Positions 1 to 64,000 of a stretch of DNA of 64,000 bases are shown here, piece after piece. This DNA comes from a virus. The stretch is from positions 1-64,000 of IMG/VR virus record IMGVR_UViG_3300037068_000153. One strand, given 5' to 3'. The position numbers were made by a program, and so were the translations under genes. The notes beneath the pieces are model-generated. The model did not search any database. It worked only from the letters and a program-made list of their open reading frames with translations, and had not been told where the DNA came from. Each line of letters opens with the position of its first letter. Positions within the stretch are counted from its first letter, which is position 1.

Positions 1-150
1 CCCCCCCCGCCGCCGCCGCCGCCGCCCCCGCCGCCGCCGACGCCGCCGACGCCGACGCCGCCGCCGCCGACGCCGCCGACGACGCCGCCGCCGCCGCCGC
101 CGCCGCCGACGCCGCCGCCGCCGCCGACGCCGCCGCCGCCGCCTATCAGC
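1..150. repeat. GCC/GAC triplet low-complexity tract
   Basis: The first 150 bases are almost only GCC triplets with interspersed GAC. In the frame of the following gene they encode an Ala-rich tract with scattered Asp. The tract touches the window edge, so its true length is unknown. It could be a real Ala/Asp linker or an assembly artefact at a contig end. Confidence 0.85.
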
Positions 151-344
151 TGTGGCCCGGTTGGACTCGATGGTACGTGCGCCCGCGATGGGCACTATGG
201 AGGGTTGCACGTTGGCAGCTGTTCATGGGCGCCGAGCCCAACCCGTGGATGCCCATCGTCGAGATGTATCGGCTAGGCGTGGCGCCCATCGGCTACAACA
301 AAGACGGCGAGTTTTGCATCTACGTCCCGAAGGTGCGTTCGTGA
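3..344 (+). CDS. 5'-partial protein: Ala/Asp-rich tract plus Trp-rich C-terminus
   Basis: Open from the left edge with no start in the window. About 47 Ala/Asp residues are followed by a Trp/Arg-rich segment (YQLWPGWTRWY, then five more Trp) and a C-terminus ending YVPKVRS. The stop TGA overlaps the GTG of the next gene, the junction style of this whole gene block, which supports the frame. I do not recognise a family. The Trp/Arg-rich part could contact membrane or nucleic acid, but this is speculative. Confidence 0.6.
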   Translation, partial: PPAAAAAAPAAADAADADAAAADAADDAAAAAAAADAAAAADAAAAAYQLWPGWTRWYVRPRWALWRVARWQLFMGAEPNPWMPIVEMYRLGVAPIGYNKDGEFCIYVPKVRS

Positions 345-511
345 GTGCCCTCGACGTCGGGTATGCGACCGCGTCGGCGGCGTTCATCTTCTGCCTGCTC
401 GCTCCGGGGGCTGAGCGTCGAGTCGTCCTCACGGCCCTCGGCGTCGTGGGCGCCATCTTCGGAGCGGCGGCGAGCCTGTCGTGGGCCTCGGTCGCGGAGT
501 GGGTGCTGTGA
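341..511 (+). CDS. small two-helix membrane protein
   Basis: 56 aa from GTG, which overlaps the previous stop (GTGA). Two hydrophobic stretches (about residues 9-24 and 30-48) are separated by a short basic turn (AERR). It is the first of three consecutive small membrane proteins. Function unknown; hairpin topology is inferred from hydrophobicity. Confidence 0.6.
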   Translation: MSALDVGYATASAAFIFCLLAPGAERRVVLTALGVVGAIFGAAASLSWASVAEWVL

Positions 512-720
512 CTCTAAACCGCAAGAGCATTTGGCTGGGCGCGCTGTTCCTGCTCACGCCCATGATCGTGACGCTGCCCGTGTTCGGCGCCGTGTGGATC
601 TATCGCCGCATCCGCGAGTGCCAGCGTGTGGTCGTGGTGCGCCCGGCCATCGAGGTGGTCGACCTCGTCGCCGTGCGCGAGCGGCTGCGCTGCAGTGACG
701 CGGACTGGTGGAATCGATGA
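508..720 (+). CDS. small membrane protein
   Basis: 70 aa from GTG at the GTGA overlap with the preceding gene. One strong transmembrane segment (about residues 8-31) is followed by YRRIRE and a charged soluble tail of 38 residues. The positive residues after the helix suggest a cytoplasmic C-terminus. No family recognised. Confidence 0.65.
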   Translation: MTLNRKSIWLGALFLLTPMIVTLPVFGAVWIYRRIRECQRVVVVRPAIEVVDLVAVRERLRCSDADWWNR

Positions 721-1052
721 GTCTGCACACGGCTTTGTTGATCTATGGCTGCGTGACGGTGACGTTCATGGTCATGGTCAGCTTCTATTGGTCATGGCTG
801 GAGGAAACGGGAGCCGGGCTGCCCTTCGACGAGATGCCGAAGGCAGTCGGCGTTATGGCTTCTTTTGCGTGGCCGGCATTGTTCCCGCTAGTCATCGTGA
901 TAGGTGCCGCCGCCTTGATTTTTGATTATGGCCCTCGATGGCTGGTGAGGGCCGAGCTGAGACGGCGTCAACGGGTAATAACGCGTGAAGCGGAGGCCAA
1001 AAAGCAGGCTGACGCGAAGCATTACGACGTTGAGCAGGGGCCACACCGATGA
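717..1052 (+). CDS. two-TM membrane protein with YxVExGPHR C-terminus
   Basis: 111 aa from ATG 717, which overlaps the previous TGA. A GTG at 708 in the same frame is possible but less likely. Transmembrane segments lie at about residues 6-28 and 48-69, followed by a basic amphipathic helix. The end, HYDVEQGPHR, matches the end of the unlinked 14633-14836 product (RYEVERGPHR). Both genes overlap by ATGA a next gene that begins M-I-V, so the two loci look like distant paralogues. Function unknown. Confidence 0.7.
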   Translation: MSLHTALLIYGCVTVTFMVMVSFYWSWLEETGAGLPFDEMPKAVGVMASFAWPALFPLVIVIGAAALIFDYGPRWLVRAELRRRQRVITREAEAKKQADAKHYDVEQGPHR

Positions 1053-1291
1053 TCGTGCGCGTGGGGGCGTTCATGACCGACCAGGACAAGGCGGAGGCGG
1101 CCATGATCGAGGTGTGCTGCGACGCGCTCGAGACGGCCATGGCCGCGGGCGTGCTCAAGGCGACTCGACTGCGCGGCGTGCTGTACATCGCCGTCGCCGG
1201 CCGTCATTTCCCTGTCGATTTCTGTCCGTTCTGCGGCCGAGCGCGTGAGCGCCGCGCCTCGACGGACCGCGACCGCGGGAGCGTGTGGTGA
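1049..1291 (+). CDS. small protein with a C-terminal CxxC
   Basis: 80 aa, starting at an ATGA overlap. An N-terminal helical region containing CCDALETAMAAG is followed by a beta-like segment and FCPFCGR near residue 63, a single zinc-ribbon knuckle. One CxxC pair alone would need a partner or dimer to hold zinc. No family assigned. Confidence 0.65.
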   Translation: MIVRVGAFMTDQDKAEAAMIEVCCDALETAMAAGVLKATRLRGVLYIAVAGRHFPVDFCPFCGRARERRASTDRDRGSVW

Positions 1292-1467
1292 AGTGTCACC
1301 TGTGCACGATTTGTGATCGACCTGGTCACAATTCGCGCAGGCATGCGGGTGAGCGCCAGGACGCTCCGAACAGGCAGAAGTCGAAGCGGTGCACGTGCGG
1401 CACTTGGATTCATACGACGTCGGGCATGTGCCGACGCTGTCGCTATGCGACGAAGGGAGCCGGGTAG
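1288..1467 (+). CDS. Cys/His-rich zinc-knuckle-like protein
   Basis: 59 aa from GTG 1288 (GTGA overlap; GTG 1285 is an alternative). The N-terminus has C-x2-C-x4-H-x4-H, a zinc-knuckle-like pattern with a final His. A second cluster follows (CTC near residue 36, then CRRC). The protein is basic, so nucleic-acid binding is plausible but inferred only from composition. Confidence 0.65.
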   Translation: MKCHLCTICDRPGHNSRRHAGERQDAPNRQKSKRCTCGTWIHTTSGMCRRCRYATKGAG

Positions 1468-2148
1468 ATGTCGAAGTCTATAGACGTGATCGCCGATCAG
1501 CTATGCGTCAAGCTCCAGGCGCTGGCTGAGCCCGCACGCGTGGCTGCTCTGAACCGCGTGCGCGAGAAGCTGCACGCCGTGAGCCCCTTCGCCGCCGAGC
1601 CGGTCGACTGCGTCTTGTGGGTCGAGCAGGATCTCGTCACGGCCAACGACTACAACCCCAACGCCGTCGCGCCGCCGGAGATGCGGCTGCTCGAGCTCTC
1701 TATCTCCGCCGACGGCTACACGCAGCCCATTGTGGCGGATCTCGACGATGAGAAGGCCGCCTTCGTGGTCGTCGATGGCTTCCACCGCCACCGCGTGGGC
1801 AAGGAGTCGGCGCTCGTCCGTGAGCGCGTCAAGGGCTACCTGCCGGTGGTGCAGATCAGAGACGAGCAGAAGGGCCGCCCGGACCGCATCGCCTCGACCA
1901 TCCGCCACAACCGAGCGCGCGGGAAGCATCAGGTCGAGCAGATGTCCAAGATCGTGGTCGAGCTCAAGAAGCGCAACTGGAGCGACGAGAAGATTGGCCG
2001 CGACCTCGGCATGGACCCCGATGAGGTGCTGCGTCTGGCGCAGATCACCGGATTGCGCGAGGCTTTCAAAGATCGCTCGTTCTCCATGGCCTGGGAGACG
2101 GACATGACCGTGGACGACGAGGCGGTAGAGGAGTCCATAAAGGACTAA
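1468..2148 (+). CDS. ibrB: IbrB-like ParB/sulfiredoxin-fold protein
   Basis: 226 aa. The ParB N-domain signature is clear: DYNPNAVAPPEM (residues 61-72), a GYTQPIVA strand and VVDGFHRHRVG (101-111), then STIRHNRARGKH (143-154) and a ParB-like helix-turn-helix segment (residues 160-198). These match phage IbrB proteins, which normally pair with the PAPS-reductase-fold protein IbrA; an IbrA-like gene lies at 3803. IbrA/IbrB were named as regulators of immunoglobulin-binding proteins in E. coli, but their biochemical role is not settled. The start has AAGGGAG just upstream. The usual ibrB-ibrA adjacency is broken here by three genes and a promoter. Confidence 0.85.
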   Translation: MSKSIDVIADQLCVKLQALAEPARVAALNRVREKLHAVSPFAAEPVDCVLWVEQDLVTANDYNPNAVAPPEMRLLELSISADGYTQPIVADLDDEKAAFVVVDGFHRHRVGKESALVRERVKGYLPVVQIRDEQKGRPDRIASTIRHNRARGKHQVEQMSKIVVELKKRNWSDEKIGRDLGMDPDEVLRLAQITGLREAFKDRSFSMAWETDMTVDDEAVEESIKD

Positions 2149-2186
2149 AGATTTTAGTTGACAAAATGCTAATAATTAAATATTAG
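2147..2186 (+). promoter_or_regulatory. early promoter P1 (leaderless)
   Basis: AAAGATTTTAG directly precedes TTGACA (2158-2163). A 17-bp spacer follows, then TATTAG (2181-2186). The ATG of the next gene begins seven bases after the -10, where transcription should start, so the mRNA is predicted to be leaderless. It is the best-matching member of the repeated promoter family in this window. Confidence 0.85.
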
Positions 2187-2193
2187 TCTAAAT

Positions 2194-2445
2194 ATGAGCG
2201 CAAACGTAGATAGTACTCAGTGGACTGAGTGGCAGGGTAAGTGGGAGCGCCTGGAAGATGGCACTTTTGGTGCTTCTATCAGGTTCAAAAATCACGAAAA
2301 TTTGATTGATAGATGCGTCGGTAAAATCGTTACACTCACTAGCAAAGCCGGTAAAAGAGAACGCGTAGTTCTTATTGAGCTAATTAAAGATTATGGAATT
2401 AACGATGTTACGATTTTTCGTTGTGAACGACTGATGGGTCATTAG
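2194..2445 (+). CDS. AT-rich 83-aa hypothetical protein
   Basis: 83 aa, notably lower in GC than its neighbours, with its own promoter ending seven bases upstream and no Shine-Dalgarno. The product (WQGKWERLEDGTFGASIRF...) looks like a small beta-rich soluble domain. No family recognised. Composition and a private promoter suggest recent acquisition as a moron-like gene. Confidence 0.75.
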   Translation: MSANVDSTQWTEWQGKWERLEDGTFGASIRFKNHENLIDRCVGKIVTLTSKAGKRERVVLIELIKDYGINDVTIFRCERLMGH

Positions 2446-2450
2446 CCCAT

Positions 2451-2864
2451 ATGGGTAACTGGGAGCGGGACCTCATCGGCCCGGGCCGCGCGCCCGAGCG
2501 TGGGCGCTATTACGCCGACTACCGCGAGCTGGAGGAATACGCCGCCGGCATGTGGCGACGCGCGTCGGGCGAGGCGCACCAGCTGAACCTCATCGCGCTG
2601 GCCGTGCGCCTGCTGCGCGACCCCGATCGCTTCCGCGGAGCGCTCGCCCGCGTGCTGCGTGAGTGGCCGACCAGCTGCAAGGCGGAGCTTACCCGCCGGG
2701 GAAACCATTATGCGTGGTTCGGCGCGGCCTCATGCTGCATCACGCACGGCATTCCCGAGCATCTGACCCGTCGTGCTTGGTGGAAGCTAGACGACGCCGA
2801 GCGGCTGGCGGCGGACGAGTGCGCGGCGGAGGCCGAAGCGTGCTGGCGGGCGGCGCATGCCTAG
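2451..2864 (+). CDS. hypothetical protein with YYxDYxELEEY motif
   Basis: 137 aa, GC-rich. The N-terminus carries GRYYADYRELEEYAAGMWRR, closely echoed by the segment encoded at 2872-2930 (VYYRYDELEEYHDGMWRR). It is mostly helical, with Cys residues around CCITHGIPEH. No known family. The repeat of the motif in the next reading frame suggests a tandem duplication. Confidence 0.7.
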   Translation: MGNWERDLIGPGRAPERGRYYADYRELEEYAAGMWRRASGEAHQLNLIALAVRLLRDPDRFRGALARVLREWPTSCKAELTRRGNHYAWFGAASCCITHGIPEHLTRRAWWKLDDAERLAADECAAEAEACWRAAHA

Positions 2865-2958
2865 GCTGCCGCGCGTCTACTATCGTTACGACGAGCTAGA
2901 GGAGTATCACGACGGCATGTGGCGACGCGTCTCGGATACCGAGAAAAGGAGAACGCAA
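2857..2958 (+). pseudogene. truncated paralogue of the 2451-2864 gene
   Basis: The frame opening at ATG 2857 (overlapping the previous TAG) encodes about 25 residues very similar to the start of the preceding protein. It then runs without a stop into the AT-rich gene at 2959. Base composition changes sharply at about 2940. It reads as a duplicated gene start cut off by insertion of the AT-rich gene. A functional N-terminal fusion cannot be excluded. Confidence 0.5.
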
Positions 2959-3801
2959 ATGGCCACGAGACCTGAGTATCTGAAGCATATTGTCGTGGAT
3001 ATTCGTTTTGTCACTCCAGAAATGGCGAAGGAGTGGCTGGCGAATACGAAGAGAAACAACCGTTCTTTGAGAAAAGGTGTTGTAGAGAAATACGTATACG
3101 ACATCAAGAACAATGCTTGGACAGTCAATTCCAGCGCTATCGGCTTCGACACCGACGGCAATTTGACGAATGGTCAACACAGACTGAATGCCATCGTGAA
3201 GGCCGATCGAGGCATTTACACGCTTTGTATTTTCGGACTACCTATCCGTTCCATGGATACTGAGGACGTTGGAGCTTCCCGCGGAGTGAATGGGGCGTTG
3301 CAGATCCGCGGCGTCGAAAACGCGAATGCTAAAAAGGCGATCGTGCAAGTTATCGCCAATCACGTTTTCAAGACGACTGTCGTCTTATCGGTGAGTCAAT
3401 ACGATAATTTCAATCTTCGTTTTCCTGGAGCGATAGATTGGGTTTGGGACGCGTTCAAAGGCGCCAAGGTCCAAATTCGCGCCGGCGTTAGGGCTGCCTT
3501 CCTATATGCCTGGATAAGCGGAGAGCACCGAGAATTGATCGAAAGCATTGTTTCCGACCTTAAAAACTCTTTTGCCGGCACATTCGCTCTCGCTGGAGGC
3601 TCTACTGAGGTTGCTCTTCGTTCCTACATTTTGGATGGCTCGCTAAGGGACGACGGAGATGTGATCTTCAGGAAAGTAACGCGTGCGATTCACTCTATTT
3701 TCGTTGGAGGTAAACCGCTGACTAAATTACAAGAATCGAAAGAGGGAATCGAATATTTCGAGAAGATTCTCGAAGCGTACGAAAAAGCAGGGAAGTTTTA
3801 A
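2959..3801 (+). CDS. NGQHR ParB/Srx-like phage protein
   Basis: 280 aa from ATG 2959, chosen because AAAGGAG lies 9 bases upstream; the frame also extends back to 2857. Residues about 13-90 match a widespread phage family: a VTPEMAKEWL start, then NRSLRKGVVEKYVYDI, then DTDGNLTNGQHRLNAIVKA, a variant of the DGQHR motif of ParB/sulfiredoxin-fold proteins (N replaces D). The C-terminal two-thirds is helical and unassigned. The gene is AT-rich relative to its neighbours and sits directly before ibrA with one base between. It may be a nucleotide-binding partner of the Ibr pair, which is inference. Confidence 0.75.
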   Translation: MATRPEYLKHIVVDIRFVTPEMAKEWLANTKRNNRSLRKGVVEKYVYDIKNNAWTVNSSAIGFDTDGNLTNGQHRLNAIVKADRGIYTLCIFGLPIRSMDTEDVGASRGVNGALQIRGVENANAKKAIVQVIANHVFKTTVVLSVSQYDNFNLRFPGAIDWVWDAFKGAKVQIRAGVRAAFLYAWISGEHRELIESIVSDLKNSFAGTFALAGGSTEVALRSYILDGSLRDDGDVIFRKVTRAIHSIFVGGKPLTKLQESKEGIEYFEKILEAYEKAGKF

Positions 3802-3802
3802 G

Positions 3803-5074
3803 GTGCTTAAGAGGTACCTGGACATCGATGTGCTCGAAGCTGCGCGCCAGCGCATCGCGCGGACATTCGACGATTTCCCGCGCGTCTATCTGAGCTTCTC
3901 CGCCGGCAAGGACTCGACCGTCATGCTGCACCTCGTCGCTGATGAGGCGCGCCGGCGCGGCCGTAAGTTCGGGCTGCTGCTCATCGACTTGGAGGCGCAG
4001 TTCCAGGTGACGATGGACCACGGTGAGGCGCTCTTCCGTGAGTACGCCGACTGCACCGAACCGTTCTGGGTCTCATTGCCCATCCATTTGCGCAACGCCG
4101 TGTCAGTCTACGAGCCCTTCTGGACGTGCTGGGACCCCGAAGCGCGTGACGCCTGGGTGCGCCAGCCGCCGGACTTCGCCGTCGTCGACGAGAAACACTT
4201 CCCGTTCTTCTGGCGGGCGATGGAGTTCGAGGAGTTCGTCCCCCTCTTCGGCGAATGGTACGGGTGCGGGGAACGGTGCGCGTGCTTCGTGGGCATCCGC
4301 ACAGATGAGTCGCTCAATCGGTTCCGCACCATCGCGCTCTCAGACAAAGAGACGTGGCGCGGGCTGCGCTGGACGTCACGTGTCGGTGAGCAGCAGCTCT
4401 ACAACGCCTACCCCATCTATGACTGGCACGTCGACGACCTGTGGACCTACCACGCCAAGAACCCAGAACGGCAGCACAACCGCCTGTACGACCTCATGCA
4501 CCAGGCCGGGCTCACGCCGCACCAGATGCGCATCTGCCAGCCCTATGGCGACGACCAACGGCGCAACCTGTGGCTCTACCACGTCGTCGAGCCGCAGACC
4601 TGGGCCCGCGTCGTGGCGCGGGTCAACGGGGCCAACGGTGGCGCCACGTACATCCAGGAGTGGGGCAACATCAACGGCTACCGCCGGGTGACCAAGCCCC
4701 CGGGGCACACCTGGCGCAGCTTCGCTGAGCTCCTCGTTGCCAGCATGCCGCCCAAGTCGCGAGAGCATTATCGGAATAAGGTGCTGCTGTTCGAGAAATG
4801 GTGGACCGAGCGCGGCTACCCAGGCGGCATCCCGGACGAGGCCGACTACGACATGGAGGCGCAGCGCAAGGCGCCGTCGTGGCGGCGCGTATGCAAGACG
4901 CTCCTACGTAACGACTACTGGGGCAAGGGCCTCGGTTTCTCACAGCAGAAGTCCGAGGGCTACGAGGCATACCTGAAGCTCATGCGCCGGCGCAAGGCGG
5001 AGTGGAAGGTGGAGCAGGAGGCGCTCGGGTTCAAGGTCAACAGTGCGGTCGAAGCCGCGGAGGAGAACGCATGA
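3803..5074 (+). CDS. ibrA: IbrA-like PAPS reductase/ATP-PPase family protein
   Basis: 423 aa from GTG 3803. The PP-loop SFSAGKDSTVMLHLV (residues 31-45) marks the adenine nucleotide alpha-hydrolase/PAPS reductase fold. CGERCACFVGIRTDES (155-170) matches the conserved centre of IbrA/DUF3440 proteins, and the C-terminal about 200 residues form the DUF3440-like region (YNAYPIYDWHVDDLW). It probably activates a substrate with ATP. Whether it acts on sulfur, nucleic acid or protein is unknown. Partner: the IbrB-like product of 1468-2148. Confidence 0.85.
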   Translation: MLKRYLDIDVLEAARQRIARTFDDFPRVYLSFSAGKDSTVMLHLVADEARRRGRKFGLLLIDLEAQFQVTMDHGEALFREYADCTEPFWVSLPIHLRNAVSVYEPFWTCWDPEARDAWVRQPPDFAVVDEKHFPFFWRAMEFEEFVPLFGEWYGCGERCACFVGIRTDESLNRFRTIALSDKETWRGLRWTSRVGEQQLYNAYPIYDWHVDDLWTYHAKNPERQHNRLYDLMHQAGLTPHQMRICQPYGDDQRRNLWLYHVVEPQTWARVVARVNGANGGATYIQEWGNINGYRRVTKPPGHTWRSFAELLVASMPPKSREHYRNKVLLFEKWWTERGYPGGIPDEADYDMEAQRKAPSWRRVCKTLLRNDYWGKGLGFSQQKSEGYEAYLKLMRRRKAEWKVEQEALGFKVNSAVEAAEENA

Positions 5075-5214
5075 GGCTGCAAGAGCTCGAGGATAAGCTG
5101 CGCTCCATCTACGAGTCGATGCCCCACAACGCCGACGACGCCGACGAGGTCGTGGACCTTCTGCGTGAGGTCGAGTCCCAGCGCGTCCGCGAGGGCGACC
5201 GAGAGATCTGGTAG
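5071..5214 (+). CDS. 47-aa acidic helical protein
   Basis: 47 aa from ATG at an ATGA overlap with ibrA. Highly charged and helical (LQELEDKLRSIYESMPHN, then DDADEVVDLLREVE). Too short for family assignment. Translational coupling to ibrA is likely from the overlap. Confidence 0.6.
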   Translation: MRLQELEDKLRSIYESMPHNADDADEVVDLLREVESQRVREGDREIW

Positions 5215-5217
5215 CCC

Positions 5218-5442
5218 TTGATCGATCTGGAGACCGCGATCGCGCGCGCCGACAAGAGCGCATACTACCGCCGGCGCACGGCCCTCAAGCGGCGCGTGAA
5301 GATCAAGCAGGGTCTCTGCATCGACTGCAATGCGGTCGCCAAGGCGGGCGTGCGCTGCAGCGCGTGCGCGTGGAAGCACCGGCTGGCCCAGCGCCTGCGG
5401 AAGAAGCGCAAGTTCGAGCACCTGGAAAGGGACGAAGAATGA
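5218..5442 (+). CDS. small basic zinc-ribbon protein
   Basis: 74 aa from TTG 5218, three bases after the previous stop. CIDCNAVAKAGVRCSAC (residues about 35-51) gives a C-x2-C...C-x2-C zinc ribbon flanked by strongly basic helices (RRRTALKRRVKIK; RLRKKRKFEH). Nucleic-acid binding is likely by composition. The TTG start is inferred because the basic N-terminal helix is coding and no ATG lies nearer. Confidence 0.65.
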   Translation: MIDLETAIARADKSAYYRRRTALKRRVKIKQGLCIDCNAVAKAGVRCSACAWKHRLAQRLRKKRKFEHLERDEE

Positions 5443-5678
5443 AGATCGACGACAAGAGCACGAGCCGCGAGATCCTCTCCAAGCTCATGCCCGTGCATGA
5501 CGAGCTGAACCATTCCATGGTCTCGTTCGACGACGGGCACGGCATCTTCAGGGTGCTGTGTAGCTGCGACCACGATCAGATTTTCCTCGATCGCGAGGTC
5601 GAGAAACTCACGGGCCACGCCCCGTCGTGGGTGGTCGGGCGTCTGCGCGTGCTCTGCCGCGAGCGGAGGGCCGCGTGA
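5439..5678 (+). CDS. hypothetical protein, 79 aa
   Basis: 79 aa from an ATGA overlap. Helical N-terminus (REILSKLMPVHDELNHSM), then FRVLCSCDHDQI with paired Cys and a basic C-terminus. No family recognised. Confidence 0.6.
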   Translation: MKIDDKSTSREILSKLMPVHDELNHSMVSFDDGHGIFRVLCSCDHDQIFLDREVEKLTGHAPSWVVGRLRVLCRERRAA

Positions 5679-6154
5679 AGCGCGTGCAGGTCGAGTCGCC
5701 ATTCGCGCCGCAGACTCCACTTCCTGATGGCGAGTGTCCAACGGTCGGAACTAGGAACGCATGGCCGTGTTCGGATTATCGATGCGGTTACTGCAATGTT
5801 CGTCGCATACGAGAGAAAGAGGCTTCCCGCAACGCGCGCTACCTCGCTGCCTGCCTGCGCGACTGTCTCCTGCGCGGCGAGTCGCCGTACGCGTCGCATG
5901 GTCTGTTGACTCTCCCCGGTGTACTTCGTGACGACGTGCCCGAGGAGCGCGAGCTGGGCATCCGCGCCGGGTTCGCCATGCGCGAGGGAATGCACGCGAC
6001 TGTGTTCTACACCGACCTCGGCTGGTCGCGTGGGATGCGCGCGGGTGAGGATCACGCGATCGAGTTGATCCGATACTCGAACGTCAAGGTCACGGGCTCG
6101 TCACCTGGCCACATCATCGAGTATCGAGAGCTTGGTCCTGATTGGGACAAATAA
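5675..6154 (+). CDS. DUF7768/nucleoside-deoxyribosyltransferase-like protein
   Basis: 159 aa from GTG at a GTGA overlap. The core from residue about 45 (ARYLAACLRDCLLRGE, ASHGLLTLPGVLRDD, EERELGIRAGFAM) matches phage and plasmid proteins with a nucleoside 2-deoxyribosyltransferase-like fold (DUF7768/DUF4406 type). The first about 40 residues differ from the usual short start and are Cys-rich (C-x12-C-x4-C-x2-C), perhaps an added zinc site. A role in nucleotide or base metabolism is inferred from the fold only. Confidence 0.6.
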   Translation: MKRVQVESPFAPQTPLPDGECPTVGTRNAWPCSDYRCGYCNVRRIREKEASRNARYLAACLRDCLLRGESPYASHGLLTLPGVLRDDVPEERELGIRAGFAMREGMHATVFYTDLGWSRGMRAGEDHAIELIRYSNVKVTGSSPGHIIEYRELGPDWDK

Positions 6155-6193
6155 AAGATTTTAGTTGACGCGCACCCGCTCGGGGCGCAAGGT
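6153..6193 (+). promoter_or_regulatory. early promoter P2
   Basis: AAAGATTTTAG followed by TTGACG (6165-6170), 17 bp, then CAAGGT (6188-6193). The GTG of the nuclease gene is at 6203, so the leader is at most a few bases. It belongs to the same family as the elements at 2147, 12647, 21115 and 25766. Confidence 0.75.
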
Positions 6194-6202
6194 GGGGGAC
6201 GC

Positions 6203-8359
6203 GTGCCGAACGAATCGATCATAGCGCGGCTCGACGCCGCGGGCATCCTCGTGCGCGACGAGCATGCCGAGCGCCGGTTGAAGGTGCTCAACTCGACGAG
6301 CGCGAGCCAGATCGAGCGCTGGAGCCAGTGCCCACGCCAGTGGTTCGGCGGCTACATCATGGGCGACTGGGCGCCGCAGAGCGAGGCACAGGCGCGCGGC
6401 ACGGCGATCGACCTCGAGGTGCAGAAGCACTACCGCGGCGAGCCGGTCAACAAGGGCTGGCAGGAAGCGGTCGATGGCATCGTCAAGCTCCTGCCCGCGG
6501 GCGTGGTCATCCAGCAGAAGATCGTCATGCCCACCTACGACGGCGGGCCGATGCTGGTCGGGTATCCCGATTTCCTGTACGAGGCGGCGCCGGGGGACGT
6601 GTTCGTGGACGACCTCAAAAGCACGTCGGACTTCCGCTACGCAAAGAAGCCCGAGCAGCTGCGCACGCACATCCAGCCCGTCACGTACTCGGCGTGGCTG
6701 TGGACGCTGCCCGAGGTGCGCCGCGTGCGCGCTCGCCACGTGACGGCGAAGTTCCAGAAGGACGACAAGCACCCCGTCGGGTACCGGTTCCGAGGCGCGC
6801 GGCTGACCGAGGCGGCGGAGATGGAGCGCGAGCGCATCCAGGCCGAGTGGCTGGGGCTGCACGACGGTGTGCGGGCGATGGTGGCGACGGCCAGAACGGT
6901 CGCCAATTTCGATGATTTGCCGGCGCTTGGGGCTGTCGACGTCGACGAGTTTGGGAAAACCGGGTGCGAGCGATTCGGCGGGTGCCATTTCCGCGCGCGC
7001 TGCGGGCTGGACGTTTTAGGAGGGAGAAAAAAGATGAGCGGGAGCAGCTTGACGGAGAGGCTGGAGGCGATGCGTGCCGCGCAGGCGGCAAATGGGGCGG
7101 GGACCCCGACGGCGACTACGCTGCCGATTCCCCAGATGGAGCAGCCGCCGAGCGCGCCTGGATACGTCGCGACGCAGCCGACGATGGTGATCCCAGGGGC
7201 CTTGACCGGCTCGGGGTACACGGTCGAGCGGGTCAACCCCAACAACCTGCATCCGGCCGAAGTGCTGCCCGCCGACGCGGGCTACAAGCGTGGGCAGCCA
7301 TGCAACGGCAACGGCCACTACGCGAGCTCGAACGGGCAGGGCTTCATCCCCGTCGAAGCGGGCCACGCATGCACGGTGTGCCAGCCCGGCCGCGTGCTGC
7401 CGCCGGACGCGCCGCCGCGCACGTCGACGAGCGCGGAATCGGACGCGGCCGAGGAGAGGGCGAAGAAGCGCGGGCGGCCGAAGAAGGAGCCCGAGGTGTT
7501 CAAGATCGGATGCTCGACCTGCGGCGAGAAGCTGCCCGCGTCGGAATTCGAGGCTCATATCAAGTCGCACACGACGCCGGCCCCTGCGGTGGCGACGCCG
7601 CAGGAAACGGACGCCGACCACGGCTACCGCGTGCTGCAGGAGAAGGGCTTCACCCTCGACGAGATCAACCTTCTCAACAGCGAGGGCCTGATGACCGAGG
7701 CGCTGGAGGGCAAGGTCACGACCGGCATGCTGCGCCAGCCACCGCTGCGTGCGGGGGCGGTGCCTGCGCCGGCAGCTCCGATCGCGACGGCGACCGCCCA
7801 GGAGCAATGGTACAAGAACAGCGGGCCGCCGCCGGCCACGGAGCAGACGCCACCGCCCACGACGGTAACCAACGTGTTCGTCTCGAGCGCGGACCACGTC
7901 ATGCAGGCCCCTGTGTCCAACAACGGCGGCCCTATTTTTATCGACCACAACCATGCACGCGTCGAGTCCAACGCGCGCGTGCAGGAGCACCTGAAGGCGC
8001 TGCGCAAGGCGCCGCCGAAGGTCCCACCGGCCGCGCCGACGATCTATGTTGACTGCCACCCGGTCAAGGGGCCACACCGGACCGCCGCGGTCGACGCCGC
8101 CGACTGGCTCGGGCCCATTGCCGAGCTGGCCGCGCTCGCCCACGTCGACCGCGACAGCGGCAAACCCATGCCGCTCGACGACGTCTTCTTGGCGCCCTTT
8201 GGGACGGGGCGTGCCGTGCTGGCGGCGGCGTTGCGCGAGACGCTCGACTCGTGCCCGGCCGTGCTGGCGATCGACTCGACCAGTCCGGGGCAGCAGGTCG
8301 CGCTCGAGGTCCTGCGCCCGCACGCGGCGGTCATTGTCGAGCCGAAGAGGGGGCGATGA
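6203..8359 (+). CDS. Cas4/RecB-like PD-(D/E)XK nuclease fused to zinc-finger/AT-hook region
   Basis: 718 aa from GTG 6203. Residues 30-275 are a Cas4/RecB-type nuclease: SASQIERWSQCPRQW at the start, catalytic Asp in GYPDF (D123) and DDLKS (D137, K139), and four Cys (43, 255, 261, 267) placed to ligate an Fe-S cluster. A Pro/Ala-rich linker follows, with an AT-hook-like KKRGRPKK (421-428) and a C-x2-C-x11-H-x3-H finger (437-456). The C-terminal about 110 residues form an unassigned domain ending near VEPKRGR. A strong SD and ATG lie inside the frame at 7034, so this may be two fused or separately initiated genes. Likely role: end resection or recombination during replication. Confidence 0.8.
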   Translation: MPNESIIARLDAAGILVRDEHAERRLKVLNSTSASQIERWSQCPRQWFGGYIMGDWAPQSEAQARGTAIDLEVQKHYRGEPVNKGWQEAVDGIVKLLPAGVVIQQKIVMPTYDGGPMLVGYPDFLYEAAPGDVFVDDLKSTSDFRYAKKPEQLRTHIQPVTYSAWLWTLPEVRRVRARHVTAKFQKDDKHPVGYRFRGARLTEAAEMERERIQAEWLGLHDGVRAMVATARTVANFDDLPALGAVDVDEFGKTGCERFGGCHFRARCGLDVLGGRKKMSGSSLTERLEAMRAAQAANGAGTPTATTLPIPQMEQPPSAPGYVATQPTMVIPGALTGSGYTVERVNPNNLHPAEVLPADAGYKRGQPCNGNGHYASSNGQGFIPVEAGHACTVCQPGRVLPPDAPPRTSTSAESDAAEERAKKRGRPKKEPEVFKIGCSTCGEKLPASEFEAHIKSHTTPAPAVATPQETDADHGYRVLQEKGFTLDEINLLNSEGLMTEALEGKVTTGMLRQPPLRAGAVPAPAAPIATATAQEQWYKNSGPPPATEQTPPPTTVTNVFVSSADHVMQAPVSNNGGPIFIDHNHARVESNARVQEHLKALRKAPPKVPPAAPTIYVDCHPVKGPHRTAAVDAADWLGPIAELAALAHVDRDSGKPMPLDDVFLAPFGTGRAVLAAALRETLDSCPAVLAIDSTSPGQQVALEVLRPHAAVIVEPKRGR
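7034..8359 (+). CDS. internal in-frame start: separate zinc-finger/AT-hook protein
   Basis: TAGGAGGGAG at 7017-7026 stands 7 bases before ATG 7034, in frame with the upstream nuclease. The residues between the nuclease and this ATG (LGGRKK) are simply the translated SD. A 441-aa product would carry the AT-hook, the Cys/His finger and the C-terminal domain without the nuclease. One T fewer in TTTT at 7013-7016 would place a TAG at the end of the nuclease, so relatives may have two genes. Independent expression is likely from the SD quality. Confidence 0.6.
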   Translation: MSGSSLTERLEAMRAAQAANGAGTPTATTLPIPQMEQPPSAPGYVATQPTMVIPGALTGSGYTVERVNPNNLHPAEVLPADAGYKRGQPCNGNGHYASSNGQGFIPVEAGHACTVCQPGRVLPPDAPPRTSTSAESDAAEERAKKRGRPKKEPEVFKIGCSTCGEKLPASEFEAHIKSHTTPAPAVATPQETDADHGYRVLQEKGFTLDEINLLNSEGLMTEALEGKVTTGMLRQPPLRAGAVPAPAAPIATATAQEQWYKNSGPPPATEQTPPPTTVTNVFVSSADHVMQAPVSNNGGPIFIDHNHARVESNARVQEHLKALRKAPPKVPPAAPTIYVDCHPVKGPHRTAAVDAADWLGPIAELAALAHVDRDSGKPMPLDDVFLAPFGTGRAVLAAALRETLDSCPAVLAIDSTSPGQQVALEVLRPHAAVIVEPKRGR

Positions 8360-8379
8360 AGATACGGGGTGCGTGGTGA
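8356..8379 (+). other. 7-codon ORF between overlapping genes
   Basis: ATG 8356 overlaps the nuclease stop (ATGA), encodes M-K-I-R-G-A-W, and its TGA overlaps GTG 8376 of the next gene (GTGA). It may only hand ribosomes on by termination-reinitiation. Coding value is unproven. Confidence 0.35.
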
Positions 8380-8564
8380 GTTGCCGTCACGACCTCGCGA
8401 ACACGACGTGCTCGCGCTGTTACCCGGATAGCGGCGGACTTGACTCGAACGGTCTGCCGCAAATCGATCCCGGACCGGGTCCGCACGATCCGAACCTCGA
8501 CGGTCCGGGTGCTATTGCGCTGGAGGAAAACCGTGAAGCGCCCGGTCCTGCGCGTCGCGGTTGA
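8376..8564 (+). CDS. 62-aa Cys-pair, Gly/Pro/Asp-rich protein
   Basis: 62 aa from GTG. CRHDLANTTCSRC near the start is zinc-binding-like. The rest is a Gly/Pro/Asp-rich tail (IDPGPGPHDPNLDGPG). The last 32 bases overlap the next gene in another frame. No family recognised. Confidence 0.5.
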   Translation: MSCRHDLANTTCSRCYPDSGGLDSNGLPQIDPGPGPHDPNLDGPGAIALEENREAPGPARRG

Positions 8565-8694
8565 GGGCCCGCCGGGCGCGCGGGATCGCGTGCTTCAGTC
8601 GCTGCGGGAGATGGGCTACGAGGTCAAGCAAGTCTCGGCGCTGCCGGGCCGACGACTGTCGGCAACGGTGCTGGCGCCACACGGGGAGGTCTGA
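8533..8694 (+). CDS. 53-aa alpha/beta hypothetical protein
   Basis: 53 aa from GTG 8533, chosen because GGAGG lies 6 bases upstream (8522-8526). The pattern is strand-helix-strand (VLRVAVEG, RDRVLQSLREMGYEV, RLSATVLA), a small ferredoxin-like fragment. No family recognised. Confidence 0.6.
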   Translation: MKRPVLRVAVEGPPGARDRVLQSLREMGYEVKQVSALPGRRLSATVLAPHGEV

Positions 8695-8696
8695 CA

Positions 8697-9047
8697 ATGG
8701 ACGAGATCGATATCGAGGGCATCAACCAAGGCGAGCTGCTCGCGGCGCTCTACAACAATGCCAAGCCGGTCGGCCTGGGATGGCTGCACGTGGATGCGGC
8801 GACCATGACCGCGGAGGAGGCGTGGGAGATCATCAATAGTGGAGGCGAATCAGCGCACCTGCGCGCGTCGGGATTCGTCGTGCTCGATGGCGGCGCCGAT
8901 TGGCGAGTCGATTACGTCAAAGGGCGACCGATCAAGGTCTCGGTCAAGGACAACACGTTGCGCAAGGCGTGGCTGTATGACCGAGACCACGGCGAGGGCG
9001 CATGCGCGCGAGTCGTCGCGGAGCTTCGCGCCAAGGCGCAGCGATGA
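8697..9047 (+). CDS. hypothetical protein, 116 aa
   Basis: 116 aa starting two bases after the previous stop. Acidic N-terminus (MDEIDIEGINQGELLAALYNN) with a mixed alpha/beta pattern; FVVLDGGADWRVDYVKGRPIKV is beta-rich. It resembles widespread short phage proteins of unknown role. It overlaps the DHH gene by ATGA. Confidence 0.65.
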   Translation: MDEIDIEGINQGELLAALYNNAKPVGLGWLHVDAATMTAEEAWEIINSGGESAHLRASGFVVLDGGADWRVDYVKGRPIKVSVKDNTLRKAWLYDRDHGEGACARVVAELRAKAQR

Positions 9048-10168
9048 AGCCGCTCGTCATCTACCACAAGGGCTGCATGGATGGCGCCGCGGCTGCGCTC
9101 GCGGCCTGGCTCCGCTTCGGCGAGGAGGCCGAGTACCGCCCGGTGAGCTACGGTGACCCGGCGCCAATCGACGACGAGGTCCACGGGCGCGACGTGTACG
9201 TGCTCGACTTCAGCTACCCACGCGCGGAGCTGGAGCGCTTGGACAAGGTGTGCGCGTCGCCCGACGGCGGGCATATTGAGGTTCACGATCACCACAAATC
9301 CGCCATGGCTTATTGTGAGGGGCTGGAATTCTGCACCTTCGACATGGAGCACTCGGGCGCGGCGCTGGCATGGTTTCGCTTCCACGGTCGCAGACGCGCC
9401 GGCGACGACACGCTGCTCCCCGAGCTGTTCGCCTACATCCAGGACCGCGACCTCTGGCGCTGGAAGCTGCCGGGCACCAGGGAGGTCTCGGCGGCGCTTG
9501 GCGCCTCTGGCGCGCTGACCAACTTCCGCAAGTTGGTCCCGATCTTTCGCGACTGGAACAATATCAGCCTCGGGCAGACGCTTCGCGAGAGGTTGATCTC
9601 CGAGGGCGGCGCCATCCTCCGCGCCGAGCGCCTGCAGGTCGAGCGCATCGTCGCGACCGCGGAGGAGGTCGTGATCCCGTATTTCGACAATATCGAAACG
9701 GCGACCACGGCCCGCGGCGCGACGGGCATGGCCCGAATGCGTAGCGTTCGCGTCCTCGCGGCCTGCTCGTCGGTCCTGCAGTCCGAGGTCGGCGAGGAGC
9801 TCGCTATCGAGTCCGCCCGCCGCGGCCGCGAAGCGGTCGGGGTCGCCTACTACAAGGACGGCCCGTCGGGCAAGTGGCGCGTGTCGCTGCGCTCGCGAGA
9901 CATCGAGGTGCCTAACATGCACCCGCGGGACGATAGATCACCGGGACAGATCCCCGCCCCCGACGTCTCCGCCATCGCCAAGTCGTTCAACGGCGGCGGG
10001 CACCATCAAGCCGCCGGGTTCGAGTGCGAGCGGCTGCCATGGGACAACGACGATCTCGACGTCATCGCGATTCGCAACATGGTGGAGAAACAGGGGGAGC
10101 GCTACGACGATCCGACGTCGCAGGCGTGTGATGAGATCATCGACTACATCGACGGTCTCAAGCGATGA
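9044..10168 (+). CDS. DHH-family phosphoesterase
   Basis: 374 aa. DHH motifs are all present: HKGCMDGAAAALA (metal-binding D13), VLDFSYP (D55), VHDHHKSA (D82-H83-H84) and a DHHA1 motif GGGHHQAAGF near residue 325. The family hydrolyses short oligoribonucleotides, cyclic dinucleotide products or nucleotide phosphates using two metal ions. In a replication block it could act as a nanoRNase or in nucleotide signalling. Substrate cannot be told from sequence. It overlaps the genes on both sides by ATGA. Confidence 0.85.
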   Translation: MKPLVIYHKGCMDGAAAALAAWLRFGEEAEYRPVSYGDPAPIDDEVHGRDVYVLDFSYPRAELERLDKVCASPDGGHIEVHDHHKSAMAYCEGLEFCTFDMEHSGAALAWFRFHGRRRAGDDTLLPELFAYIQDRDLWRWKLPGTREVSAALGASGALTNFRKLVPIFRDWNNISLGQTLRERLISEGGAILRAERLQVERIVATAEEVVIPYFDNIETATTARGATGMARMRSVRVLAACSSVLQSEVGEELAIESARRGREAVGVAYYKDGPSGKWRVSLRSRDIEVPNMHPRDDRSPGQIPAPDVSAIAKSFNGGGHHQAAGFECERLPWDNDDLDVIAIRNMVEKQGERYDDPTSQACDEIIDYIDGLKR

Positions 10169-10413
10169 CCTTCATCATCGTGGTCGCCAGCCGGCAAGGC
10201 ATCGTCAAGTTCGAGTGCAGCGCGCCCGCGGGCGCGCGCCAAGCCGTCGAGGACCTGGGCGAGTCCGCGTCGGTGGCTGCGGGCGTGGAGCGCTGGGCGC
10301 GCGCGGCTCGCGTCGGCGCGTGGCTCGACTGGCCGGGCGGGTACGCGTTCGCGGTGAGCGGCCCGGCGGCGAGGGTGGCGGACGAGCCCCACGCGTCGAA
10401 GGCGCGAGCATGA
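10165..10413 (+). CDS. hypothetical protein, 82 aa
   Basis: 82 aa from an ATGA overlap with the DHH gene. Starts with a strand (TFIIVVASRQGIVKFEC) and a helix rich in Ala, then WLDWPGGYAFAVSG. A compact alpha/beta domain of unknown role. Confidence 0.6.
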   Translation: MTFIIVVASRQGIVKFECSAPAGARQAVEDLGESASVAAGVERWARAARVGAWLDWPGGYAFAVSGPAARVADEPHASKARA

Positions 10414-10772
10414 AGCCCCGAGTCGGACAATGGCTCTTCGCGTCCTGCTCCGCGCAGGACTACGGCGAGATCGTAGGCGTGGGGCAGGACGGCAACGGGA
10501 CCCCGACGGTAGACATCCGCCTGGAAGATTCACAGGATTTGATCTGGTTCGGCGAGGACGACCTCGACCACTGGACGCCCGAGAAGGGCGGCTTTGGGTA
10601 CCACGTCCTGACGCGGTTGGAGGTCTCGCCCGGGGCGACGCTGATCCTCCGTGGGGTGCAGTACCGTGAGACGAACGATGATGATTTCATCGAGTGCTTC
10701 ACCCCCGGCGACGGCTGCTATCGCTGCACCAAGCTGCTCTGGCTGCGCGATCAAAAAACACCGCGCTCGTGA
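10410..10772 (+). CDS. hypothetical protein, 120 aa, SH3-like beta-rich
   Basis: 120 aa from an ATGA overlap. The product is beta-rich (VGQWLFASCSAQDYGEIVGVGQ, then TPTVDIRLEDSQDLIWF), which could be an SH3-like barrel. It ends with a CYRC pair. It overlaps the helicase GTG. No family assigned. Confidence 0.65.
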   Translation: MKPRVGQWLFASCSAQDYGEIVGVGQDGNGTPTVDIRLEDSQDLIWFGEDDLDHWTPEKGGFGYHVLTRLEVSPGATLILRGVQYRETNDDDFIECFTPGDGCYRCTKLLWLRDQKTPRS

Positions 10773-12646
10773 AGCTCTCCGAGCGCCTCCGCCCGCTGCT
10801 CTCCCCCGGGTCGGCCAACGACTCGCCCCTCATCGAGCGCGTCCTGCGCGAGAAGGGCGTCGGGCGCTCGGCGGAGTGGCGCCGCATCCAGTCGCTCCCG
10901 CGCCGCCGGCTCGACCTCTCGATAGATCTCACCCCGATCTGGCTCATCCCCGACGCCGACTGCCCTGGATGCGACCTCTGCCGCGACCCCGACGGCCGCC
11001 CGCGCCAGCCGCGTCTGCGCCCGATCCAGTCGGCGGCGCCGCTGGAGGCCGAGCGCGTCGGCGGGCTCTATGCGCCGATCGGCGTCGGGCATGGCAAGGA
11101 GCTGATCTGCCTCCTCCTGCCCGACGCGCTCCAGGCGCAACGCGCCGTCATCCTCACCGAGGCCCGGCTCAAGTCGCAGATGCTCGACGTCGATATTCCT
11201 CGCTATGGTCGCCACTTCCGGCTGCCGCTCGACCGCGTCGCCGGGGTCGTCTCTTACTCCGAGCTGTCGGGCACCGCCAACGGCGACGCGCTGTCGCGTC
11301 TGAACGCCGACGCGTATATCTGCAACGAAGCGCATACACTGGAGAACGACTCAGTGCGCTCCGATCGCTTCTGGCGCGACGTCGACGCGCACCCTGACGC
11401 GCCGGTCTGCGTACTGTCGGGCACGCTCGGATCGAAAGGCATCAAGCGCGGCCGGCGGCTGCCCGAGCGCGCGCTGCGCGGCCTGTGCTTCGTGCCGCGC
11501 ACGTACCAGGAAGCGGACGACTGGGGCCGCGCCATCGACCCCAACCCGGAGGCCGGCGTCGACCCGCTCGAGCCCGGCGCGCTGCTCGACCTGTGCGGCC
11601 CCGGGGACCTCGCCGACGAGCTCGACCGGCTCAGCCCCGAGGAGCAGGCCCGCTTCGTCTCGCAGTCCTCGGACGCCATGCCCGTGCGCCGGCTGGTGGC
11701 CTGGCGCATCTTTCGCCGCCGCTCGACCGAGACCCCGGGTGTGGTGGCGACCGAGGGGGCGTCGGTTGACTGTCGGCTGGTCATCCGCGCCCGATCGCTG
11801 GTGCACACGCCCCCGGTCGCGGCGGCGCTGGCCGAGCTGCGCCGGACGTGGTCGGTCGGCGGCCAGGACCTCGTCGACGCCAAGGAGGTGGCGCGGTTCG
11901 CCAAGCAGCTCTACTGGGGCTTCTTTTACCGGTGGGTGTGGCCCAACGGCAGGGACGAGGAGTGGCTGGCCGCGCGCTCCGCCTGGCGCGGGTTCCAGCG
12001 CGACTGGCTTGCGCGCCGTGGGCGCCCGGGGTGCGACTCGCCGGAGCTGCTGCGCCGGGCGGTCGAGCGCGGCGAGGTGGCGTCGATCGAGTACGCGGCA
12101 TGGCTGGCCGTGGCCGATCGCTACCAGCCCGAGCCGCCCAAGGAGACGGTCTGGCTCGACCGCGACCTGTGCGCGGACGAGGCGCTGGCGTTCGCCGTGG
12201 CGTGCGAGCGTGAGCGTGCGCCGGGGATCGTCTGGTACGAGCACCGCGCCATAGGCCAGGAGCTGGCGGAGCGCGGGCTGCCCGTGTTCACGGCCGGGGC
12301 TGAGGGCGACAAGATCGTCGACTTCCGCGGCTGGGCTTGCGCCGCCAGCATAGCGGCGCACTCGACCGGGAAGAACCTGCAGCACTTCCGGCGCAACCTG
12401 TGCCTGACCCCGCCGTCGAGCAACAAGCGCTGGGAGCAGATGCTGGGCCGCTCGCATCGCCCCGGACAGGAGGCGGACCTCGTCGAGTTTGACGTCCACG
12501 CGGGCGACCGCGCGCTGCGCAACGCCATCTGCGCCGCCTACCGCGAGGCGCGCGGCGAGTCGGAGATGCGCGAGCCGCAGCGCCTAGCGTACGCCGAGCG
12601 CGAGGGCCTCGACTTTGTCGAGGAGGACGAGAGGTGGGGCGGTTAG
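10769..12646 (+). CDS. SF2 (DEAD/SNF2-like) helicase with degenerate Walker A
   Basis: 625 aa from GTG 10769 (GTGA overlap). Helicase motifs in order: Walker-A-like GVGHGKEL (105-112, Glu where Ser/Thr is usual), ILTEARLKSQ (motif Ia), NEAH (186-189, motif II, Asn for Asp), LSGTLGS (216-222, motif III) and QMLGRSHRPGQEADLVEF (motif VI, finger Arg present). A Cys cluster CPGCDLC (65-71) precedes the core. The family unwinds or remodels nucleic acid with ATP. The altered Walker A and DEAH residues mean activity may be reduced or use other contacts. It lies between the DHH gene and the presumed ssDNA-associated gene. Confidence 0.8.
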   Translation: MKLSERLRPLLSPGSANDSPLIERVLREKGVGRSAEWRRIQSLPRRRLDLSIDLTPIWLIPDADCPGCDLCRDPDGRPRQPRLRPIQSAAPLEAERVGGLYAPIGVGHGKELICLLLPDALQAQRAVILTEARLKSQMLDVDIPRYGRHFRLPLDRVAGVVSYSELSGTANGDALSRLNADAYICNEAHTLENDSVRSDRFWRDVDAHPDAPVCVLSGTLGSKGIKRGRRLPERALRGLCFVPRTYQEADDWGRAIDPNPEAGVDPLEPGALLDLCGPGDLADELDRLSPEEQARFVSQSSDAMPVRRLVAWRIFRRRSTETPGVVATEGASVDCRLVIRARSLVHTPPVAAALAELRRTWSVGGQDLVDAKEVARFAKQLYWGFFYRWVWPNGRDEEWLAARSAWRGFQRDWLARRGRPGCDSPELLRRAVERGEVASIEYAAWLAVADRYQPEPPKETVWLDRDLCADEALAFAVACERERAPGIVWYEHRAIGQELAERGLPVFTAGAEGDKIVDFRGWACAASIAAHSTGKNLQHFRRNLCLTPPSSNKRWEQMLGRSHRPGQEADLVEFDVHAGDRALRNAICAAYREARGESEMREPQRLAYAEREGLDFVEEDERWGG

Positions 12647-12687
12647 AAAAGATTTCGGTTGACACTCACGCCCAGTAAGCGCGAGTA
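12647..12687 (+). promoter_or_regulatory. early promoter P3
   Basis: AAAAGATTTCGG followed by TTGACA (12659-12664), 17 bp, then CGAGTA (12682-12687). It starts right after the helicase stop. Unlike its relatives it is followed by a leader of about 37 bases with an SD before ATG 12731. Confidence 0.75.
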
Positions 12688-12730
12688 TCGGTTGCACGCT
12701 TCGAATTCAACTTCGACAGGAGCCAGAGAG

Positions 12731-13372
12731 ATGGGAATCTTCGACCGCAAGCCCGCATCCGCCCCCCAGACCGCGCCCGCCGCAGGCGCCCCGCCACCGC
12801 AATATACCCAGCGCACCGCGCCACCCCAGGACAGCTGGAACGAGGACGACGATCCGTTCGCCGACGCCGCAGATGCAGCCAAGAAGGCGGGTGGCACACG
12901 CTTCCCGCAAATCTTCAGCGACGGCCAATGCAGCCACGCGCTCGTCGTCGACCGCATTATCGGGCGTAGGGCTCGCCTTGGCGGCCAGTCCTACCTCGTC
13001 GAGTGCCGCGTGGTCTGGTGCAGCCGGCCGGACATCGCCGCGGGCACGCCGCGGACCTTCATGGAGCTGCAGTCCAAGGAGGGCTGGCTCTCCCGCGTCG
13101 CCAAGTTCATCATGGCGGCCAGCGGCTGCACGGCCGCTGACATCGATACACCCGGCGTCAAGTCGACCTTCTCGCCCGATCAACCGTTCGTCGGCCTGAT
13201 GTTCATGAACGACAATTCCCCGTCGCCGGACAGGAAGGACGCCAGCGGGCAGCCCTTCATCAACACCAACTTCCGAGCCATGAACGCGTCGGAGTGGGCG
13301 CGCTTTGCGCCGATGATGCAGGCGCTCGACGCCAACTGGCGGCCCAACGCGCTCCAGCCCGGCGCGTCGTAG
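12731..13372 (+). CDS. probable ssDNA-associated/replication protein (uncertain)
   Basis: 213 aa from ATG 12731, with AGGAG 11 bases upstream. A Pro/Ala/Gln-rich acidic N-terminus (to about residue 55) is followed by a beta-rich domain (HALVVDRIIGRRARLGGQSYLVECRVV is interrupted by charged turns) and an alpha segment. MGIFD starts and a private strong promoter are common for abundant phage ssDNA-binding proteins, and it lies between helicase and polymerase. That role is inferred from context, not from a diagnostic motif. Confidence 0.55.
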   Translation: MGIFDRKPASAPQTAPAAGAPPPQYTQRTAPPQDSWNEDDDPFADAADAAKKAGGTRFPQIFSDGQCSHALVVDRIIGRRARLGGQSYLVECRVVWCSRPDIAAGTPRTFMELQSKEGWLSRVAKFIMAASGCTAADIDTPGVKSTFSPDQPFVGLMFMNDNSPSPDRKDASGQPFINTNFRAMNASEWARFAPMMQALDANWRPNALQPGAS

Positions 13373-13480
13373 TTTCGTTCCCCAGAGTTGTGCGTAAATT
13401 GCCGTCCAGTATCTACGTCGGCGGCAACGATGTTGAATCTCGAGATATATGCATCGTGCACGCTCTACTGATGCGGTGTT
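13373..13480 (+). other. intergenic region with small palindromes
   Basis: No gene. It contains the perfect palindrome ATCTCGAGAT, a GCATC...GATGC inverted pair at about 13451-13474, and TTGTGC with TATCTA 16 bp later, which could be a weak promoter for a short transcript ending at the terminator at 13481. Nothing else seen. Confidence 0.4.
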
Positions 13481-13512
13481 GCCCCGAGCCGCGGAGATTC
13501 GGGGCCCTTTTA
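13481..13512 (+). terminator. rho-independent terminator
   Basis: Perfect 7-bp stem GCCCCGA/TCGGGGC with an 11-base loop, followed by CCTTTT. It ends the transcript of the preceding gene directly before the tRNA. Confidence 0.75.
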
Positions 13513-13593
13513 GGGCGCGTAGACCGTTAGGGACGCGGGGCGGCCTGTAGAGCCGCAGCTTCGGCCGGCGTGGTTCGACTCCACGAGCGCCCA
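13513..13593 (+). tRNA. tRNA-Tyr (anticodon GTA)
   Basis: 81 bases folding as a type II tRNA. The acceptor GGGCGC pairs with GCGCCC (the seventh pair is G-A), the anticodon stem GCGGC/GCCGC encloses CTGTAGA (anticodon GTA), a short variable arm is built on AGCTTCGGC, and the T arm is CGTGG-TTCGACT-CCACG. The D stem is short (CCG/CGG). CCA is not encoded beyond the discriminator A. The long variable arm is what bacterial tRNA-Tyr has. Confidence 0.72.
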
Positions 13594-13609
13594 CTTTTTG
13601 GAGGTTCGT

Positions 13610-13801
13610 ATGCCACGCTCGATTCAGACGACCATCAACGTGGGCGACGGCGTCTGCGATCTTTGCCGGGGAAGCGAATTGGTCGCAGGATGGCTGATCC
13701 CTAATAACTCCCCGGCGGTGCGCACTCGCCTTTGCCGGACATGTCTGCGCTGCGTCGCCGCTGCTCTCCGCGCCGTCAAGCGCGAGCTGGACCGCAAGTG
13801 A
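13610..13801 (+). CDS. small zinc-ribbon protein
   Basis: 63 aa from ATG 13610 with GGAGG 5 bases upstream. CDLCRG (residues 19-24) and CRTCLRC (residues 43-49) form a four-Cys ribbon around a short beta loop, with a basic C-terminal helix. Typical of small phage zinc proteins; function unknown. Overlaps the dUTPase start by GTGA. Confidence 0.7.
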   Translation: MPRSIQTTINVGDGVCDLCRGSELVAGWLIPNNSPAVRTRLCRTCLRCVAAALRAVKRELDRK

Positions 13802-14400
13802 TCGACGTCAAGATCAAGCTCCTGCGTCCGACGGCGCGGCTCCCCGAGCGCATGACCGCGGGCGCGGCGGGGCTCGACTGCCGCTCGGCGGCGCGGACGG
13901 AGGTGCGCGTCTACCCGGACTGCCGCGCCGTCGTGCCGCTGGGCTTCGCGGTCGAGGTGCCCGAGGGCTGGGTGGCGCATCTCGTGCCGCGGTCGGGACA
14001 CGCGTTCAAGCACGGCGTGGTCGAGTACTGGGGCACGATCGACAGCGATTACCGCGGCGAGGTCAAGGCCCTCCTCTTCAATCACGGCGACCGTGCCTAC
14101 GACGTCCAGCCCGGCGAGCGCGTGTGTCAGATGATCTTCTCCCGCGTGCCCGAGGTGACGCTCACGGTCGTCGACGAGCTGTCGGGCACGGCGCGCGGGG
14201 AGAACGGTGTGGGGAGCACGGGGCGCGGGGAGAGTCTGGGCTTCTGCCGTTGTACGTCCCCGAGGGGGAATGTGGACTCTGAGAGCTGTTCGACGTGCGG
14301 TGGAATCTGGAAAGCCGTGCGACGCGCTGTCATTGTCCATGAACAGCATTGTGCTATCAGCACAGGCATTTGTAATTGTAGCGCCAGAAGGGGGTCATGA
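13798..14400 (+). CDS. dut: dUTPase with Cys-rich C-terminal extension
   Basis: 200 aa from GTG 13798. The five dUTPase motifs are present: AGLDCRSA, PRSGHAFKHGV, GTIDSDYRGEV, RVCQMIF, and RGENGVGSTGRG. It converts dUTP to dUMP, keeping uracil out of DNA and supplying dTMP synthesis. Normal trimeric dUTPases end shortly after motif 5. Here about 55 further residues follow, with CRC, CSTC and CNC clusters that may bind zinc. The extension may be a real added domain or read-through of a lost stop. Confidence 0.85.
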   Translation: MIDVKIKLLRPTARLPERMTAGAAGLDCRSAARTEVRVYPDCRAVVPLGFAVEVPEGWVAHLVPRSGHAFKHGVVEYWGTIDSDYRGEVKALLFNHGDRAYDVQPGERVCQMIFSRVPEVTLTVVDELSGTARGENGVGSTGRGESLGFCRCTSPRGNVDSESCSTCGGIWKAVRRAVIVHEQHCAISTGICNCSARRGS

Positions 14401-14630
14401 CCGCCCGTCGCTGCTACTGCGGCCTCGTCCGCGTTCCCGGCCGACCCTGCGGCCACGGCGCGCCCGCCGGCGCGTCGCCCCGCGAGCTCAAGCGCGCGGC
14501 GTCGAAGCTGCGCCAGCGGGAGGTCCTGCACGCGTCGCGCAAGGCGCCCGGGTATATCAAGCGGCGCGAGATCCAGGCGGCCTGGTCGCCGCCGGTCGGC
14601 GTCTTCCCCAAGTTCAACGGAGGTCGATAG
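14397..14630 (+). CDS. small basic protein with Cys-rich N-terminus
   Basis: 77 aa from an ATGA overlap with dut. RRCYCGLVRVPGRPCGH near the start is a compact Cys/His cluster; the rest is a basic helix (LKRAASKLRQREVLHASRK). Probably nucleic-acid binding by composition. No family recognised. Confidence 0.6.
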   Translation: MTARRCYCGLVRVPGRPCGHGAPAGASPRELKRAASKLRQREVLHASRKAPGYIKRREIQAAWSPPVGVFPKFNGGR

Positions 14631-14632
14631 CA

Positions 14633-14836
14633 ATGGACTGGATCGTGTTCGCCTACGCGTGCGGCTTCGGTCTGTCCTCAGCGGCCATCGCCATGGGCGT
14701 GTCTCTGATCTGGTATGAGCCGCTGCGGCGCGACCTCGAGCGCGTGCAGCGTAGGCTGCGCGCCATGGAAGAGGCGGCTGAGGCCCGCGAGGCGAATGAC
14801 CGCAGGTACGAGGTCGAGCGCGGGCCGCACCGATGA
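14633..14836 (+). CDS. single-TM protein with YEVERGPHR C-terminus
   Basis: 67 aa. A transmembrane helix (residues 4-27) is followed by an amphipathic charged helix ending RRYEVERGPHR, the ending shared with the 717-1052 product. ATG 14633 is two bases after the previous stop; GGAGG is upstream. Overlaps the next gene by ATGA. Function unknown. Confidence 0.65.
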   Translation: MDWIVFAYACGFGLSSAAIAMGVSLIWYEPLRRDLERVQRRLRAMEEAAEAREANDRRYEVERGPHR

Positions 14837-15234
14837 TCGTAGGCTTCACAGGCACCCGCGATGGCATGACGCGCGAGCAGGGTGAGCGCGCCGCGCAGAT
14901 CGTGCACGAGCAACGCCCGACCGAGGTGCACCATGGCTGCTGCGTCGGCGCCGATGCGGAGTTGCACGCCGTCGCCAAGTGGTTCTGGTCGGTCGTTGGG
15001 CACCCCGGGCCGCAGGGGCAGCACCGCGCCGAGCTGACCGGCTTCGCGCGCCTGCACCCCGCCAAGGACTTCGGCGACCGCAATCAGGACATCGTCGACG
15101 CCTGCGACGTGTTGGTGGCCGCGCCCAAGGAGTACAGCGAGCAGCCGAGCGGTGGCACCTGGCAGACCGTGCGCCGCGCGCGCCGCGCCGGCAAGCGTGT
15201 CATCATCGTATGGCCGGATGGATCGACGACATGA
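14833..15234 (+). CDS. SLOG/DUF2493-like nucleotide-binding protein
   Basis: 133 aa. GFTGTRDGMTREQ (residues 4-16), HHGCCVGADAELH (33-45), CDVLVAAPKEYSEQPSGGTWQTVRRAR and VIIVWPDG match the Rossmann-like SLOG superfamily seen in phage DUF2493 proteins and DprA. Such proteins bind nucleotides or nucleotide-derived signals. The exact ligand is unknown. Lies directly upstream of the polymerase with an ATGA overlap. Confidence 0.75.
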   Translation: MIVGFTGTRDGMTREQGERAAQIVHEQRPTEVHHGCCVGADAELHAVAKWFWSVVGHPGPQGQHRAELTGFARLHPAKDFGDRNQDIVDACDVLVAAPKEYSEQPSGGTWQTVRRARRAGKRVIIVWPDGSTT

Positions 15235-17378
15235 AACTCGTCTCCTTCGACACGGAGACGCACCTAATCCGCGCGGGCTGCCTCGCCCCGCGCATGGTGT
15301 GCCTGTCGTTCGCCATCCCGCATCTGACCGGCGCCGTCACGGGCGTCGTGCTGCGCGACCGCGGGCTCGAGCTTCTGCGCGGTTGGCTCCTCGATCCTGA
15401 GATCCACTTCGTCCTGCACAACGCCCCCTACGACTTCGGCGTCGCGTGCGCCGAGGACCCCGAGCTGGTGCCGCTCGTGTTCGACGCCTACGCCGCCGGG
15501 CGCGTGCGCTGCACCTCGACGCGGCAGAAGCTGCTCGACGTGGCTCTGGGCATGCGCAAGTGGCGCCGCTACCGCGGGCGCGTGGTGCGCGCGTCGTACG
15601 GGCTGAGTGACCTCGTTGAAATGTACTTCGACCAGCACCTCGAGAAGGTCGACACCTGGCGCTTGCGCTACTCCGAGCTCGATGACGTCCCGGTCGAGCA
15701 GTGGCCCGAGGCCGCGCGCGCGTACGCCATTTCCGACGCGGTCGAGGCGCTGCGCGTGCACGACGCGCAGGAGGAGGCCATCAAGGAGTACTTCGGCGAG
15801 CTGCCCAACCAGGCCGAGCAGCAGCGCGCCGCCTGGGTCCTGCACCTCATGTCGATGTGGGGCATCCGCGCCTCGGGCGAGCACGTCGAGGCGTTCGAGC
15901 GCCACTGCCGCGACGAGATCGAAAAGATGGAGCGCTCGCTCTTCTGGTCGTGCGAGGAGTGCGGCCGCGACCGCGACGAGCACGATGACGTGTCGTGCCC
16001 GACCTTCGCCAACACCGGGATCTTCAGGACCGACAAGAAAACGGGCGAGCCCAGGCGCAACCCCAACGGCACACCGCAGCGGATCATGAAGGAGATCATG
16101 GACCGCGTCGTGATCTCGCTCGAGGCGCAGGGCGCCACCGTCCCGCGCACGCCGACGGGCCTGCCCAAGACGGACGCTGACACCCTGCTCCTCACCGATG
16201 ATCCCGCGCTCCATGTCCTCGCCGAATCGATGTCGTTCGCCAAGCACCTCGGCCAGTGGGGGCCGGTACTGCGCGCCGCCGTAGACCGGCCGGTGTGCTG
16301 CCGGTATATCGAGCTGGTCGAGACCGGGCGCACGGCGTCGTCGGGCTCCGAGGGGCAGGAGGGAACCAACGTGCAGAACCCGCCCCGCAAGGGCGAGGTG
16401 CGGCCGGCGGTGGTGCCCCGCGAAGGATACGTGTTCTGCTCCACGGACGCGGACGCCATCGAGCTGGTGGCGCACGCGGAGAATTGCCTCGACCTCCTCA
16501 AGTGGTCGCGCACCGCCGAGACCATCATCCAGTGGAAACAGTCGGACGGCCCCGACCCGCACGAGGCGCTGGCGGCGAGCATTGTCGGCACGACCCCGGC
16601 GGCGCTCCAGGCTGCGGTGCGCGCCGGCGATCGCGACGCGGAGGACGCGCGCCAGTTCGCCAAGATCCCGCAGTACGGCTTCCTCGGTGGTCTCGGCCCG
16701 CGCGTGTTCGTCGCCTACGCCGCGGCGCAGCTCGAGCGTGAGCAATTCCTCAAATGGTTCCACGTCGACCGCCGGGTGGCGGAGAAGAAGGCCAAGCAAA
16801 TCCGCGAGGCGTGGTTCGAGTACGCGCCGGAGAACCGGCCCTACTTCCAGCTCATCGAGAAGATGATGAACGGCGAGCGACTGGCGACCGTGCGGCAGCT
16901 CATGTCCGGCCGCATCCGCGGCGGCGCGCGCTTTACGGCCATCGCCAACGGCTTCTTTCAGGGCCGCGTCGCCGATGCCATGAAGGAGATCCTCTTCCGG
17001 CTCGGGGACGAGTGTTATACGGGGCGCTGCACGAGCGCGCACCGCCACGGTGGGTCGGGCGACTGCACGCACCAGGGCCGGTCGATCCTGGTCGGCTCGC
17101 GGCCGGTCATGTTTCTGCACGACGAGCCCATCCTCGAGCACCCGGAGAACGGGACCGAGGGCGATCGTGGACGCCGGCAGCAGGCGGTCGTGCTCGAGGG
17201 CTTGGCGAAGTGGTTTCCGCGCGTCCCGTCGGGCAGTACGTTCGTGCTCATGCGGCGCTGGCACAAGGGCGCCAAGCCGATCAAAGGCTCGCCGCACCTG
17301 CCGGTCATGCCGGTCAAGGACGCGGAGGGCAAAACGCGCTGGGTGCACGACTCGGGCGCAGAAAGGATGGCGGCATGA
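15231..17378 (+). CDS. polA: family A DNA polymerase with 3'-5' exonuclease
   Basis: 715 aa from an ATGA overlap. The exonuclease domain has SFDTETHL (Exo I), LHNAPYDFG (Exo II) and YAISD (Exo III, YxxxD). The polymerase domain has motif A as CSTDADAIELVAH (Asp kept; canonical DYSQIELR altered), motif B RQFAKIPQYGFLGGLGP and motif C FLHDEPI. It would replicate the phage genome with proofreading. An inserted Cys/His region (CEECGRDRDEH, near residue 245) and a second (CTSAHRHGGSGDCTH) could bind zinc. No T7-like thioredoxin loop is obvious. No DnaB-like replicative helicase or primase is in the window. Confidence 0.9.
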   Translation: MKLVSFDTETHLIRAGCLAPRMVCLSFAIPHLTGAVTGVVLRDRGLELLRGWLLDPEIHFVLHNAPYDFGVACAEDPELVPLVFDAYAAGRVRCTSTRQKLLDVALGMRKWRRYRGRVVRASYGLSDLVEMYFDQHLEKVDTWRLRYSELDDVPVEQWPEAARAYAISDAVEALRVHDAQEEAIKEYFGELPNQAEQQRAAWVLHLMSMWGIRASGEHVEAFERHCRDEIEKMERSLFWSCEECGRDRDEHDDVSCPTFANTGIFRTDKKTGEPRRNPNGTPQRIMKEIMDRVVISLEAQGATVPRTPTGLPKTDADTLLLTDDPALHVLAESMSFAKHLGQWGPVLRAAVDRPVCCRYIELVETGRTASSGSEGQEGTNVQNPPRKGEVRPAVVPREGYVFCSTDADAIELVAHAENCLDLLKWSRTAETIIQWKQSDGPDPHEALAASIVGTTPAALQAAVRAGDRDAEDARQFAKIPQYGFLGGLGPRVFVAYAAAQLEREQFLKWFHVDRRVAEKKAKQIREAWFEYAPENRPYFQLIEKMMNGERLATVRQLMSGRIRGGARFTAIANGFFQGRVADAMKEILFRLGDECYTGRCTSAHRHGGSGDCTHQGRSILVGSRPVMFLHDEPILEHPENGTEGDRGRRQQAVVLEGLAKWFPRVPSGSTFVLMRRWHKGAKPIKGSPHLPVMPVKDAEGKTRWVHDSGAERMAA

Positions 17379-17653
17379 GCCCGCGAAGCGCTATCTACTG
17401 CGAGCACGCCAACGAGGTTCCATATAGCTGCTCGTGTGATGCTGAATGCTACTGCAAAGAACATACGTGCAAACGCAGTCCCCTTGTCGCGCGCATGATG
17501 CAAACGGCGGCCGAGTTCGACTATCACCAAGCCTACGGCTGCACAGAATACGTAACGTGGAAAATTCAGTTTGCGATGATCTGGGCGGTCATCGCGTCGA
17601 TGATGCCAAAGCCCCGGGAGCCTTCACGCTGGACCATGCTGGAGATCGAATGA
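17375..17653 (+). CDS. Cys-rich small protein
   Basis: 92 aa from an ATGA overlap with polA. Eight Cys in the first 35 residues (YCEHANEVPYSCSCDAECYC and after) suggest one or two zinc sites; a hydrophobic helix (IQFAMIWAVIASMM) follows. No family recognised. Confidence 0.6.
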   Translation: MSPRSAIYCEHANEVPYSCSCDAECYCKEHTCKRSPLVARMMQTAAEFDYHQAYGCTEYVTWKIQFAMIWAVIASMMPKPREPSRWTMLEIE

Positions 17654-18231
17654 ACATCCTTCTCAGCATCGACCCCGGCCTGCGTGGCTGCGGCTGCGCC
17701 CTATGGCGCGATGGCGAGCTGCAATGCGCAGAGTACGTTCGCGGCTGTAAGGACAACGCGGCGGCGTTCGCGGACGTGGTCGAGGAGATGGGACAAGAAA
17801 TTGAATCATGGGCTCAGCACGAGTCAAATTTCGATTTCCTGACATTCATTGATTCATGGCTCGTCATCGAGCGCCAGCGCGTCTACGGCGGGCGCGCCGC
17901 GCGCGGCGATGCGTCGGATCTCATCGACGTGGCGGTAGTCGTCGGCGCCATCGTAGGTCGCCTGGGCGTGCCGACGCGTATCATCCATTCACAGGACTGG
18001 AAAGGCACCATAAAAAAGCCACGGACAAAAGCGGAATACCGCCGCGATGGCTACGTGGTCGAGAACCGGACGCAACGAGATCTAAGCCCCGAGGAGCTGG
18101 CGAGAATCGAGCTCGTCAAGAATTGGGACGACAATCTCGATGTATGGGATGCCACGGGCATCGGGCTCTGGGCGCTACGAGCGACAGGAGCGCGGGCATG
18201 GGAGAAGAGCGGGTCGAGATCGCAGTCCTGA
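17650..18231 (+). CDS. RuvC-like RNase H-fold nuclease
   Basis: 193 aa from an ATGA overlap. LLSIDPGLRGCGCALW (residues 4-19) is the RuvC/RNase H first strand with catalytic Asp. WLVIERQRVYGG supplies a Glu and DVWDATGIGLWA an Asp near the end, the usual acidic set. Likely a Holliday-junction or branched-DNA nuclease acting after replication. Family membership rests on these motifs. Confidence 0.78.
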   Translation: MNILLSIDPGLRGCGCALWRDGELQCAEYVRGCKDNAAAFADVVEEMGQEIESWAQHESNFDFLTFIDSWLVIERQRVYGGRAARGDASDLIDVAVVVGAIVGRLGVPTRIIHSQDWKGTIKKPRTKAEYRRDGYVVENRTQRDLSPEELARIELVKNWDDNLDVWDATGIGLWALRATGARAWEKSGSRSQS

Positions 18232-18422
18232 GCGTGGAGCAACTGTTTGTCGTCGCCGTCGAGGGCGTCGGCATCGTGCGGCACATGTGCTTCAACGTAG
18301 GGTCAGCGATCAAGTACATGTGGCGAGCGGGATTGAAGCCCGGCGAGGCATCGGTGAAAGACTTGAAAAAGGCGATTTGGTACATCAACGACGAGATCGC
18401 CAGGCTCGAGAAGAAGCTCTAG
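18198..18422 (+). CDS. DUF3310 protein
   Basis: 74 aa from ATG 18198. MCFNVGSAIKYMWRAGLK and VKDLKKAIWYINDEI match DUF3310, a small helical phage domain usually found near nucleotide metabolism or kinase genes. The first 25 residues vary. It ends tail-to-tail with the minus-strand regulator, with stops overlapping by four bases. Confidence 0.78.
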   Translation: MGEERVEIAVLSVEQLFVVAVEGVGIVRHMCFNVGSAIKYMWRAGLKPGEASVKDLKKAIWYINDEIARLEKKL

Positions 18423-18940
18423 TCCTTCCGCGCCCCCGCCCGCATCGCGAAGTCCACGTTCGGCCAGCTCTCCACCGGCACGTCCCCGCCCAGCCGCTTC
18501 GCCCAGGCCGCGATCTTGACCGCCATCGGCAGGTTCACCTCGCGCTCGCCCGTGGCCAGCATGTGCAGATACTGGCGCGAGCGGCCGAGCTCCGATGCGG
18601 CGCGGCCGAAGCTGATGCCTTGGTCGTCGAGCATGCGGCCGAACACGGTGCGCCGCTGCGGCTTGGGCCGCGGGCGCATGCGGCGGACGCGGCCCAGCTT
18701 GTCGATCTCGTCGCCAAGTGCCTCCCACTGCTCGATGGGGTACGATAGCCCGCGCGTCCGAGCCCAGACCGCGATGCGCGCCGCCATGCGCAGGCTGACG
18801 CTTTCGCGGTCGTGCATGATCTGCCCGAAGTAGCCCAGTGAGCAGCCGATCTCCTCCGCCGCCTCGTTGGGCACGACGCCGTTGCCAACGACGAATTGAC
18901 CGAACTTGGTGAGCTTCCTGGCTTTATCAGATCGAGGCAT
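18419..18940 (-). CDS. tandem helix-turn-helix regulator
   Basis: 173 aa. Two similar HTH units are visible: residues 10-60 (TKFGQFVVGNGVVPNEAAEEIGCSLGYFGQIMHDRESVSL in parts) and residues 95-150 (RTVFGRMLDDQGISFGRAASE, SRQYLHMLATGEREVNLPMA). Each has the XRE-like pattern followed by a MAxxIAxWA helix. Tandem HTHs in one chain could bind a direct repeat as a monomer. It is driven by its own minus-strand TTGACA promoter and is the best candidate for a lysis/lysogeny or early/late switch protein. Confidence 0.75.
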   Translation of the reverse strand: MPRSDKARKLTKFGQFVVGNGVVPNEAAEEIGCSLGYFGQIMHDRESVSLRMAARIAVWARTRGLSYPIEQWEALGDEIDKLGRVRRMRPRPKPQRRTVFGRMLDDQGISFGRAASELGRSRQYLHMLATGEREVNLPMAVKIAAWAKRLGGDVPVESWPNVDFAMRAGARKD

Positions 18941-18948
18941 CGACGCTA

Positions 18949-18988
18949 AAGCTCGCGCGCGGAAGCGTTTTTGTCAACAGAATTCTAG
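18949..18988 (-). promoter_or_regulatory. minus-strand early-type promoter
   Basis: Read on the minus strand: TAGAATTCTG then TTGACA (18977-18972), 17-19 bp, then GAGCTT/GCTTTA, with ATG 18940 six to eight bases after. The upstream box resembles that of the plus-strand promoter at 21115. The mRNA would be nearly leaderless. Confidence 0.65.
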
Positions 18989-18992
18989 CGGG

Positions 18993-19406
18993 CTACGGGG
19001 CGCTTTCGACGGCGCGCGCCCGTCGCGATTCGAACGCGGCGGGCCAGTGGGCGTGATTGACGAGGCAGTTGGCGAGGTGCGTGAGCAGGAACAGGAGCAC
19101 GTAGAACGCGTACTTGCCCGCCTTCTCGACGGCGCTCTTGGTGGTGGCGCGGGGCACCTGGAGCTCGACGCCGGCGGGCAGCCGAAACTTGTCGGTCTGC
19201 TCGGGCGTGTCGCGCCGACGCTTGGCGCCGCCCCCGAGAACGACCACCATGGCGCCCTCGACGCCGTCGAGCCGCGCGTTGATTTGCCGGGTGAAGGTAT
19301 TCAAGCCGATAGCGAGGTCAGCAACAGCCCTAGCGGTGAGCTTCTGACGGTCGGCGATCGTCGACTGGAGCCGTAGAATCTTCTCGTCGGTCGTCTCGTC
19401 GGCCAT
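18993..19406 (-). CDS. membrane protein of the lysis block (possible holin)
   Basis: 137 aa. A helical N-terminus (ILRLQSTIADRQKLTARAV), a basic Gly-rich middle (GGGAKRRRD) and one transmembrane segment (YAFYVLLFLLTHLANCLV, about residues 104-121). GGAGG lies upstream of ATG 19406. It is the last gene of the lysis block; a type III-like holin or spanin partner is possible from position, not from a motif. Confidence 0.55.
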   Translation of the reverse strand: MADETTDEKILRLQSTIADRQKLTARAVADLAIGLNTFTRQINARLDGVEGAMVVVLGGGAKRRRDTPEQTDKFRLPAGVELQVPRATTKSAVEKAGKYAFYVLLFLLTHLANCLVNHAHWPAAFESRRARAVESAP

Positions 19407-19485
19407 GGGGCCCGTCCTCCACCGCGGTTTTAAACTCTCCTACCGCGCGGACCATCATAGCAAATTCCTCGTTCGTATCGCCCAT
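19330..19485 (-). CDS. 51-aa hydrophilic protein overlapping the next gene
   Basis: 51 aa from ATG 19485 with GAGGAGG upstream. The N-terminal helix (DTNEEFAMMVRAVGEFKTAV) is followed by a strongly charged tail. It overlaps the 18993-19406 gene by 77 bases in another frame, an arrangement typical of overlapping lysis genes. Coding is supported mainly by the SD. Confidence 0.5.
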   Translation of the reverse strand: MGDTNEEFAMMVRAVGEFKTAVEDGPHGRRDDRREDSTAPVDDRRPSEAHR

Positions 19486-19552
19486 GTCCGCCTCCTCTTG
19501 TGGCGCGTTTCGCTCGCGCTCTAGATGCGACAATACGCCGCGCGTTATCACA

Positions 19553-20098
19553 CTAGTACCCATGACACGCCTGGATGTGCATGCGATCGCTCCGCGTTTT
19601 GAAATCGGCGCCGCAGACGAGACCAAGCTGACGCGCGTCGTCGAGCCACGCCTCGGGCAGATCGTTTAGGGGGCCGACAGCGCGCCGCGGGTCGCCGAGC
19701 GGGCAGGGCGCCACCAGCCGATTAGTGTTTTCGTTGGCGTCTATAGCGATGCCCCAGCTGTGGGTCGAGTACAGCTGCGAGCCCGGGGGCGCGCCGCGCT
19801 GCAGCCGCGGGGAGAAGCACGCCAGCTTGACTAGCCGGTAGGGGTCGCCGGAGCGCACGCGCGCGGACCAGGCGTCGAGCAGCCGGCCGAGCAGCGGGGC
19901 GAACATACGGTGGCAGTAGATGGCCTGGCGCGCGTTGGGGATGAAACCGTGCTCGAGCGTCGCCATGTTGCGTCGCTCCCAGGCCCCGTCGACCTCATAG
20001 TCGCGGCCGACGAGGTGTACCTTCGGGTCGCCGTAGACTTCGACGATCTGCTCGAGCCCGTCGGGCACCTGCGCCGGGATGACGTCGGCCGAGCCCAC
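19553..20098 (-). CDS. M15-family peptidase endolysin
   Basis: 181 aa from GTG 20098, overlapping the previous TAG (TAGTG). The zinc peptidase signature is STHSWGIAIDANEN (His and Asp ligands) with a final SDRMHIQ (His ligand), as in M15C L-alanyl-D-glutamate or VanY-like peptidases. It would cleave the peptide stem of host peptidoglycan at lysis. No signal peptide, so a holin is needed, and membrane proteins flank it. Confidence 0.82.
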   Translation of the reverse strand: MGSADVIPAQVPDGLEQIVEVYGDPKVHLVGRDYEVDGAWERRNMATLEHGFIPNARQAIYCHRMFAPLLGRLLDAWSARVRSGDPYRLVKLACFSPRLQRGAPPGSQLYSTHSWGIAIDANENTNRLVAPCPLGDPRRAVGPLNDLPEAWLDDARQLGLVCGADFKTRSDRMHIQACHGY

Positions 20099-20334
20099 TA
20101 TGCGGGCTCTTCCGTCTTGGACGCTGATGCGATCTCGGATTCGATCTCAGCGTCGCGAGCCTTTACGGCCGCCTCGGTCGTGGCGCGGTCCTGCGCGGTG
20201 GCGGCGAGTTGCGCCTGCAGCTTGACCTCGAGGTCGGCCAGCTCCTTGAGCTTCGACGCGTCGTAAAGGTCGGTCCCTTCGGTCAACGCCAGCTGCACCA
20301 GCGAGATGAGCAGGGAGAGCTCGGCCGGCGTCAC
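20098..20334 (-). CDS. coiled-coil protein of the lysis block
   Basis: 78 aa from GTG (GTGA overlap). A hydrophobic N-terminal helix (LSLLISLVQLALTEG) leads into a long Ala/Glu/Lys coiled coil (LKELADLEVKLQAQLAAT...). Size and position between membrane protein and peptidase would suit an inner spanin or accessory. No firm family. Confidence 0.6.
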   Translation of the reverse strand: MTPAELSLLISLVQLALTEGTDLYDASKLKELADLEVKLQAQLAATAQDRATTEAAVKARDAEIESEIASASKTEEPA

Positions 20335-21053
20335 TTGGACACCGCCTGGAGGTCGGCGATCAGTGCTTCGATCTGAGCCGCCATGCTCGCGAGCTGCGGC
20401 AGGTAGGCGGTGAAGTCCTTCCAGTTGCGGCTACCCTTGTCGGCCGCCTGGCGCACGGTGTCAGCGGTGGAGAGCAGATCGGCGCCGGCGGCGAGCCCGG
20501 CTAACGCCTTGTCAATCTTGGGCTTGTAGGCACTGAACTCGGTGCGCGCCTGCGCCACCTTGCCGGCCGTGATCTCGCTGTGCAGCGCATCCGTCTTGGC
20601 CTTGTCGATGCCATCGACGACGCGGTAGCCCAGCGACACCGTCTTGCCGAGCGTCATCTCAGCGAGGATCGTGTCCTTCTGCGCGCTGGCGCACCCCGCC
20701 AGGGTCAGGGCGAGCCCGAGCGCGGTCAGGAGCGCCAGCACCAGCATCACACCGGTGGTCACCATGCCCGACTGCTTGCGCGCGGCGGGGTCGGCGGGGT
20801 CGCGCACGGTCCAGGTCACGAACGGGATCGAGACGGTGAGCCCCATCCATGTCTTACCGTTGAGCGTCGCCGCGAACGAGGGCAGGTCGACGAGCACGAA
20901 GTGCCCGGCGCGCGCGTACCAGGGAGCGCTCGCCGAAGGCTTCGGCCAGCCCCGGGCGATGATGGTGGCGACGGCGATCCAGCCGCCCAGGATGGTCATG
21001 ATGGCGGCCCAGTGCGCGCCGGCCAAAGTCTGCAATTGTCCTAGCATTTGCAT
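20331..21053 (-). CDS. multi-TM protein with internal lipobox (holin/spanin-like)
   Basis: 240 aa from ATG 21053, preferred over 21101 because AGGGG precedes it. TM segments lie at residues about 13-32 and 50-62. A hydrophobic stretch ending in a perfect lipobox, ALTLAGCASA, is at about residues 98-125. A soluble helical C-terminus follows (residues 126-240). From MVTTGVML onward it looks like a complete lipoprotein, so the gene may be a fusion of a holin-like and a lipoprotein gene, or the lipoprotein may start internally. A lysis role is inferred from location. Confidence 0.6.
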   Translation of the reverse strand: MQMLGQLQTLAGAHWAAIMTILGGWIAVATIIARGWPKPSASAPWYARAGHFVLVDLPSFAATLNGKTWMGLTVSIPFVTWTVRDPADPAARKQSGMVTTGVMLVLALLTALGLALTLAGCASAQKDTILAEMTLGKTVSLGYRVVDGIDKAKTDALHSEITAGKVAQARTEFSAYKPKIDKALAGLAAGADLLSTADTVRQAADKGSRNWKDFTAYLPQLASMAAQIEALIADLQAVSK

Positions 21054-21071
21054 CACCCCTACGTTGACGAC

Positions 21072-21101
21072 AGGATAGCGTTTTTGCGCGGCATGGGTCA
21101 A
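21072..21101 (-). promoter_or_regulatory. candidate minus-strand promoter of the lysis block
   Basis: On the minus strand TTGACC (21101-21096) is followed 18 bp later by TATCCT (21077-21072), with ATG 21053 about 18 bases further and AGGGG between. It is divergent from the plus-strand promoter at 21115. Confidence 0.45.
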
Positions 21102-21114
21102 ATCGAGCCACTCG

Positions 21115-21157
21115 TTAGAAGATTTCTGTTGACAAACTAGATGGCAAGGCGCAAGCT
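21115..21157 (+). promoter_or_regulatory. early promoter P4 (leaderless)
   Basis: TAGAAGATTTCTG followed by TTGACA (21129-21134), 17 bp, then CAAGCT (21152-21157). ATG 21164 follows after exactly six bases, so no leader is expected. It heads the accessory block 21164-25765. Confidence 0.8.
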
Positions 21158-21163
21158 CTCATC

Positions 21164-21340
21164 ATGACGATGCAGCTGCGCGATTGGACGACGGGCGAGG
21201 TCATCCGCGACGCCACGGCGCTGGAGGTGCAGTGGTGGAACCGCGTGATCAAGCCCGCCAAGGTGGGTTACATGATCATCGAGGACGGCACCGACGACGG
21301 GCAATACGTGACGGTCGGCGAGGGCCCCGATGTCGTTTGA
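21164..21340 (+). CDS. 58-aa protein, first gene of accessory block
   Basis: 58 aa, start placed by promoter P4 six bases upstream. Contains TGEVIRDATALEVQWWNRVIKPAK and an acidic beta C-terminus (YMIIEDGTDDGQYVTVG is broken by turns). No family recognised. Confidence 0.6.
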   Translation: MTMQLRDWTTGEVIRDATALEVQWWNRVIKPAKVGYMIIEDGTDDGQYVTVGEGPDVV

Positions 21341-21551
21341 GGTGCCCGTCGTCCAGCCTACGATCGTCATCGAGGCCAAGCGCGCGCCGCACGGCGGCGG
21401 TCTGCCAGCTCTCGAGCCCGAGCGCGACGACTTCATCGAGCCGTTGCTGCCGCTCACGCCCGCCTGCGACAGCGACGTCTGGTGGTGGTGCGGCCCGCGC
21501 GGCGACCGGCGCGACGGTGGGTACCTGCGCAAGTCCTACGTGGTGGGATGA
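21330..21551 (+). CDS. hypothetical protein, 73 aa
   Basis: 73 aa, overlapping the previous gene by 11 bases. Pro-rich start (VPVVQPTIVIEAKRAP), acidic middle, then WWWCGPRGDRRDGGYLRKSY. No family recognised. Confidence 0.5.
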   Translation: MSFEVPVVQPTIVIEAKRAPHGGGLPALEPERDDFIEPLLPLTPACDSDVWWWCGPRGDRRDGGYLRKSYVVG

Positions 21552-21565
21552 GAGGAGAAAATTTG

Positions 21566-21835
21566 ATGAGCATCAACGACAAAAAATCCGTCTTCTTAGA
21601 AGCTAAGCGCGTCGCGCGCCGGGCGGAGCGTATCGTCGCTATCGTCCGCGGCGCTATCGTTCGCGGCACGAGTGACTTCGCCGAAGAGCAGATAGCCGCG
21701 CAGAAGTTGCGCGCCGCGGCGCATAAGTTCGCCCGCACCGACCCGGCCTCCGATGCGGGTGAGCTGAGCGAGGCCGCGCTCTACGCCGCCGCGGTGGCGT
21801 TCGTCGAGCAGTTCCAGAAGGGGATTGATCCATGA
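21566..21835 (+). CDS. helical hypothetical protein, 89 aa
   Basis: 89 aa from ATG 21566 with GAGGAG upstream. Entirely helical and Ala-rich (FLEAKRVARRAERIVAIVRG; EEQIAAQKLRAAAHKF). Soluble, of unknown role. Confidence 0.65.
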   Translation: MSINDKKSVFLEAKRVARRAERIVAIVRGAIVRGTSDFAEEQIAAQKLRAAAHKFARTDPASDAGELSEAALYAAAVAFVEQFQKGIDP

Positions 21836-22020
21836 TCACCAAAGAGCAGGCCGCGGAGCTGCGCAGACATCTGCAAGACTATCGTCAAGCCACGCGAGAG
21901 AGCGACGACTACGACCAGTGGCGGCACCCCGAACCTGTCTATCGTGAGCGTCTCAACAAACGCCTCTATGAGACGCGCCTCGCGGTCGAGAATTACATCG
22001 ACGAACTGACGGAGAAATGA
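21832..22020 (+). CDS. helical hypothetical protein, 62 aa
   Basis: 62 aa from an ATGA overlap. Charged helical protein (KEQAAELRRHLQDYRQATRE; YRERLNKRLYETRLAVENY). No family recognised. Confidence 0.6.
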   Translation: MITKEQAAELRRHLQDYRQATRESDDYDQWRHPEPVYRERLNKRLYETRLAVENYIDELTEK

Positions 22021-22286
22021 CCATGGCCACCGAAGCAGCGACTCACGACTATGTCCCGGCGGCCATGCGCCCGTACACGCACCAGATCGCGCCGGGCGTC
22101 TCACGCGTGCGCTTCACGCGCGCGGGCGTCGGGGCGAGGTACTGGATGGTGGTGATGGGGGTGATCGTCGGCGAGCTCCTGGAGGGCCGCGCCTCCGCCA
22201 TCTACCTCGCGCGTGGTCAGGCCCCGCAGCTCTACGCGTCGGTCGAGGCGGTCGACGCCGCGGTGGCGCAGGAGGCGCGCCGATGA
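22017..22286 (+). CDS. hypothetical protein, 89 aa
   Basis: 89 aa from an ATGA overlap; a second ATG is two codons in. Beta-rich core (VSRVRFTRAGVGARYWMVVMG) then a helical C-terminus. No family recognised. Confidence 0.6.
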   Translation: MTMATEAATHDYVPAAMRPYTHQIAPGVSRVRFTRAGVGARYWMVVMGVIVGELLEGRASAIYLARGQAPQLYASVEAVDAAVAQEARR

Positions 22287-22405
22287 GCTTCGACGAGAAA
22301 AAATTGCGCGATGCACTGCAGGGCATCGAAAAGCGCGGGCGGACGATGAGCATCAGCGACGTCATCTGCACATGCGGCGCGACGCCGGAGCGTGAAGACG
22401 AGTAA
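22283..22405 (+). CDS. 40-aa protein with CxC end
   Basis: 40 aa from an ATGA overlap. Charged helix (DEKKLRDALQGIEKRGR) then SDVICTCGATPE. Kept because the overlap chain continues through it. Confidence 0.45.
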   Translation: MSFDEKKLRDALQGIEKRGRTMSISDVICTCGATPEREDE

Positions 22406-22427
22406 TGACAAAGGGATGTGATTGAAA

Positions 22428-23072
22428 ATGATCGCTGCACTCTTCGTCGAAACGAACGGCGTCTACTTCGGCCTCGCCGACGTGCAGCCGTGGGACAAGA
22501 ATGCCGACGCGCGCAAGTACGACGGACCGTTCCCTGTGGTGGCGCACCCTCCGTGCGAGCGCTGGGGCCGCTATTGGAGCGGAGGCCCGAGCGCCGGCAT
22601 TCGACGGACCAAGGGCGCTGACGGTGGTTGTTTCGCGTCTGCGTTGGTGGCCGTGCGCCGGTTCGGCGGCGTGCTCGAGCATCCCGAGGCGAGCCACGCG
22701 TGGCGTGAGTTCGGCTTGCGCACGCCTCCGAAATCGGGCGGTTGGATCGTTGCCGACGAGTTCGGCGGCTGGACTTGCTGCGTCGAGCAAGGGCATTACG
22801 GCCATCCGGCGCGCAAGGCGACATGGCTCTATGCGTGCGGCGGTGATTGGCCGGGCGGCATTGTTACGCCGGAGCTCAGGTGGGGGCCGAGTTCAGGCCA
22901 GCGGCTCGACGAGGGGTTCCACTCGAAAGAGGAGCGCGACGCCGCGCGAGCATCGGGCGTGAAGCCGCGCCGCCGTCTATCGACGGCTGAGAATCTGGCC
23001 ACGCCGATCGAGTTTCGCGATCTGCTCTTGAGCATCGCGCGTTCTGCGCGGTCGAATCAGAAGGTGGCGTGA
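22428..23072 (+). CDS. Dcm-related methylase-like phage protein
   Basis: 214 aa from ATG 22428 with AAGGGATG upstream. VVAHPPCERWGRYW carries a PPC motif, GGVLEHPEASHAW an EHP (ENP-like) motif, and EQGHYGHPARKATWLYA a conserved block. This is the pattern of small phage proteins annotated as Dcm-related DNA methylases, a reduced C5-methyltransferase core. A standard SAM-binding FxGxG motif is not evident, so catalytic activity is uncertain. Confidence 0.6.
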   Translation: MIAALFVETNGVYFGLADVQPWDKNADARKYDGPFPVVAHPPCERWGRYWSGGPSAGIRRTKGADGGCFASALVAVRRFGGVLEHPEASHAWREFGLRTPPKSGGWIVADEFGGWTCCVEQGHYGHPARKATWLYACGGDWPGGIVTPELRWGPSSGQRLDEGFHSKEERDAARASGVKPRRRLSTAENLATPIEFRDLLLSIARSARSNQKVA

Positions 23073-23255
23073 GTGACGAGAATCAGAGATAGCAAAAAGT
23101 GCGGAATACCGTCGATGACGCTCGGCCCGTGTGACACGGAATGGGGTCACGATGGCGACATGCACGCTAGCCGCGGCGACGGCTTCTACGCTCGCGACTA
23201 CGAAGAGGAGCACCGCAAGCGACAGGCGCAGCGACGCAATAAGAAGAGCCGATAA
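23073..23255 (+). CDS. small basic Cys/His-containing protein
   Basis: 60 aa from GTG directly after the previous stop. KCGIPSMTLGPCDTEWGHDGDMH could coordinate a metal; the C-terminus is strongly basic (EEEHRKRQAQRRNKKSR). No family recognised. Confidence 0.55.
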   Translation: MTRIRDSKKCGIPSMTLGPCDTEWGHDGDMHASRGDGFYARDYEEEHRKRQAQRRNKKSR

Positions 23256-23272
23256 CTACCATTATCACCACC

Positions 23273-23653
23273 ATGACCAAGGATGAAATGACCGAAATCG
23301 AGTTCAAGGCGCAGTTAGCGGCGGTGACAAGGGAGCGGGATTCAATGTTGGTTCCGTACACTTCGGAACCGTGCCCGAACTGCATCCACGGGGCTGTCAT
23401 CAACGGACGGCGCGTGCATGTTCCCGGGTGTCAATCGGTATCGTTCGCATCCGCGAACCAGCTGCTACTCGGGTTTGCAATGCTGCTTGTAGGCTGCGCA
23501 CCCTGTGAGAAAGATGCACCGGCGGATATGCCCGAAAATTACGGCACAACCTGCAATGACGCTGGTAGTTGCATTGTCAAATCCCCATATCCGTTTCCTG
23601 ATTGCGCAGGGACCGATATGCGCCTTTGCCAACAGCACACCGATGGTGGCTAG
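23273..23653 (+). CDS. Cys-containing protein with internal lipobox-like segment
   Basis: 126 aa. The N-terminal half is helical with CPNC and a partner Cys. The second half has a hydrophobic stretch ending LLVGCAPC, then a Cys-rich tail. The tail looks like a small exported lipoprotein, so a start inside the frame (for example GTG near 23408) would give a separate lipoprotein. No SD at 23273. Treat the start as uncertain. Confidence 0.5.
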   Translation: MTKDEMTEIEFKAQLAAVTRERDSMLVPYTSEPCPNCIHGAVINGRRVHVPGCQSVSFASANQLLLGFAMLLVGCAPCEKDAPADMPENYGTTCNDAGSCIVKSPYPFPDCAGTDMRLCQQHTDGG

Positions 23654-23814
23654 TGACCAAAGAGGAGTTGCAAGCGCTGCGCGCAGCGCTAGAAGAAATC
23701 GCCAAGGCGATATGCCGATCGTCTACGCCCATCGCGGAGCAACAGCCGATACTCATGGCGATAGATCGTGTCCAGGCGTCGCTTCGATGCTCCCCGTGGG
23801 ACGTGGCAGGATAG
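23653..23814 (+). CDS. 53-aa helical protein
   Basis: 53 aa from GTG overlapping the previous TAG by one base. Helical (EELQALRAALEEIAKAICRS, then a second helix). No family recognised. Confidence 0.5.
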   Translation: MTKEELQALRAALEEIAKAICRSSTPIAEQQPILMAIDRVQASLRCSPWDVAG

Positions 23815-23817
23815 GAG

Positions 23818-24024
23818 ATGACGATGGACAAAACGTCGGCGACAGCAAGGACTCGAGTGTGCATTCTCGACGATGGCGAGAGGGCGTACTGCGGTGATGA
23901 TTTGTTTGATCGTGACGAGTGGTTCGATACGCCAGTTAGTGATCACATACTCGCCAGCGCCATCTTGTGTCTCGACTGCAAGAGCGAGTACATGACCACG
24001 CGCACGAAAGCAGGTGGCGAGTGA
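23818..24024 (+). CDS. small CxxC protein, 68 aa
   Basis: 68 aa from ATG 23818 (ATG 23824 is also possible, with AGGAG upstream). ARTRVCILDDGERAYCGDDLF and LCLDCKSEYM give a zinc-ribbon-like pair of Cys sites. Function unknown. Confidence 0.6.
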   Translation: MTMDKTSATARTRVCILDDGERAYCGDDLFDRDEWFDTPVSDHILASAILCLDCKSEYMTTRTKAGGE

Positions 24025-24680
24025 GCGACCAACCGACGTGCGATTTTCACTGGCACGAGAGCGAGATCCAAGCACTACAGAAGGCGCGCGACGCCGCCCT
24101 TGCTGATCTGTCGCAGGCGCGGGCGGAAATCGAGATATGGAAGACGCGAGAGTACGCGGCGCATAACGCGTACACCCAAGTCAAGGCGCAACGCGACACT
24201 GCGAACGCTCGCGCGGAGGCGGCGGAGGCGCAGCTCGCGAAGGTCCGACATGATCGCGATGAGATGATTCGCGTTCACGACGAAGTGGAGGCCGACCGCG
24301 ACCAGCTTCGCGACGAGAACGCGCGGCTTAAGGCTGAGTGCAACGCCCGCCATGGTGCCCAGGTTGGACTTGGTCAGGAGTTGAATCGCACGCAAGCCCT
24401 CCTCGGTCGCGCGGTGGTTATTTTGAAGAGTGCGTACTGGGACCGCGCTCCGTTCTCTATCGCTGACACCAAGAAAGCAGAGGAACTTCTCGCCGACCCC
24501 ACCGCGACCACCGCCGCCGACGCGTGGCGCGCGCAGCAGGAGGAGCGCGCGGAGCTGGAGGCATTGATTCCGTTTGTTCGGCTTGCCGCAGAGGGATGCC
24601 TGACGGTACGGCAGCAATGTGAAGCCGGTGACGCGATCGCCAAGGTCGACGCGCGGCGCGAGGAAGGCGGTGCAAAGTGA
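24021..24680 (+). CDS. long coiled-coil protein
   Basis: 219 aa from GTG at a GTGA overlap. Residues 14-125 are a continuous coiled coil (IQALQKARDAALADLSQA... through DRDQLRDENARLKAE). A short globular C-terminal region follows (ILKSAYWDRAPFSIAD). The N-terminal CDFHWHE may bind metal. Possibly a scaffold or anti-host factor; no evidence for either. Confidence 0.65.
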   Translation: MSDQPTCDFHWHESEIQALQKARDAALADLSQARAEIEIWKTREYAAHNAYTQVKAQRDTANARAEAAEAQLAKVRHDRDEMIRVHDEVEADRDQLRDENARLKAECNARHGAQVGLGQELNRTQALLGRAVVILKSAYWDRAPFSIADTKKAEELLADPTATTAADAWRAQQEERAELEALIPFVRLAAEGCLTVRQQCEAGDAIAKVDARREEGGAK

Positions 24681-24958
24681 GCCATCACTGCCACGTCCCC
24701 GGCTGCGACACGCCGTGCCCGCCACGTCTCCTCATGTGCCCTGCACACTGGCGCTTAGTTCCATTCGAGATTCAAGGCGAGGTGTACGCGACCGTCGGCA
24801 AGCGCGGGAAGTTGATCGATGCTTCGTGGGCACCATGGTGGCGCGCGCGAACGAAGGCGATTCACGCGATCATGAAGGCTGAGGGTCGCGACCCCGAACG
24901 CATTGAACGATGGTTCGAACTCGCGATGCGTACCGCTGACGCATTGGAGGCGCGATGA
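24677..24958 (+). CDS. small zinc-finger-like protein, 93 aa
   Basis: 93 aa from GTG. HHCHVPGCDTPCPPRLLMCPAHW at the N-terminus resembles phage C4/C2H2 knuckles of unknown role, followed by a helical domain (RARTKAIHAIMKAEGRDP). It overlaps its neighbours by GTGA and ATGA. Confidence 0.65.
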   Translation: MSHHCHVPGCDTPCPPRLLMCPAHWRLVPFEIQGEVYATVGKRGKLIDASWAPWWRARTKAIHAIMKAEGRDPERIERWFELAMRTADALEAR

Positions 24959-25383
24959 CCCCGCAGCGTGACGATGCCATTCGCGAAATGCAGCAGAGGC
25001 TGCGCAATGAGCAGGACGCCCACGCCCGCACGCAGGTCGAGGCGGCGGCGCTCCTGAATTGGTGCGCGGCTTGGCTCATCCGCGCGCGCCTTGCGATCTA
25101 CCGCGAGGGATGGGAAGAGGGCATGTCCTCGACTGAGGCTGCGGACGCTCTGACGTCGGTCCTCTTCAACCTGGGATGCGACAACGGCAGCGAGCGCGAA
25201 CACGACATCGCCGAAACGAAGCGGCTACTGGCGATGCCTATCACCTACGTGCCGCCCGCCGGCCGCGCCCTCGCCGAGCGCGTGAAGCTGTGGCGCCAAC
25301 TAGAGAGCGCCGTGCGTGAGCAGGACTGGCGACTGATGGATGACACGCTGTCGCGGCTCGCCGCCCTCGACGAGTCCACCTAA
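24955..25383 (+). CDS. helical hypothetical protein, 142 aa
   Basis: 142 aa from an ATGA overlap. All-helical: IREMQQRLRNEQDAHARTQVE at the start, a hydrophobic helix around residues 35-48 (LLNWCAAWLIRARLAIY), then an amphipathic C-terminus. No family recognised. Confidence 0.6.
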   Translation: MTPQRDDAIREMQQRLRNEQDAHARTQVEAAALLNWCAAWLIRARLAIYREGWEEGMSSTEAADALTSVLFNLGCDNGSEREHDIAETKRLLAMPITYVPPAGRALAERVKLWRQLESAVREQDWRLMDDTLSRLAALDEST

Positions 25384-25523
25384 TGGGCATGCTCCTCGTC
25401 GATCTCGCGCACCGCACCGTCCGCCTCGCGCTTACTACTGCGGCGCTGGTCTACGTCGTGACGGTGCCGGCGGGTGTGCAGGCGATCGTGGCGTTGGCGG
25501 TAATGAGTAGGAGGGGGCGATGA
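25383..25523 (+). CDS. 46-aa membrane protein
   Basis: 46 aa from ATG overlapping the previous TAA (TAATG). One long hydrophobic stretch (residues 14-40, LALTTAALVYVVTVPAGV...) ending in RRGR. Likely a single-pass membrane peptide. Confidence 0.5.
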   Translation: MGMLLVDLAHRTVRLALTTAALVYVVTVPAGVQAIVALAVMSRRGR

Positions 25524-25765
25524 GCATCTACAGCGTGCGCCTGCACTTGAGCGAGCGCGCGCTTGAGGACTGCGCCGCGGGCTCGTTCGTGCCGCCCGCC
25601 GACGCCTGGGCTCAGGACCTCACCGCCGCGCTCGTGGTCGCCCGGGCCGCGCCCGGCATCGCCGGCGCCACCATCTGGGAGGGCGACGTCATGGTCGCAG
25701 TGTGGACCCCGGGCGTAACCGACCGCGGTGTGGCGTACTACTTCCACGGACGGGCGCCGAGCTAG
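25520..25765 (+). CDS. hypothetical protein, 81 aa
   Basis: 81 aa from an ATGA overlap with GGAGG just upstream. Alpha/beta pattern (SIYSVRLHLSERALEDCAAG; ATIWEGDVMVAVWTPG). No family recognised. Last gene before promoter P5. Confidence 0.6.
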   Translation: MSIYSVRLHLSERALEDCAAGSFVPPADAWAQDLTAALVVARAAPGIAGATIWEGDVMVAVWTPGVTDRGVAYYFHGRAPS

Positions 25766-25805
25766 AAATATTTTAGTTGACAAAGTGAACGGCAGAGCGC
25801 ATGGT
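25766..25805 (+). promoter_or_regulatory. early promoter P5 (leaderless)
   Basis: AAATATTTTAG then TTGACA (25777-25782), 17 bp, then CATGGT (25800-25805). ATG 25812 starts after exactly six bases. Confidence 0.8.
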
Positions 25806-25811
25806 AGGGGC

Positions 25812-26048
25812 ATGAGCAAGCGAGAGCAGAACGCCCCGGTGCAGGCCATCGAGGATCACCGCGCCACCAAGCGCATCGTGGTCGACCTCACCGAGACCGA
25901 CGTGGAGCGCCTCGTGCGCGGGCTGGAGCTAATCGACCGCGGGCGCGGGCGCGACGTGCTGGAGCCGATCGAGCGCGAGATGCAGTGGCGCCTGGACGCG
26001 CGCCGCGCGGCGTTCTCGCTGGACGAAATCAAGGATCGAGGCGAATGA
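25812..26048 (+). CDS. hypothetical protein, 78 aa (possible RHH-like)
   Basis: 78 aa, start set by promoter P5. TKRIVVDLTETDVERLVRGLELI has the strand-helix look of a ribbon-helix-helix protein, followed by a charged helix. DNA binding is possible but unproven. Predicted leaderless. Confidence 0.6.
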   Translation: MSKREQNAPVQAIEDHRATKRIVVDLTETDVERLVRGLELIDRGRGRDVLEPIEREMQWRLDARRAAFSLDEIKDRGE

Positions 26049-26305
26049 AGATCGAGGCCGAGATGGACCGCCAGTGGGCGGAGCACCAGGAGGGCGATAT
26101 GCCGAAGCCTCTCGTGGAACCCAGGATCACCCAGCGGCGCGAGGACGACACGCTGACGCGCGTTCGCCGGGTGGGGCGCGAGGAGGCACTGTGGGAGGTG
26201 GTCTCGCTCCTCAACCGCGCCGTGACCGACTGCCGCGACAAGGGCCAGGCGACGGGGCAGCTGGAAGAGGTCCGTGCGGCGGTGCGCAAGATGGCGGGTG
26301 GATGA
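26045..26305 (+). CDS. charged helical protein, 86 aa
   Basis: 86 aa from an ATGA overlap. Highly charged, helical (REEALWEVVSLLNRAVTDCR). No family recognised. Coupled to the upstream gene. Confidence 0.6.
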   Translation: MKIEAEMDRQWAEHQEGDMPKPLVEPRITQRREDDTLTRVRRVGREEALWEVVSLLNRAVTDCRDKGQATGQLEEVRAAVRKMAGG

Positions 26306-26645
26306 TGAAGAAAGGGCAAACGACGATGCGAAGCTTACTGCTCTTGCTCCTCTTATCCGGCTGTGATGGCGCGCTCGCGGGCGGCGACCCGGGCGCGTGC
26401 CCCGGGGTCGAGGTCGACGGCTATGTGCAGTGCGCCCCCGCGGCGGAGGAGGGCTGCATCTGCGGGCGCCAAATGCCTCCGGGCTCCCCGCAGGCGCTGT
26501 CCGGCGGCTGCTACGCCTCGCCCGGCAAGTCGGCCTCATGCTGCGAGGGGTGTTGGGACCGGGACACCGCGCGCTGCCTTCCCGGCGACGGCAGCGAAGG
26601 GCGCTACGGCTCGCACGGCGCCAGCTGCTCGCTCGAGCCGCGACG

Positions 26646-26649
<4 letters not shown>
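26302..26649 (+). CDS. Cys-rich secreted lipoprotein
   Basis: 115 aa. A basic start, a run of Leu and the lipobox LLSGC (Cys at about residue 21) mark a lipoprotein signal. The mature part has ten Cys in about 90 residues (CICG, CCEGC, CSL), suggesting disulfides in the periplasm or outside. A phage lipoprotein expressed with early genes often modifies the host surface or excludes other phages, but that is inference. Ends head-on against the minus-strand cassette, overlapping it by four bases. Confidence 0.72.
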
Positions 26650-27598
<949 letters not shown>

Positions 27599-27602
<4 letters not shown>

Positions 27603-27691
27603 AGGCACCCCAGCGCGGCGCAGGCGGCGAGGATGAGCAGGATGGAGGTGCCGGCGATGAGGGCGTACGCGAGTGCAACTTGTGCTGTCAT
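27599..27691 (-). CDS. 30-aa single-TM peptide
   Basis: 30 aa, ATG 27691, with TGA overlapping the GTG of uxs (GTGA). Almost entirely hydrophobic (VALAYALIAGTSILLILAA). The overlap and composition suggest a real small membrane peptide, perhaps an anchor for the glyco enzymes. Confidence 0.5.
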
Positions 27692-27722
27692 GCGTCCAGC
27701 CTAGCGGCCGGACAGTAGGACG

Positions 27723-27763
27723 TAAAGATTTAAGTTGACGGCGCGGAGGCGCGAAGGATGGTC
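27723..27763 (+). promoter_or_regulatory. early-type promoter motif, antisense
   Basis: TAAAGATTTAAG then TTGACG (27735-27740), and ATGGTC 17 bp later. It matches the repeated promoter box but points right, into the 3' end of the minus-strand radical SAM gene, where no plus-strand gene follows. It could drive an antisense RNA or be a relic of a moved module. Confidence 0.5.
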
Positions 27764-29217
27764 GACGGGAGTTGCTTCGTCTGTCCCATCGACGCCTCGA
27801 ACTGCACGCCGGGCGCGCCCGCGTTGTAAGGAATGCCGAGATCCGCGCGCACGCGCGCCTCGAGCTCATCACGCATCCGCACGAGGTCGACGGCGGCGAG
27901 GTGGTCGGTCCAGGTGTACGCGCGGTACTCCCCAGGCGCTCCTTTGTAGAAGTCGACCGTCTCGGCGTAGTCGAGCTCGGTCATATGCAACCGATCGCCC
28001 GATTTCGGGTGCGCGTAGGTCCAAACCCCGGGCGCCGTCTCACGTGATTCGTCGAAGTATGGCGAGCCCGGGTATGGTGTGATCACGGTCGCGTCGAAGT
28101 CGTCAGGCCGCACGCGCAGAAGCCAGCGCTCCGTGTCGGCGACCGTCTCGGCCGACTCACCCGCGTGGCCGAGCGACATGAGCGCCTTGACCTTGAGCCC
28201 CGCGCGCCGCGCCAGCTCGACGGCTCGATCGTTGTCCTCGACAGTGGCCTGCTTTTCGATGTTCGACAAGATTCTCTCGGAGCCCGACTCAAAACCGCAC
28301 AGGAGCCAGCGGAACCCCGCTTCGCGCATGGCGTCGGCCTGGTCCTGCGTGAGGAGCTCGGCCTTGACGAACCCGCGGAGACGAAACTCTGCGCCCAGCC
28401 GCCGCTGCATCGCTGTCAGCCCGCGCATCATGTCGAGCATGCCCTTGGAGACATTCAACTCATCGTCGTAAAACATGAAGCCTCGGTAGCCCATGGCGGC
28501 GAGGTGCTCAACCTCCGCCAGCACATCCTCGGTCGGTCTGAAGCGCACGCGCCGGAGCATCGGCGAGGAGCGCCCGCTGCAGAACGTACATTTGAACGGA
28601 CATCCGAGCTGCGCTACGAGTGTGGTCGCCAGCTCGCCGTCGATGCGGTACTTGTAAGAGCCGAGGTCGAGCAGGTGGCGCGCCGGCCATGGCGCCTGCT
28701 CGAGGCGCTTGCCGAGCAGAAACAGGGGTGATTTCGCGTCGTCGGCATCGACGATGGTGCCGTGCGCTGCGCCGATGGCCTGGAATATCGCCTCTTCACC
28801 GTCGCCCGCCACCACGACGTCGAACTCCCGCTTGAGCTGCTCGAGCGCGCGCCCGGCGCGTCCGCTGGCGCCGGCCTTCTTCACGGCCGCCAACGTTACG
28901 GTCGGGTGCGGACCGCCGACTATGATCTGCGGCCCGGCCATGCCGCGCACATGGCGGATGGCGCGCGCGATCCGCGCCGCCGCGGGCAGCTGCGGAGTGG
29001 TGCAGGTGATGCCGACATACTCGGCTGCTGAGCGGTCAAAGTGCGCCTCGACCGCCTGCTCGAAATTGGAGACACCATCAAGGTCGAGGTGCTCGACGAC
29101 ATGCCCGCGCGCCTCGAGCGCTGCCGCCACCTTCAAGATGCCGAGGTTGGGAAACACGCGTTCGTCGAGCAGAAACACCGACGGCGGCGTGACAAGGCAG
29201 ACGACGGGCTTGGTCAT
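27730..29217 (-). CDS. B12-binding-type radical SAM enzyme
   Basis: 495 aa from ATG 29217 (ATGA overlap). The N-terminal about 150 residues form a cobalamin-binding-like Rossmann domain (YVGITCTTPQLP, IIVGGPHPTVTL, VVVAGDGEEAI). The radical SAM core has CPFKCTFC (C206, C210, C213) for the 4Fe-4S cluster and a TIM-barrel pattern with FYDDELN and GFESGSERIL. Such enzymes methylate or rearrange unreactive carbons. In a sugar and fibre cassette the substrate may be a glycan or the fibre protein, but this is inference. Confidence 0.85.
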   Translation of the reverse strand: MTKPVVCLVTPPSVFLLDERVFPNLGILKVAAALEARGHVVEHLDLDGVSNFEQAVEAHFDRSAAEYVGITCTTPQLPAAARIARAIRHVRGMAGPQIIVGGPHPTVTLAAVKKAGASGRAGRALEQLKREFDVVVAGDGEEAIFQAIGAAHGTIVDADDAKSPLFLLGKRLEQAPWPARHLLDLGSYKYRIDGELATTLVAQLGCPFKCTFCSGRSSPMLRRVRFRPTEDVLAEVEHLAAMGYRGFMFYDDELNVSKGMLDMMRGLTAMQRRLGAEFRLRGFVKAELLTQDQADAMREAGFRWLLCGFESGSERILSNIEKQATVEDNDRAVELARRAGLKVKALMSLGHAGESAETVADTERWLLRVRPDDFDATVITPYPGSPYFDESRETAPGVWTYAHPKSGDRLHMTELDYAETVDFYKGAPGEYRAYTWTDHLAAVDLVRMRDELEARVRADLGIPYNAGAPGVQFEASMGQTKQLPSTILRASAPST

Positions 29218-29426
29218 GATCGTAGATCCGCTAAAAGAGCATCTTCTAATAGGATTCGCCACTCGTCGTCGATCCAGTACTGACGCAATTTTTTCAATGC
29301 GTCATACGAGTCTTCAGGGCGCAGACAGCCGGGACGTAGCCCTGTGCGATTGTCGCGTAATCGCGATTCCATCCGGTACCATATGCAAGCGCTCATCGGT
29401 AATCCGGCTGCCCAACGTTCGATCAT
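29214..29426 (-). CDS. 70-aa hypothetical protein between FkbM and radical SAM genes
   Basis: 70 aa with ATGA overlaps at both ends. Helical and hydrophobic-aromatic (ALKKLRQYWIDDEWRILLED), with a Cys pair far apart. No family recognised. Tight coupling suggests a partner of one of the flanking enzymes. Confidence 0.6.
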   Translation of the reverse strand: MIERWAAGLPMSACIWYRMESRLRDNRTGLRPGCLRPEDSYDALKKLRQYWIDDEWRILLEDALLADLRS

Positions 29427-30115
29427 ATATTCGCCTTGTAGAAAGCGTGGCGCACCACCGAGCCGGGTGCATGACGCATAGGGCCGTACTCGACGTAGCC
29501 GAGCCCGAGCGACCGTAGGAAGCGCGACACGTCCACGGCGATCGTCGGGATGTGCTGCTCGTGCAGCTCGATGAGTAGCTGCGGGCGCCAGCTCCGCAGC
29601 GCCTGCTCCGCGCCGCGCAGCACGCCCAGCTCCGCCCCCTCGACGTCGAGCTTGACCCAGTCGACGCGCTCGACCCCGGGCCGCTCCGCCAGCCACGAGT
29701 CGAGCGAGCGCACGCGGAGCCACGGGGATACGCCGGCGACCGAAGCGCTGTCGCCCGCGAACTGGCAATGGTCCGGGTCGAACCAGCCGTCGTGCTCATG
29801 CAGCCCGTCGCGTGTGATCAGGCAACGCCGCGCCAGCTCGGGGTTGAGCTCGAGGTTCTTGCGCAGGAGCTCCGTGTCGAAGTCGGCCGGCGAGAAGCAG
29901 ATCACGCGCGCGCCGTCGCGGAGCGCGGGCAACGCATAGCTGCCGAAGGCGGCGCCGACGTCGAGCACGACCTGCCCACGGCCGGGCTTCCACCACAGAT
30001 CGCGCACCGATTGCTCGTCGTCGAACGACCACCAGCTGGAATGGTCAGCGGGCGTGCCCGCCACTTCCGCGAATCGAAACCCGTGCTTGGTGTGGATTTT
30101 GGCGACCGTCAACAT
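29423..30115 (-). CDS. FkbM-family methyltransferase
   Basis: 230 aa. VVLDVGAAFGSYAL (residues 49-62) is the SAM-binding loop and VKLDVEGAELGVLRGAE (about 153-169) the FkbM signature. These enzymes O-methylate sugars or hydroxylated compounds. Here a glycan built by the neighbouring glycosyltransferases is the likely substrate, by context. The start codon abuts a TGTGACAC element. Confidence 0.85.
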   Translation of the reverse strand: MLTVAKIHTKHGFRFAEVAGTPADHSSWWSFDDEQSVRDLWWKPGRGQVVLDVGAAFGSYALPALRDGARVICFSPADFDTELLRKNLELNPELARRCLITRDGLHEHDGWFDPDHCQFAGDSASVAGVSPWLRVRSLDSWLAERPGVERVDWVKLDVEGAELGVLRGAEQALRSWRPQLLIELHEQHIPTIAVDVSRFLRSLGLGYVEYGPMRHAPGSVVRHAFYKANI

Positions 30116-30127
30116 GTGTCACAATTG
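30116..30127 (-). promoter_or_regulatory. TGTGACAC element at FkbM start
   Basis: Minus strand reads CAATTGTGACAC immediately before ATG 30115. The same octamer occurs at 41998-42014 (as a palindrome), 57569 and 63152. Possible operator half-site. Confidence 0.45.
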
Positions 30128-30159
30128 AGCATGGGCGCACTCGATCGTGCAAGTCCTTC

Positions 30160-33100
30160 CTACCCGTTGATGTGGTAGCTGACGGTGTAGTAGCCGAGCC
30201 CGCTCGGCGTGTTGACGTTGCCGGCGCCCGCGAGCAGCGTCCAGGTCACCGACGTGCGGTTGCAGACCGACTGGAAGATGGTCGGCAGCGCGGCCGTGGC
30301 CGAGCACGGCGAGACGAGGTTGGCGTCCACCTGCGCGAACGTGCGCGGGCCGCCGGGCCAGTCGAAGCGGATGGTGGGATTGTTCGTGTACCCCGTCGTG
30401 CCCAGGCGCACCGTGAACTGGCCATAGCTGTCCGTGCCGGTGAACGCGGTCAAGCCCCACCCGGTGGCTGTGCCATAGGCCGCGCCCAGTGCCACGCCCG
30501 TGAAGTTGCCGGTCCCGATGGCGGCACCGGCCGACAAGTCGAGCCGCTGCGCCTTCAGGTACGGGTTGGCCTGGATGCCCGTGCTGGTGACGGCGAGGTA
30601 GTTGGTATTGCCGTTGACGTCCTGCACGGCGAAGATCGGCCCGGTCGCCACGCCGCCGCCCATATCGCGCACCAGCAGGCCGTACCAGCCCGTCGGACCG
30701 ACGCCGATGACCTGCGGACCGCTCGCCCCATTGGCGTACGCGTCCTGAAGCGAGCCCGCCAGATCAGTCGAGTACCAGCTGGTGGCGCCGTCGGAGACCA
30801 CCATCATGCCGCCGTAGCGCGCCGTCAATGTGAGCCCGGTCGCACCGTTGACGCGGTCGGCGGTAGCTCCCGTCGAGACCGACAGCATGAAGCCGAGCGG
30901 GTTGGCGGAGATGTCCTGGACGCGGATCATCTGCCCGGGGATGAACGTGTTTGCCGCGGGCAGGTGCACGCGGCGCAGGCCCGAGGCGCCCGTCAGGCCG
31001 ATGAAGTGGTCAGTGGCGGCCGCGATCGTGTAGGGCGCACCCGTGGGCGACGCCTTCGCCGTGGCGCCGGCCGACAGGGGGCCCGCGCCATAGAGGCCAC
31101 CCCAGCGCAGCGCGGTGGACCCTACGGTGTTGCTCACCGTACCGTCTGCCGCTGGCACGACGTGGCCGCTGAAGGTAGATTGCAAAGCACGAATATCGAG
31201 CATCACCGTCGAGAATGCGGCCGTCAGGATCTGGAGGATATCGCCGCCGACTGCGATCTGGAGGTTGCTCGCTTGGATGATCTGCGTAGTCGCGGCCAAG
31301 ATCGAGTTGACGAGCTTGACCAGGACGGCCGCCCCGTTGATGTCCGTCGCCATGACTAGCTGCGGGTAACCGAGGTCGACACGGTTGACCAACTGGGCGT
31401 AGTTATTGCCCGTGCCGACCAGAGCCCCGGCGAGCGCCGCGCCCGTCGGGTACACGGCGAGGTAGTTAGTCGCGCCCGAGACGCCCTGCACCTGGAATAG
31501 CGGCCCGGTGGCGCCGCCCGAGTAGTCCTGGATGATCACGCCCAGTCGACCGCTCGTCGTCGGCCCGAGCGCGATGAACTGCGGCCCGGTGGCGCCGGCG
31601 AGGTAGGCGCCCTGCAGCGTGGTCGGCGTCCCACCGCCGCCACCGCCTGCCGGGCCCTGCGGCCCCGTAGGCCCCGTGGCCCCGGTGACGCCTTGCGCGC
31701 CCTGGGGTCCAGTAGGCCCCGTGGGCCCGGTGACACCCTGGGCGCCCGTCGGCCCCGTGGCCCCGGTGACACCTTGGGCGCCCGTCGGACCGGTCGCGCC
31801 GGTGACGCCCGTCGTGCCGGCCGGGCCGGTCGGTCCCGTCGCGCCCGTGACGCCAGTAGCGCCGACAGGGCCGGTAGGCCCGAGCGAGGCGAACCAGTTG
31901 GACGCGCCGTCGCTCGTCAGAGACCAATTGGCATACGCCACCGTCGAGGTGACCCCCGTGGCGCCGTTGACCCGGTCGGCGCCGGCGGACTTGATCGCCA
32001 GCGCGTTGCCACCGCCGCCGACGTCGCGGACGGCGAGCATCTGCCCTGCGTATAACTGCGCCGCCGCGGGCAACTGGACGATGCGATCGCCCGAGGCGCC
32101 GGTGACGCCGACGCCAAAGTTGCGCGCGCTCGCCGTCCACCCGCTGGCGGCGCCCATAGCCACCTGCGTCCAGCCTCCGCCGAGCCCGGCCTGGTTGTAG
32201 AGTCCGAGCCAGCGCAGGTTGGTGGCGCCGAGTGGTGCGCCACCGTCCGCCAGCGGGCGCACGGGGACGGTCGTGTCGATGCGCGCCCCGTCCATGATCG
32301 GCGCCTGCGCACCGACCTGCAGCGCGCCGACCTGCACGCCCGACGGCGCCATGGCCCAGTAACTGGTCGAGCCTGAGGCGTCCTGGCCGGCGAACATGAC
32401 GCCGCCGGTCGTGCCGCCGCTGGCGTCGCGGATGACGACGCCGAACTTGAGCGCGCTCGTTGGGCCCAGCGCAATGAACTGCTGCCCGCTCGAGCCCGCG
32501 TTGTACGCCTGCTGCAGTGGAACGGCGCCGCCAGCGGGGCCCGTCGTGCCGGTGACGCCTTGGATACCCTGGCTGCCCGTCGCGCCAGCCGGCCCCGTCG
32601 GACCGGTCGCGCCAGCTGGGCCAGTCGGCCCGGTAGCACCGGTGACACCTTGGATACCCTGGGCGCCAGCCCCCGTGGGTCCCGTTGCGCCAGCGGGCCC
32701 CGTGGGGCCAGTAGCTCCCGTAACGCCTTGCGCACCTTGGGATCCGGCGGGGCCAGTCGGACCGGTCGCGCCCGCTGGGCCCGTAGGTCCAGTAGCACCC
32801 GTGACTCCCTGGGTTCCCTGCGCGCCCGCTGGCCCGGTGGCTCCCGTGCTACCTGCCGCACCCGCAACGCCCGCTGGGCCGGTGGGTCCCGTCGCCCCCG
32901 TGGCGCCTTGCACGCCTGCCGGGCCGGTCGCTCCTACTGGTCCGGTAGCGCCCGCTGCACCAGCGCTTCCCGCGGGCCCCGTAGGTCCGGTGGCACCGGT
33001 CGCGCCCGCGGCTCCCGTAGGGCCGGGCGGACCGCCGGCGGGGCCCGTAGGTCCGGTCGTGCCATCGATGCCCCGAGTGCCTGTGGCGCCCATTGGCCCG

Positions 33101-33618
33101 GTAGGTCCAGCTGGGCCCGTCGCGCCCTGCGCACCGGTGGCGCCCTGGGAGAAGGGCAGCTGCGCGGGCAGCGGATCGACCACGGGCGGGATGGGCAGGA
33201 GGAGCTCGGACAAGTACAAGATCGACGGCGGCACGAGCTGGTAGATCGCGCCCGCCACACCATAGCGGCCAGCGTTGTCAATGAAGGTAACGTCGTGCTG
33301 GCCGATGACGTTCGAGTTGCCGGTGCCGCCGGACTGATCGGTGTCCTCGGTGACGAAGGCGAAGGTGGCGAGCCCGTTGGCGGCGTCGACGAGTGTGCCC
33401 GCGCGGACGAAGATGGAGTTGCCGGTGCCGTCCGCCACTGTCCAGACGACGGCGCCGCCAGTCAGGTTGAGGCGCGAGCCGTCGGAGCGAAAACAGGTGA
33501 TGGCGACCGAACCGGATGCGGCCCGCTGGAACGTGCGTTGCTGCTGTGACTGGCGGAGCGCGCCCGAGCCCGCCCCGTCCTCGAGTACACCGGTAAGCGG
33601 GGGTAGGACAATCGCCAT
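30160..33618 (-). CDS. collagen-like tail fibre
   Basis: 1152 aa. Residues about 25-140 are a beta-rich BppU_N-like domain that may attach the fibre. Thr-rich Gly-X-Y triplets ([10 protein letters not shown] pattern) run from about 165 to 360 and again near 590-660. Three copies of an AY.AG..GPQFI.LGPT module and two copies of a FIG..GASG.R.V.LPAA module alternate with them, and a C-terminal beta domain may bind the receptor. Collagen-like triplets form trimers. The many Thr in X/Y positions are the kind used for O-glycans in BclA. Flanked by methyltransferase and glycosyltransferase genes. Confidence 0.88.
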
Positions 33619-33630
33619 TACGTGATTCTA
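33619..33630 (-). promoter_or_regulatory. late -10 element TAGAAT six bases before ATG
   Basis: Minus strand TAGAAT (33630-33625), CACGTA, then ATG 33618. There is no SD and no TTGACA 17 bp upstream. One of five fibre and tail genes with this spacing. Confidence 0.5.
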
Positions 33631-35775
33631 CTACGTTCGCGCGAGGAGGCGCTCCCACAACTCCGCCACCTTGTGGCGGCTGTGGGCCTGGGCATGAGCG
33701 CACATGGCGTCGGGCGTGCAGAGCTGGCCTTGGAGCACGGCCGCGATCGTCTCGACCCATGCTGACAATTTCTCGCCGGGACGCCCCGGGATTTTGATCG
33801 CCGCGTGGCCATGCACCTCCGCCAACGCGTCGGCGTCGGAGATGATGGGCTGGCACCCAGCCGCGCATGCATCGAGGACAGAGCAGCCAAAGCCCTCCGT
33901 GTAGCGCACCGGGTCGCACGGGTACGCCAGCACAGTCGCCATGCGCAACTGCCGCGCCATCTCCCGGTTGGCGACCGGCCCGACGACCTCGATACCCCAG
34001 CCTGACGACAGAGTGCGCAGCGCCTCCTCGATGAAGCGCGCCCGGCGACCGACCTCGTCGGGCAGGTCACGCGCGCGATCGAGCCACGGCGCCAACCGGT
34101 AGAAGATCTTGAGCTCAGCTTCGGGCACGCGCGCCCGCACGGCGGGCCACATGGCGAGCAGGTGGTGCAGGCCGCGGTCGGGGGAGCTGCACCAGACGAC
34201 GCGGTTGGTGACGCTCGGGTACGCCGAGCCGAATGCGAACAGGTCGATGTCGACGCTGTTGGGAATGATAGCGTGCATGCGCGCATCCCTCGCGTGCTCC
34301 ATGACCTCATCGACGGCGTGGTGTTGGCGCGACGACTCCGACGGGAACACGGCCATGTCCGTCAGCATCTTCCAGTTGGGATTTCGGCAGTAGCCCCAGT
34401 CGTTGAGCTGCTGGTCGACGACGCGGAAGACGCCCGGCGGCGCGTGCGCCAGGTAGTCGGGCTCGTTCCACGCCACCACCGCATCGAGTCCGGGCACGTT
34501 GCGCAGCCCCTGTACGGCCTGGATCGGCAGCATGTGCGCGCCCGACTCGTGCTCGTGCGCGGCGACGGCGGGCGCCAGCACGATGACCTCATGCCCGCGC
34601 TCGGCCAACGTGCGCGCGAGGTTGAAGAAGCTGCCCTCGCTTCCGGTCAGCGCGGCGTCGCCGAGCTTGGCGAAGTCGAACGGGCCGTGAATGGCCGAGC
34701 TGAACTCGCCGTAGATCATCGCCACGCGGAGCTTGCGCGGTAGCACCGACAGCTTGCCGGGCGCCGTGCCCTCGTCGGAGAACTCGGCCGCAGTAGAGGT
34801 GAGCTCCGGCACCACCGGCGGGGAGACCGGGGGTAGGTCAGCGGCGGCGCCGGAGCTCGAGAGCAGGATAGCACGGCGCTCCCGAAGGCTCCATTTGTTG
34901 ACCGACGGGTAGCCGGCCGCCCGCTTGGAGTGCCAGATCTTCTCGTTCTCGCGCACGCCGCGCAGCCGCTTGAGCATCGGGAAGATACCGCGCGGGTTGG
35001 CGACCTCGACGACGAGCGAGGGGTCGAGAAACCACTGCACCCCGGCGGCACTCGTCAGGCGCGCGGCGAAGTCGGAGTCTTGGTAACCGTGTCCGCCGTC
35101 GAGGTCCTCGTCGAAGCCGTTGACCTCCAAACAGCGCTCGAGCCGCACCGACTCGCCCTTGGCGTGGAAGAAGACGGAGTCGATGGGCCCGGCCGCCATA
35201 CGTAGCTTGGGGTCGGCGTCCGCCGTCGCGCGCCCGCCGCCATCCACGGTGTGCCCGGCGTCGGCGCGCTCGGACGGCTGACCGATAGAGACCATCCAGT
35301 CGTCGAGATATCCGCGTTCGAGGTCGCGCTGGTAGCGCTCCAGGTCGGACGCGGCATAGCGCAGGTTGAACTTCGCGGCTATCTCCAGCGCCACGTAGCG
35401 GTGCGGTGACATGAGCCCGGCGCGGCCGACGCTCGCGTCCGCGCGATGGAAGGCGGCGTGCAGCGCCAGCAGCCTCGGCGGCGGCCGTGAATAGTCGGTC
35501 AGGAACAGCGCCACTTCGCCCGACGCCGCAGCCAGCCCCGCGTTGGCGCAGGCGCAGTAACTGGCGACGGGGAAGGGATTGGTCCGGGGCTCGACGTGCA
35601 CGACGCGCAGGAAGCGGTCGCGCGCCTCCTCCGCCACCTTGGCGGCGCGGTGGCGCTTGAGCACGTCGACCAGCACCAGCTCGAAGTCGGTGTGCGTCTG
35701 CGCGGCAAGCGCGTCGAGCAGCACGTCGACGCCGCCGGCACGGTAGGTCGGGACGATGACGGAGAGGAAAGGCAC
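33631..35775 (-). CDS. bifunctional GT2-GT4 glycosyltransferase
   Basis: 714 aa from GTG 35775, two bases after the previous TAG. Residues 1-300 are a GT-A (family 2) domain: FLSVIVPTYRAG, FLTDYSRPPP in place of a clear DxD, and GFDEDLDGGHGYQDSDFAARL. Residues about 345-714 are a GT-B (family 4) domain: VAMIYGEF, GSEGSFFNLARTLAERGHEV, WCSSPDRGLHHLLAMWP and YTEGFGCSVLDACAAGC (donor-binding Glu). It could add two successive sugars. Gene order places it next to the collagen-like fibre. Confidence 0.85.
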   Translation of the reverse strand: MPFLSVIVPTYRAGGVDVLLDALAAQTHTDFELVLVDVLKRHRAAKVAEEARDRFLRVVHVEPRTNPFPVASYCACANAGLAAASGEVALFLTDYSRPPPRLLALHAAFHRADASVGRAGLMSPHRYVALEIAAKFNLRYAASDLERYQRDLERGYLDDWMVSIGQPSERADAGHTVDGGGRATADADPKLRMAAGPIDSVFFHAKGESVRLERCLEVNGFDEDLDGGHGYQDSDFAARLTSAAGVQWFLDPSLVVEVANPRGIFPMLKRLRGVRENEKIWHSKRAAGYPSVNKWSLRERRAILLSSSGAAADLPPVSPPVVPELTSTAAEFSDEGTAPGKLSVLPRKLRVAMIYGEFSSAIHGPFDFAKLGDAALTGSEGSFFNLARTLAERGHEVIVLAPAVAAHEHESGAHMLPIQAVQGLRNVPGLDAVVAWNEPDYLAHAPPGVFRVVDQQLNDWGYCRNPNWKMLTDMAVFPSESSRQHHAVDEVMEHARDARMHAIIPNSVDIDLFAFGSAYPSVTNRVVWCSSPDRGLHHLLAMWPAVRARVPEAELKIFYRLAPWLDRARDLPDEVGRRARFIEEALRTLSSGWGIEVVGPVANREMARQLRMATVLAYPCDPVRYTEGFGCSVLDACAAGCQPIISDADALAEVHGHAAIKIPGRPGEKLSAWVETIAAVLQGQLCTPDAMCAHAQAHSRHKVAELWERLLART

Positions 35776-35777
35776 GA

Positions 35778-36080
35778 CTACTTCCGACCCCGCCAATCAT
35801 CGATCTCCGCGAGCCGCTTCTCCAGCTCTGCGACGCGCTCCTCCAACTTCACCTTCTCCGGGTCAGCGCAATCGGGCGTCTTCATGAGCGCATCGAGTTT
35901 CCTGGCGGCGGCGACCGCCTCCTTGAAATCGGCGATCAGCTTGCGCAGCTCTTCCATGTCAATCAACGGCTGGAGAATTTTCGTCCAGTCTGTTGGTGAC
36001 GCTCGCAAAACGTCGAGACCATCGACAGGCGCCGGGAAGAGAGGCTTGTAGTAGTCCATCACGTTGGAGATGACGCACAT
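35778..36080 (-). CDS. coiled-coil protein, 100 aa
   Basis: 100 aa from ATG 36080 with TAGGAGCG upstream. Residues 40-95 are a coiled coil (MEELRKLIADFKEAVAAARK; KLEERVAELEKRLAEI). Could oligomerise glycosyltransferases or be a fibre chaperone. No family recognised. Confidence 0.65.
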   Translation of the reverse strand: MCVISNVMDYYKPLFPAPVDGLDVLRASPTDWTKILQPLIDMEELRKLIADFKEAVAAARKLDALMKTPDCADPEKVKLEERVAELEKRLAEIDDWRGRK

Positions 36081-36091
36081 TGCTCGCGCTC

Positions 36092-36712
36092 CTACTTGAG
36101 AGTTTCGAGGGTCAGTTCGTACCAGACCGCCGGCCCATGCACGTTGATCCGCTGCGCCTTCGGGAAGCCGTGCGCCGCCAGCGCCTCGCGCAGCGTCTCC
36201 TCCGTGTAACCGGCGCAGTGCTTGTCAAAGTCGGCCAACGTCTGCTGCTCCTCGTGCACGCCGCAAACCGCGCAGGGCACAAAGGCTGCGCTTCGCCCCT
36301 CGTGCTGCATCCGCGCGCGGGCGGCCTGGCACGAGAGGCAATCGCGCAGGGGCAGCGCTCCCTGCTCTCCCCAGACCAGCTCCGCCAGCCGCGGGTCGCG
36401 CGGGTCGGCCAGCCATCGGCGCATGACCTCGCGCATGTCCACCTCGCCCACGACCAACCGGCCGCCCGGGCGCAGCACGCGGCGGACGTCGTCGAGCACG
36501 CGGCCGTGGTGGTGTGGGGCGAGGTGCAGGAGGAGGTACCCGGCGTAGACCTCGACCACAGACTCATCGGGGAAGGGGATATCCTGTGAGCGCGCGTCCC
36601 AGACGACATCGCAGCCGCGCCGCGCCAGCGGCCACTTGGCGACCACGTCGAGGTTGACCCAACCGTCGCGAATGTCGGTCCCGCTGGCGAGGTTAAGGCG
36701 CAGCGGCTGCAT
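36092..36712 (-). CDS. class I SAM-dependent methyltransferase
   Basis: 206 aa; ATG 36712 overlaps the previous TGA (TGATG). LRLNLASGTDIRDGWVNLDV (5-24) and RVLRPGGRLVVGEVDM (about 88-103) are methyltransferase motifs I and III of the Methyltransf_11 type. A Cys set (CLSCQ, CAVCG) in the C-terminal half may bind zinc, an addition to the usual fold. Substrate unknown; sugar or fibre is likely by context. Confidence 0.78.
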   Translation of the reverse strand: MQPLRLNLASGTDIRDGWVNLDVVAKWPLARRGCDVVWDARSQDIPFPDESVVEVYAGYLLLHLAPHHHGRVLDDVRRVLRPGGRLVVGEVDMREVMRRWLADPRDPRLAELVWGEQGALPLRDCLSCQAARARMQHEGRSAAFVPCAVCGVHEEQQTLADFDKHCAGYTEETLREALAAHGFPKAQRINVHGPAVWYELTLETLK

Positions 36713-36960
36713 CAATTCACCTTCTTTTCGTCGACGGCTCGCAGCGCCCGCGACATACGCACCTGCGCCTCGTATTGCTTCCAGTTGAGCGCGATGGCGT
36801 CGTCGGTAAGTTTGCTTTGTCGCTCGTGCGCGGCTAACCAAAAATCGCACTGCTGACGCCAGAAATCGCGATCCTTCTGGTCGTCCCTTCGCCACTGGTA
36901 CTCGCGCCACCAGCACAGGACGGAGACGCAAAGGCATAAGAGCATGAATTCGCGCGACAC
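36712..36960 (-). CDS. 82-aa membrane-anchored helical protein
   Basis: 82 aa from GTG 36960 right after the dehydrogenase stop. A hydrophobic N-terminal anchor (FMLLCLCVSVLCWW) leads into a charged helix rich in Trp and Gln (KDRDFWRQQCDFWLAAHERQ). Possibly anchors the glyco enzymes at the membrane; unproven. Confidence 0.6.
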   Translation of the reverse strand: MSREFMLLCLCVSVLCWWREYQWRRDDQKDRDFWRQQCDFWLAAHERQSKLTDDAIALNWKQYEAQVRMSRALRAVDEKKVN

Positions 36961-37770
36961 CTACTTCGTCTCCGGCGGCAGCCACTGCTTGCGGCCGCCC
37001 GCGTGCAAGAGGACGTTGTTGACGCCCTCGCACGCCTCGAGCACGCGCTGCGGGACGCCCTGCATGCGGCCCAGCTCGACGAGCGCGCGCATGTCCTTAG
37101 GGAAGCACGTCCCGCCGTAGCCGCGATAGCCGTCGGTGTCGACGTCGAGGTAACCGGGGCCGACGCGCGGGTCGGCCTCCGCCATGCGCTTGACCTCGTT
37201 GTATGAGACGCCCATCGCCTCGCACAGGTCGAAGATCTGATTGGCGAACGTGATACGCATCGACAGGAAGCAGTTGGAGAAGTACTTGACGAACTCCGCT
37301 TGCCGCCGCGTGGCCACCGACGTGAACGGCGCGCGCGGCAGGATGGCGAGCACGTCCCGGGCGGCAGCGTCCTGGCCCGAGCCGCAGCCGACGATCTGCC
37401 GGTCGGGCTCGACGAAATCCTGGTAGGCACAGCGCTCGCGCAAGAACTCGGGGTTGAAGAGCAAGGTATGCTGAGGGAATTTCTCTTGGAGGTAGTCGGT
37501 CGTCCCCGGCAGCACAGTAGACTTGACCACCACCACCTTGGACCCTGGCACTACCGCCACCGCCGCGCGCACGAACGAGTCGTCGAACCCGTCGGGCCCA
37601 TACGGTGTCGGGACGCAGACGAAGGCAACGTCGACGCGCTCGAGGTCCGCCACCACGCCGATGCCCTTGGGCGGGTCGTACTCGACGACGGTAAAACGTG
37701 CATCACCCTTGAAGTAGCGCGAGACGGCGCCGCCCACGAAGCCGACGCCCATGATGCCGATTGTTCTCAT
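36961..37770 (-). CDS. ugd: truncated UDP-glucose 6-dehydrogenase-like enzyme
   Basis: 269 aa. NAD motif GVGFVG (8-13), VCVPTPYG (51-58), FNPEFLRE (105-112; Glu108), EFVKYFSNCFLSMRITFANQ (159-178; Lys162, Asn166) and GYGGTCFPKDM (217-227; catalytic Cys222) are intact. It normally oxidises UDP-glucose to UDP-glucuronate. At 269 aa it lacks the C-terminal UDP-binding domain of usual 390-450-aa enzymes, so substrate binding may differ or be completed in a dimer. ATGA overlap with the upstream epimerase. Confidence 0.82.
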   Translation of the reverse strand: MRTIGIMGVGFVGGAVSRYFKGDARFTVVEYDPPKGIGVVADLERVDVAFVCVPTPYGPDGFDDSFVRAAVAVVPGSKVVVVKSTVLPGTTDYLQEKFPQHTLLFNPEFLRERCAYQDFVEPDRQIVGCGSGQDAAARDVLAILPRAPFTSVATRRQAEFVKYFSNCFLSMRITFANQIFDLCEAMGVSYNEVKRMAEADPRVGPGYLDVDTDGYRGYGGTCFPKDMRALVELGRMQGVPQRVLEACEGVNNVLLHAGGRKQWLPPETK

Positions 37771-38852
37771 TTGACCCCCTCGTAGACCTTCTGCAGCTCC
37801 GTCTCGTTCTCCGCCGCCCAGCGCAGCACACGGTCCGAGCCCTCCTCGACGTTGACCAACGGGCGCCAGCCCGTCGCTTCCGTGAAGCGCGAGTGATCGA
37901 CAAACACGAGCTGATCTTCGTGCTTGCGGCCGGGCGCCTCAACAATCCTGCAGCCCGTCATCCCCTGCACCTTGATCGCCATGCGCATCACGCTGGTGAC
38001 GTTCTTGTACCCGCCGCCGATGTTGAACACCTTGCCCGTGATCGACTTGTCCATCTTCGCGTCGATCTCAGACCACGACGTCGAGAGGACGCGTTCTGCC
38101 TGGAGGTTTCGAATAGCCGCCCAGCACGCGCTGGCGACGTCCGAGCCGTAGAGCATGTCGCGCGCCTGCGCGCCACCGCCCTGTACTTCGATATCTCGCC
38201 CCATGGCGCCAGCGATGCAGAACCACGTCAGCCACCCGTGGCGCGGGCCGTGGCACGGCGCTGGGCCGTAGAGGTTCGAGCAACGCAGCGTGACGACGGG
38301 CAGGTCGTACGAGCGCGCCCACGCCATGGCGAGCATCGACTGCGCCGCCTTCGATGCGGCGTAGGGCTCGTCGGGGGCGAGCTGATCGGTTTCCTTTAGT
38401 CCACCATGCCATTGCATCTGGCTGGACTGCTGTCCGCAAAGCGGATCGCCATCTTGATCCAAGAAGCCAGAGGTTGCATACGGCTTCACGCTCGACAGCA
38501 CGACCGTCGGCAGTGGGTGCTTACGGAGCGCGTCGAGCAGCACTTTGGTGGCGTCGACGTTCGAGGCCCAGTCGTCGTCGGGGTGGAGCGCGCTGTGTGG
38601 GATGCCGGTCGATGCGGCGGCGTGGATGACGGCGTCGCAGTACGGAAGGATATCGCGGAGTGAATTCGCGCTGTATTCTAGGCAATCAAAATGGATTTCA
38701 GGATCATATTTTAACCGTAACTGATTCGCGATCCACTGGTTTCGTTCTTCTGCAGCCGAATCGATGATGACAACCTCGTGTCCCTCATCGAATAGTGAGC
38801 GCGCGATCTGCGAGCCAATGCACCCGAGCCCTCCCGTCACGAGCACTCTCAT
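37767..38852 (-). CDS. NAD-dependent epimerase/dehydratase (extended SDR)
   Basis: 361 aa from ATG 38852. MRVLVTGGLGCIGSQIA is the NAD motif; VIHAAASTGIPHSALHPDDDW, VVLSSVKPYA and EPYAASKAAQSMLAMAW (YxxxK) complete the catalytic set, with LRCSNLYGP and a C-terminal WRPL. It acts on a nucleotide sugar as epimerase or dehydratase; the exact product is not clear. Insert residues around GGLKETDQLAP are unusual. Sits between ugd and the glycosyltransferase genes with ATGA overlaps. Confidence 0.82.
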   Translation of the reverse strand: MRVLVTGGLGCIGSQIARSLFDEGHEVVIIDSAAEERNQWIANQLRLKYDPEIHFDCLEYSANSLRDILPYCDAVIHAAASTGIPHSALHPDDDWASNVDATKVLLDALRKHPLPTVVLSSVKPYATSGFLDQDGDPLCGQQSSQMQWHGGLKETDQLAPDEPYAASKAAQSMLAMAWARSYDLPVVTLRCSNLYGPAPCHGPRHGWLTWFCIAGAMGRDIEVQGGGAQARDMLYGSDVASACWAAIRNLQAERVLSTSWSEIDAKMDKSITGKVFNIGGGYKNVTSVMRMAIKVQGMTGCRIVEAPGRKHEDQLVFVDHSRFTEATGWRPLVNVEEGSDRVLRWAAENETELQKVYEGVK

Positions 38853-39010
38853 CGGCGCGTCTTCCAGCTCGCGGCCTTCTCGCAGGCGATCGAGCACTGC
38901 TGGCCGATCGTCATCGTTCCGCACTCCGTGCACGGTTGGCGCGGGCACCTACAGTCTGAGGTGAGCCCACCCATCCGCGGCGTCAGACACTGCGGTCTAT
39001 GTCGCTTCAT
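38849..39010 (-). CDS. 53-aa Cys-rich zinc-finger-like protein
   Basis: 53 aa with ATGA overlaps at both ends. Seven Cys/His (RPQC, DCRCPRQPCTEC, CSIAC) in a basic peptide suggest one or two zinc sites. No family recognised. Confidence 0.6.
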   Translation of the reverse strand: MKRHRPQCLTPRMGGLTSDCRCPRQPCTECGTMTIGQQCSIACEKAASWKTRR

Positions 39011-40488
39011 CGTCCGACCTCCACATATCTCGGCAGAGGATTCGCCGCCAACTCGCTCGCGACACCTCGGAACATCGCTTCCCACTCGGCGGCGCGCGAC
39101 CGCCAGCTCAGGTCGGCGAGCGCGTCCACGCGCGCGGGCTCCGCGATCGAGCGCCGCCACGCGTCGTCAGTCAGCGCGCGGACGCACAGCTCGACGAACT
39201 CCTGTGGGCTGCCTGCGAGCGCACCGTGCTTCACGGTCTCGGCAAGGGCGGCGATGCCCGAGTGCACCGCGACGCAGCCGGCGGCCTGCGCCTCCATCGC
39301 GCTGATGCACGACGTCTCCGTGAACTGCGTCCAGTGCGGCCAGACCTTGGCGCGCAAGAACGCGTCGGCGAGCTCGCGCTGGTTGACCCGCCCGTGCAGG
39401 TGGATGCCCGAGCCCGGGTGCGCGCGCTCGGTCAAAAATTTCTTGAACGCCTCGATCTGCGCTAGCTCGTCAGTGGCACCGCGGGCGCGCGCGAATGCCT
39501 CCCAGCAGTCGAAGCCGTAGTAAACGTGCAGCTCCGCGTCGGGCACTCGCGCGCGGATGAAGGGGAAGTTATGCACCAGCGTGTCGAGCCCGCGGTTGGG
39601 CGACGACGAGAAAACGAGGTGATTTTTCTTGTACGGACCGTCGGTAAGGTCGAGACCAAATCGCTCCGGGTTGATGCCGTTGCGCGTGACGAGCACGCGG
39701 TCGGGGTCGAGGCCCGGGTAGGTCGAAACGAAGTGGTCCTTGTGCCAGCGGCTGAGGCACAGGATGCGGTCGAAGCGCATGATCCAGCGCTGCATCTGTG
39801 GCGAGTCGGGGCCGACGTTGACGTCGTGCACCCATAGAAGCTTGACCCGCGCCTGTACGTCTCCGGGGCGCTCCATGATGGCGGCCTGGCGCGAGGAAAT
39901 GAAAATGTCGCACTCGATGGGCGCGCGGGCGTTTTGCCACTGCACATAGCAGACGCCATCGAAGATGTTGCCGTGGCCACCGGGCAGCTCGCCAAACACC
40001 GTTACGTCGTGCCCGAGCGCCGCCAGCTCGCGCGCCATCTCGATGCACGCCGTCTCGCTGCCGCCGATGCCGCGCGTCTCGGGCGTGGTCGGGTCCCACG
40101 GCTCGATGGCGGGGCCGACCCAAAAGACGATTCGCTGCTTGCTCGCGTGATAGAAGAGCGCTGTCGTCTCCCCCTCGTTCGTAGTCTCGAATGTGCCGGA
40201 CACGCTGGCCGGACGCTTCGCGTCGTCTAGCTGGATTCTCAGCCCAGATGACTTGAGCCAGCCGTCATCGCGTTCGCCGTGTTTGGCCGTCGCCAACGCC
40301 ATTCGGTTGACGATAGCGTCGTTGCGGATGGACTTCGGCATCGCGTCGAGGAACTTGAGCGCTCGCGCGTTGTTCTTGTCGACGTGCACCAACTGCTTCC
40401 ACAGCTGCATGGCGTAGATGACGTAGGCGTCGGGGTTCTGCTGCACCGGCGGCGCGTCGAGGTCCTCGAACTTGGTGAACTCCACCAT
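39007..40488 (-). CDS. GT4-like glycosyltransferase (3' frame of split gene)
   Basis: 493 aa from ATG 40488; no SD. Residues about 110-470 form a GT-B fold: IGGSETACIEMARELAALGHDV, LLWVHDVN, VLVTRNGINPERFG, FSSSPNRGLDTLVHNFPFI, ETSCISAMEAQAAGCVAVHSG (donor-binding Glu). The same kind of domain is found in the 33631-35775 protein. Coding frame appears to continue upstream to about 40515, in the +1 frame of the GT2-TPR gene, so the two probably form one GT2-TPR-GT4 protein broken by a single base. Confidence 0.8.
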   Translation of the reverse strand: MVEFTKFEDLDAPPVQQNPDAYVIYAMQLWKQLVHVDKNNARALKFLDAMPKSIRNDAIVNRMALATAKHGERDDGWLKSSGLRIQLDDAKRPASVSGTFETTNEGETTALFYHASKQRIVFWVGPAIEPWDPTTPETRGIGGSETACIEMARELAALGHDVTVFGELPGGHGNIFDGVCYVQWQNARAPIECDIFISSRQAAIMERPGDVQARVKLLWVHDVNVGPDSPQMQRWIMRFDRILCLSRWHKDHFVSTYPGLDPDRVLVTRNGINPERFGLDLTDGPYKKNHLVFSSSPNRGLDTLVHNFPFIRARVPDAELHVYYGFDCWEAFARARGATDELAQIEAFKKFLTERAHPGSGIHLHGRVNQRELADAFLRAKVWPHWTQFTETSCISAMEAQAAGCVAVHSGIAALAETVKHGALAGSPQEFVELCVRALTDDAWRRSIAEPARVDALADLSWRSRAAEWEAMFRGVASELAANPLPRYVEVGR

Positions 40489-41740
40489 CGGCTTCGACTG
40501 CGCAGGTGGGGGCGCTGCGCCGCGCCAGCTCGGCCTCATAGCTGGCGAGGTTGTACTTGAGCATGCCCGGCGCGCCGCCGGCGACGCCCGGGTCGTCCGG
40601 GCAGGCCGCGAGCCCCGCCTTGCACGACGCGATCGCCTCCTCGAGCCGGCCCATGAGCGCCAGCGCATGGTTGAGATAGATGTGCGGCCGATACGTGCGG
40701 TCGAGCGGGTTGGCGCCCAGCATCGAGTCGGTATTGCCGATCTTCATCGCCCGCTCGGTATACGCGACGCAGTCGGGGTGCCGGCCGCGCAGGTAGGCGA
40801 TCCGCGCCAGCCCGAAGAGGCCGTCGGGGTTGTCGGGCATCTCCATCGCCGCCGTCGCGTACTCACGGTTGGCCCGATTGTACGAGTCCTCGGGCGCGCC
40901 GCCGAGCTGACCGAATTCCAGCATGGAGCCCAGTGCCACGTGCGCCGCCGCCCTCTCCTCGCACCAGCCCGAGCGCTTGAGGTAGTCCTCGTAGAACTCG
41001 GCGCTCTTGTGCGGTTCGACCCAGCGCGCTTCCTGCCCGAGGTAGAAGAGAGTGCGCGGATCGACCACGGCGCCGTTGGCGCGGTCGGCCGCCAGCTGGC
41101 GCAGGAGGATCTTGTAGTTGCGGTTGGGGACCGTCTTGCGGTCGGCCTTGCGTCGGTGGATGTTGGTGATGCCCTCGTAGCGCCACGATTGCACGAAGCG
41201 CGTCGGCATGAGCACTTCATGCACAGGGTTGACCCATACCGCCGCACCGGCGCGTACGACGCGCTCGCGCCACTGGCGATAGAAAGTACGCCCCTTGTCG
41301 TCGCGCGCGTAGTCGTAAGCCAGGAAGCCGAGGTCCAGGTTGCGCGCGCGCATGTCGGCGACGACCTGGCGCAGCTTGTCCGCCCCCTCGACCACGTCGT
41401 CGGAGTCCATCCAGTAGATGAACTCGCCGCGCGCCATCGAGAAGGACTTGCGGCGGGCGGCGCCGAAGTCGCCCAGCATGATCTCGCCGGTGTAGGGCGC
41501 CGGCGCCCCGAACGCGCCGCACGTCGCCTCGTCGTCGCGGAAGAACGCCTCGGGGTTGGTCTCGGGCGTGAAGAGCCCGACGCGCGCGCCATGGCGCTCC
41601 GCCACCGCGGTCGTGGCGTCGGTCGAGCCCGTGTCGACCACCACGATCTCGTCGGCGCAGTCGCGCACGGAGGTGAGCGCGGCGTCGAGGTTCTGCTCCT
41701 CGTCCTTCGCGATGAGGCAGATGGAGAGCTCGACCGTCAT
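40265..41740 (-). CDS. GT2-TPR glycosyltransferase (5' frame of split gene)
   Basis: Nominally 491 aa from ATG 41740 with GGAGAAG upstream. Residues 1-230 are a GT-A domain: ELSICLIAKDEEQNLDAAL, EIVVVDTGSTD and YWMDSDDVVEG (DxD). A TPR-like helical region runs from about 230 to 405. After about base 40515 the frame gives Arg/Ala-rich nonsense while the +1 frame becomes convincingly coding. A run of five C at 40508-40512 is the probable shift site. Together with the 39007 frame the product would be about 910 aa. Confidence 0.75.
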   Translation of the reverse strand: MTVELSICLIAKDEEQNLDAALTSVRDCADEIVVVDTGSTDATTAVAERHGARVGLFTPETNPEAFFRDDEATCGAFGAPAPYTGEIMLGDFGAARRKSFSMARGEFIYWMDSDDVVEGADKLRQVVADMRARNLDLGFLAYDYARDDKGRTFYRQWRERVVRAGAAVWVNPVHEVLMPTRFVQSWRYEGITNIHRRKADRKTVPNRNYKILLRQLAADRANGAVVDPRTLFYLGQEARWVEPHKSAEFYEDYLKRSGWCEERAAAHVALGSMLEFGQLGGAPEDSYNRANREYATAAMEMPDNPDGLFGLARIAYLRGRHPDCVAYTERAMKIGNTDSMLGANPLDRTYRPHIYLNHALALMGRLEEAIASCKAGLAACPDDPGVAGGAPGMLKYNLASYEAELARRSAPTCAVEADGGVHQVRGPRRAAGAAEPRRLRHLRHAAVEAVGARRQEQRASAQVPRRDAEVHPQRRYRQPNGVGDGQTRRTR

Positions 41741-41997
41741 TTCTTCTCCGATTTTTTCAGGTGCGCGTTGATGGCCTGGCGGATCCAGTCCGAGGGCTTC
41801 TTGTCGACGCGTAGCGCCGCGCGTCGCAACCGTCCCCATGTCTCAGGATCGACGCGGAAGGTGCACCACTTCGATTTCGTTAGCGGTTCGAAACCGTCAT
41901 CGAAATCACCGATGTCATCTTGCCCTTTGATACTGAAACTGGCGCTTGGTGTATCGCCAGGATCAAATATTTCTTCGCTGATGCGCTTGCGGGGCAT
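41737..41997 (-). CDS. ribbon-helix-helix regulator
   Basis: 86 aa with ATGA overlap to the glycosyltransferase. The C-terminal half, CTFRVDPETWGRLRRAALRV then KKPSDWIRQAINAHLKK, fits the strand-helix-helix of Arc/MetJ-type DNA-binding proteins; the N-terminal half is acidic. A perfect palindrome abuts its start codon, so it probably represses its own operon, which is the sugar cassette. Confidence 0.7.
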   Translation of the reverse strand: MPRKRISEEIFDPGDTPSASFSIKGQDDIGDFDDGFEPLTKSKWCTFRVDPETWGRLRRAALRVDKKPSDWIRQAINAHLKKSEKK

Positions 41998-42014
41998 GTG
42001 TCACGATGTGACAC
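41998..42014. promoter_or_regulatory. perfect palindrome GTGTCAC-GAT-GTGACAC (operator)
   Basis: Seven-base arms around GAT, directly upstream of the RHH gene start. Its half-site TGTGACAC recurs at 30116, 57569 and 63152, each near a minus-strand gene start. Likely operator of the RHH protein. Confidence 0.65.
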
Positions 42015-42020
42015 CGCGTG

Positions 42021-42044
42021 GAGAAATTGCGCAAGGGGTTTCTC
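42021..42044 (-). terminator. weak hairpin after the second fibre gene
   Basis: GAGAAA and TTTCTC enclose a 12-base loop containing TTGCGCAA, one base past the 42046-43677 stop. There is no U-tract, so termination is uncertain; it could stabilise the 3' end. Confidence 0.35.
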
Positions 42045-42045
42045 T

Positions 42046-43677
42046 CTAGAGCGTGAGCCAGTTGCATAGCTGCGTCGACCCGCCGCGCGCCATGAACCCG
42101 CGAGAGCCGAACGCGCTGCTCAATACGTAGCCGCTGGGCGAATCGTCGACGAGACCGGAGACGCCGCGGACGAGCACGGGGTAGCTGGCGCCCACGCCGC
42201 CGGCGCCGTCTTTGACCAGATGCACGGCCCCCGTAGGCGTACCGCTGGCGCCTAAGAAAACGCTGAGGGATGCGCCGGTGCTCATGATGATGATCGCATA
42301 GTCGCCCGGGATCGCCGTGTAGTGGGTCGAGATCCAGCGCGTCTGCAGCACGGCGCCGCCGATATAGTCCATGCGCAACCCGCTCGATCCAGCGGTGTTG
42401 CCGAAATAGCCCGCCAGCCCGGTGGGACCTGTTGGACCCTGCGGCCCCGTAAATCCTGTCGCGCCGGCGGGCCCTGTAGCGCCCGTGACGCCGACCGCGC
42501 CCGTGTTGCCGCGGGGGCCGACCGCTCCCCCGGGGCCCGTGGGGCCGGTCGCGCCCGTCGCGCCGGCGGGACCCGTAGGTCCGGTGACGCCGCGAGCGCC
42601 GACCGCGCCGGCGGGACCTGTAGGGCCAGTTACGCCCGTCGCTCCGGCCGGGCCCGTAGGGCCTGTGTTACCGCGGGGGCCGACCGCTCCCCCGGGGCCC
42701 GTCGGGCCGGTCGCACCGGTGAAGCCCTGGGGACCGGTGGGTCCCGTGACACCGCGCGCTCCGGTTGGGCCCGTAGCGCCGGTGACGCCTGCGGGGCCAG
42801 TCGGCCCCGTCGCTCCGGTGACACCGGTGCTCCCTCGCGGGCCCGTCGGGCCAGTCGCGCCCGTCGCGCCGGCCGGACCCGTAGGGCCCGTCGCACCGGT
42901 GACGCCCTGCGCGCCCGTGTTGCCGCGCGGGCCCGTGGGGCCGGTCGCGCCGGTAGCTCCGGCCGGGCCTGTCGGACCGGTCGCGCCCTGCAGACCCGTG
43001 ACGCCCGTAGCACCGACGCCGGTCGCGCCGCGCGGGCCCGTGGGTCCAGTCGCGCCGGCGCCGCCGTGCTGCCCGATATAGGCCCAGCCCGTCGCCACCT
43101 GAAGCAGGCTGGCGTTGATTGGGCTGTGCGTGACCCCCTGCACCGTGGCGCGGAAGGTCGAAACGGCGGTGGCGCCGAACGTGGGGTCGTTCGCCTGCAC
43201 GGCGTCGTTGAGGTTGTAGCCGCTCGTGCCGCCCGACCAGAAGCCAGGCAGCCAATGAAGGCCGAACACGACCGGCACGGCCGGCGGGGTGGTCACAACG
43301 TCGGTGAAGAGCGATTGCGACGTGAGGACGACGAAGGGCGAGGAGACCAGCAGCTGTTCGCGGGTGTTGTCCGCCCGCGTGAGCACGACGTCGACGAGGT
43401 ACGGCCCCGCGGGCTTCTCGACCGTGTCCGTCGAGACGACGGAGAAGATGACGTTGCCGCTGGTCGGGTCGCCGCCGACGAAGCCTGTGTACATGCGCGC
43501 GAAAAGCAGTACGCCCTGCTGGTCGCGCACCGACATGACGACGGCGAGCGCGCCGGTCATGTCGACCGCTGTGCTGTCGACGAAGGCCAGGTGGAAGTCG
43601 CGGTCCTCCCCCTGCGCGACCTCGAGCTCTTGCGCAGTGCCGACGCTGATGGTGAGTCCGGTTACACGTGCGGCCAT
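42046..43677 (-). CDS. second collagen-like tail fibre
   Basis: 543 aa. Residues 1-165 are a beta-rich BppU_N-like attachment domain ([32 protein letters not shown]). Residues about 205-425 are nearly pure Thr-rich Gly-X-Y triplets ([13 protein letters not shown] pattern), and the last 115 residues form a beta-rich tip. It shares architecture with the 30160-33618 fibre but lacks its repeated modules. Preceded by a TAGACT element, six bases before ATG. Confidence 0.87.
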
Positions 43678-43689
43678 GCGGCGAGTCTA
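43678..43689 (-). promoter_or_regulatory. late -10 element TAGACT six bases before ATG
   Basis: Minus strand TAGACT (43689-43684), CGCCGC, then ATG 43677; no SD. Same spacing as at 33619, 46585, 47688 and 50114. Confidence 0.5.
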
Positions 43690-44301
43690 CTACAGCAGCC
43701 CTGCGGTGACGAGCGCGGCCCGGTCGTTGGCGCCCATGACATCGAGACGGCCAGCATTATTCGGGTGCGTATCGTCGCCGCTGTCATACTCGGGTTTGAG
43801 GTTGTCGGTCCCGTCGTTGAGCTGCGTATGTTCGACGCGCGCAACGATATTAGACCCGGTCACACCTGTACCGCGGATGGCCGCGTTGACCGTCAGCCAT
43901 GTGGCATATAATCCTGGGCCCACGCCATCGAAGGCTCGCCTAGCGGGGGTGATGACGCTAAGGATAATCTTGGCGGTCGGATTATTACTATTAATATCGG
44001 CGATCAAAGTATTGTATTTCCCGATAATCGTAGCGGCATCCTCCATCGCGATGATGATGTTGTTGAAGCCGGGCTCGCAGATGACCCATTTGAGATTGGG
44101 ATTACCCTTCACGACGGAGGCGTTATAGAAACCTATATTATCGTCGATGGTACGGAACGGCTGTGCCAGCGAGAGGATGCCCGGACGAGTGCGAGCCTCG
44201 GCCGCGGTATAGATACAGCTGCCGAGCATCAAATATAATCCGTTGTAGTTGGCGGCGATGGAGTCGCCGAGAATCAATCCTTCGACGTCCTTGAAGCTCA
44301 T
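43690..44301 (-). CDS. SGNH/GDSL hydrolase
   Basis: 203 aa from ATG 44301 (ATGA overlap). LILGDSIAANYN (block I, nucleophile Ser), EPGFNNI (block III-like) and DDTHPNNAGR (block V, catalytic Asp and His) mark an SGNH esterase. As part of the fibre cluster it probably removes acetyl groups from host surface polysaccharide, or trims the fibre glycan. More AT-rich than its neighbours. Confidence 0.8.
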   Translation of the reverse strand: MSFKDVEGLILGDSIAANYNGLYLMLGSCIYTAAEARTRPGILSLAQPFRTIDDNIGFYNASVVKGNPNLKWVICEPGFNNIIIAMEDAATIIGKYNTLIADINSNNPTAKIILSVITPARRAFDGVGPGLYATWLTVNAAIRGTGVTGSNIVARVEHTQLNDGTDNLKPEYDSGDDTHPNNAGRLDVMGANDRAALVTAGLL

Positions 44302-45485
44302 CGCGCCTCCAGCCGCTGCCAGCGCCGCGGCATGATGGACGAGGATGCGCCGAGATTGGAACCGATCCACGCCTGCGACGGCGTCTCGATCTGCTTGGAG
44401 CCCGCTGCCCCCGTCACCATCTGGGCGCAGCCGTTATATGAGGCCAGCAGCGCGGCGGTCAGCGTCGACGGCTGATAAACCATACGCGCGTCGATGACCG
44501 TGCCCCCGGGGAACGAATCCAGACTGACGGACAAAAGATCGGCGCCCGCCGCCACCAGCACAAACGTGCCGGCGGTGGCGTTGAAGGTCACGTCGTAGCG
44601 CATCCCGAATAGCCCCGCGGGGGTATACATCGAGAATATCCAACCGCCATTTTGGGTGCCGGCGTTCGAGGTCGCCGGATTGTCTAGATAGTCGGCCAAG
44701 AAGCGCACGGTGATGTCGATGTCGCCGTTGTTGATGAGCGCGGGAAGAGCGGATCGCGCGATCTGCAGCGTGCAATCTCCGGTGGTACCGTCGACGAGCG
44801 GTAGATCGGAGAAGCCCAGCACCTGAGAGTCTCCCCAGACATCGATCCCGCCCGTCGCGCTCGGAGTCTGCCCCAGCCCATCCGCCTCGATGTTGAGCCC
44901 CGCGGCGACGTGCTTGTGCTGCACCCCCGGCGCCGATATTCCGCGACCCGCGCTGACGCGTCGCCAGCCTATATCAGAGGTCGAATAATTGACGCCGATG
45001 GTCGCGCCGCCCAGATCGAGAGCACCATGCGCGGTGGGCTGATTCGGCGACGGCGAAGCCTTCTCCCATGCTGAATCGATGCAGTTGACGCTGTCGCCGG
45101 GGTTGAAGGTCAACTCCGACGGGAAAGTGGCGTCGGCGTCGACGAACCTGTCGGCCGCCGGGCCCCCGCTGGCCGGGCCCGCCACCGCGGCCAGCGTCAA
45201 CGTGTTCGTTCCCGTTTTCGTCCAGCTCACGTCGCTATGATCGAACGGCTTGGTGACGCGATTTGAATAGCCGGGGAATGTCCACCACCCGCCACCCTCG
45301 GGGCCGCCGTGGTCTTCGAAAACGGGGCCCGACGATACAGCGATGGCAGTGCTGGCACTCCGCGCGGCGTACACCGTCGAGCCCGACCGCGAGGCTACGA
45401 CCTCGAACGGGAGCACCGGCGTGCTCAGATCGAGGACGAGCTTCCGCGTCCCTTTGTATCTGCGACCCGCATTGACGCCGTGCAT
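44298..45485 (-). CDS. virion-associated beta-rich protein (adhesin-like)
   Basis: 395 aa from ATG 45485, one base after the previous TAA. Beta-rich throughout (RKLVLDLSTPVLPFEVV; GGWWTFPGYSNRVTKPFD; VTFNATAGTFVLVAAG), with a lectin-like jelly-roll look in the last 200 residues. Sits between esterase and fibre genes. Probable fibre or tip component; no family assigned. Confidence 0.62.
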   Translation of the reverse strand: MHGVNAGRRYKGTRKLVLDLSTPVLPFEVVASRSGSTVYAARSASTAIAVSSGPVFEDHGGPEGGGWWTFPGYSNRVTKPFDHSDVSWTKTGTNTLTLAAVAGPASGGPAADRFVDADATFPSELTFNPGDSVNCIDSAWEKASPSPNQPTAHGALDLGGATIGVNYSTSDIGWRRVSAGRGISAPGVQHKHVAAGLNIEADGLGQTPSATGGIDVWGDSQVLGFSDLPLVDGTTGDCTLQIARSALPALINNGDIDITVRFLADYLDNPATSNAGTQNGGWIFSMYTPAGLFGMRYDVTFNATAGTFVLVAAGADLLSVSLDSFPGGTVIDARMVYQPSTLTAALLASYNGCAQMVTGAAGSKQIETPSQAWIGSNLGASSSIMPRRWQRLEAR

Positions 45486-45486
45486 T

Positions 45487-46584
45487 TTAGTGCGCGAACC
45501 ACGCGCTGGAGTGGTCGCAGTAGAGGGTCTTGGATCCATAAACGGCGGCGATCGTGGCCGTCGCTGCGCCATTGATCGTGTCGCCGCCGTTGGCGTTGAT
45601 CGTGATGGTGCCCGATGAGTTGCCCACGTCCTGCACGATGATCTCCTGCCCGACTTTGATGCACGTCGATGCGGCGGGCAGGTTCACGGTGCGCGATCCC
45701 GTCCCGCTCACGCCGATGAAGTGGTCGGTGATCGCCGCGGTGATGACCGAGGACGCTGTGCGGTAGTTCGTGGCGAAGCCGCCGAAACCCTGTATCCCGT
45801 TGGCGTCGAATTGGGCGAATTGCGCACCGAAGCTGCTATTGAATATCTGAAAAACATCGCCGCCGGACGCGAGCTGCAAGACTGATCCGGCGATCCATTT
45901 CGTGAGCGTCGCGGCGACCGTATTATGAAACTCCAACACGTCGGGAGATCCGTTGACGTTGCTGGTGATCACCACGCGATGGTTGTCGCCAGAATCGGTG
46001 GGCACGATCGCGAATCGCGCCGTACCGCTCGAATTTTGCGTCTCGAAGAGGTCCCCCGACTGCGACGGCGAGTTGGCTTTGACGTAGAGCCCCTTGTTGG
46101 CGTCGGCCCCACACAAAAGCCCGAGAGGGCCGCCGCTCACCGTCTCGGTTATGGTGCCCCCGCTGGAGCCCCCAGCCGTGTACGCGCTCTGGAGAGTCCC
46201 GGTGATCGTGCAGTCGGTGCGACTCGACCCTGAGTTGTCGGCGCAGGCGACGCCGGCGCCGGTAAAATTAAGGGTCGATCGCTGCGTCAAGCTCGATCCC
46301 TCGTCCGCCAGCGTGGTATAGGCTGCGCCGCTGCCCGTGCTCACCTGCGAGTCGACGTTGGTCGCGCTCGTATACATATAAGCCCCGTCGGAGCACCGCA
46401 CCCAGCTGCGCGCGCGGCCGACGGGAATGGGTGCGGAGGTCTGGCAGATGTAGCGCACGCCAGCGCCGACCGAGACGGCGCTGTTGTCGGGGTTGGCGGT
46501 GGCGCCCGCGGGGCGCGAGACGCCCCAGTTGACGGCCAGCATCGCCAGTGCGATCGAGACAGCGATAGTCAGATAGTTCCGCAT
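45487..46584 (-). CDS. fibre-like protein with N-terminal signal sequence
   Basis: 365 aa. Residues 1-28 are a clear signal peptide or anchor (MRNYLTIAVSIALAMLAVNW, then PAGATA). The rest shares modules with the large fibre: SAYTAGGSSGGTITE/GLYVKANSPSQSGDLFETQ and TDHFIGVSGTGSRTVNLPAA with GQEIIVQDVG. A signal sequence is unusual in a virion fibre. It may be exported and act outside the cell, or have been taken from a host gene. TAGAAT precedes its ATG by six bases. Confidence 0.7.
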   Translation of the reverse strand: MRNYLTIAVSIALAMLAVNWGVSRPAGATANPDNSAVSVGAGVRYICQTSAPIPVGRARSWVRCSDGAYMYTSATNVDSQVSTGSGAAYTTLADEGSSLTQRSTLNFTGAGVACADNSGSSRTDCTITGTLQSAYTAGGSSGGTITETVSGGPLGLLCGADANKGLYVKANSPSQSGDLFETQNSSGTARFAIVPTDSGDNHRVVITSNVNGSPDVLEFHNTVAATLTKWIAGSVLQLASGGDVFQIFNSSFGAQFAQFDANGIQGFGGFATNYRTASSVITAAITDHFIGVSGTGSRTVNLPAASTCIKVGQEIIVQDVGNSSGTITINANGGDTINGAATATIAAVYGSKTLYCDHSSAWFAH

Positions 46585-46596
46585 GACCGGATTCTA
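46585..46596 (-). promoter_or_regulatory. late -10 element TAGAAT six bases before ATG
   Basis: Minus strand TAGAAT (46596-46591), CCGGTC, then ATG 46584. Here the previous stop lies 12 bases further upstream, so the TAG is not part of a stop codon, which argues that the hexamer itself is selected. Confidence 0.55.
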
Positions 46597-46607
46597 CCTC
46601 AATCGAT

Positions 46608-47687
<1,080 letters not shown>

Positions 47688-47699
47688 GTCCCTAGACTA
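47688..47699 (-). promoter_or_regulatory. late -10 element TAGTCT six bases before ATG
   Basis: Minus strand TAGTCT (47699-47694), AGGGAC, ATG 47687. The TAG is also the stop of the upstream gene. Confidence 0.42.
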
Positions 47700-48263
47700 C
47701 ACCGACAGCGCGCCGGTGAACACTCCGACGTCCAGCCCCGGGCCAGTGTCAAGAGTGAAAAGCGCGTTGGTGGGAGACTCCTGCCAGATCACATTGGCGC
47801 GTGCGCCCGCCTCCTTGGCTTTCTGCAAGAACTGCTGCGCCACCAGCGCCTGCGCGCGCGTCAGCATCTGTCCGACGCGAATGTAGAAGCTCTTGACCCC
47901 GCCCGATCGCAGGACGAAGGTCGAGCTCGGGAACAGCGCCGTGAAGACGCGGTAGATGTCCTCGCCGCGCCCGCGCGACTTGCGCGCCACGATCGCCGCG
48001 CGCAGGTAGAGGCGGTAGGTCACATCGTCGACGCCTCCGCGCGGCTGGCCGAGCACGCGGCCGAGCGCGTCGAGCTGCGCGCCGGCGCTGTCGTCGATGT
48101 TGGTGATGGTCAAGATCGACTGGTACGCGTCCTCGAGATCTTGAAACTGGCGGGCCACCATGTCGACCCACGCCTGGATCTTGGGCTTGCCCCTGAACTG
48201 CCAGTAAATGAGCGCGCGCAGCCGCGCCTGCCAATCGCTGACGTAGTCGATGGTCAGCGGCAC
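47697..48263 (-). CDS. baseplate/tail protein, DUF2612 (P2 gpI/Mu gp48-like)
   Basis: 188 aa from GTG 48263. YLRAAIVARKSRGRGEDIYRV and QLDALGRVLGQPRGGVDD are hallmarks of DUF2612, the wedge protein that follows baseplate J and links to fibres. Its place directly after the J gene supports the role. Confidence 0.8.
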   Translation of the reverse strand: MPLTIDYVSDWQARLRALIYWQFRGKPKIQAWVDMVARQFQDLEDAYQSILTITNIDDSAGAQLDALGRVLGQPRGGVDDVTYRLYLRAAIVARKSRGRGEDIYRVFTALFPSSTFVLRSGGVKSFYIRVGQMLTRAQALVAQQFLQKAKEAGARANVIWQESPTNALFTLDTGPGLDVGVFTGALSV

Positions 48264-48264
48264 G

Positions 48265-49734
48265 CTACGGCGTCTCCGCGATGGCGGTGATCGTGCAGCG
48301 AGAGCTGTCGAAGGTGGCGATCTGCCGGACCGAGATCGCGACCGTCGTCGAGCTCGCGGGGCCTGGCGTCGTCCCGATCAGCATCGTCGGCACCTCGAGC
48401 AGCCCAGGCGCCGCCGTCGAGCCGTCCGGCGCGGGCACGATGGCGTTGCCGTCGGCGTCAGTGGCTGACGGCTTGAACAGGATCGCGCCGGCGAGCGCCG
48501 ACGAGCGAACGTCGACGCCGATAGCGCTCGCGTCGCCGTAGGTGAGGAGCGCCGACAGCGCCGCCTGCTGGACGAAAGCCGCGCCCGTCGGCCACTGCGC
48601 GGCGTCGTAGTTGACCGTCGCGGTCACGTAGATCGGCACAGCCACGGGGCGCGACCAGGACACGACCTGCGGGTTGCCCTGCGAGTCGGTCGCCACGCCG
48701 CTCTGGTTGCCGAACGTCGCCGTGCCCGCGCCGACCTCGTTCCACACCGCCTGGGTGATATCCTGGTCGGTGCCGTTCTGCACCAATACCTCGACGGCGT
48801 GCGGCGGGACACCGTTGGCGTCGGTGGCGTCGGTGTCGTTGAAGAACACGGCGCAGCTCGTCGGCGGTTGGTGGTTAGGGTCGGTCGAGCCCTCGTTGAC
48901 TTTGAGGATCGCAGCGCGGATGGCGTCGGCGGTGCTGCCGCCCTGCCCCGCCAACTCAGCCTCGCGGCGCGCGCGGAACGCTGGGTCGGTCTCCTTCAGC
49001 GCTCCCACGGCGGCGTCGAGCAGGTTGATGGCCCCCGACCACCCGTCGACGGGGGTGACGATGCTGGTGAGCACGCCGGCCAACGCGCCCACGGCGCCGG
49101 CGTTCACGGCGCGGAACGCCACGTCGACGGCGCCGACGCCGTCGCCTAGGTATTTCCAATGGGCCGTGTTGTCGGTGATGTTGCTCGAGGTCGTGGTCGG
49201 ACCGCCTGAGCCCGCCGACGTACCCGCGGTGATGCAGATGTAGGCACGGTTGGCGTTGGTGCGGCGGTCCCCGACCGCATAGCCGGTGCCCGATGCCCAC
49301 GCCGTCAGCGCAGCGATGGTACCTTGAGCAAACGAAGCGAAGACCGAGTTGGTGGCGTCGCTCGTTTTCGTCTGGCGCCCGACGAGCAGCACCGTCCCCG
49401 GCGTACCTGTGCAGGTCTCAGTCACGGTCGAGAACGACTGCTCCTCGCGCGTAGTGCCCGTGAGCGAGCACAGCTGGTCGAGCGCCGCGTCCGACGCCGC
49501 GTTGGGATCGAGCGAAGCGACGATGGCGCCGCCGAGGTCCCACATGGCGCCGAAGCCATCGGAGAGCGTTGTAATTTCCTGACCCGCAAGCGAGTCGAGC
49601 GGGATCGTCCCGTCGACCTCGGTGCCCGCGCTGCTGCCAAGGATGTTGAGGTAGTCGGTCTGCAGCTCGTCCACCACGACCGACAAAGGCTTGCCGACCC
49701 AGCCCTCCGCCGTGAGCCCATAAACCGTTGCCAT
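48265..49734 (-). CDS. baseplate J-like protein with inserted CBM-like module
   Basis: 489 aa. GLTAEGWVGKPLSVVVDELQ at the start, EVDGTIPLDSLAGQEI, KETDPAFRARREAELAGQG and the VNYDAAQWPTGAAFV region are baseplate J (P2 gpJ/Mu gp47) features. Residues 144-198 hold an extra module (WASGTGYAVGDRR, YICITAGTSAGSGGP, ITDNTAHWKYLG) that also sits in the tail sheath and looks like a chitin-binding CBM5/12-type domain. J proteins form the baseplate wedge ring. Confidence 0.87.
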   Translation of the reverse strand: MATVYGLTAEGWVGKPLSVVVDELQTDYLNILGSSAGTEVDGTIPLDSLAGQEITTLSDGFGAMWDLGGAIVASLDPNAASDAALDQLCSLTGTTREEQSFSTVTETCTGTPGTVLLVGRQTKTSDATNSVFASFAQGTIAALTAWASGTGYAVGDRRTNANRAYICITAGTSAGSGGPTTTSSNITDNTAHWKYLGDGVGAVDVAFRAVNAGAVGALAGVLTSIVTPVDGWSGAINLLDAAVGALKETDPAFRARREAELAGQGGSTADAIRAAILKVNEGSTDPNHQPPTSCAVFFNDTDATDANGVPPHAVEVLVQNGTDQDITQAVWNEVGAGTATFGNQSGVATDSQGNPQVVSWSRPVAVPIYVTATVNYDAAQWPTGAAFVQQAALSALLTYGDASAIGVDVRSSALAGAILFKPSATDADGNAIVPAPDGSTAAPGLLEVPTMLIGTTPGPASSTTVAISVRQIATFDSSRCTITAIAETP

Positions 49735-49735
49735 C

Positions 49736-50113
49736 CTACGCGCTCACCGTGTCGGTGATGGGCGTCTGCGAGTACTTGGTGCGGATCGAGTAGGTAATGC
49801 TGGCCGAGCGCGGATCATTGGGGTCGTCACGCACGAGCTGCGCGCCGACGACCTCCGTCACGTCCGCCACACTTTGGAGCCGGACGCGGATCGCCTCGCG
49901 CACGACAACGGGATCGGGATTCTTGACGAGAACGACGCCTAGATAGTCGACGCCGAGCGATTGGTCGAGATAGATCTCGCCGAGGAAGAGCTTGACCTTG
50001 ATCTTGCACGCCTGCGCGACCGCGGCCTGCCCAGAGACGACGGTCCGGTCGCCGTTCGCCACCGCCATGTCGTCGTCAGCGTCGAGCGCAAAATCGCGGA
50101 TCGGGTCGGCCAT
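49736..50113 (-). CDS. gp25-like/gpW baseplate wedge protein
   Basis: 125 aa. PIRDFALDADDDMAVANGDR, LGEIYLDQSLGVDYLGVVL and REAIRVRLQSVADVTEV fit the gp25/DUF2634 baseplate lysozyme-like wedge family, which nucleates sheath assembly. Position between spike and J is standard. TAGAAT stands six bases before ATG. Confidence 0.8.
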   Translation of the reverse strand: MADPIRDFALDADDDMAVANGDRTVVSGQAAVAQACKIKVKLFLGEIYLDQSLGVDYLGVVLVKNPDPVVVREAIRVRLQSVADVTEVVGAQLVRDDPNDPRSASITYSIRTKYSQTPITDTVSA

Positions 50114-50125
50114 GGGCCGATTCTA
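50114..50125 (-). promoter_or_regulatory. late -10 element TAGAAT six bases before ATG
   Basis: Minus strand TAGAAT (50125-50120), CGGCCC, ATG 50113; the TAG is also the upstream stop. No SD. Confidence 0.45.
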
Positions 50126-50884
50126 CCCGATTTTGACCTTGCTGGAACCGGTCTTGACCGTGATGCCGGGCGACGTCAGAAACGCCGACGATAGCGGCGT
50201 CACGACGCCTGGCGCGATGCCATTGATGGCGCCCTCCACCTGGCTCATCCACAACGCGAGCGGGCCCGTAGGCGGCGCCGTGATCTGGCTGGGGTCTCCC
50301 TCCCGCGCCGCACCGTTCGAGCCGTTCGCGAGGTTGACGTTACCCTGCCCGTCGATCTCGATGTCCGACGGCGACTGGTCGCGGCCGATGGTCATGCGAT
50401 CGGTGGGTGCGCTCGCCAGCGGCGCGCCGAAGGGGTTGAGCCCGGGCAGGAAGAACCCGTCGGCGATCGAGTTGACGTGGTCGAATTCGGGATCGACTTC
50501 GTCGCCATTGCCCGTCAGCCACTTGTCGAGCGAGCGGTCAGCCCAGATGAGCAGGCCCAGCGTCGCAGGAACGGTCGCGCCGTTGATCTGCAAGTTGCCG
50601 TCGGAGATCGGCACGGTCGTGCGGAAGCTCCCATTGGCGCCCGGGAAGACGACAGGCACGCCCGGAATGACGGGAATAGACTCGACGAGGCGCGCATCGG
50701 ACTCGTCGAAAAAGGGGCGCATGACGAGCACCTTGCACGCGACCCGCTGCTTGTCGGGTTCGTACTTGGTCACGCGCACGGGCAGCGCGCGCGGTAGTCG
50801 CTGGAGAGCCGACTCGACGGCGCTGGCGATGACCGTCTGCCGCCGCGGCCGGCGAACCTCGTCCTCACGCCCCTTGTCGCTCAT
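50123..50884 (-). CDS. baseplate spike protein (Gp138/gpV-like)
   Basis: 253 aa. LPVRVTKYEPDKQRVACKVL and IPGVPVVFPGANG (OB-fold N-domain), then GLLIWADRSLDKWL, match Gp138-type puncturing spikes. The C-terminal half has short beta repeats (IEIDGQGNVNLAN, ITVKTGSSKVKIG) like a trimeric needle. It forms the central membrane-piercing tip. Confidence 0.8.
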   Translation of the reverse strand: MSDKGREDEVRRPRRQTVIASAVESALQRLPRALPVRVTKYEPDKQRVACKVLVMRPFFDESDARLVESIPVIPGVPVVFPGANGSFRTTVPISDGNLQINGATVPATLGLLIWADRSLDKWLTGNGDEVDPEFDHVNSIADGFFLPGLNPFGAPLASAPTDRMTIGRDQSPSDIEIDGQGNVNLANGSNGAAREGDPSQITAPPTGPLALWMSQVEGAINGIAPGVVTPLSSAFLTSPGITVKTGSSKVKIG

Positions 50885-51009
50885 CGTCGCTCGCTGCCGC
50901 AGGTGGGGCAGCGCTTGCGCTTGCCGGCGGACACGTCGCGCGGCGGCGCCGGCTTGCTCCCCTTCTTTTTCAGCTTATAGGTGCGACGTCCGAGCAACTT
51001 CACTCCCAT
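50881..51009 (-). CDS. 42-aa basic CxxC peptide
   Basis: 42 aa with ATGA overlap to the spike gene. Very basic (RRTYKLKKKGSKP) and ends CPTCGSERR. No SD. Kept because of the overlap and compact position between spike and hub; could be a small tip or chaperone peptide. Confidence 0.5.
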   Translation of the reverse strand: MGVKLLGRRTYKLKKKGSKPAPPRDVSAGKRKRCPTCGSERR

Positions 51010-51019
51010 CGATTGGCGC

Positions 51020-51919
51020 TCACGTAGTCGATAGTAACACCCCTTCGTACTCCGTATACCACTCTAGCGAATGGGTATCCCCCGTGAAGTGCACCTTCTT
51101 GACGCGCACGAATCCGTCGTAGCGGTTCGATTTCAATCGCACCTGGGCGCCGGGTACGCACGGCTGTAAGAGCGCCTTGAATTTGACCAACGCCGGCTTG
51201 CCCTTCTTCTCAGGGCTGCCGAATTCCGGTGAGCCGACGAGCCCGCTTTCGGGCGAGATCTCGGGAAACTCCGCCGTGCTCGCCTGCCCGGGCAGCAGCA
51301 CCTGGAGCGTATCGTCCTGGACCGACCATGCGTAGCCGGTGCCGCGGAGAAAGCGGTCCATCTCATGCGCCCACTGGCCGCTGACGACGTAGCCCTGGTC
51401 GAACGACTGCGTCAGGTTGAGCACGACGTTCGGCGTATTGCCGACCTGCAGCCCGCTCGCGTTCGCCAAGTACTGCAGGATGCTCCCGGCTTTCGTGCCC
51501 GGGGCGAAGCTCTCCGCCACGCGTGCGTTGCGATAGGCGCGCTCGCCGTCGCCGCCCTTGATCGTCGAGTTCCAGTCGGAGAGATCGCGCACGTTGTCGA
51601 CGGTGCGCGCGTCGCCGCGCCAGATGCGCGACATGCCGGTCTCCGCGTAGCCCGCCTCGAGGATGACCTTGACGCCCTTCTTCTGGATCAACCCGCGACT
51701 GTCGTCGTTCAAGTTGGTGACGATGATCTCGGCCGTATTGGGCTCCTTGCCGTCCGTCTTGGAGACCTTGAACGCGACGCGCTGCCCCGCCGGCTGATCG
51801 CCGCCCTCGCCCGCCTCGATGACGAGGACGTCTTGCACGACCTGATTGAAGTTGCCCTTGGTCGCGGATGGCGCCGCGAAGGTCACCCGCGCGCGGCGGT
51901 CGTAGAGCCTGTCCGCCAC
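51020..51919 (-). CDS. baseplate hub protein (gp27/gpD-like)
   Basis: 299 aa from GTG 51919. TAEIIVTNLNDDSRGLIQKKG, VILEAGYAETGMSRIWRGDA and AGSILQYLANASGL fit the hub family (Mu gp44/T4 gp27-like) that holds the spike. The C-terminal domain ends with VRVKKVHFTGDTHS. Role inferred from motifs and position next to the spike gene. Confidence 0.78.
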   Translation of the reverse strand: MADRLYDRRARVTFAAPSATKGNFNQVVQDVLVIEAGEGGDQPAGQRVAFKVSKTDGKEPNTAEIIVTNLNDDSRGLIQKKGVKVILEAGYAETGMSRIWRGDARTVDNVRDLSDWNSTIKGGDGERAYRNARVAESFAPGTKAGSILQYLANASGLQVGNTPNVVLNLTQSFDQGYVVSGQWAHEMDRFLRGTGYAWSVQDDTLQVLLPGQASTAEFPEISPESGLVGSPEFGSPEKKGKPALVKFKALLQPCVPGAQVRLKSNRYDGFVRVKKVHFTGDTHSLEWYTEYEGVLLSTT

Positions 51920-51920
51920 G

Positions 51921-52262
51921 TCACAGCCCCAGTTCTGCGGCGGTGAAGTAGATCAGCTTGTGGCGCACGCCGAAGCTCACGAGGTCGGGGTCTGCGTCCT
52001 CGCCAGCGCTGTCGACCACGACGAAGCACCCCGGCGGCTGCCGGTCGGCACGATACGCCCCCAGTGGCCAATTGGCCACCAGCTTGACCCCTGGCACAAG
52101 GTAGATCGAGCCCTGCTCGTCGAGGATGTCGAGAAACCATGCCGACGCGCGCACGTTCCAACGGAACTGGAGCGTGTACGTCACTGACTCGAGCGACGTC
52201 TGCATGTCGAAGAACGGCAGTGGCACGCCCTCGGAGAGCGGGATATCGAGTTCCAGAGGCAT
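51921..52262 (-). CDS. baseplate plug protein (Pam3 gp18-like, DUF6983)
   Basis: 113 aa. IPLSEGVPLPFFDMQTSLE, YTLQFRWNVRASAWFLDILDE and LVPGVKLVANWPLG match the small plug domain of simple myovirus baseplates such as cyanophage Pam3. It closes or braces the hub. Confidence 0.75.
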   Translation of the reverse strand: MPLELDIPLSEGVPLPFFDMQTSLESVTYTLQFRWNVRASAWFLDILDEQGSIYLVPGVKLVANWPLGAYRADRQPPGCFVVVDSAGEDADPDLVSFGVRHKLIYFTAAELGL

Positions 52263-52943
52263 CTATTTGCCCCCCAGCGCTTTGCCTATGCCCGAAACCG
52301 TGGGATTGTCCGACTGGGCCGCAGTATCGGCCAGCGTGCGCATCGGGTCGACATCCTTGTTCGCGTCCTTCGCCGTCTTGGTGCCGGTCGATTTCTTTTT
52401 ACCCACGCGCTTGTCCGACGAGACGACCCCGCGCGTGAGCTTATTCTGCACGACGCGAATGTGCTTGAATGAGATCGAGAACGCGATCGCGTCGTAGTTC
52501 TTGGCCGCGCGTGGCAGCGAAATGGACTCGATCGCCATCGAGTCATAGTCGCCCATCGTCGTCGAGACGGTAACGATGGCGCTGGTATCGCGCAGCCTAC
52601 GGAGCTTAGCCCACTCGCCCTGCGCGTACCCGTCGACGGCGCCAATGGCGCCCGCGGCCTGCGCTGCCGCGGTAGTCGTCTGGATGGTAAACGCGCCCGC
52701 CTTGACTGCCTCCGTCGCCTGCGTGTTCGACAGCGGCGTATTAGAAATACGACAATCGAGGGTGAGCAGATCGGGGTTAGGACGCGAGTGATCGCTCGCA
52801 TTGAACCCCGTTTCCACCGGGTGGTCGGTGATGGTGTTGGTAAGCTGGTGCTGCTCCGTCACGACCGCGTGCATGGTGATCGTGGTGGTATCGGCGGTGA
52901 TGACGCCGCCGCGTCGAATGACCGTGACCGTCGACGACGCCAC
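52263..52943 (-). CDS. Dit-like baseplate protein
   Basis: 226 aa from GTG 52943. HQLTNTITDHPVETGFNASDH and the LDCRISNTPLS strand pattern fit the N-terminal domain of Dit-like baseplate proteins; FSISFKHIRVVQNKLTRG is the following strand. The Lys/Thr-rich C-terminus is disordered. Connects tube end to hub. Confidence 0.7.
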   Translation of the reverse strand: MASSTVTVIRRGGVITADTTTITMHAVVTEQHQLTNTITDHPVETGFNASDHSRPNPDLLTLDCRISNTPLSNTQATEAVKAGAFTIQTTTAAAQAAGAIGAVDGYAQGEWAKLRRLRDTSAIVTVSTTMGDYDSMAIESISLPRAAKNYDAIAFSISFKHIRVVQNKLTRGVVSSDKRVGKKKSTGTKTAKDANKDVDPMRTLADTAAQSDNPTVSGIGKALGGK

Positions 52944-52946
52944 GGC

Positions 52947-54500
52947 TCAGTCCCCCAGCGCCGCGGCGGCCTCTTCGTTGGCCGCGTCCTCGTGCTGCTG
53001 AATGAGGTTGACCACGTCGGCCGCGCTCATCCCAGGCGCCTGGTAGATGTTGTAGCTGCGCTGGATACTGACCGGCGCGGCGCTCATCACACCCTGTCCC
53101 GGAGGCAGCGTGGGCGCGGCAAATTCGCCGCCGCCGAAGCCAGCCTGCAGCTGCTGCCACCAGCTGGCGCCGCGCCCTTTGGCATCTTCCGTTCGCTTGT
53201 CGAAATTCTTGACGAAGTCCGGCCGCGGCACGAGGTGCTCACCAATATTGGCGGCAGCCTCGCCGATTTTGAGCGCCGTATTGACGACGCCACCCTCTTG
53301 CGCGGGTGCGCGCTTCTTCGGGCCGAATCGCAGGTCGAGCTTATCGGCGATGCCGATCGCCCGCTCCATGTACTGTACGAGCTCCTTGATGGCCGCCAGC
53401 CACCACGGATCGTTCTTCTTCGGCTGCGACCACTCATCGAGCATCTTCATCCAGTCGGCGAAGAGCGAATCCTTGCCCTCGAGAAAACGACGGATGGAGT
53501 TAAGAATGAGCAACACGGCGGCGAGCGCCGCGACCCACAGAAGCCACGGCGCCGCCGCCAGCGTGCCGGCGGCAACGAACCCGATCACATACGCGCGGAT
53601 GCCGCTGTCGAGCTTCCAGAACCACTGCAGCAGGCCGACAATCCCCTCCACGATGAGCTTGATCGACCCGTAGAGAACGTCGAAGGCGTCGATCAAAAAC
53701 TTGGCGCCCCTCGCAATGGCCTTGAGCACGACCTCGAGCTTCTGCTTGATCACCTCGCGGTTGGCCTTCACCCACGCCACCGCGCCGTCGGTGAGCTGCT
53801 TGAGCACCGGGAAGATGGAGGCGCCCGCCTTGCGCTTGATGCCCTCCCAGAGCGCCTCGAGCCGCTTGACGTTGTGCTCAACCTCGACGCCCTGCTTGAC
53901 CGTCTCCTCGTCGAGCACCACGCCAAGGTCACGAGCCTCCTCGCGCAGCTCGGCCAGCCCCTCGGAGCCCTCGTTGAGCAGCGGGATCATCCGCTTGCCG
54001 GCGCGCCCGAAGAGCTCGAGCGCCAGCGCCGTCTTCTTGGCGCCGTCGGGCATGACCTTGAACTTCTCGGCCACCTCGGCAATGACGTCGTCGGCGGCTT
54101 TGAGCTGGCCGTGCGCGTCCTTCAGCTTGATCTTGAGCTCGGCGAAGACCTTGCCCTGCTCCTCGCCACCCTTCGACGCCGCGTACATGTTGCGTGACAG
54201 GAGACCGACCGACTGCGCCATCTCCTCCATGCCGACGCCGGTGAGGCTGCCGACGTAAAGAAGCTCCTGAAGCGCATCGGTGGTGAGGCCGACGGCCTGC
54301 GCGGTGTGCTCGATCTCGACGGTAGACTCGATCGCCTCCTTCGTCACGTCGACGAAGAACTCGACCGCCTTCTTGCCAATCTCGACGAGGCCCTCGAGCC
54401 CCTTCTCCACCGCCTTGGCGAATAGCTCGCCCTCGGCGAACGAGGCCGAATCGACCTCGAGCCCGAGCGCGACGGCTACTTCGCGGAGGATGGTGCTCAC
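52947..54500 (-). CDS. tail tape measure protein
   Basis: 517 aa from GTG 54500. Long amphipathic helices (residues 10-280), hydrophobic segments at about 300-350 (YVIGFVAAGTLAAAPWLLWV, AALAAVLLILNSI) and a low-complexity C-terminus. At roughly 1.5 angstrom per residue it predicts a short tail, near 75-80 nm. Located between the chaperone and Dit genes, as usual. Confidence 0.85.
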   Translation of the reverse strand: MSTILREVAVALGLEVDSASFAEGELFAKAVEKGLEGLVEIGKKAVEFFVDVTKEAIESTVEIEHTAQAVGLTTDALQELLYVGSLTGVGMEEMAQSVGLLSRNMYAASKGGEEQGKVFAELKIKLKDAHGQLKAADDVIAEVAEKFKVMPDGAKKTALALELFGRAGKRMIPLLNEGSEGLAELREEARDLGVVLDEETVKQGVEVEHNVKRLEALWEGIKRKAGASIFPVLKQLTDGAVAWVKANREVIKQKLEVVLKAIARGAKFLIDAFDVLYGSIKLIVEGIVGLLQWFWKLDSGIRAYVIGFVAAGTLAAAPWLLWVAALAAVLLILNSIRRFLEGKDSLFADWMKMLDEWSQPKKNDPWWLAAIKELVQYMERAIGIADKLDLRFGPKKRAPAQEGGVVNTALKIGEAAANIGEHLVPRPDFVKNFDKRTEDAKGRGASWWQQLQAGFGGGEFAAPTLPPGQGVMSAAPVSIQRSYNIYQAPGMSAADVVNLIQQHEDAANEEAAAALGD

Positions 54501-54509
54501 GATCTAGTC

Positions 54510-54866
54510 CTACTTGGCGAGGAGCCCTTCGCCCTTGAGCGCGTTGACGACGTCGGTGATCGTATAGTAGTTCGCGCCCGTACCGCCGTTGGACCTAATG
54601 TCGAAGAAGGTCGATCCGGTCACGCCGCCACCGGCCGCGCTACCCGTCGCACCGAGACCCGTCGGCTGCTGCACGCCGGTGGCGCCGAAGAAGCCCAGGA
54701 TGCCGGTCGGCATGCCGATCGACAACGCGGCCGGAAAGCGCGCGCCGGTCGGGCCAGTGAAGACGGAGGCCGAGCCCCAGCCCCTCAGCCAGTGGTAAAG
54801 CGGCTGGAGCCACTCGTGGGTCGTGATGGGGACGCCTGCGTATCCGGTGGGTGCCTGCATGGTCAT
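54510..54866 (-). CDS. small Gly-Thr-rich structural protein
   Basis: 118 aa from ATG 54866 with GAGGAG upstream. Contains Gly/Thr/Pro motifs (FTGPTGARFP, GATGVQQPTGLGATGSA) like the fibres, and an alpha segment at the end (ITDVVNALKGEGLL). Inserted between chaperone and tape measure, an unusual place. Possibly a minor virion protein. Confidence 0.6.
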   Translation of the reverse strand: MTMQAPTGYAGVPITTHEWLQPLYHWLRGWGSASVFTGPTGARFPAALSIGMPTGILGFFGATGVQQPTGLGATGSAAGGGVTGSTFFDIRSNGGTGANYYTITDVVNALKGEGLLAK

Positions 54867-54912
54867 TCTCCTCGGGCCACCTCTTACCAGCTAGCCCTTG
54901 GTAGCGTTGCGT

Positions 54913-55541
54913 TTATCGGTTCTTCTCTCGCTGGCGCCGCTGCTCCTCGGCGTCGTCCTCAGCCGCCTCGTCTTGCGCGTCGAGCAGGTCATTGGCCATG
55001 AGGATGCGCTCACGGCTCAGCGTCGGAACATCGCCCAACGTGCACCACTTCCGCATCACGAGCCGGTAGACGGGCCAGGGCTGGACGTGTTTGACGTCGC
55101 GGAGCTTCCGCCCGCCGCGGGGCGGTCGCGCAACGCGCGGGCAAGGTCGAAAAAATCGGGGTAGCTCACCCTCACGGCATGGATGAGCAGGCGCCAGGTG
55201 TCGAGCGTGCGGCGCTGCAGGAGCACGTGGATCGGCTCGCCGGCGGCGCCCTGGTAGAGCAGCGTCCCGTTCATCGTCGCGCCCGTGAGCAGCGTGCGCA
55301 TGATGTACTTGAGGTCGTCGGGCGACAGCTTGCCGACCATGCTCTGCACGATCGGGCCGACCTTGGCGGCGATCGCTGCCGCGTCAAAGCCTTCACCAAC
55401 CGTCTCGTTGAGCGCGCCGGCGGCCATGACGAAGTCGACCACCAGCGGCAGCAGCTTCGGCTGCAAAAGGAAGCTCGCCTCGCCCCCGAGGGGGGAGACG
55501 GTAAAGACGTCGTTGCCGAGCTTGAGGGACGTGTCGACCAT
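54913..55541 (-). CDS. tail assembly chaperone GT frameshift product
   Basis: A -1 slip on TTTTTTC at 55155-55149 joins the chaperone gene to a second frame that stays open to TAA 54915-54913. The extension encodes HVQPWPVYRLVMRKWCTLGD, then a charged helix (SRERILMANDLLDAQDEAAEDD) and a basic end. Such extensions bind the tape measure protein during tail assembly in many phages. Total about 209 aa. The second frame has no start of its own and reads convincingly as coding only after the slip. Confidence 0.7.
55056..55541 (-). CDS. tail assembly chaperone (G form)
   Basis: 161 aa from ATG 55541. FTVSPLGGEASFLLQPKLLP, DDLKYIMRTLLTGATMNG and LIHAVRVSYPDFFDLARAL are typical of phage tail tube/assembly chaperones of myoviruses with DUF3383 sheath. 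The final about 20 residues are Ser/Gly-rich. It is followed by the frameshifted extension. Lies between tube and tape measure genes. Confidence 0.75.
   Translation of the reverse strand: MVDTSLKLGNDVFTVSPLGGEASFLLQPKLLPLVVDFVMAAGALNETVGEGFDAAAIAAKVGPIVQSMVGKLSPDDLKYIMRTLLTGATMNGTLLYQGAAGEPIHVLLQRRTLDTWRLLIHAVRVSYPDFFDLARALRDRPAAGGSSATSNTSSPGPSTGS
55149..55155 (-). other. slippery heptamer TTTTTTC
   Basis: In frame as T TTT TTC within the chaperone gene, the canonical X XXY YYZ layout for -1 slippage. Plus-strand bases GAAAAAA. Confidence 0.7.
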
Positions 55542-55544
55542 CGA

Positions 55545-55976
55545 TTACTGCCCCAGCGGCAGGATGCCACCCTGGATCATTTCGAGCTTGTCAGTCTGGA
55601 TGACCCAGGTGACATCGCCCAACTCCTTGCCACGCTCGAGATCCGGCATCTTGACGATCCAGGCGTTCTGCGCGTTCGCCACGGCGGCGCCATTGCCATC
55701 CTTGACCTGGATCGGCACCACGCCTTGGCCGGTCTGCCGGTCGAGGATGGCCTGCGCCGAGAGGAGATCGTTCGAGGGGCTCGACTTCAGGAGCGTGATC
55801 TCGAACTTGCCCGCCTCGTTGGCGTTGCGGATGCGGCAGCCGCGGCCGTCGGCGCCGATCTCGAGCGAGTATTGGTCCTCGTCGAACGACGCCTTGATGA
55901 ACGTTCCCGCGGCGTACTCGACGATCGTGTTCGCCCCGACGGACATAGTGAACTTGGTCGGATCCCACTCGGCCAT
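55545..55976 (-). CDS. tail tube protein (DUF3277-like)
   Basis: 143 aa with AAGGAG upstream. FIKASFDEDQYSLEIGADGR, CRIRNANEAGKFEITLLKSS and SNDLLSAQAILDRQTGQG match phage tube proteins of the DUF3277 group. Polymerises as the inner tail tube; directly downstream of sheath. Confidence 0.82.
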   Translation of the reverse strand: MAEWDPTKFTMSVGANTIVEYAAGTFIKASFDEDQYSLEIGADGRGCRIRNANEAGKFEITLLKSSPSNDLLSAQAILDRQTGQGVVPIQVKDGNGAAVANAQNAWIVKMPDLERGKELGDVTWVIQTDKLEMIQGGILPLGQ

Positions 55977-55985
55977 CGGTGCTCC

Positions 55986-57545
55986 TTACGGGCTCGCTTC
56001 GACGTTGACGGACAACTTGTTGATCGCTCCGGCCAACGTCCAGCCCGAGGCCACGCCCTTGAGCCAGCGGGCCTGCTTGTCGGCGGTCGAAATGTCCGCG
56101 ACCGTCGGCGCGGTGACGGTAATCGGCGTGTCGGGCGAGTTGGGCGCGATGCCGCCAGCGCGCACGCCCTCGGTGTTCTGCGCCTTGACCTGCGTCTCCA
56201 TGAGCGCAATGCCTGCGTCGGTGAAAGGCACCTTCTCAGCGTCCAGGAGCAGGTTGGCGACACGCTCCTGGAGACGCGCGACGTACCAGTCACGAAAGCG
56301 GATCACGTCGATATACTCATGGGCGGACACCAGCCCCGAGCCCTGCACCGCGTTCACCCCCGCGAAATCCGCGTAGTAGTTCGCATATTTGGCGGTGATG
56401 TTCGTGATCATCGTGTCGGTGTAGACCTTGATGGTCACGCCTGGGAGCGTCTTGTAGATCCAGTTGTCGCCGCCCGGGTTGATGGGGAACCAGCGCGCGA
56501 TCTCGGCCGCGTCGAAGAAGTCATCCGGCGCCGTATGAAAGGCGGGTCCCGTGCGCGCGTAAGCCGCGTCGCGCAGCTTGTTGAACACGTCGGCGCCCGC
56601 AGCGACATACGCAACGGTGGCGATGGCCGAATCGGACGAGGCCACGATATACAGCTTCGTGTTAGCCTCGACCCATGCCGCGGCCGCCTGCACCAGCAAC
56701 GAGGAATTGTAGAGCGTCACGAGCCCATACCACGCGCTCGACGCCAGCTTGATGGCTGCGAGGTCGGCGGCGATGCCCGGGTCAGCGTGGTTTTGCGCGA
56801 CCGAGAGGAACGCCATGTCGAGAACCTCGACGGCGAAATAGGTCCCGGCGGCGTTCGCGGTCATGCGGAACGTCTTGGCGCCAACCGCGCCCTGGAGGCT
56901 GGTGGCCACGGGCATGACCGGCGCGGTCAGCTCGTCGACCAGCAGCTTGAGTCCGTAGACGATGGCGTCGTTGGTCGTAGTACCAACGGTGGCGCTGGCG
57001 CCCGCGTACATCCAATGGACCGTATTATCGGTGATGTCCGCGCTGGCGCCCGTCGGGCCGCCCGAGCCCGCCGACGTGCCCGACGTGATGCAGATGTAGT
57101 ACTTGGCCGGCGTGTCATTGACGACGAGCTGGCCCTGGGTGTACGCCGTCCCCGCCGCCCACGACGCCGCCGCGGTCGCCGTGTAGTCGCACTCCTGCGA
57201 CGTGAAAACGCTCGAGCCATTGTCGGCGGCGACGCGCAGCTTGTAGACCGCGTTCGCCACCTGGCTGTTGGTCCCGACGTCATACTGCTGCGTCGGCTTG
57301 TTGGCCGCGCGCCCGATCATGAGCTTCTGCAGCCCCGTCGTCTGCGCGAACATCTTCTGCGCCGCTAGGTACTCGGGGGTGGCCGCGCCAAAGTCGGCGC
57401 CGACAGCGGTCAGGCTCGAGTAGGTGCGCGTGCGCTCGGCCCATGCGGCCGTATGCGACACGATGAGAGGGATGCCGAAGCCGGCCGCCGTCACGCCCGG
57501 GTTCGACAGGGTGAAGGAGACGTTGACGATGTCGGCCAGGGACAT
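55986..57545 (-). CDS. tail sheath protein (DUF3383) with CBM-like insert
   Basis: 519 aa. VNVSFTLSNPGVTAAGFGIP and TRTYSSLTAVGADFGAATPEY at the start and the C-terminal VQARFLKGVASG-like end fit DUF3383 sheaths of contractile tails. Residues 127-182 hold an extra module (WAAGTAYTQGQLV, YYICITSGTSAGSGGP, ITDNTVHWMYAG) very similar to that in baseplate J. On a sheath it would be displayed along the tail surface. The intergenic region upstream carries a TGTGACAC element. Confidence 0.87.
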   Translation of the reverse strand: MSLADIVNVSFTLSNPGVTAAGFGIPLIVSHTAAWAERTRTYSSLTAVGADFGAATPEYLAAQKMFAQTTGLQKLMIGRAANKPTQQYDVGTNSQVANAVYKLRVAADNGSSVFTSQECDYTATAAASWAAGTAYTQGQLVVNDTPAKYYICITSGTSAGSGGPTGASADITDNTVHWMYAGASATVGTTTNDAIVYGLKLLVDELTAPVMPVATSLQGAVGAKTFRMTANAAGTYFAVEVLDMAFLSVAQNHADPGIAADLAAIKLASSAWYGLVTLYNSSLLVQAAAAWVEANTKLYIVASSDSAIATVAYVAAGADVFNKLRDAAYARTGPAFHTAPDDFFDAAEIARWFPINPGGDNWIYKTLPGVTIKVYTDTMITNITAKYANYYADFAGVNAVQGSGLVSAHEYIDVIRFRDWYVARLQERVANLLLDAEKVPFTDAGIALMETQVKAQNTEGVRAGGIAPNSPDTPITVTAPTVADISTADKQARWLKGVASGWTLAGAINKLSVNVEASP

Positions 57546-57587
57546 GCTTTACATGTACCGTGCCGAATGTGTCACAATCTAGCGCAC
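57546..57587 (-). promoter_or_regulatory. upstream region of sheath gene with TGTGACAC
   Basis: 42-base gap. The minus strand has TTGTGACACATTCGG and, six bases before ATG 57545, the hexamer TACATG. This fits the -10-to-ATG spacing seen elsewhere, but there is no -35 match. Candidate late promoter or operator. Confidence 0.45.
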
Positions 57588-58169
57588 CTAATCGGCGGCG
57601 TCCGAGTCGAAGGATTGAACCGAGTCACCGTTGACGCCACCGTGCATCGTCACCGTGCCCGACATGCGCTCGATGTAGCCCACGTACTCGACGGCAGTCG
57701 GCGGCGGCATGTAGCAGCGCACCGTCGCCACGGCGCGACCGCGAAAGCGAGTCGAGGGCACGTCCGGGATCCACTGCGGCGTGCCGGGGTCGAAGGGCGA
57801 GACGTCCTGGGCGGTGAGGATGGCGCGCACCGAAGGCAGCGTCAGCGCGAGAAGGAGGCGCGAGCACAGCTCGAGCGCACTATTCGAGCGCGCCGAAATA
57901 GCCTGCGTCGTGAAGCATTCGACCTCGAGCGGGTACTCGCGCCGACCACGCGCGCGGAGCTCAATCTCCTGCCCGGCCGGGCGCGACAGGTCGGTCGAGG
58001 TCTGAATGTAGTCGATGCCGAGGGTGATGGGACCGCCGAGCTGCAGCGTCACGTAGTCGGTCGCGAGCTGGCTGCGGTTCTGCCCCTTCCAGATCACCTG
58101 CCCGGCGCCGAGCCCGCTGGCGCGCACGATGGCGGCTTGGATAGCATCGCCGACGTCGTCCCAACTCAT
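57588..58169 (-). CDS. neck/tail terminator protein (gp12-like)
   Basis: 193 aa from ATG 58169 (ATGA overlap). IQAAIVRASGLGAGQVIWKG, YVTLQLGGPITLGID and RGRREYPLEVECFTTQAI match the phage neck terminator gp12-like family. It caps the tube and connects it to the head. Confidence 0.75.
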   Translation of the reverse strand: MSWDDVGDAIQAAIVRASGLGAGQVIWKGQNRSQLATDYVTLQLGGPITLGIDYIQTSTDLSRPAGQEIELRARGRREYPLEVECFTTQAISARSNSALELCSRLLLALTLPSVRAILTAQDVSPFDPGTPQWIPDVPSTRFRGRAVATVRCYMPPPTAVEYVGYIERMSGTVTMHGGVNGDSVQSFDSDAAD

Positions 58170-58564
58170 ACGTCGTCCGTCCCCGGCGTCGGCGCCTGCA
58201 CGATGACACGGTAGGCTGCGGGCTGGGTCTGGTTCAGGAAGCCGCCCTGGTTGAAGGTCTCGACGTGCTGCACCTCCCACGGCTGCCCGTCGATGGTCAC
58301 CGTGTCGGCCTCGAAAGCGCTGTCGACGTCGCCGCAGTCCAGCTGGGACGTGGTGAAGAGCACGCGCGTCTCGTTCGCGCGGCGCCCCTCGGGCAGCCGC
58401 AAGAGATCCTTGCCCGTCGCCGGCTGCACACACGCTTTGATGTTGACGGTAAGGTCGTTGGTCGGCTGGAACACGCCGCGCACCACCTGTGCGCGCTGGC
58501 GCCGCGTGAGCACGTATGTCCCGCCCTGGGTAATGAACGACTCGATGAGCGCGGCGGTGTCCAC
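58166..58564 (-). CDS. head closure-like protein
   Basis: 132 aa from GTG 58564. Beta-rich (TVNIKACVQPATGKDLLRLP, TVTIDGQPWEVQHVETFNQG), size and position between the HK97-gp10-like and terminator genes fit a head-closure (stopper) protein. No single diagnostic motif. Confidence 0.62.
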   Translation of the reverse strand: MDTAALIESFITQGGTYVLTRRQRAQVVRGVFQPTNDLTVNIKACVQPATGKDLLRLPEGRRANETRVLFTTSQLDCGDVDSAFEADTVTIDGQPWEVQHVETFNQGGFLNQTQPAAYRVIVQAPTPGTDDV

Positions 58565-58573
58565 AGCCCGATG

Positions 58574-59065
58574 CTACTCGCCTTCGCTTTTGTCGTCGAG
58601 CGCCCACGTGATGCTGTTGCGCAGCCGGCCAGTATCGATCAGCGTCGTGGACGAGCCCTTGCGCGCGACCGTCGCGGGCTTGTCAGGCGGCGGGATGCTG
58701 CTGGTGATCTTCGTTTTGACATCCGATGCCAGCTGCGCGCCGATGAGCCCAAGCGCGCGATCGACCTCCATCTTACCGTCGAGCACCTCGCCGATCAGCT
58801 TCTCACCGGTGCGCACCAGCTCCTCGCGCTTCTGGTCAAAAGTCGAACGCAAGAACGAGCGCTCGGGGATGGCTCCGTCCTCGGTCCCGAACTCATGGAC
58901 GGCCGCCAGTTCTACCAGCGTAATCGAGCCTTCGCCATCGTGTCCCTTGTCGGAGAGCACACCGACGCGCACGCGCTTGTCCTTGATCTCGCGCGCGCGG
59001 CGCATGAAGTCGGTCCAACCAGTATCCTTGACCCTGACGCCGACTCTGCCCCTGCCCTTCGCCAT
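58574..59065 (-). CDS. HK97 gp10-like/virion morphogenesis protein
   Basis: 163 aa. VELAAVHEFGTEDGAIPERS (about 52-71) followed by FLRSTFDQKREEL, and the end DTGRLRNSITW, are typical of gp10/morphogenesis proteins of the neck or tail completion group. Confidence 0.78.
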   Translation of the reverse strand: MAKGRGRVGVRVKDTGWTDFMRRAREIKDKRVRVGVLSDKGHDGEGSITLVELAAVHEFGTEDGAIPERSFLRSTFDQKREELVRTGEKLIGEVLDGKMEVDRALGLIGAQLASDVKTKITSSIPPPDKPATVARKGSSTTLIDTGRLRNSITWALDDKSEGE

Positions 59066-59071
59066 CGGCGG

Positions 59072-59476
59072 CTACCGGTTCTGCAGAAGCTCGTCGAGCT
59101 CGAGCTTGATGACGAGGTCGCTGGCCGAGATGCACTGGAAATGCGGCCGACAGGTGACGGGCTGGCCGAGCATGCGCCCTTGGGCCTGTGCCGCCAGCTG
59201 GCAGCGGCGCGCGTGCTGGCTGTCCGCCGGCCACGCCCCGCGCATGGCATCCGCGCCAGGCGGGCGGTAGACGGGGTTGGCGCCTGCACCGATCTTGGTG
59301 AGCCCGACGGCGACCGCGATCACGTCGACGAGGTCCTGATCTTCGGCTGGCCAGCCGCGCTTGCGCATGAACTCGGGCACGCGCTTGACGAGGTCGAGCC
59401 CTCGCACGGGGCCGGCGATGAAGGCGTAGCGCGCGACGGCCCGCTGCGCCTCGGGGGAACGCTCGCGCTCAGACAT
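59072..59476 (-). CDS. hypothetical protein in head-neck cluster
   Basis: 134 aa from ATG 59476, overlapping the upstream gene by eight bases. Helical middle (LVDVIAVAVGLTKIGAG), Cys/His residues in CRPHFQC. No family recognised. Position suggests a small virion or assembly protein. Confidence 0.6.
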   Translation of the reverse strand: MSERERSPEAQRAVARYAFIAGPVRGLDLVKRVPEFMRKRGWPAEDQDLVDVIAVAVGLTKIGAGANPVYRPPGADAMRGAWPADSQHARRCQLAAQAQGRMLGQPVTCRPHFQCISASDLVIKLELDELLQNR

Positions 59477-59735
59477 CGTGCACCGGGCACTCGATGGCCT
59501 CGAGTTGCATCCCTCCGCGCGGGCAGGTGCAGCCCTTGGGGCGTGCTCCGTCTCCACCCATGGTATACGTCCCCGCCGTACCCATGGCCGCCTGCGCGCG
59601 CCTGGCGTTGATCGCTTGCACGCGCGCGATCGCCATCGCCTCGGTGGGCAGCGTCTCGAGCACGCGCTCGTGCACGCCCTTCTCCTCGACGACGTCCCAC
59701 TCGAAATCGCCCCTGCATTTGATGACGATGGGCAT
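59469..59735 (-). CDS. 88-aa protein with C-terminal Cys cluster
   Basis: 88 aa; ATG overlaps the next upstream stop. CRGDFEWDVVEEKG start, helix (EAMAIARVQAINARRAQAA), then KGCTCPRGGMQLEAIECPVH, a three-Cys/His zinc-like cluster. No family recognised. Confidence 0.6.
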   Translation of the reverse strand: MPIVIKCRGDFEWDVVEEKGVHERVLETLPTEAMAIARVQAINARRAQAAMGTAGTYTMGGDGARPKGCTCPRGGMQLEAIECPVHDV

Positions 59736-60067
59736 CAGACGATGATCCCAGGAACGGCGATCGCGATCTGCGTCAGACGATAGTACTCCGCCCCGTAGGT
59801 CGACAGCGCGAGCGAGCCCATGATGCCGGGCGGCAGCGCATACGAGCGCGCCATGACGCCCAGGGTCTCAGAGGTGACGAGCCCCTCGTTGCCGCGGATG
59901 GAGGCGAGGTGCGCGGCAAGGTAACGCGCGCCGTCGTCGGCGAACGCGCCCCACGCGTCGGGGTCGATCTGTCGGTCGACCACAGCGAGGATGGCGGCCT
60001 GCGTCGGCGTCTCGACCGAGACCAACTCGGGGGCGATGCCGACGACGTCGGTCCAGGTGATGCTCAC
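59735..60067 (-). CDS. head-tail adaptor (DUF4054)
   Basis: 110 aa from GTG 60067. WTDVVGIAPELVSVETPTQ, WGAFADDGARYLAAHLASI and YGAEYYRLTQIAIA match DUF4054, the adaptor bound to the portal ring in related myoviruses. Confidence 0.82.
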   Translation of the reverse strand: MSITWTDVVGIAPELVSVETPTQAAILAVVDRQIDPDAWGAFADDGARYLAAHLASIRGNEGLVTSETLGVMARSYALPPGIMGSLALSTYGAEYYRLTQIAIAVPGIIV

Positions 60068-60070
60068 CGA

Positions 60071-60592
60071 CTAGCGCCCCGCCGCCGCCGGGCCGCCCTC
60101 GGGCTTGACGTCGAGCTCGCGGATGCGATTGTCGAGCAGCAGCCGCACCTCGGGCCGCCCCTCGCTCGCCAGCCACCCGCGGAGCGTGCTCAAGACGAAG
60201 GTCTCGTCGATGAGCAGCTTGGCGACCTCGGGCTTGAGCGCCTTCAGCGGCAGCTCCTTGTCGACCTGCAGCGGCACCTTCTTGCCGTCCTTGCCGTCGA
60301 CCTCGAGGGTCGCCAGGATGGTCGAGCCCACCTTCTCGGGGTTGTTTTCGGGCGCCAGACTGCGCTCGATCTTGGTCGTGAAATACCGCGCGAAAGCCTC
60401 GTTCTTGCCGAGCGCCTCGATGTCGGCCACATCGACAAGGTTCGCCCCGGGCAATAGCGTCACGACGCGGTTGATCGGGATGCCGCCGCCCTTGACCTTC
60501 TTCAGGAGCTCGGGGTCGGGCTGCAGCTGCCCCTGGACGAGCGACTCGCGGTTGTTGATGACGACGATGGCCTGGGTCTGCGCAGTTTGCAT
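60071..60592 (-). CDS. hypothetical virion protein, 173 aa
   Basis: 173 aa, start fixed by a leaderless-type promoter. Soluble alpha/beta pattern (AIVVINNRESLVQG, INRVVTLLPGANLVDVADIE, VGSTILATLEVDGKDGKKV). Located after the capsid gene and its terminator, it has its own promoter. Possibly an abundant minor head protein. No family recognised. Confidence 0.65.
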   Translation of the reverse strand: MQTAQTQAIVVINNRESLVQGQLQPDPELLKKVKGGGIPINRVVTLLPGANLVDVADIEALGKNEAFARYFTTKIERSLAPENNPEKVGSTILATLEVDGKDGKKVPLQVDKELPLKALKPEVAKLLIDETFVLSTLRGWLASEGRPEVRLLLDNRIRELDVKPEGGPAAAGR

Positions 60593-60598
60593 ACGCCC

Positions 60599-60627
60599 AG
60601 AATCGCGCGTGAAATCGCACGTGTCAA
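60599..60627 (-). promoter_or_regulatory. minus-strand promoter TTGACA-17-GATTCT (leaderless)
   Basis: Minus strand TTGACA (60627-60622), 17 bp, GATTCT (60604-60599), six bases, ATG 60592. Same geometry as the early promoters but without the AAAGATTTTAG box. Confidence 0.75.
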
Positions 60628-60631
60628 GCGC

Positions 60632-60660
60632 ACCAAAAGCAACGGCCCCTTTCGGGGCCG
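60632..60660 (-). terminator. terminator after the capsid gene
   Basis: Minus strand CGGCCCC-GAAA-GGGGCCG perfect 7-bp stem with a stable GAAA loop, then TTGCTTTT. It would end or attenuate the capsid transcript before the promoter at 60622. Confidence 0.8.
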
Positions 60661-60705
60661 CGCGGCCCTACCGCCGAGGCGATAGGGGAAGTATCAAAAT
60701 TGCCT

Positions 60706-61758
60706 TTAGATATTGTCCATATACGACAGCGACAGCGGATACGGCGAGAACACGCCCGCCGTCTTGGCGACGCAGTCGACGGAAAACTCGAGGTTCTCGT
60801 ACTGCGGCGGCATCTGCCGGAACATCTGCGAGATCATGTGCTTGACGTAGCGCTTGTTGTTGATATACGCCAAGCAGCGGTCGGTGCCGCCCGAGCCCGC
60901 GCCCGCGCAGTACTGCCACGAATCGATGGTAATGCCGGGCTTGATTTTCTTGTAGAAGCTGAAGACCGTCTCGTCGCTGCCATCGCCCATGCGCTGGCCA
61001 TTGGCCTGCTCGTACTGGGTGATGGGCAAAAGGAACGTGTCGGGGGTGAAGATCTTGAACGTGCCCGCGACCATGGCCGCATACTGCCCGGTCAGGTCGG
61101 CCACCTTCTCGTCGGGCGTCTTGAAGAGCCACTGCGTCGAGCCCTGCGCGCCGGTGGCCGGCGTGTAGAGCGAGGCGCTCGGCTGGTTCAGGATGCCCAG
61201 CAGGCCGACGTCAGGGCCGATGCCGATCGACAAGCCCGGGATGGTCGACGACGTGGCCGAGCCGATGCCCGACACCGCATCGAGACCCTTGTTGATGCCC
61301 TCGCGGGCACCCATGGCCTGCTCCATGTCGATGTTCAGGGCCGGGCCGCCGTTCTGCGCGGAGAACTGCGCCGCGAGCAGGTCGTCGAGCGTGTACTCGT
61401 ACGACATGCCCAGGCGGTAGAACTGGTGCTGGAACTCACGCACGAACAGCTTCGACGTCGGCAGATCGCCGCCGCGCTCGGTAACGAGCTTGGCGATACC
61501 GACGCGGGTGTACTGCTTGTACGCCGTCCCCTTGGCGCCCTCGGGCGTGCTGGCGTCGATGGGCACATACTTGAGCCCCTCGAGCGGTGGGAACAGCGTG
61601 TTGTAGGTCTCGGTCTCGACCCACAGAAGAGCGCGCTCGACGAAGAGCGTCTCGCCGACGTCCTGGCGCACGCCCGCGTCGTCGTAGACGGAGTACGCGC
61701 GGCCCGGAAACATCTCGTGAGTCTCGGCGTCGTAACGATAGCTCGGGGGCAGTCGCAT
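60706..61758 (-). CDS. major capsid protein (DUF2184)
   Basis: 350 aa with AAGGAG upstream. WVETETYNTLFPPLEGLKYVP, YTRVGIAKLVTERGGDLP and EFQHQFYRLGMSYEYTLDDL match DUF2184 major capsid proteins (HK97 fold). Cys residues near the end (CAGAGSGGTDRC) are unusual. It forms the head shell; followed by a terminator, consistent with high and separate expression. Confidence 0.87.
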   Translation of the reverse strand: MRLPPSYRYDAETHEMFPGRAYSVYDDAGVRQDVGETLFVERALLWVETETYNTLFPPLEGLKYVPIDASTPEGAKGTAYKQYTRVGIAKLVTERGGDLPTSKLFVREFQHQFYRLGMSYEYTLDDLLAAQFSAQNGGPALNIDMEQAMGAREGINKGLDAVSGIGSATSSTIPGLSIGIGPDVGLLGILNQPSASLYTPATGAQGSTQWLFKTPDEKVADLTGQYAAMVAGTFKIFTPDTFLLPITQYEQANGQRMGDGSDETVFSFYKKIKPGITIDSWQYCAGAGSGGTDRCLAYINNKRYVKHMISQMFRQMPPQYENLEFSVDCVAKTAGVFSPYPLSLSYMDNI

Positions 61759-61767
61759 TGGCGCTCC

Positions 61768-62370
61768 TTAGAACGACCGGTTGGTGAAGTCGGTCTCGAG
61801 GATCGCCACCTTCGTGACGCCGTCGGCCGCGGTGTAGGTGCCCGAGCGGAACACGCCCTGGCGGGTGCAGTCGATCATGTACGACGAGCCCGTGCCCGCC
61901 GCGTTGTAGCCCGTGCCCGCCCAGATACCCTGAATGTTGGCGGAACTCGACGTGCCGGTGGCGATGCCGCGGCACCAGGCGCGGTCGCCCGCGACGACGG
62001 CGATCTCGACGGGGACAATGAATCGGCCCTCGCGTCCCACCTGCATGCCCGCGTTGGGCAAGAGGCCCGAGCCGCCGAGGTCGCCAGCGAAGTTGCCGGC
62101 CGGGTCGGCGGCGCCCTGCTTCATATGGTTGTAGGAGAAGACGTTGATGCCCGCCACCTCCATCCCGGGCGAACCACCCGAGAAGCCCGAGGCGAGCAAG
62201 AAGCCGTCGCCGTTCGAGCCCGGCTGCACGCGCACGCCGAGGCCGAAGCCGATCTGGTTGGTCGCCTCCTTGTTGAAGCCGGAGACGATATCGCGCCCCT
62301 CGGCCGAGTCGGCAACTTGGCCGGCGAGGCCGATTGCCTGGCCGCCGGCGGAAACGGTGGTCTGCGACAT
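61768..62370 (-). CDS. capsid cement/decoration protein (Gp24-like)
   Basis: 200 aa with GGAG upstream. LLASGFSGGSPGMEVAGINVFS, NAGMQVGREGRFIVPVEIAV and DRAWCRGIATGTSSSANIQG fit the structural cement protein Gp24-like family that stabilises the capsid, as expected for the gene next to the capsid protein. Confidence 0.78.
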   Translation of the reverse strand: MSQTTVSAGGQAIGLAGQVADSAEGRDIVSGFNKEATNQIGFGLGVRVQPGSNGDGFLLASGFSGGSPGMEVAGINVFSYNHMKQGAADPAGNFAGDLGGSGLLPNAGMQVGREGRFIVPVEIAVVAGDRAWCRGIATGTSSSANIQGIWAGTGYNAAGTGSSYMIDCTRQGVFRSGTYTAADGVTKVAILETDFTNRSF

Positions 62371-62379
62371 GGCCGGCTC

Positions 62380-63114
62380 CTACGCCTTGGACGCCAGCTT
62401 GGCGTCATGCTGGGGATGGTTGGGGTTCGCGCGCAACATGCGGTCGATCATCGACTGGCGTGCCGCCTCGGGGTCGACTCGACCGCCCATGTCGACGCGG
62501 TCGCCGGCGATCACGGGCGGCTGCGGGACGGCGCCCTGCGCGGCGCGCGCGGCGTCGATCGCGCTCGGCGTTTTCTTGGCGGCGGCGTCGACCGCGGCGT
62601 CGTACCGCGCCTGAACGTACTCGGCCGACTTACCGTCGAGCTTGGCCGTCGGATCAAGCTTGGCGACCACGAGCCGCTTGATCTCGTCGTCGGTCTTGGC
62701 GGCGACCTGCTTGTTGTCCTTGCTCGTGTACGCGTCGAACTTCTCGTTGGCGCCGAGGTGCTTACGCGCCTCGACGAGCAGAGCGGCGCGCGCGCCGGCG
62801 CGGGCCTCGATGATGGGCTGGACGAAGGCGGCGAACTTCGCCGCGTCGACGGCGTCGCCGACCGCGATCTCCGCGCCGTCGAGCTTGATCGGGGCGCGCT
62901 CCTCGGCCAGCTTGCCATCGAGCTTGCCTTGGACCGAGTCACGCTCCTTGACCGCACCGTCGCGCAGCTTCTCGGCGTTGTCGGCGCGCAGCTTCTCGGC
63001 CGCGACCTTCTCCTCGGCCGCCTTGGTCAGGCTGACGACGAAGCCATCGAAGGCGGCTTGCGCATTGGCGTCGGCCACCTCGAAAGTCATTCCGTTGATG
63101 ATCAGCTTCGCCAT
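62380..63114 (-). CDS. scaffold protein from internal start
   Basis: 244 aa from an in-frame ATG 63114 preceded by GTGAGGGA. The product is a long helical, Ala/Lys/Glu-rich scaffold (EEKVAAEKLRADNAEKLRD). Protease genes with nested scaffold genes are common (lambda C/Nu3). Supported by the SD and composition change at this point. Confidence 0.6.
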   Translation of the reverse strand: MAKLIINGMTFEVADANAQAAFDGFVVSLTKAAEEKVAAEKLRADNAEKLRDGAVKERDSVQGKLDGKLAEERAPIKLDGAEIAVGDAVDAAKFAAFVQPIIEARAGARAALLVEARKHLGANEKFDAYTSKDNKQVAAKTDDEIKRLVVAKLDPTAKLDGKSAEYVQARYDAAVDAAAKKTPSAIDAARAAQGAVPQPPVIAGDRVDMGGRVDPEAARQSMIDRMLRANPNHPQHDAKLASKA

Positions 63115-63999
63115 CGATTTTCCCTCACTATTCAAAGATGCCGTTTCTCGTGTGTCACACGCAAACGTGGCCTCCGCGTCACCCGCGTCCAGACGCAGCC
63201 GCGCGTCCGCGCCGGCGCGCGCCATGTCGACGAGCGCGACGTGGTTGACGACGATGTCGCGTTGGACGGCGTCGTAGCGCTGCCCCTGCCACTCGCCCGA
63301 CTGCGCGTCGAGCCGGCAGGTATAGCCAACGGAGAGCTGCACGCGGCCACCCTTGGCGGCGGCGATCGCGTCGGCGCGCCAAATCGACAGCGGCGCCGTC
63401 ACCCAGCCGTCGTTCTTGAGCTCGGCGGCGCCGACCGCGCCCACCGCGTACTTCTGCGCGTTGTCGGGCGAGACCATCTCGACCGGATGCGTGTTCGTCA
63501 TCGGCTGCAGCGGAAAAGAGGGGAGCGACTTGCGCACCTCCTCGGGCAGCCGGAGCTCACGGCGCGTACCACCCTGGCCGTCGCGGTACTCCTGAATGCC
63601 CGTGCGCGCGACGCGGCCGGCGACCTGCAAAAAGCCATCCTCGGTCGTGCGCGCCCGCGGCAGCTCGCCCGGCGCGAAGTCGATGCGCTCGTAACGACGC
63701 ACGACGATGGCATCGGCGCGATCTTCATCCTCGTCGGGCTCGGCCTCCGCCTGCGCGGCCTCGCGGGTCGAGTGCCACGACGAGATCTTGCCCGAATTCT
63801 TATCGAGCACGCCCCAGCGCCCGCCCGTCTGCGGCGTCGCGTCGGTCATGCACGCGGCGCCCGAGCCGTCGCACATGACCGCGTCCATGTTGGTCGCGCT
63901 CTGCGTCTCCTCGCCGTAGCTGCCGCCTGGCGCCACGTGGTCGACGTACTTGGCGTCGACGACGGGCACCATCTGCCCGCAGCCGTCGCACTTCGCGCC
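62380..63999 (-). CDS. prohead protease-scaffold fusion (DUF2213), 5' end outside window
   Basis: At least 539 residues in frame; upstream of the first ATG (63972) the frame stays open to the edge and encodes KCDGCGQ, so the true start is beyond it. The zinc-like CxxC and a long acidic insert (EPDEDEDRADAIVV) precede the DUF2213 domain: YERIDFAPGELPRA, LPSFPLQPMTNTHPVEMV, WVTAPLSIWRADAIAAAKGG. The C-terminal half is scaffold. It matures the procapsid; portal and terminase genes should lie further right. Confidence 0.82.
   Translation of the reverse strand, partial: GAKCDGCGQMVPVVDAKYVDHVAPGGSYGEETQSATNMDAVMCDGSGAACMTDATPQTGGRWGVLDKNSGKISSWHSTREAAQAEAEPDEDEDRADAIVVRRYERIDFAPGELPRARTTEDGFLQVAGRVARTGIQEYRDGQGGTRRELRLPEEVRKSLPSFPLQPMTNTHPVEMVSPDNAQKYAVGAVGAAELKNDGWVTAPLSIWRADAIAAAKGGRVQLSVGYTCRLDAQSGEWQGQRYDAVQRDIVVNHVALVDMARAGADARLRLDAGDAEATFACDTRETASLNSEGKSMAKLIINGMTFEVADANAQAAFDGFVVSLTKAAEEKVAAEKLRADNAEKLRDGAVKERDSVQGKLDGKLAEERAPIKLDGAEIAVGDAVDAAKFAAFVQPIIEARAGARAALLVEARKHLGANEKFDAYTSKDNKQVAAKTDDEIKRLVVAKLDPTAKLDGKSAEYVQARYDAAVDAAAKKTPSAIDAARAAQGAVPQPPVIAGDRVDMGGRVDPEAARQSMIDRMLRANPNHPQHDAKLASKA
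63152..63158 (-). promoter_or_regulatory. TGTGACAC element upstream of scaffold start
   Basis: The minus strand reads GTGTGACACAC within the protease coding sequence, about 38 bases before ATG 63114. One of four occurrences near gene starts. Confidence 0.35.
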
Positions 64000-64000
64000 G

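Follow-up and report, generated by a model that had tools for sequence, protein, structure and literature searches.

The window, the 64,000 bp stretch of DNA analysed here, comprises bases 1-64,000 of the virus record G000 (77,172 bp), at 67% GC. The record represents an uncultured tailed phage, with genes for tail sheath, baseplate, portal, terminase, DNA polymerase and collagen-like tail fibres; replication genes lie in the plus strand arm, which wraps from around 76 kb to 26 kb, and the minus strand arm (76 to 26.6 kb) is composed of structural genes for the most part. Three related contigs were found, all from IMG sample 3300032893: G001 (73,971 bp, with a DNA polymerase 85% identical to that of G000), G002 (32,704 bp) and G003 (5,292 bp). 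Positions in the four sequences are prefixed g, h, k and m respectively, and the h, k and m coordinates count along the reverse-complemented public contig.

The sequence GATTTNNGTTGAY (last base Y) is present in eight copies in G000, against 0.019 expected under an order-1 Markov model. Searching the complete 77,172 bp record for GATTTNNGTTGAC likewise gave eight matches, with none for the reversed pattern, whilst AAAGATTTTAG alone, allowing up to two mismatches, matched eight times in the window against 1.5 in shuffled sequence. All six copies listed in that prediction are present. The plus strand positions hold, in a common register of 2147, 6154, 12648, 21118 and 25766; the minus strand copy had been placed at 18949, which is the end of its -10, its box starting at 18988. 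Four further copies had gone unlisted, one inside the window (g27724, plus) and three outside it (64771 plus, 70492 minus and 76112 plus). The copies in the window are arranged as follows.

2147-2445, plus strand: box 2147-2157, -35 TTGACA 2158-2163, 17 bp, -10 TATTAG 2181-2186, 7 nt, ATG 2194; leaderless class; the gene is an 83 aa orphan in an AT-rich insert, lacking a Shine-Dalgarno (SD) sequence (duplex energy +0.8).
6154-8359, plus strand: box 6154-6164, TTGACG, 17 bp, CAAGGT 6188-6193, 9 nt, GTG 6203; near-leaderless (around 3 nt); the gene encodes a 718 aa protein with a PD-(D/E)XK nuclease domain, and GGGGGACGC-GTG is identical in two relatives.
12648-13372, plus strand: box copy with a leader of around 36 nt, SD ACAGGAGCC, ATG 12731, 213 aa protein; SD class, as is the G001 orthologue.
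18419-18988, minus strand: diverged copy; box 18988-18978, TTGACA, 17 bp, GAGCTT 18954-18949, 8 nt, ATG 18940; 173 aa protein with a helix-turn-helix match, the 8 nt spacing recurring in a relative (h29755, minus).
21118-21340, plus strand: box 21118-21128, TTGACA, 17 bp, CAAGCT 21152-21157, 6 nt, ATG 21164; 58 aa protein; leaderless class.
25766-26048, plus strand: box 25766-25776, TTGACA, 17 bp, CATGGT 25800-25805, 6 nt, ATG 25812; leaderless class; 78 aa conserved protein, with homology in G001 that stops at most one or two residues short of the methionine.
27724-27740, plus strand: solitary box with TTGACG and no conserved gene behind it; a relative has a 62 aa gene there.
27691-27703, minus strand: TAGGCT, 6 nt and ATG, head-to-head with the 27724 box and opening a 30 aa ORF only.

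The 7 nt between -10 and start codon originally given for three genes is thus right at 2194 and wrong at 21164 and 25812, where it is 6 nt; at 6203, given as nine or ten, it is 9 nt and the start codon is GTG. The gap at 18940 on the minus strand is 8 nt, and 12731 has the SD-equipped leader described for it.

G001 carries nine exact copies, rising to 12 once mismatches are allowed, and none of the reversed pattern; more copies of the box are found in G002 and G003. Across the four sequences, 26 copies are linked to genes, with the consensus T-W-A-R-A-A-G-A-T-T-T-T-W-G-TTGAC-R-A-A-C, 13-14 variable bases and Y-A-N-N-N-T. The box, AAGATTTTTG, directly adjoins a near-invariant TTGAC: TTGA is found in all 26 copies, followed by C in 25. 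At the -10, A occupies position 2 in 25/26 copies and T position 6 in 24/26, with C or G replacing T as the first base in many copies; these hexamers are weak (YANNNT). The spacing between -35 and -10 is 16 or 17 bp in all copies, with 18 bp possible at 12648. Because it was the box and TTGAC, rather than the -10, that identified a copy, the -10 signature constitutes largely independent support for a sigma70-type assignment, subject to its having been picked among 15-19 bp spacings with a score that favours A at position 2 and T at position 6. Judged at the sequence level, with a TTGACA-like -35 and a TANNNT-like -10 lying within 16-18 bp, the repeat is a predicted sigma70-type promoter. The A/T content of 10 bp bins upstream of the box is 32-41%, with 53% only in the bin adjacent to it. 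The suggestion that the box is common to unrelated phages was rejected, exact matches in other viral contigs being mostly AT-rich and chance-like. Amongst viral contigs, at least 118 stretches combine the box with a 6-7 nt gap, against 62 with a 12-13 nt gap, although these counts ignore shared ancestry.

In sigma70 promoters, transcription starts around 7 nt after the -10. Fifteen of the 26 copies have a start codon 6-9 nt after the -10, giving a predicted leader of 0-3 nt, and represent eight independent loci: g2147; g6154/h16716/k26343; g18988/h29755 (both minus); g21118; g25766/h35277; h56488; h69198/k1898; and k10773/m270. The remaining 11 have their start 17-43 nt after the -10, and no copy has a gap of 10 to 16 nt. 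In 10 of these 11 the SD energy in the predicted leader lies between -6.6 and -13.8 kcal/mol, being weak only at h37743. Orthologous copies stay in the same class with one exception, g21118, which starts at the predicted +1, and h31877, which has an ATG near +1 plus a second, SD-led ATG with which its protein match is compatible. Both g64771 and h31877 were initially counted as leaderless and later assigned to the SD class, a post hoc judgement based on a second ATG, in frame and led by GGAGGG, downstream of the one at +1/+2; since this second ATG is the better start in both, the position of an ATG alone over-calls leaderless genes.

The published mark of leaderless genes is a TANNNT that precedes the start codon by around 12 bp, counted from its first T, with no SD (Zheng et al. 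2011, PMC3160421). The 15 box copies with a 6-9 nt gap display this arrangement, although many box copies have C or G in place of that T. The best supported cases are g25766/h35277, in which homology starts one or two residues at most from the methionine although the 5' flanks differ; g18988/h29755, where the gap is 8 nt in both and the N-termini are similar; and h56488, where a lipoprotein signal peptide, judged by eye, runs from the first ATG of a protein with a matrixin domain. The existence of two gap classes, and the conservation of class among orthologues, mean that initiation without a leader, or with one of 1-3 nt, has good support, if by sequence only, at about half of the copies. The original prediction had treated such initiation as a property of the promoter as a whole; it stands for this half, conserved between relatives, but not for the 11/26 copies whose starts lie further off, nearly all with an SD.

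The same geometry is found at late genes that lack the box. In a box-independent test of 119 upstream regions, taken from 60 gene pairs with starts agreeing between G000 and G001, 12 had TANNNT 6-7 nt before the start, against a mean of 1.0 and a maximum of five in 500 dinucleotide shuffles; these 12 are not all independent, because the two genomes are related. Other single gaps were found in 0-3 regions each. In G000 alone the signature occurs in 4/60 regions against 0.5 expected, a number that one shuffle also reached, and some late TANNNT motifs overlap the stop codon of the upstream gene. The -10-like sequences at these genes in the window are TAGAAT, TAGACT or TAGTCT, without TTGACA, at the first five of the sites below.

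33618-33630, minus strand: TAGAAT, 6 nt and ATG of a collagen-like tail fibre gene (1152 aa); box absent.
43677-43689, minus strand: TAGACT, 6 nt and ATG of a second collagen-like tail fibre gene (543 aa).
46584-46596, minus strand: TAGAAT, 6 nt and ATG of a 365 aa gene.
47687-47699, minus strand: TAGTCT, 6 nt and ATG of a 359 aa gene.
50113-50125, minus strand: TAGAAT, 6 nt and ATG of a baseplate wedge gene, identical in a relative.
58564-58576, minus strand: TAGCAT, 6 nt and GTG of a 132 aa gene; relatives have a box cassette just upstream and retain TANNNT-6-GTG.

Recurrence of the -10-to-start geometry at late structural genes implies that leaderless starts would be used genome-wide, not in one early regulon. 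A candidate late motif, TGTGACACA, was unsupported, its five near matches in the window comparing with an expected 2.5.

In G001, G002 and G003, and once in G000, predicted plus strand box promoters lie between minus strand late genes. Three such cassette segments (h 69170-69528, h ~2750-3053 and g 64763-66300) are missing at the matching place in the other genome. In the opposite direction from the cassette box, TANNNT is found 6 or 7 nt before a start at eight of nine places, that start belonging to a late gene or, at g27724, to the 30 aa frame. The gene at g58564, which has no insert, already carries its TAGCAT-6 nt-GTG. At g67052 (minus), the uninterrupted gene has a translationally overlapped start and no -10; h2746 (minus), with the portal-proximal insert, has TAGTCT-6 nt-GTG. 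It is thus possible that a cassette brings with it two divergent promoters, both leaderless, with a single clear case. Only tentatively do we suggest that mobile cassettes have spread between late genes, their divergent promoters putting +1 on both start codons and so rendering insert and neighbour alike leaderless. Terminators near box genes occurred at chance level in a scan of 1901-21900.

The explanation that we consider quite probable is that a lineage-specific sigma70-type promoter has been duplicated, being leaderless at about half of its copies and followed by an SD at the rest, with the leaderless geometry also in use at late genes. Its elements are the box at around -46 to -36, TTGACR as the -35, 16-17 bp and a YANNNT -10. 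In about half, the start codon 6-8 nt after the -10 would itself be +1, so that AUG or GUG opens the mRNA, which is then translated by leaderless initiation; in the other half, +1 would precede the start by 11-37 nt, with an SD in use. The same promoters might instead have their +1 a few bases further upstream, or belong to longer operon transcripts, making the messages short-leadered or polycistronic with a weak SD or none. Several copies in the plus strand arm do directly follow the stop codon of the upstream gene, and G-rich tracts precede both 6203 and 35324 in G001 (SD energy around -8.4). The GGTGGGGG tract upstream of 6203 could pair with the anti-SD (-8.4 kcal/mol) if the transcript began 5' of the predicted +1, and the relatives of the 6203 gene likewise have GTG 9 nt after the -10 and a G-rich tract. 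However, the gaps cluster at 6-9 nt and are conserved between relatives, and in the cassettes the upstream gene is on the other strand, which excludes its read-through, yet the gap is 6 nt; we therefore regard this account as unlikely. Still less likely is the original proposal that genes with the box form a single leaderless set expressed early. Most box copies in the window do lie in the replication arm, but others are found in the packaging and structural arm (70492, minus, between the portal and terminase genes) and in cassettes amid late genes, 11/26 copies are not leaderless, and late genes without the box bear the leaderless signature.

A separate question, compatible with leaderless starts, concerns the role of the box. 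It probably strengthens recognition of the promoter, either by occupying the position of a proximal UP element or through an activator bound beside the -35. Sigma70 promoters with UP elements have an A/T-rich block upstream of the -35. The phage promoters resemble them in having such a block immediately 5' of the -35, in the position of the proximal subsite, to which it is restricted; they differ in that the distal A/T subsite is absent and the box is fixed in sequence, with a conserved G at its fourth position (24/26 copies) and a nearly invariant AGATTT. Such conservation exceeds that of a free A/T-rich UP element and argues against a free A/T tract, although descent by duplication from a single promoter explains the identity equally well. 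It could alternatively reflect coordinated control, with the box as an operator or activator site, overlapping the -35, for a phage regulator such as the helix-turn-helix protein encoded at 18419-18940, whose own box, in each of the two phages, is one of the most diverged copies. The box is not an inverted repeat, however, and keeps a constant register with TTGAC, and we hold this to be a possible but somewhat doubtful role. The duplicated promoter would probably be read by the host RNA polymerase, because none of the proteins scanned, which were part of the gene set, was recognisable as a phage RNA polymerase or sigma factor.

Clues to the host are suggestive only. A single bacterial genome matched GAAGATTTTTGTTGACNAAC, an Acidobacteriaceae MAG in which it precedes a gene that by eye resembles an insertion sequence or transposase gene, with TATTCT-6 nt-ATG; this match, and the commonness of leaderless genes in the phylum, are the reasons for suggesting an Acidobacteriota host. 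The portal protein had no match in bacterial genomes, including 396 of Acidobacteriota, an empty answer that proves little. The box pattern in Acidobacteria is not specific: 297 genomes gave 29 matches against two for the reversed pattern, and these include a promoter family of a conserved 127 aa gene.

Averaged over the genomes surveyed, the share of genes led by TANNNT is 13% in Acidobacteria, 19% in Actinobacteria and 16% in delta-Proteobacteria (PMC3160421). The phage shares with these bacterial genes the TANNNT geometry and the lack of an SD; they were described for cellular genomes, whereas the phage combines a duplicated box promoter with a further late set that lacks the box. It was in lambda that leaderless initiation first came to light (cited in PMC3160421). 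The phage candidates, which include a helix-turn-helix gene, would resemble lambda cI in having an mRNA predicted to start at AUG, but comprise at least eight independent loci as well as late genes. In lambda one leaderless gene is known, cI, whose mRNA from PRM starts at AUG. Phage morons are accessory genes with their own promoter. The cassettes are similar in being inserted between conserved late genes, with their own predicted promoter on the opposite strand, and in being present or absent among relatives; unlike morons, they all use the box promoter, are often leaderless by prediction, and have in the intergenic region a divergently oriented -10 that would serve the adjacent late gene. 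Leaderless phage genes and repeated phage promoters are already known, and what is new is the lineage-specific box, its use in two classes and the divergent cassettes. Gene callers that rely on an SD will misplace starts in such phages. Leaderless phage genes have mostly been known one at a time; one duplicated promoter that exists in a leaderless and an SD form, together with an orthologous pair that has switched between the two, would offer a natural test of the purpose that leaderless initiation serves.

Late structural genes on the minus strand, with starts at window positions 33618, 43677, 46584, 47687 and 50113, have the hexamer TAGAAT, TAGACT or TAGTCT followed by exactly 6 nt and then the ATG, and TTGACA is absent before them. 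On this sequence pattern, they represent a putative second set of leaderless-type promoters, which lack the box. Two genes in this part of the window have long collagen-like repeats that cross-match one another:

30160-33618, minus strand, tail fibre gene with long collagen-like repeats
42046-43677, minus strand, tail fibre gene with long collagen-like repeats

Box promoters are also carried by presence/absence gene cassettes lying between late genes, both in the relatives G001 (h2774, h56488 and h69198, on the reverse complement), G002 (k1898 and k10773, likewise) and G003 (L200 ~270), and in the last ~13 kb of the phage's own record, G000 (L009 ~1771). These are head-to-head with a leaderless-type -10 serving the neighbouring late gene. 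The product of one cassette gene, at 56533-57042 of the G001 reverse complement, is predicted to be a lipoprotein and contains a zinc-protease domain of the matrixin type (Peptidase_M10).

Outside the phage lineage, AGATTTTGGTTGAC, with TATAAT and ATGAAC at leaderless-type spacing, occurs in unrelated, lower-GC viral contigs (L204, L271, L292, L300 and L306), possibly another leaderless promoter family. In Acidobacteria (L321-L327, L333 and L334), TACGAAGATTTTCGTTGAC promoters precede a conserved 127-aa gene and contain what, by eye, resembles a BlaI/CopY-like operator; most are leadered, with the -10, 7 nt and ATG arrangement in two.

Both contig ends of G000 (window 1-150 and the L009 end, 77.0-77.17 kb) consist of (CCG)n repeats through which a reading frame stays open, the record probably being a circular genome broken within a repeat. 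AT-rich genes at 2150-2450 and 2857-3801 (51-57% GC in 1-kb bins, versus 67% for the genome) are predicted recent insertions; no homologue of the 83-aa gene in the 2150-2450 region was found in G001. A tRNA-Tyr gene is present, and G001 has one as well:

13513-13594, plus strand, tRNA-Tyr gene

A candidate regulator is encoded on the strand opposite to the surrounding replication arm:

18419-18940, minus strand, 173-aa protein with two apparent tandem helix-turn-helix repeats

The protein has one weak Pfam match, in its second half, and its gene has the most diverged box copy in G000.
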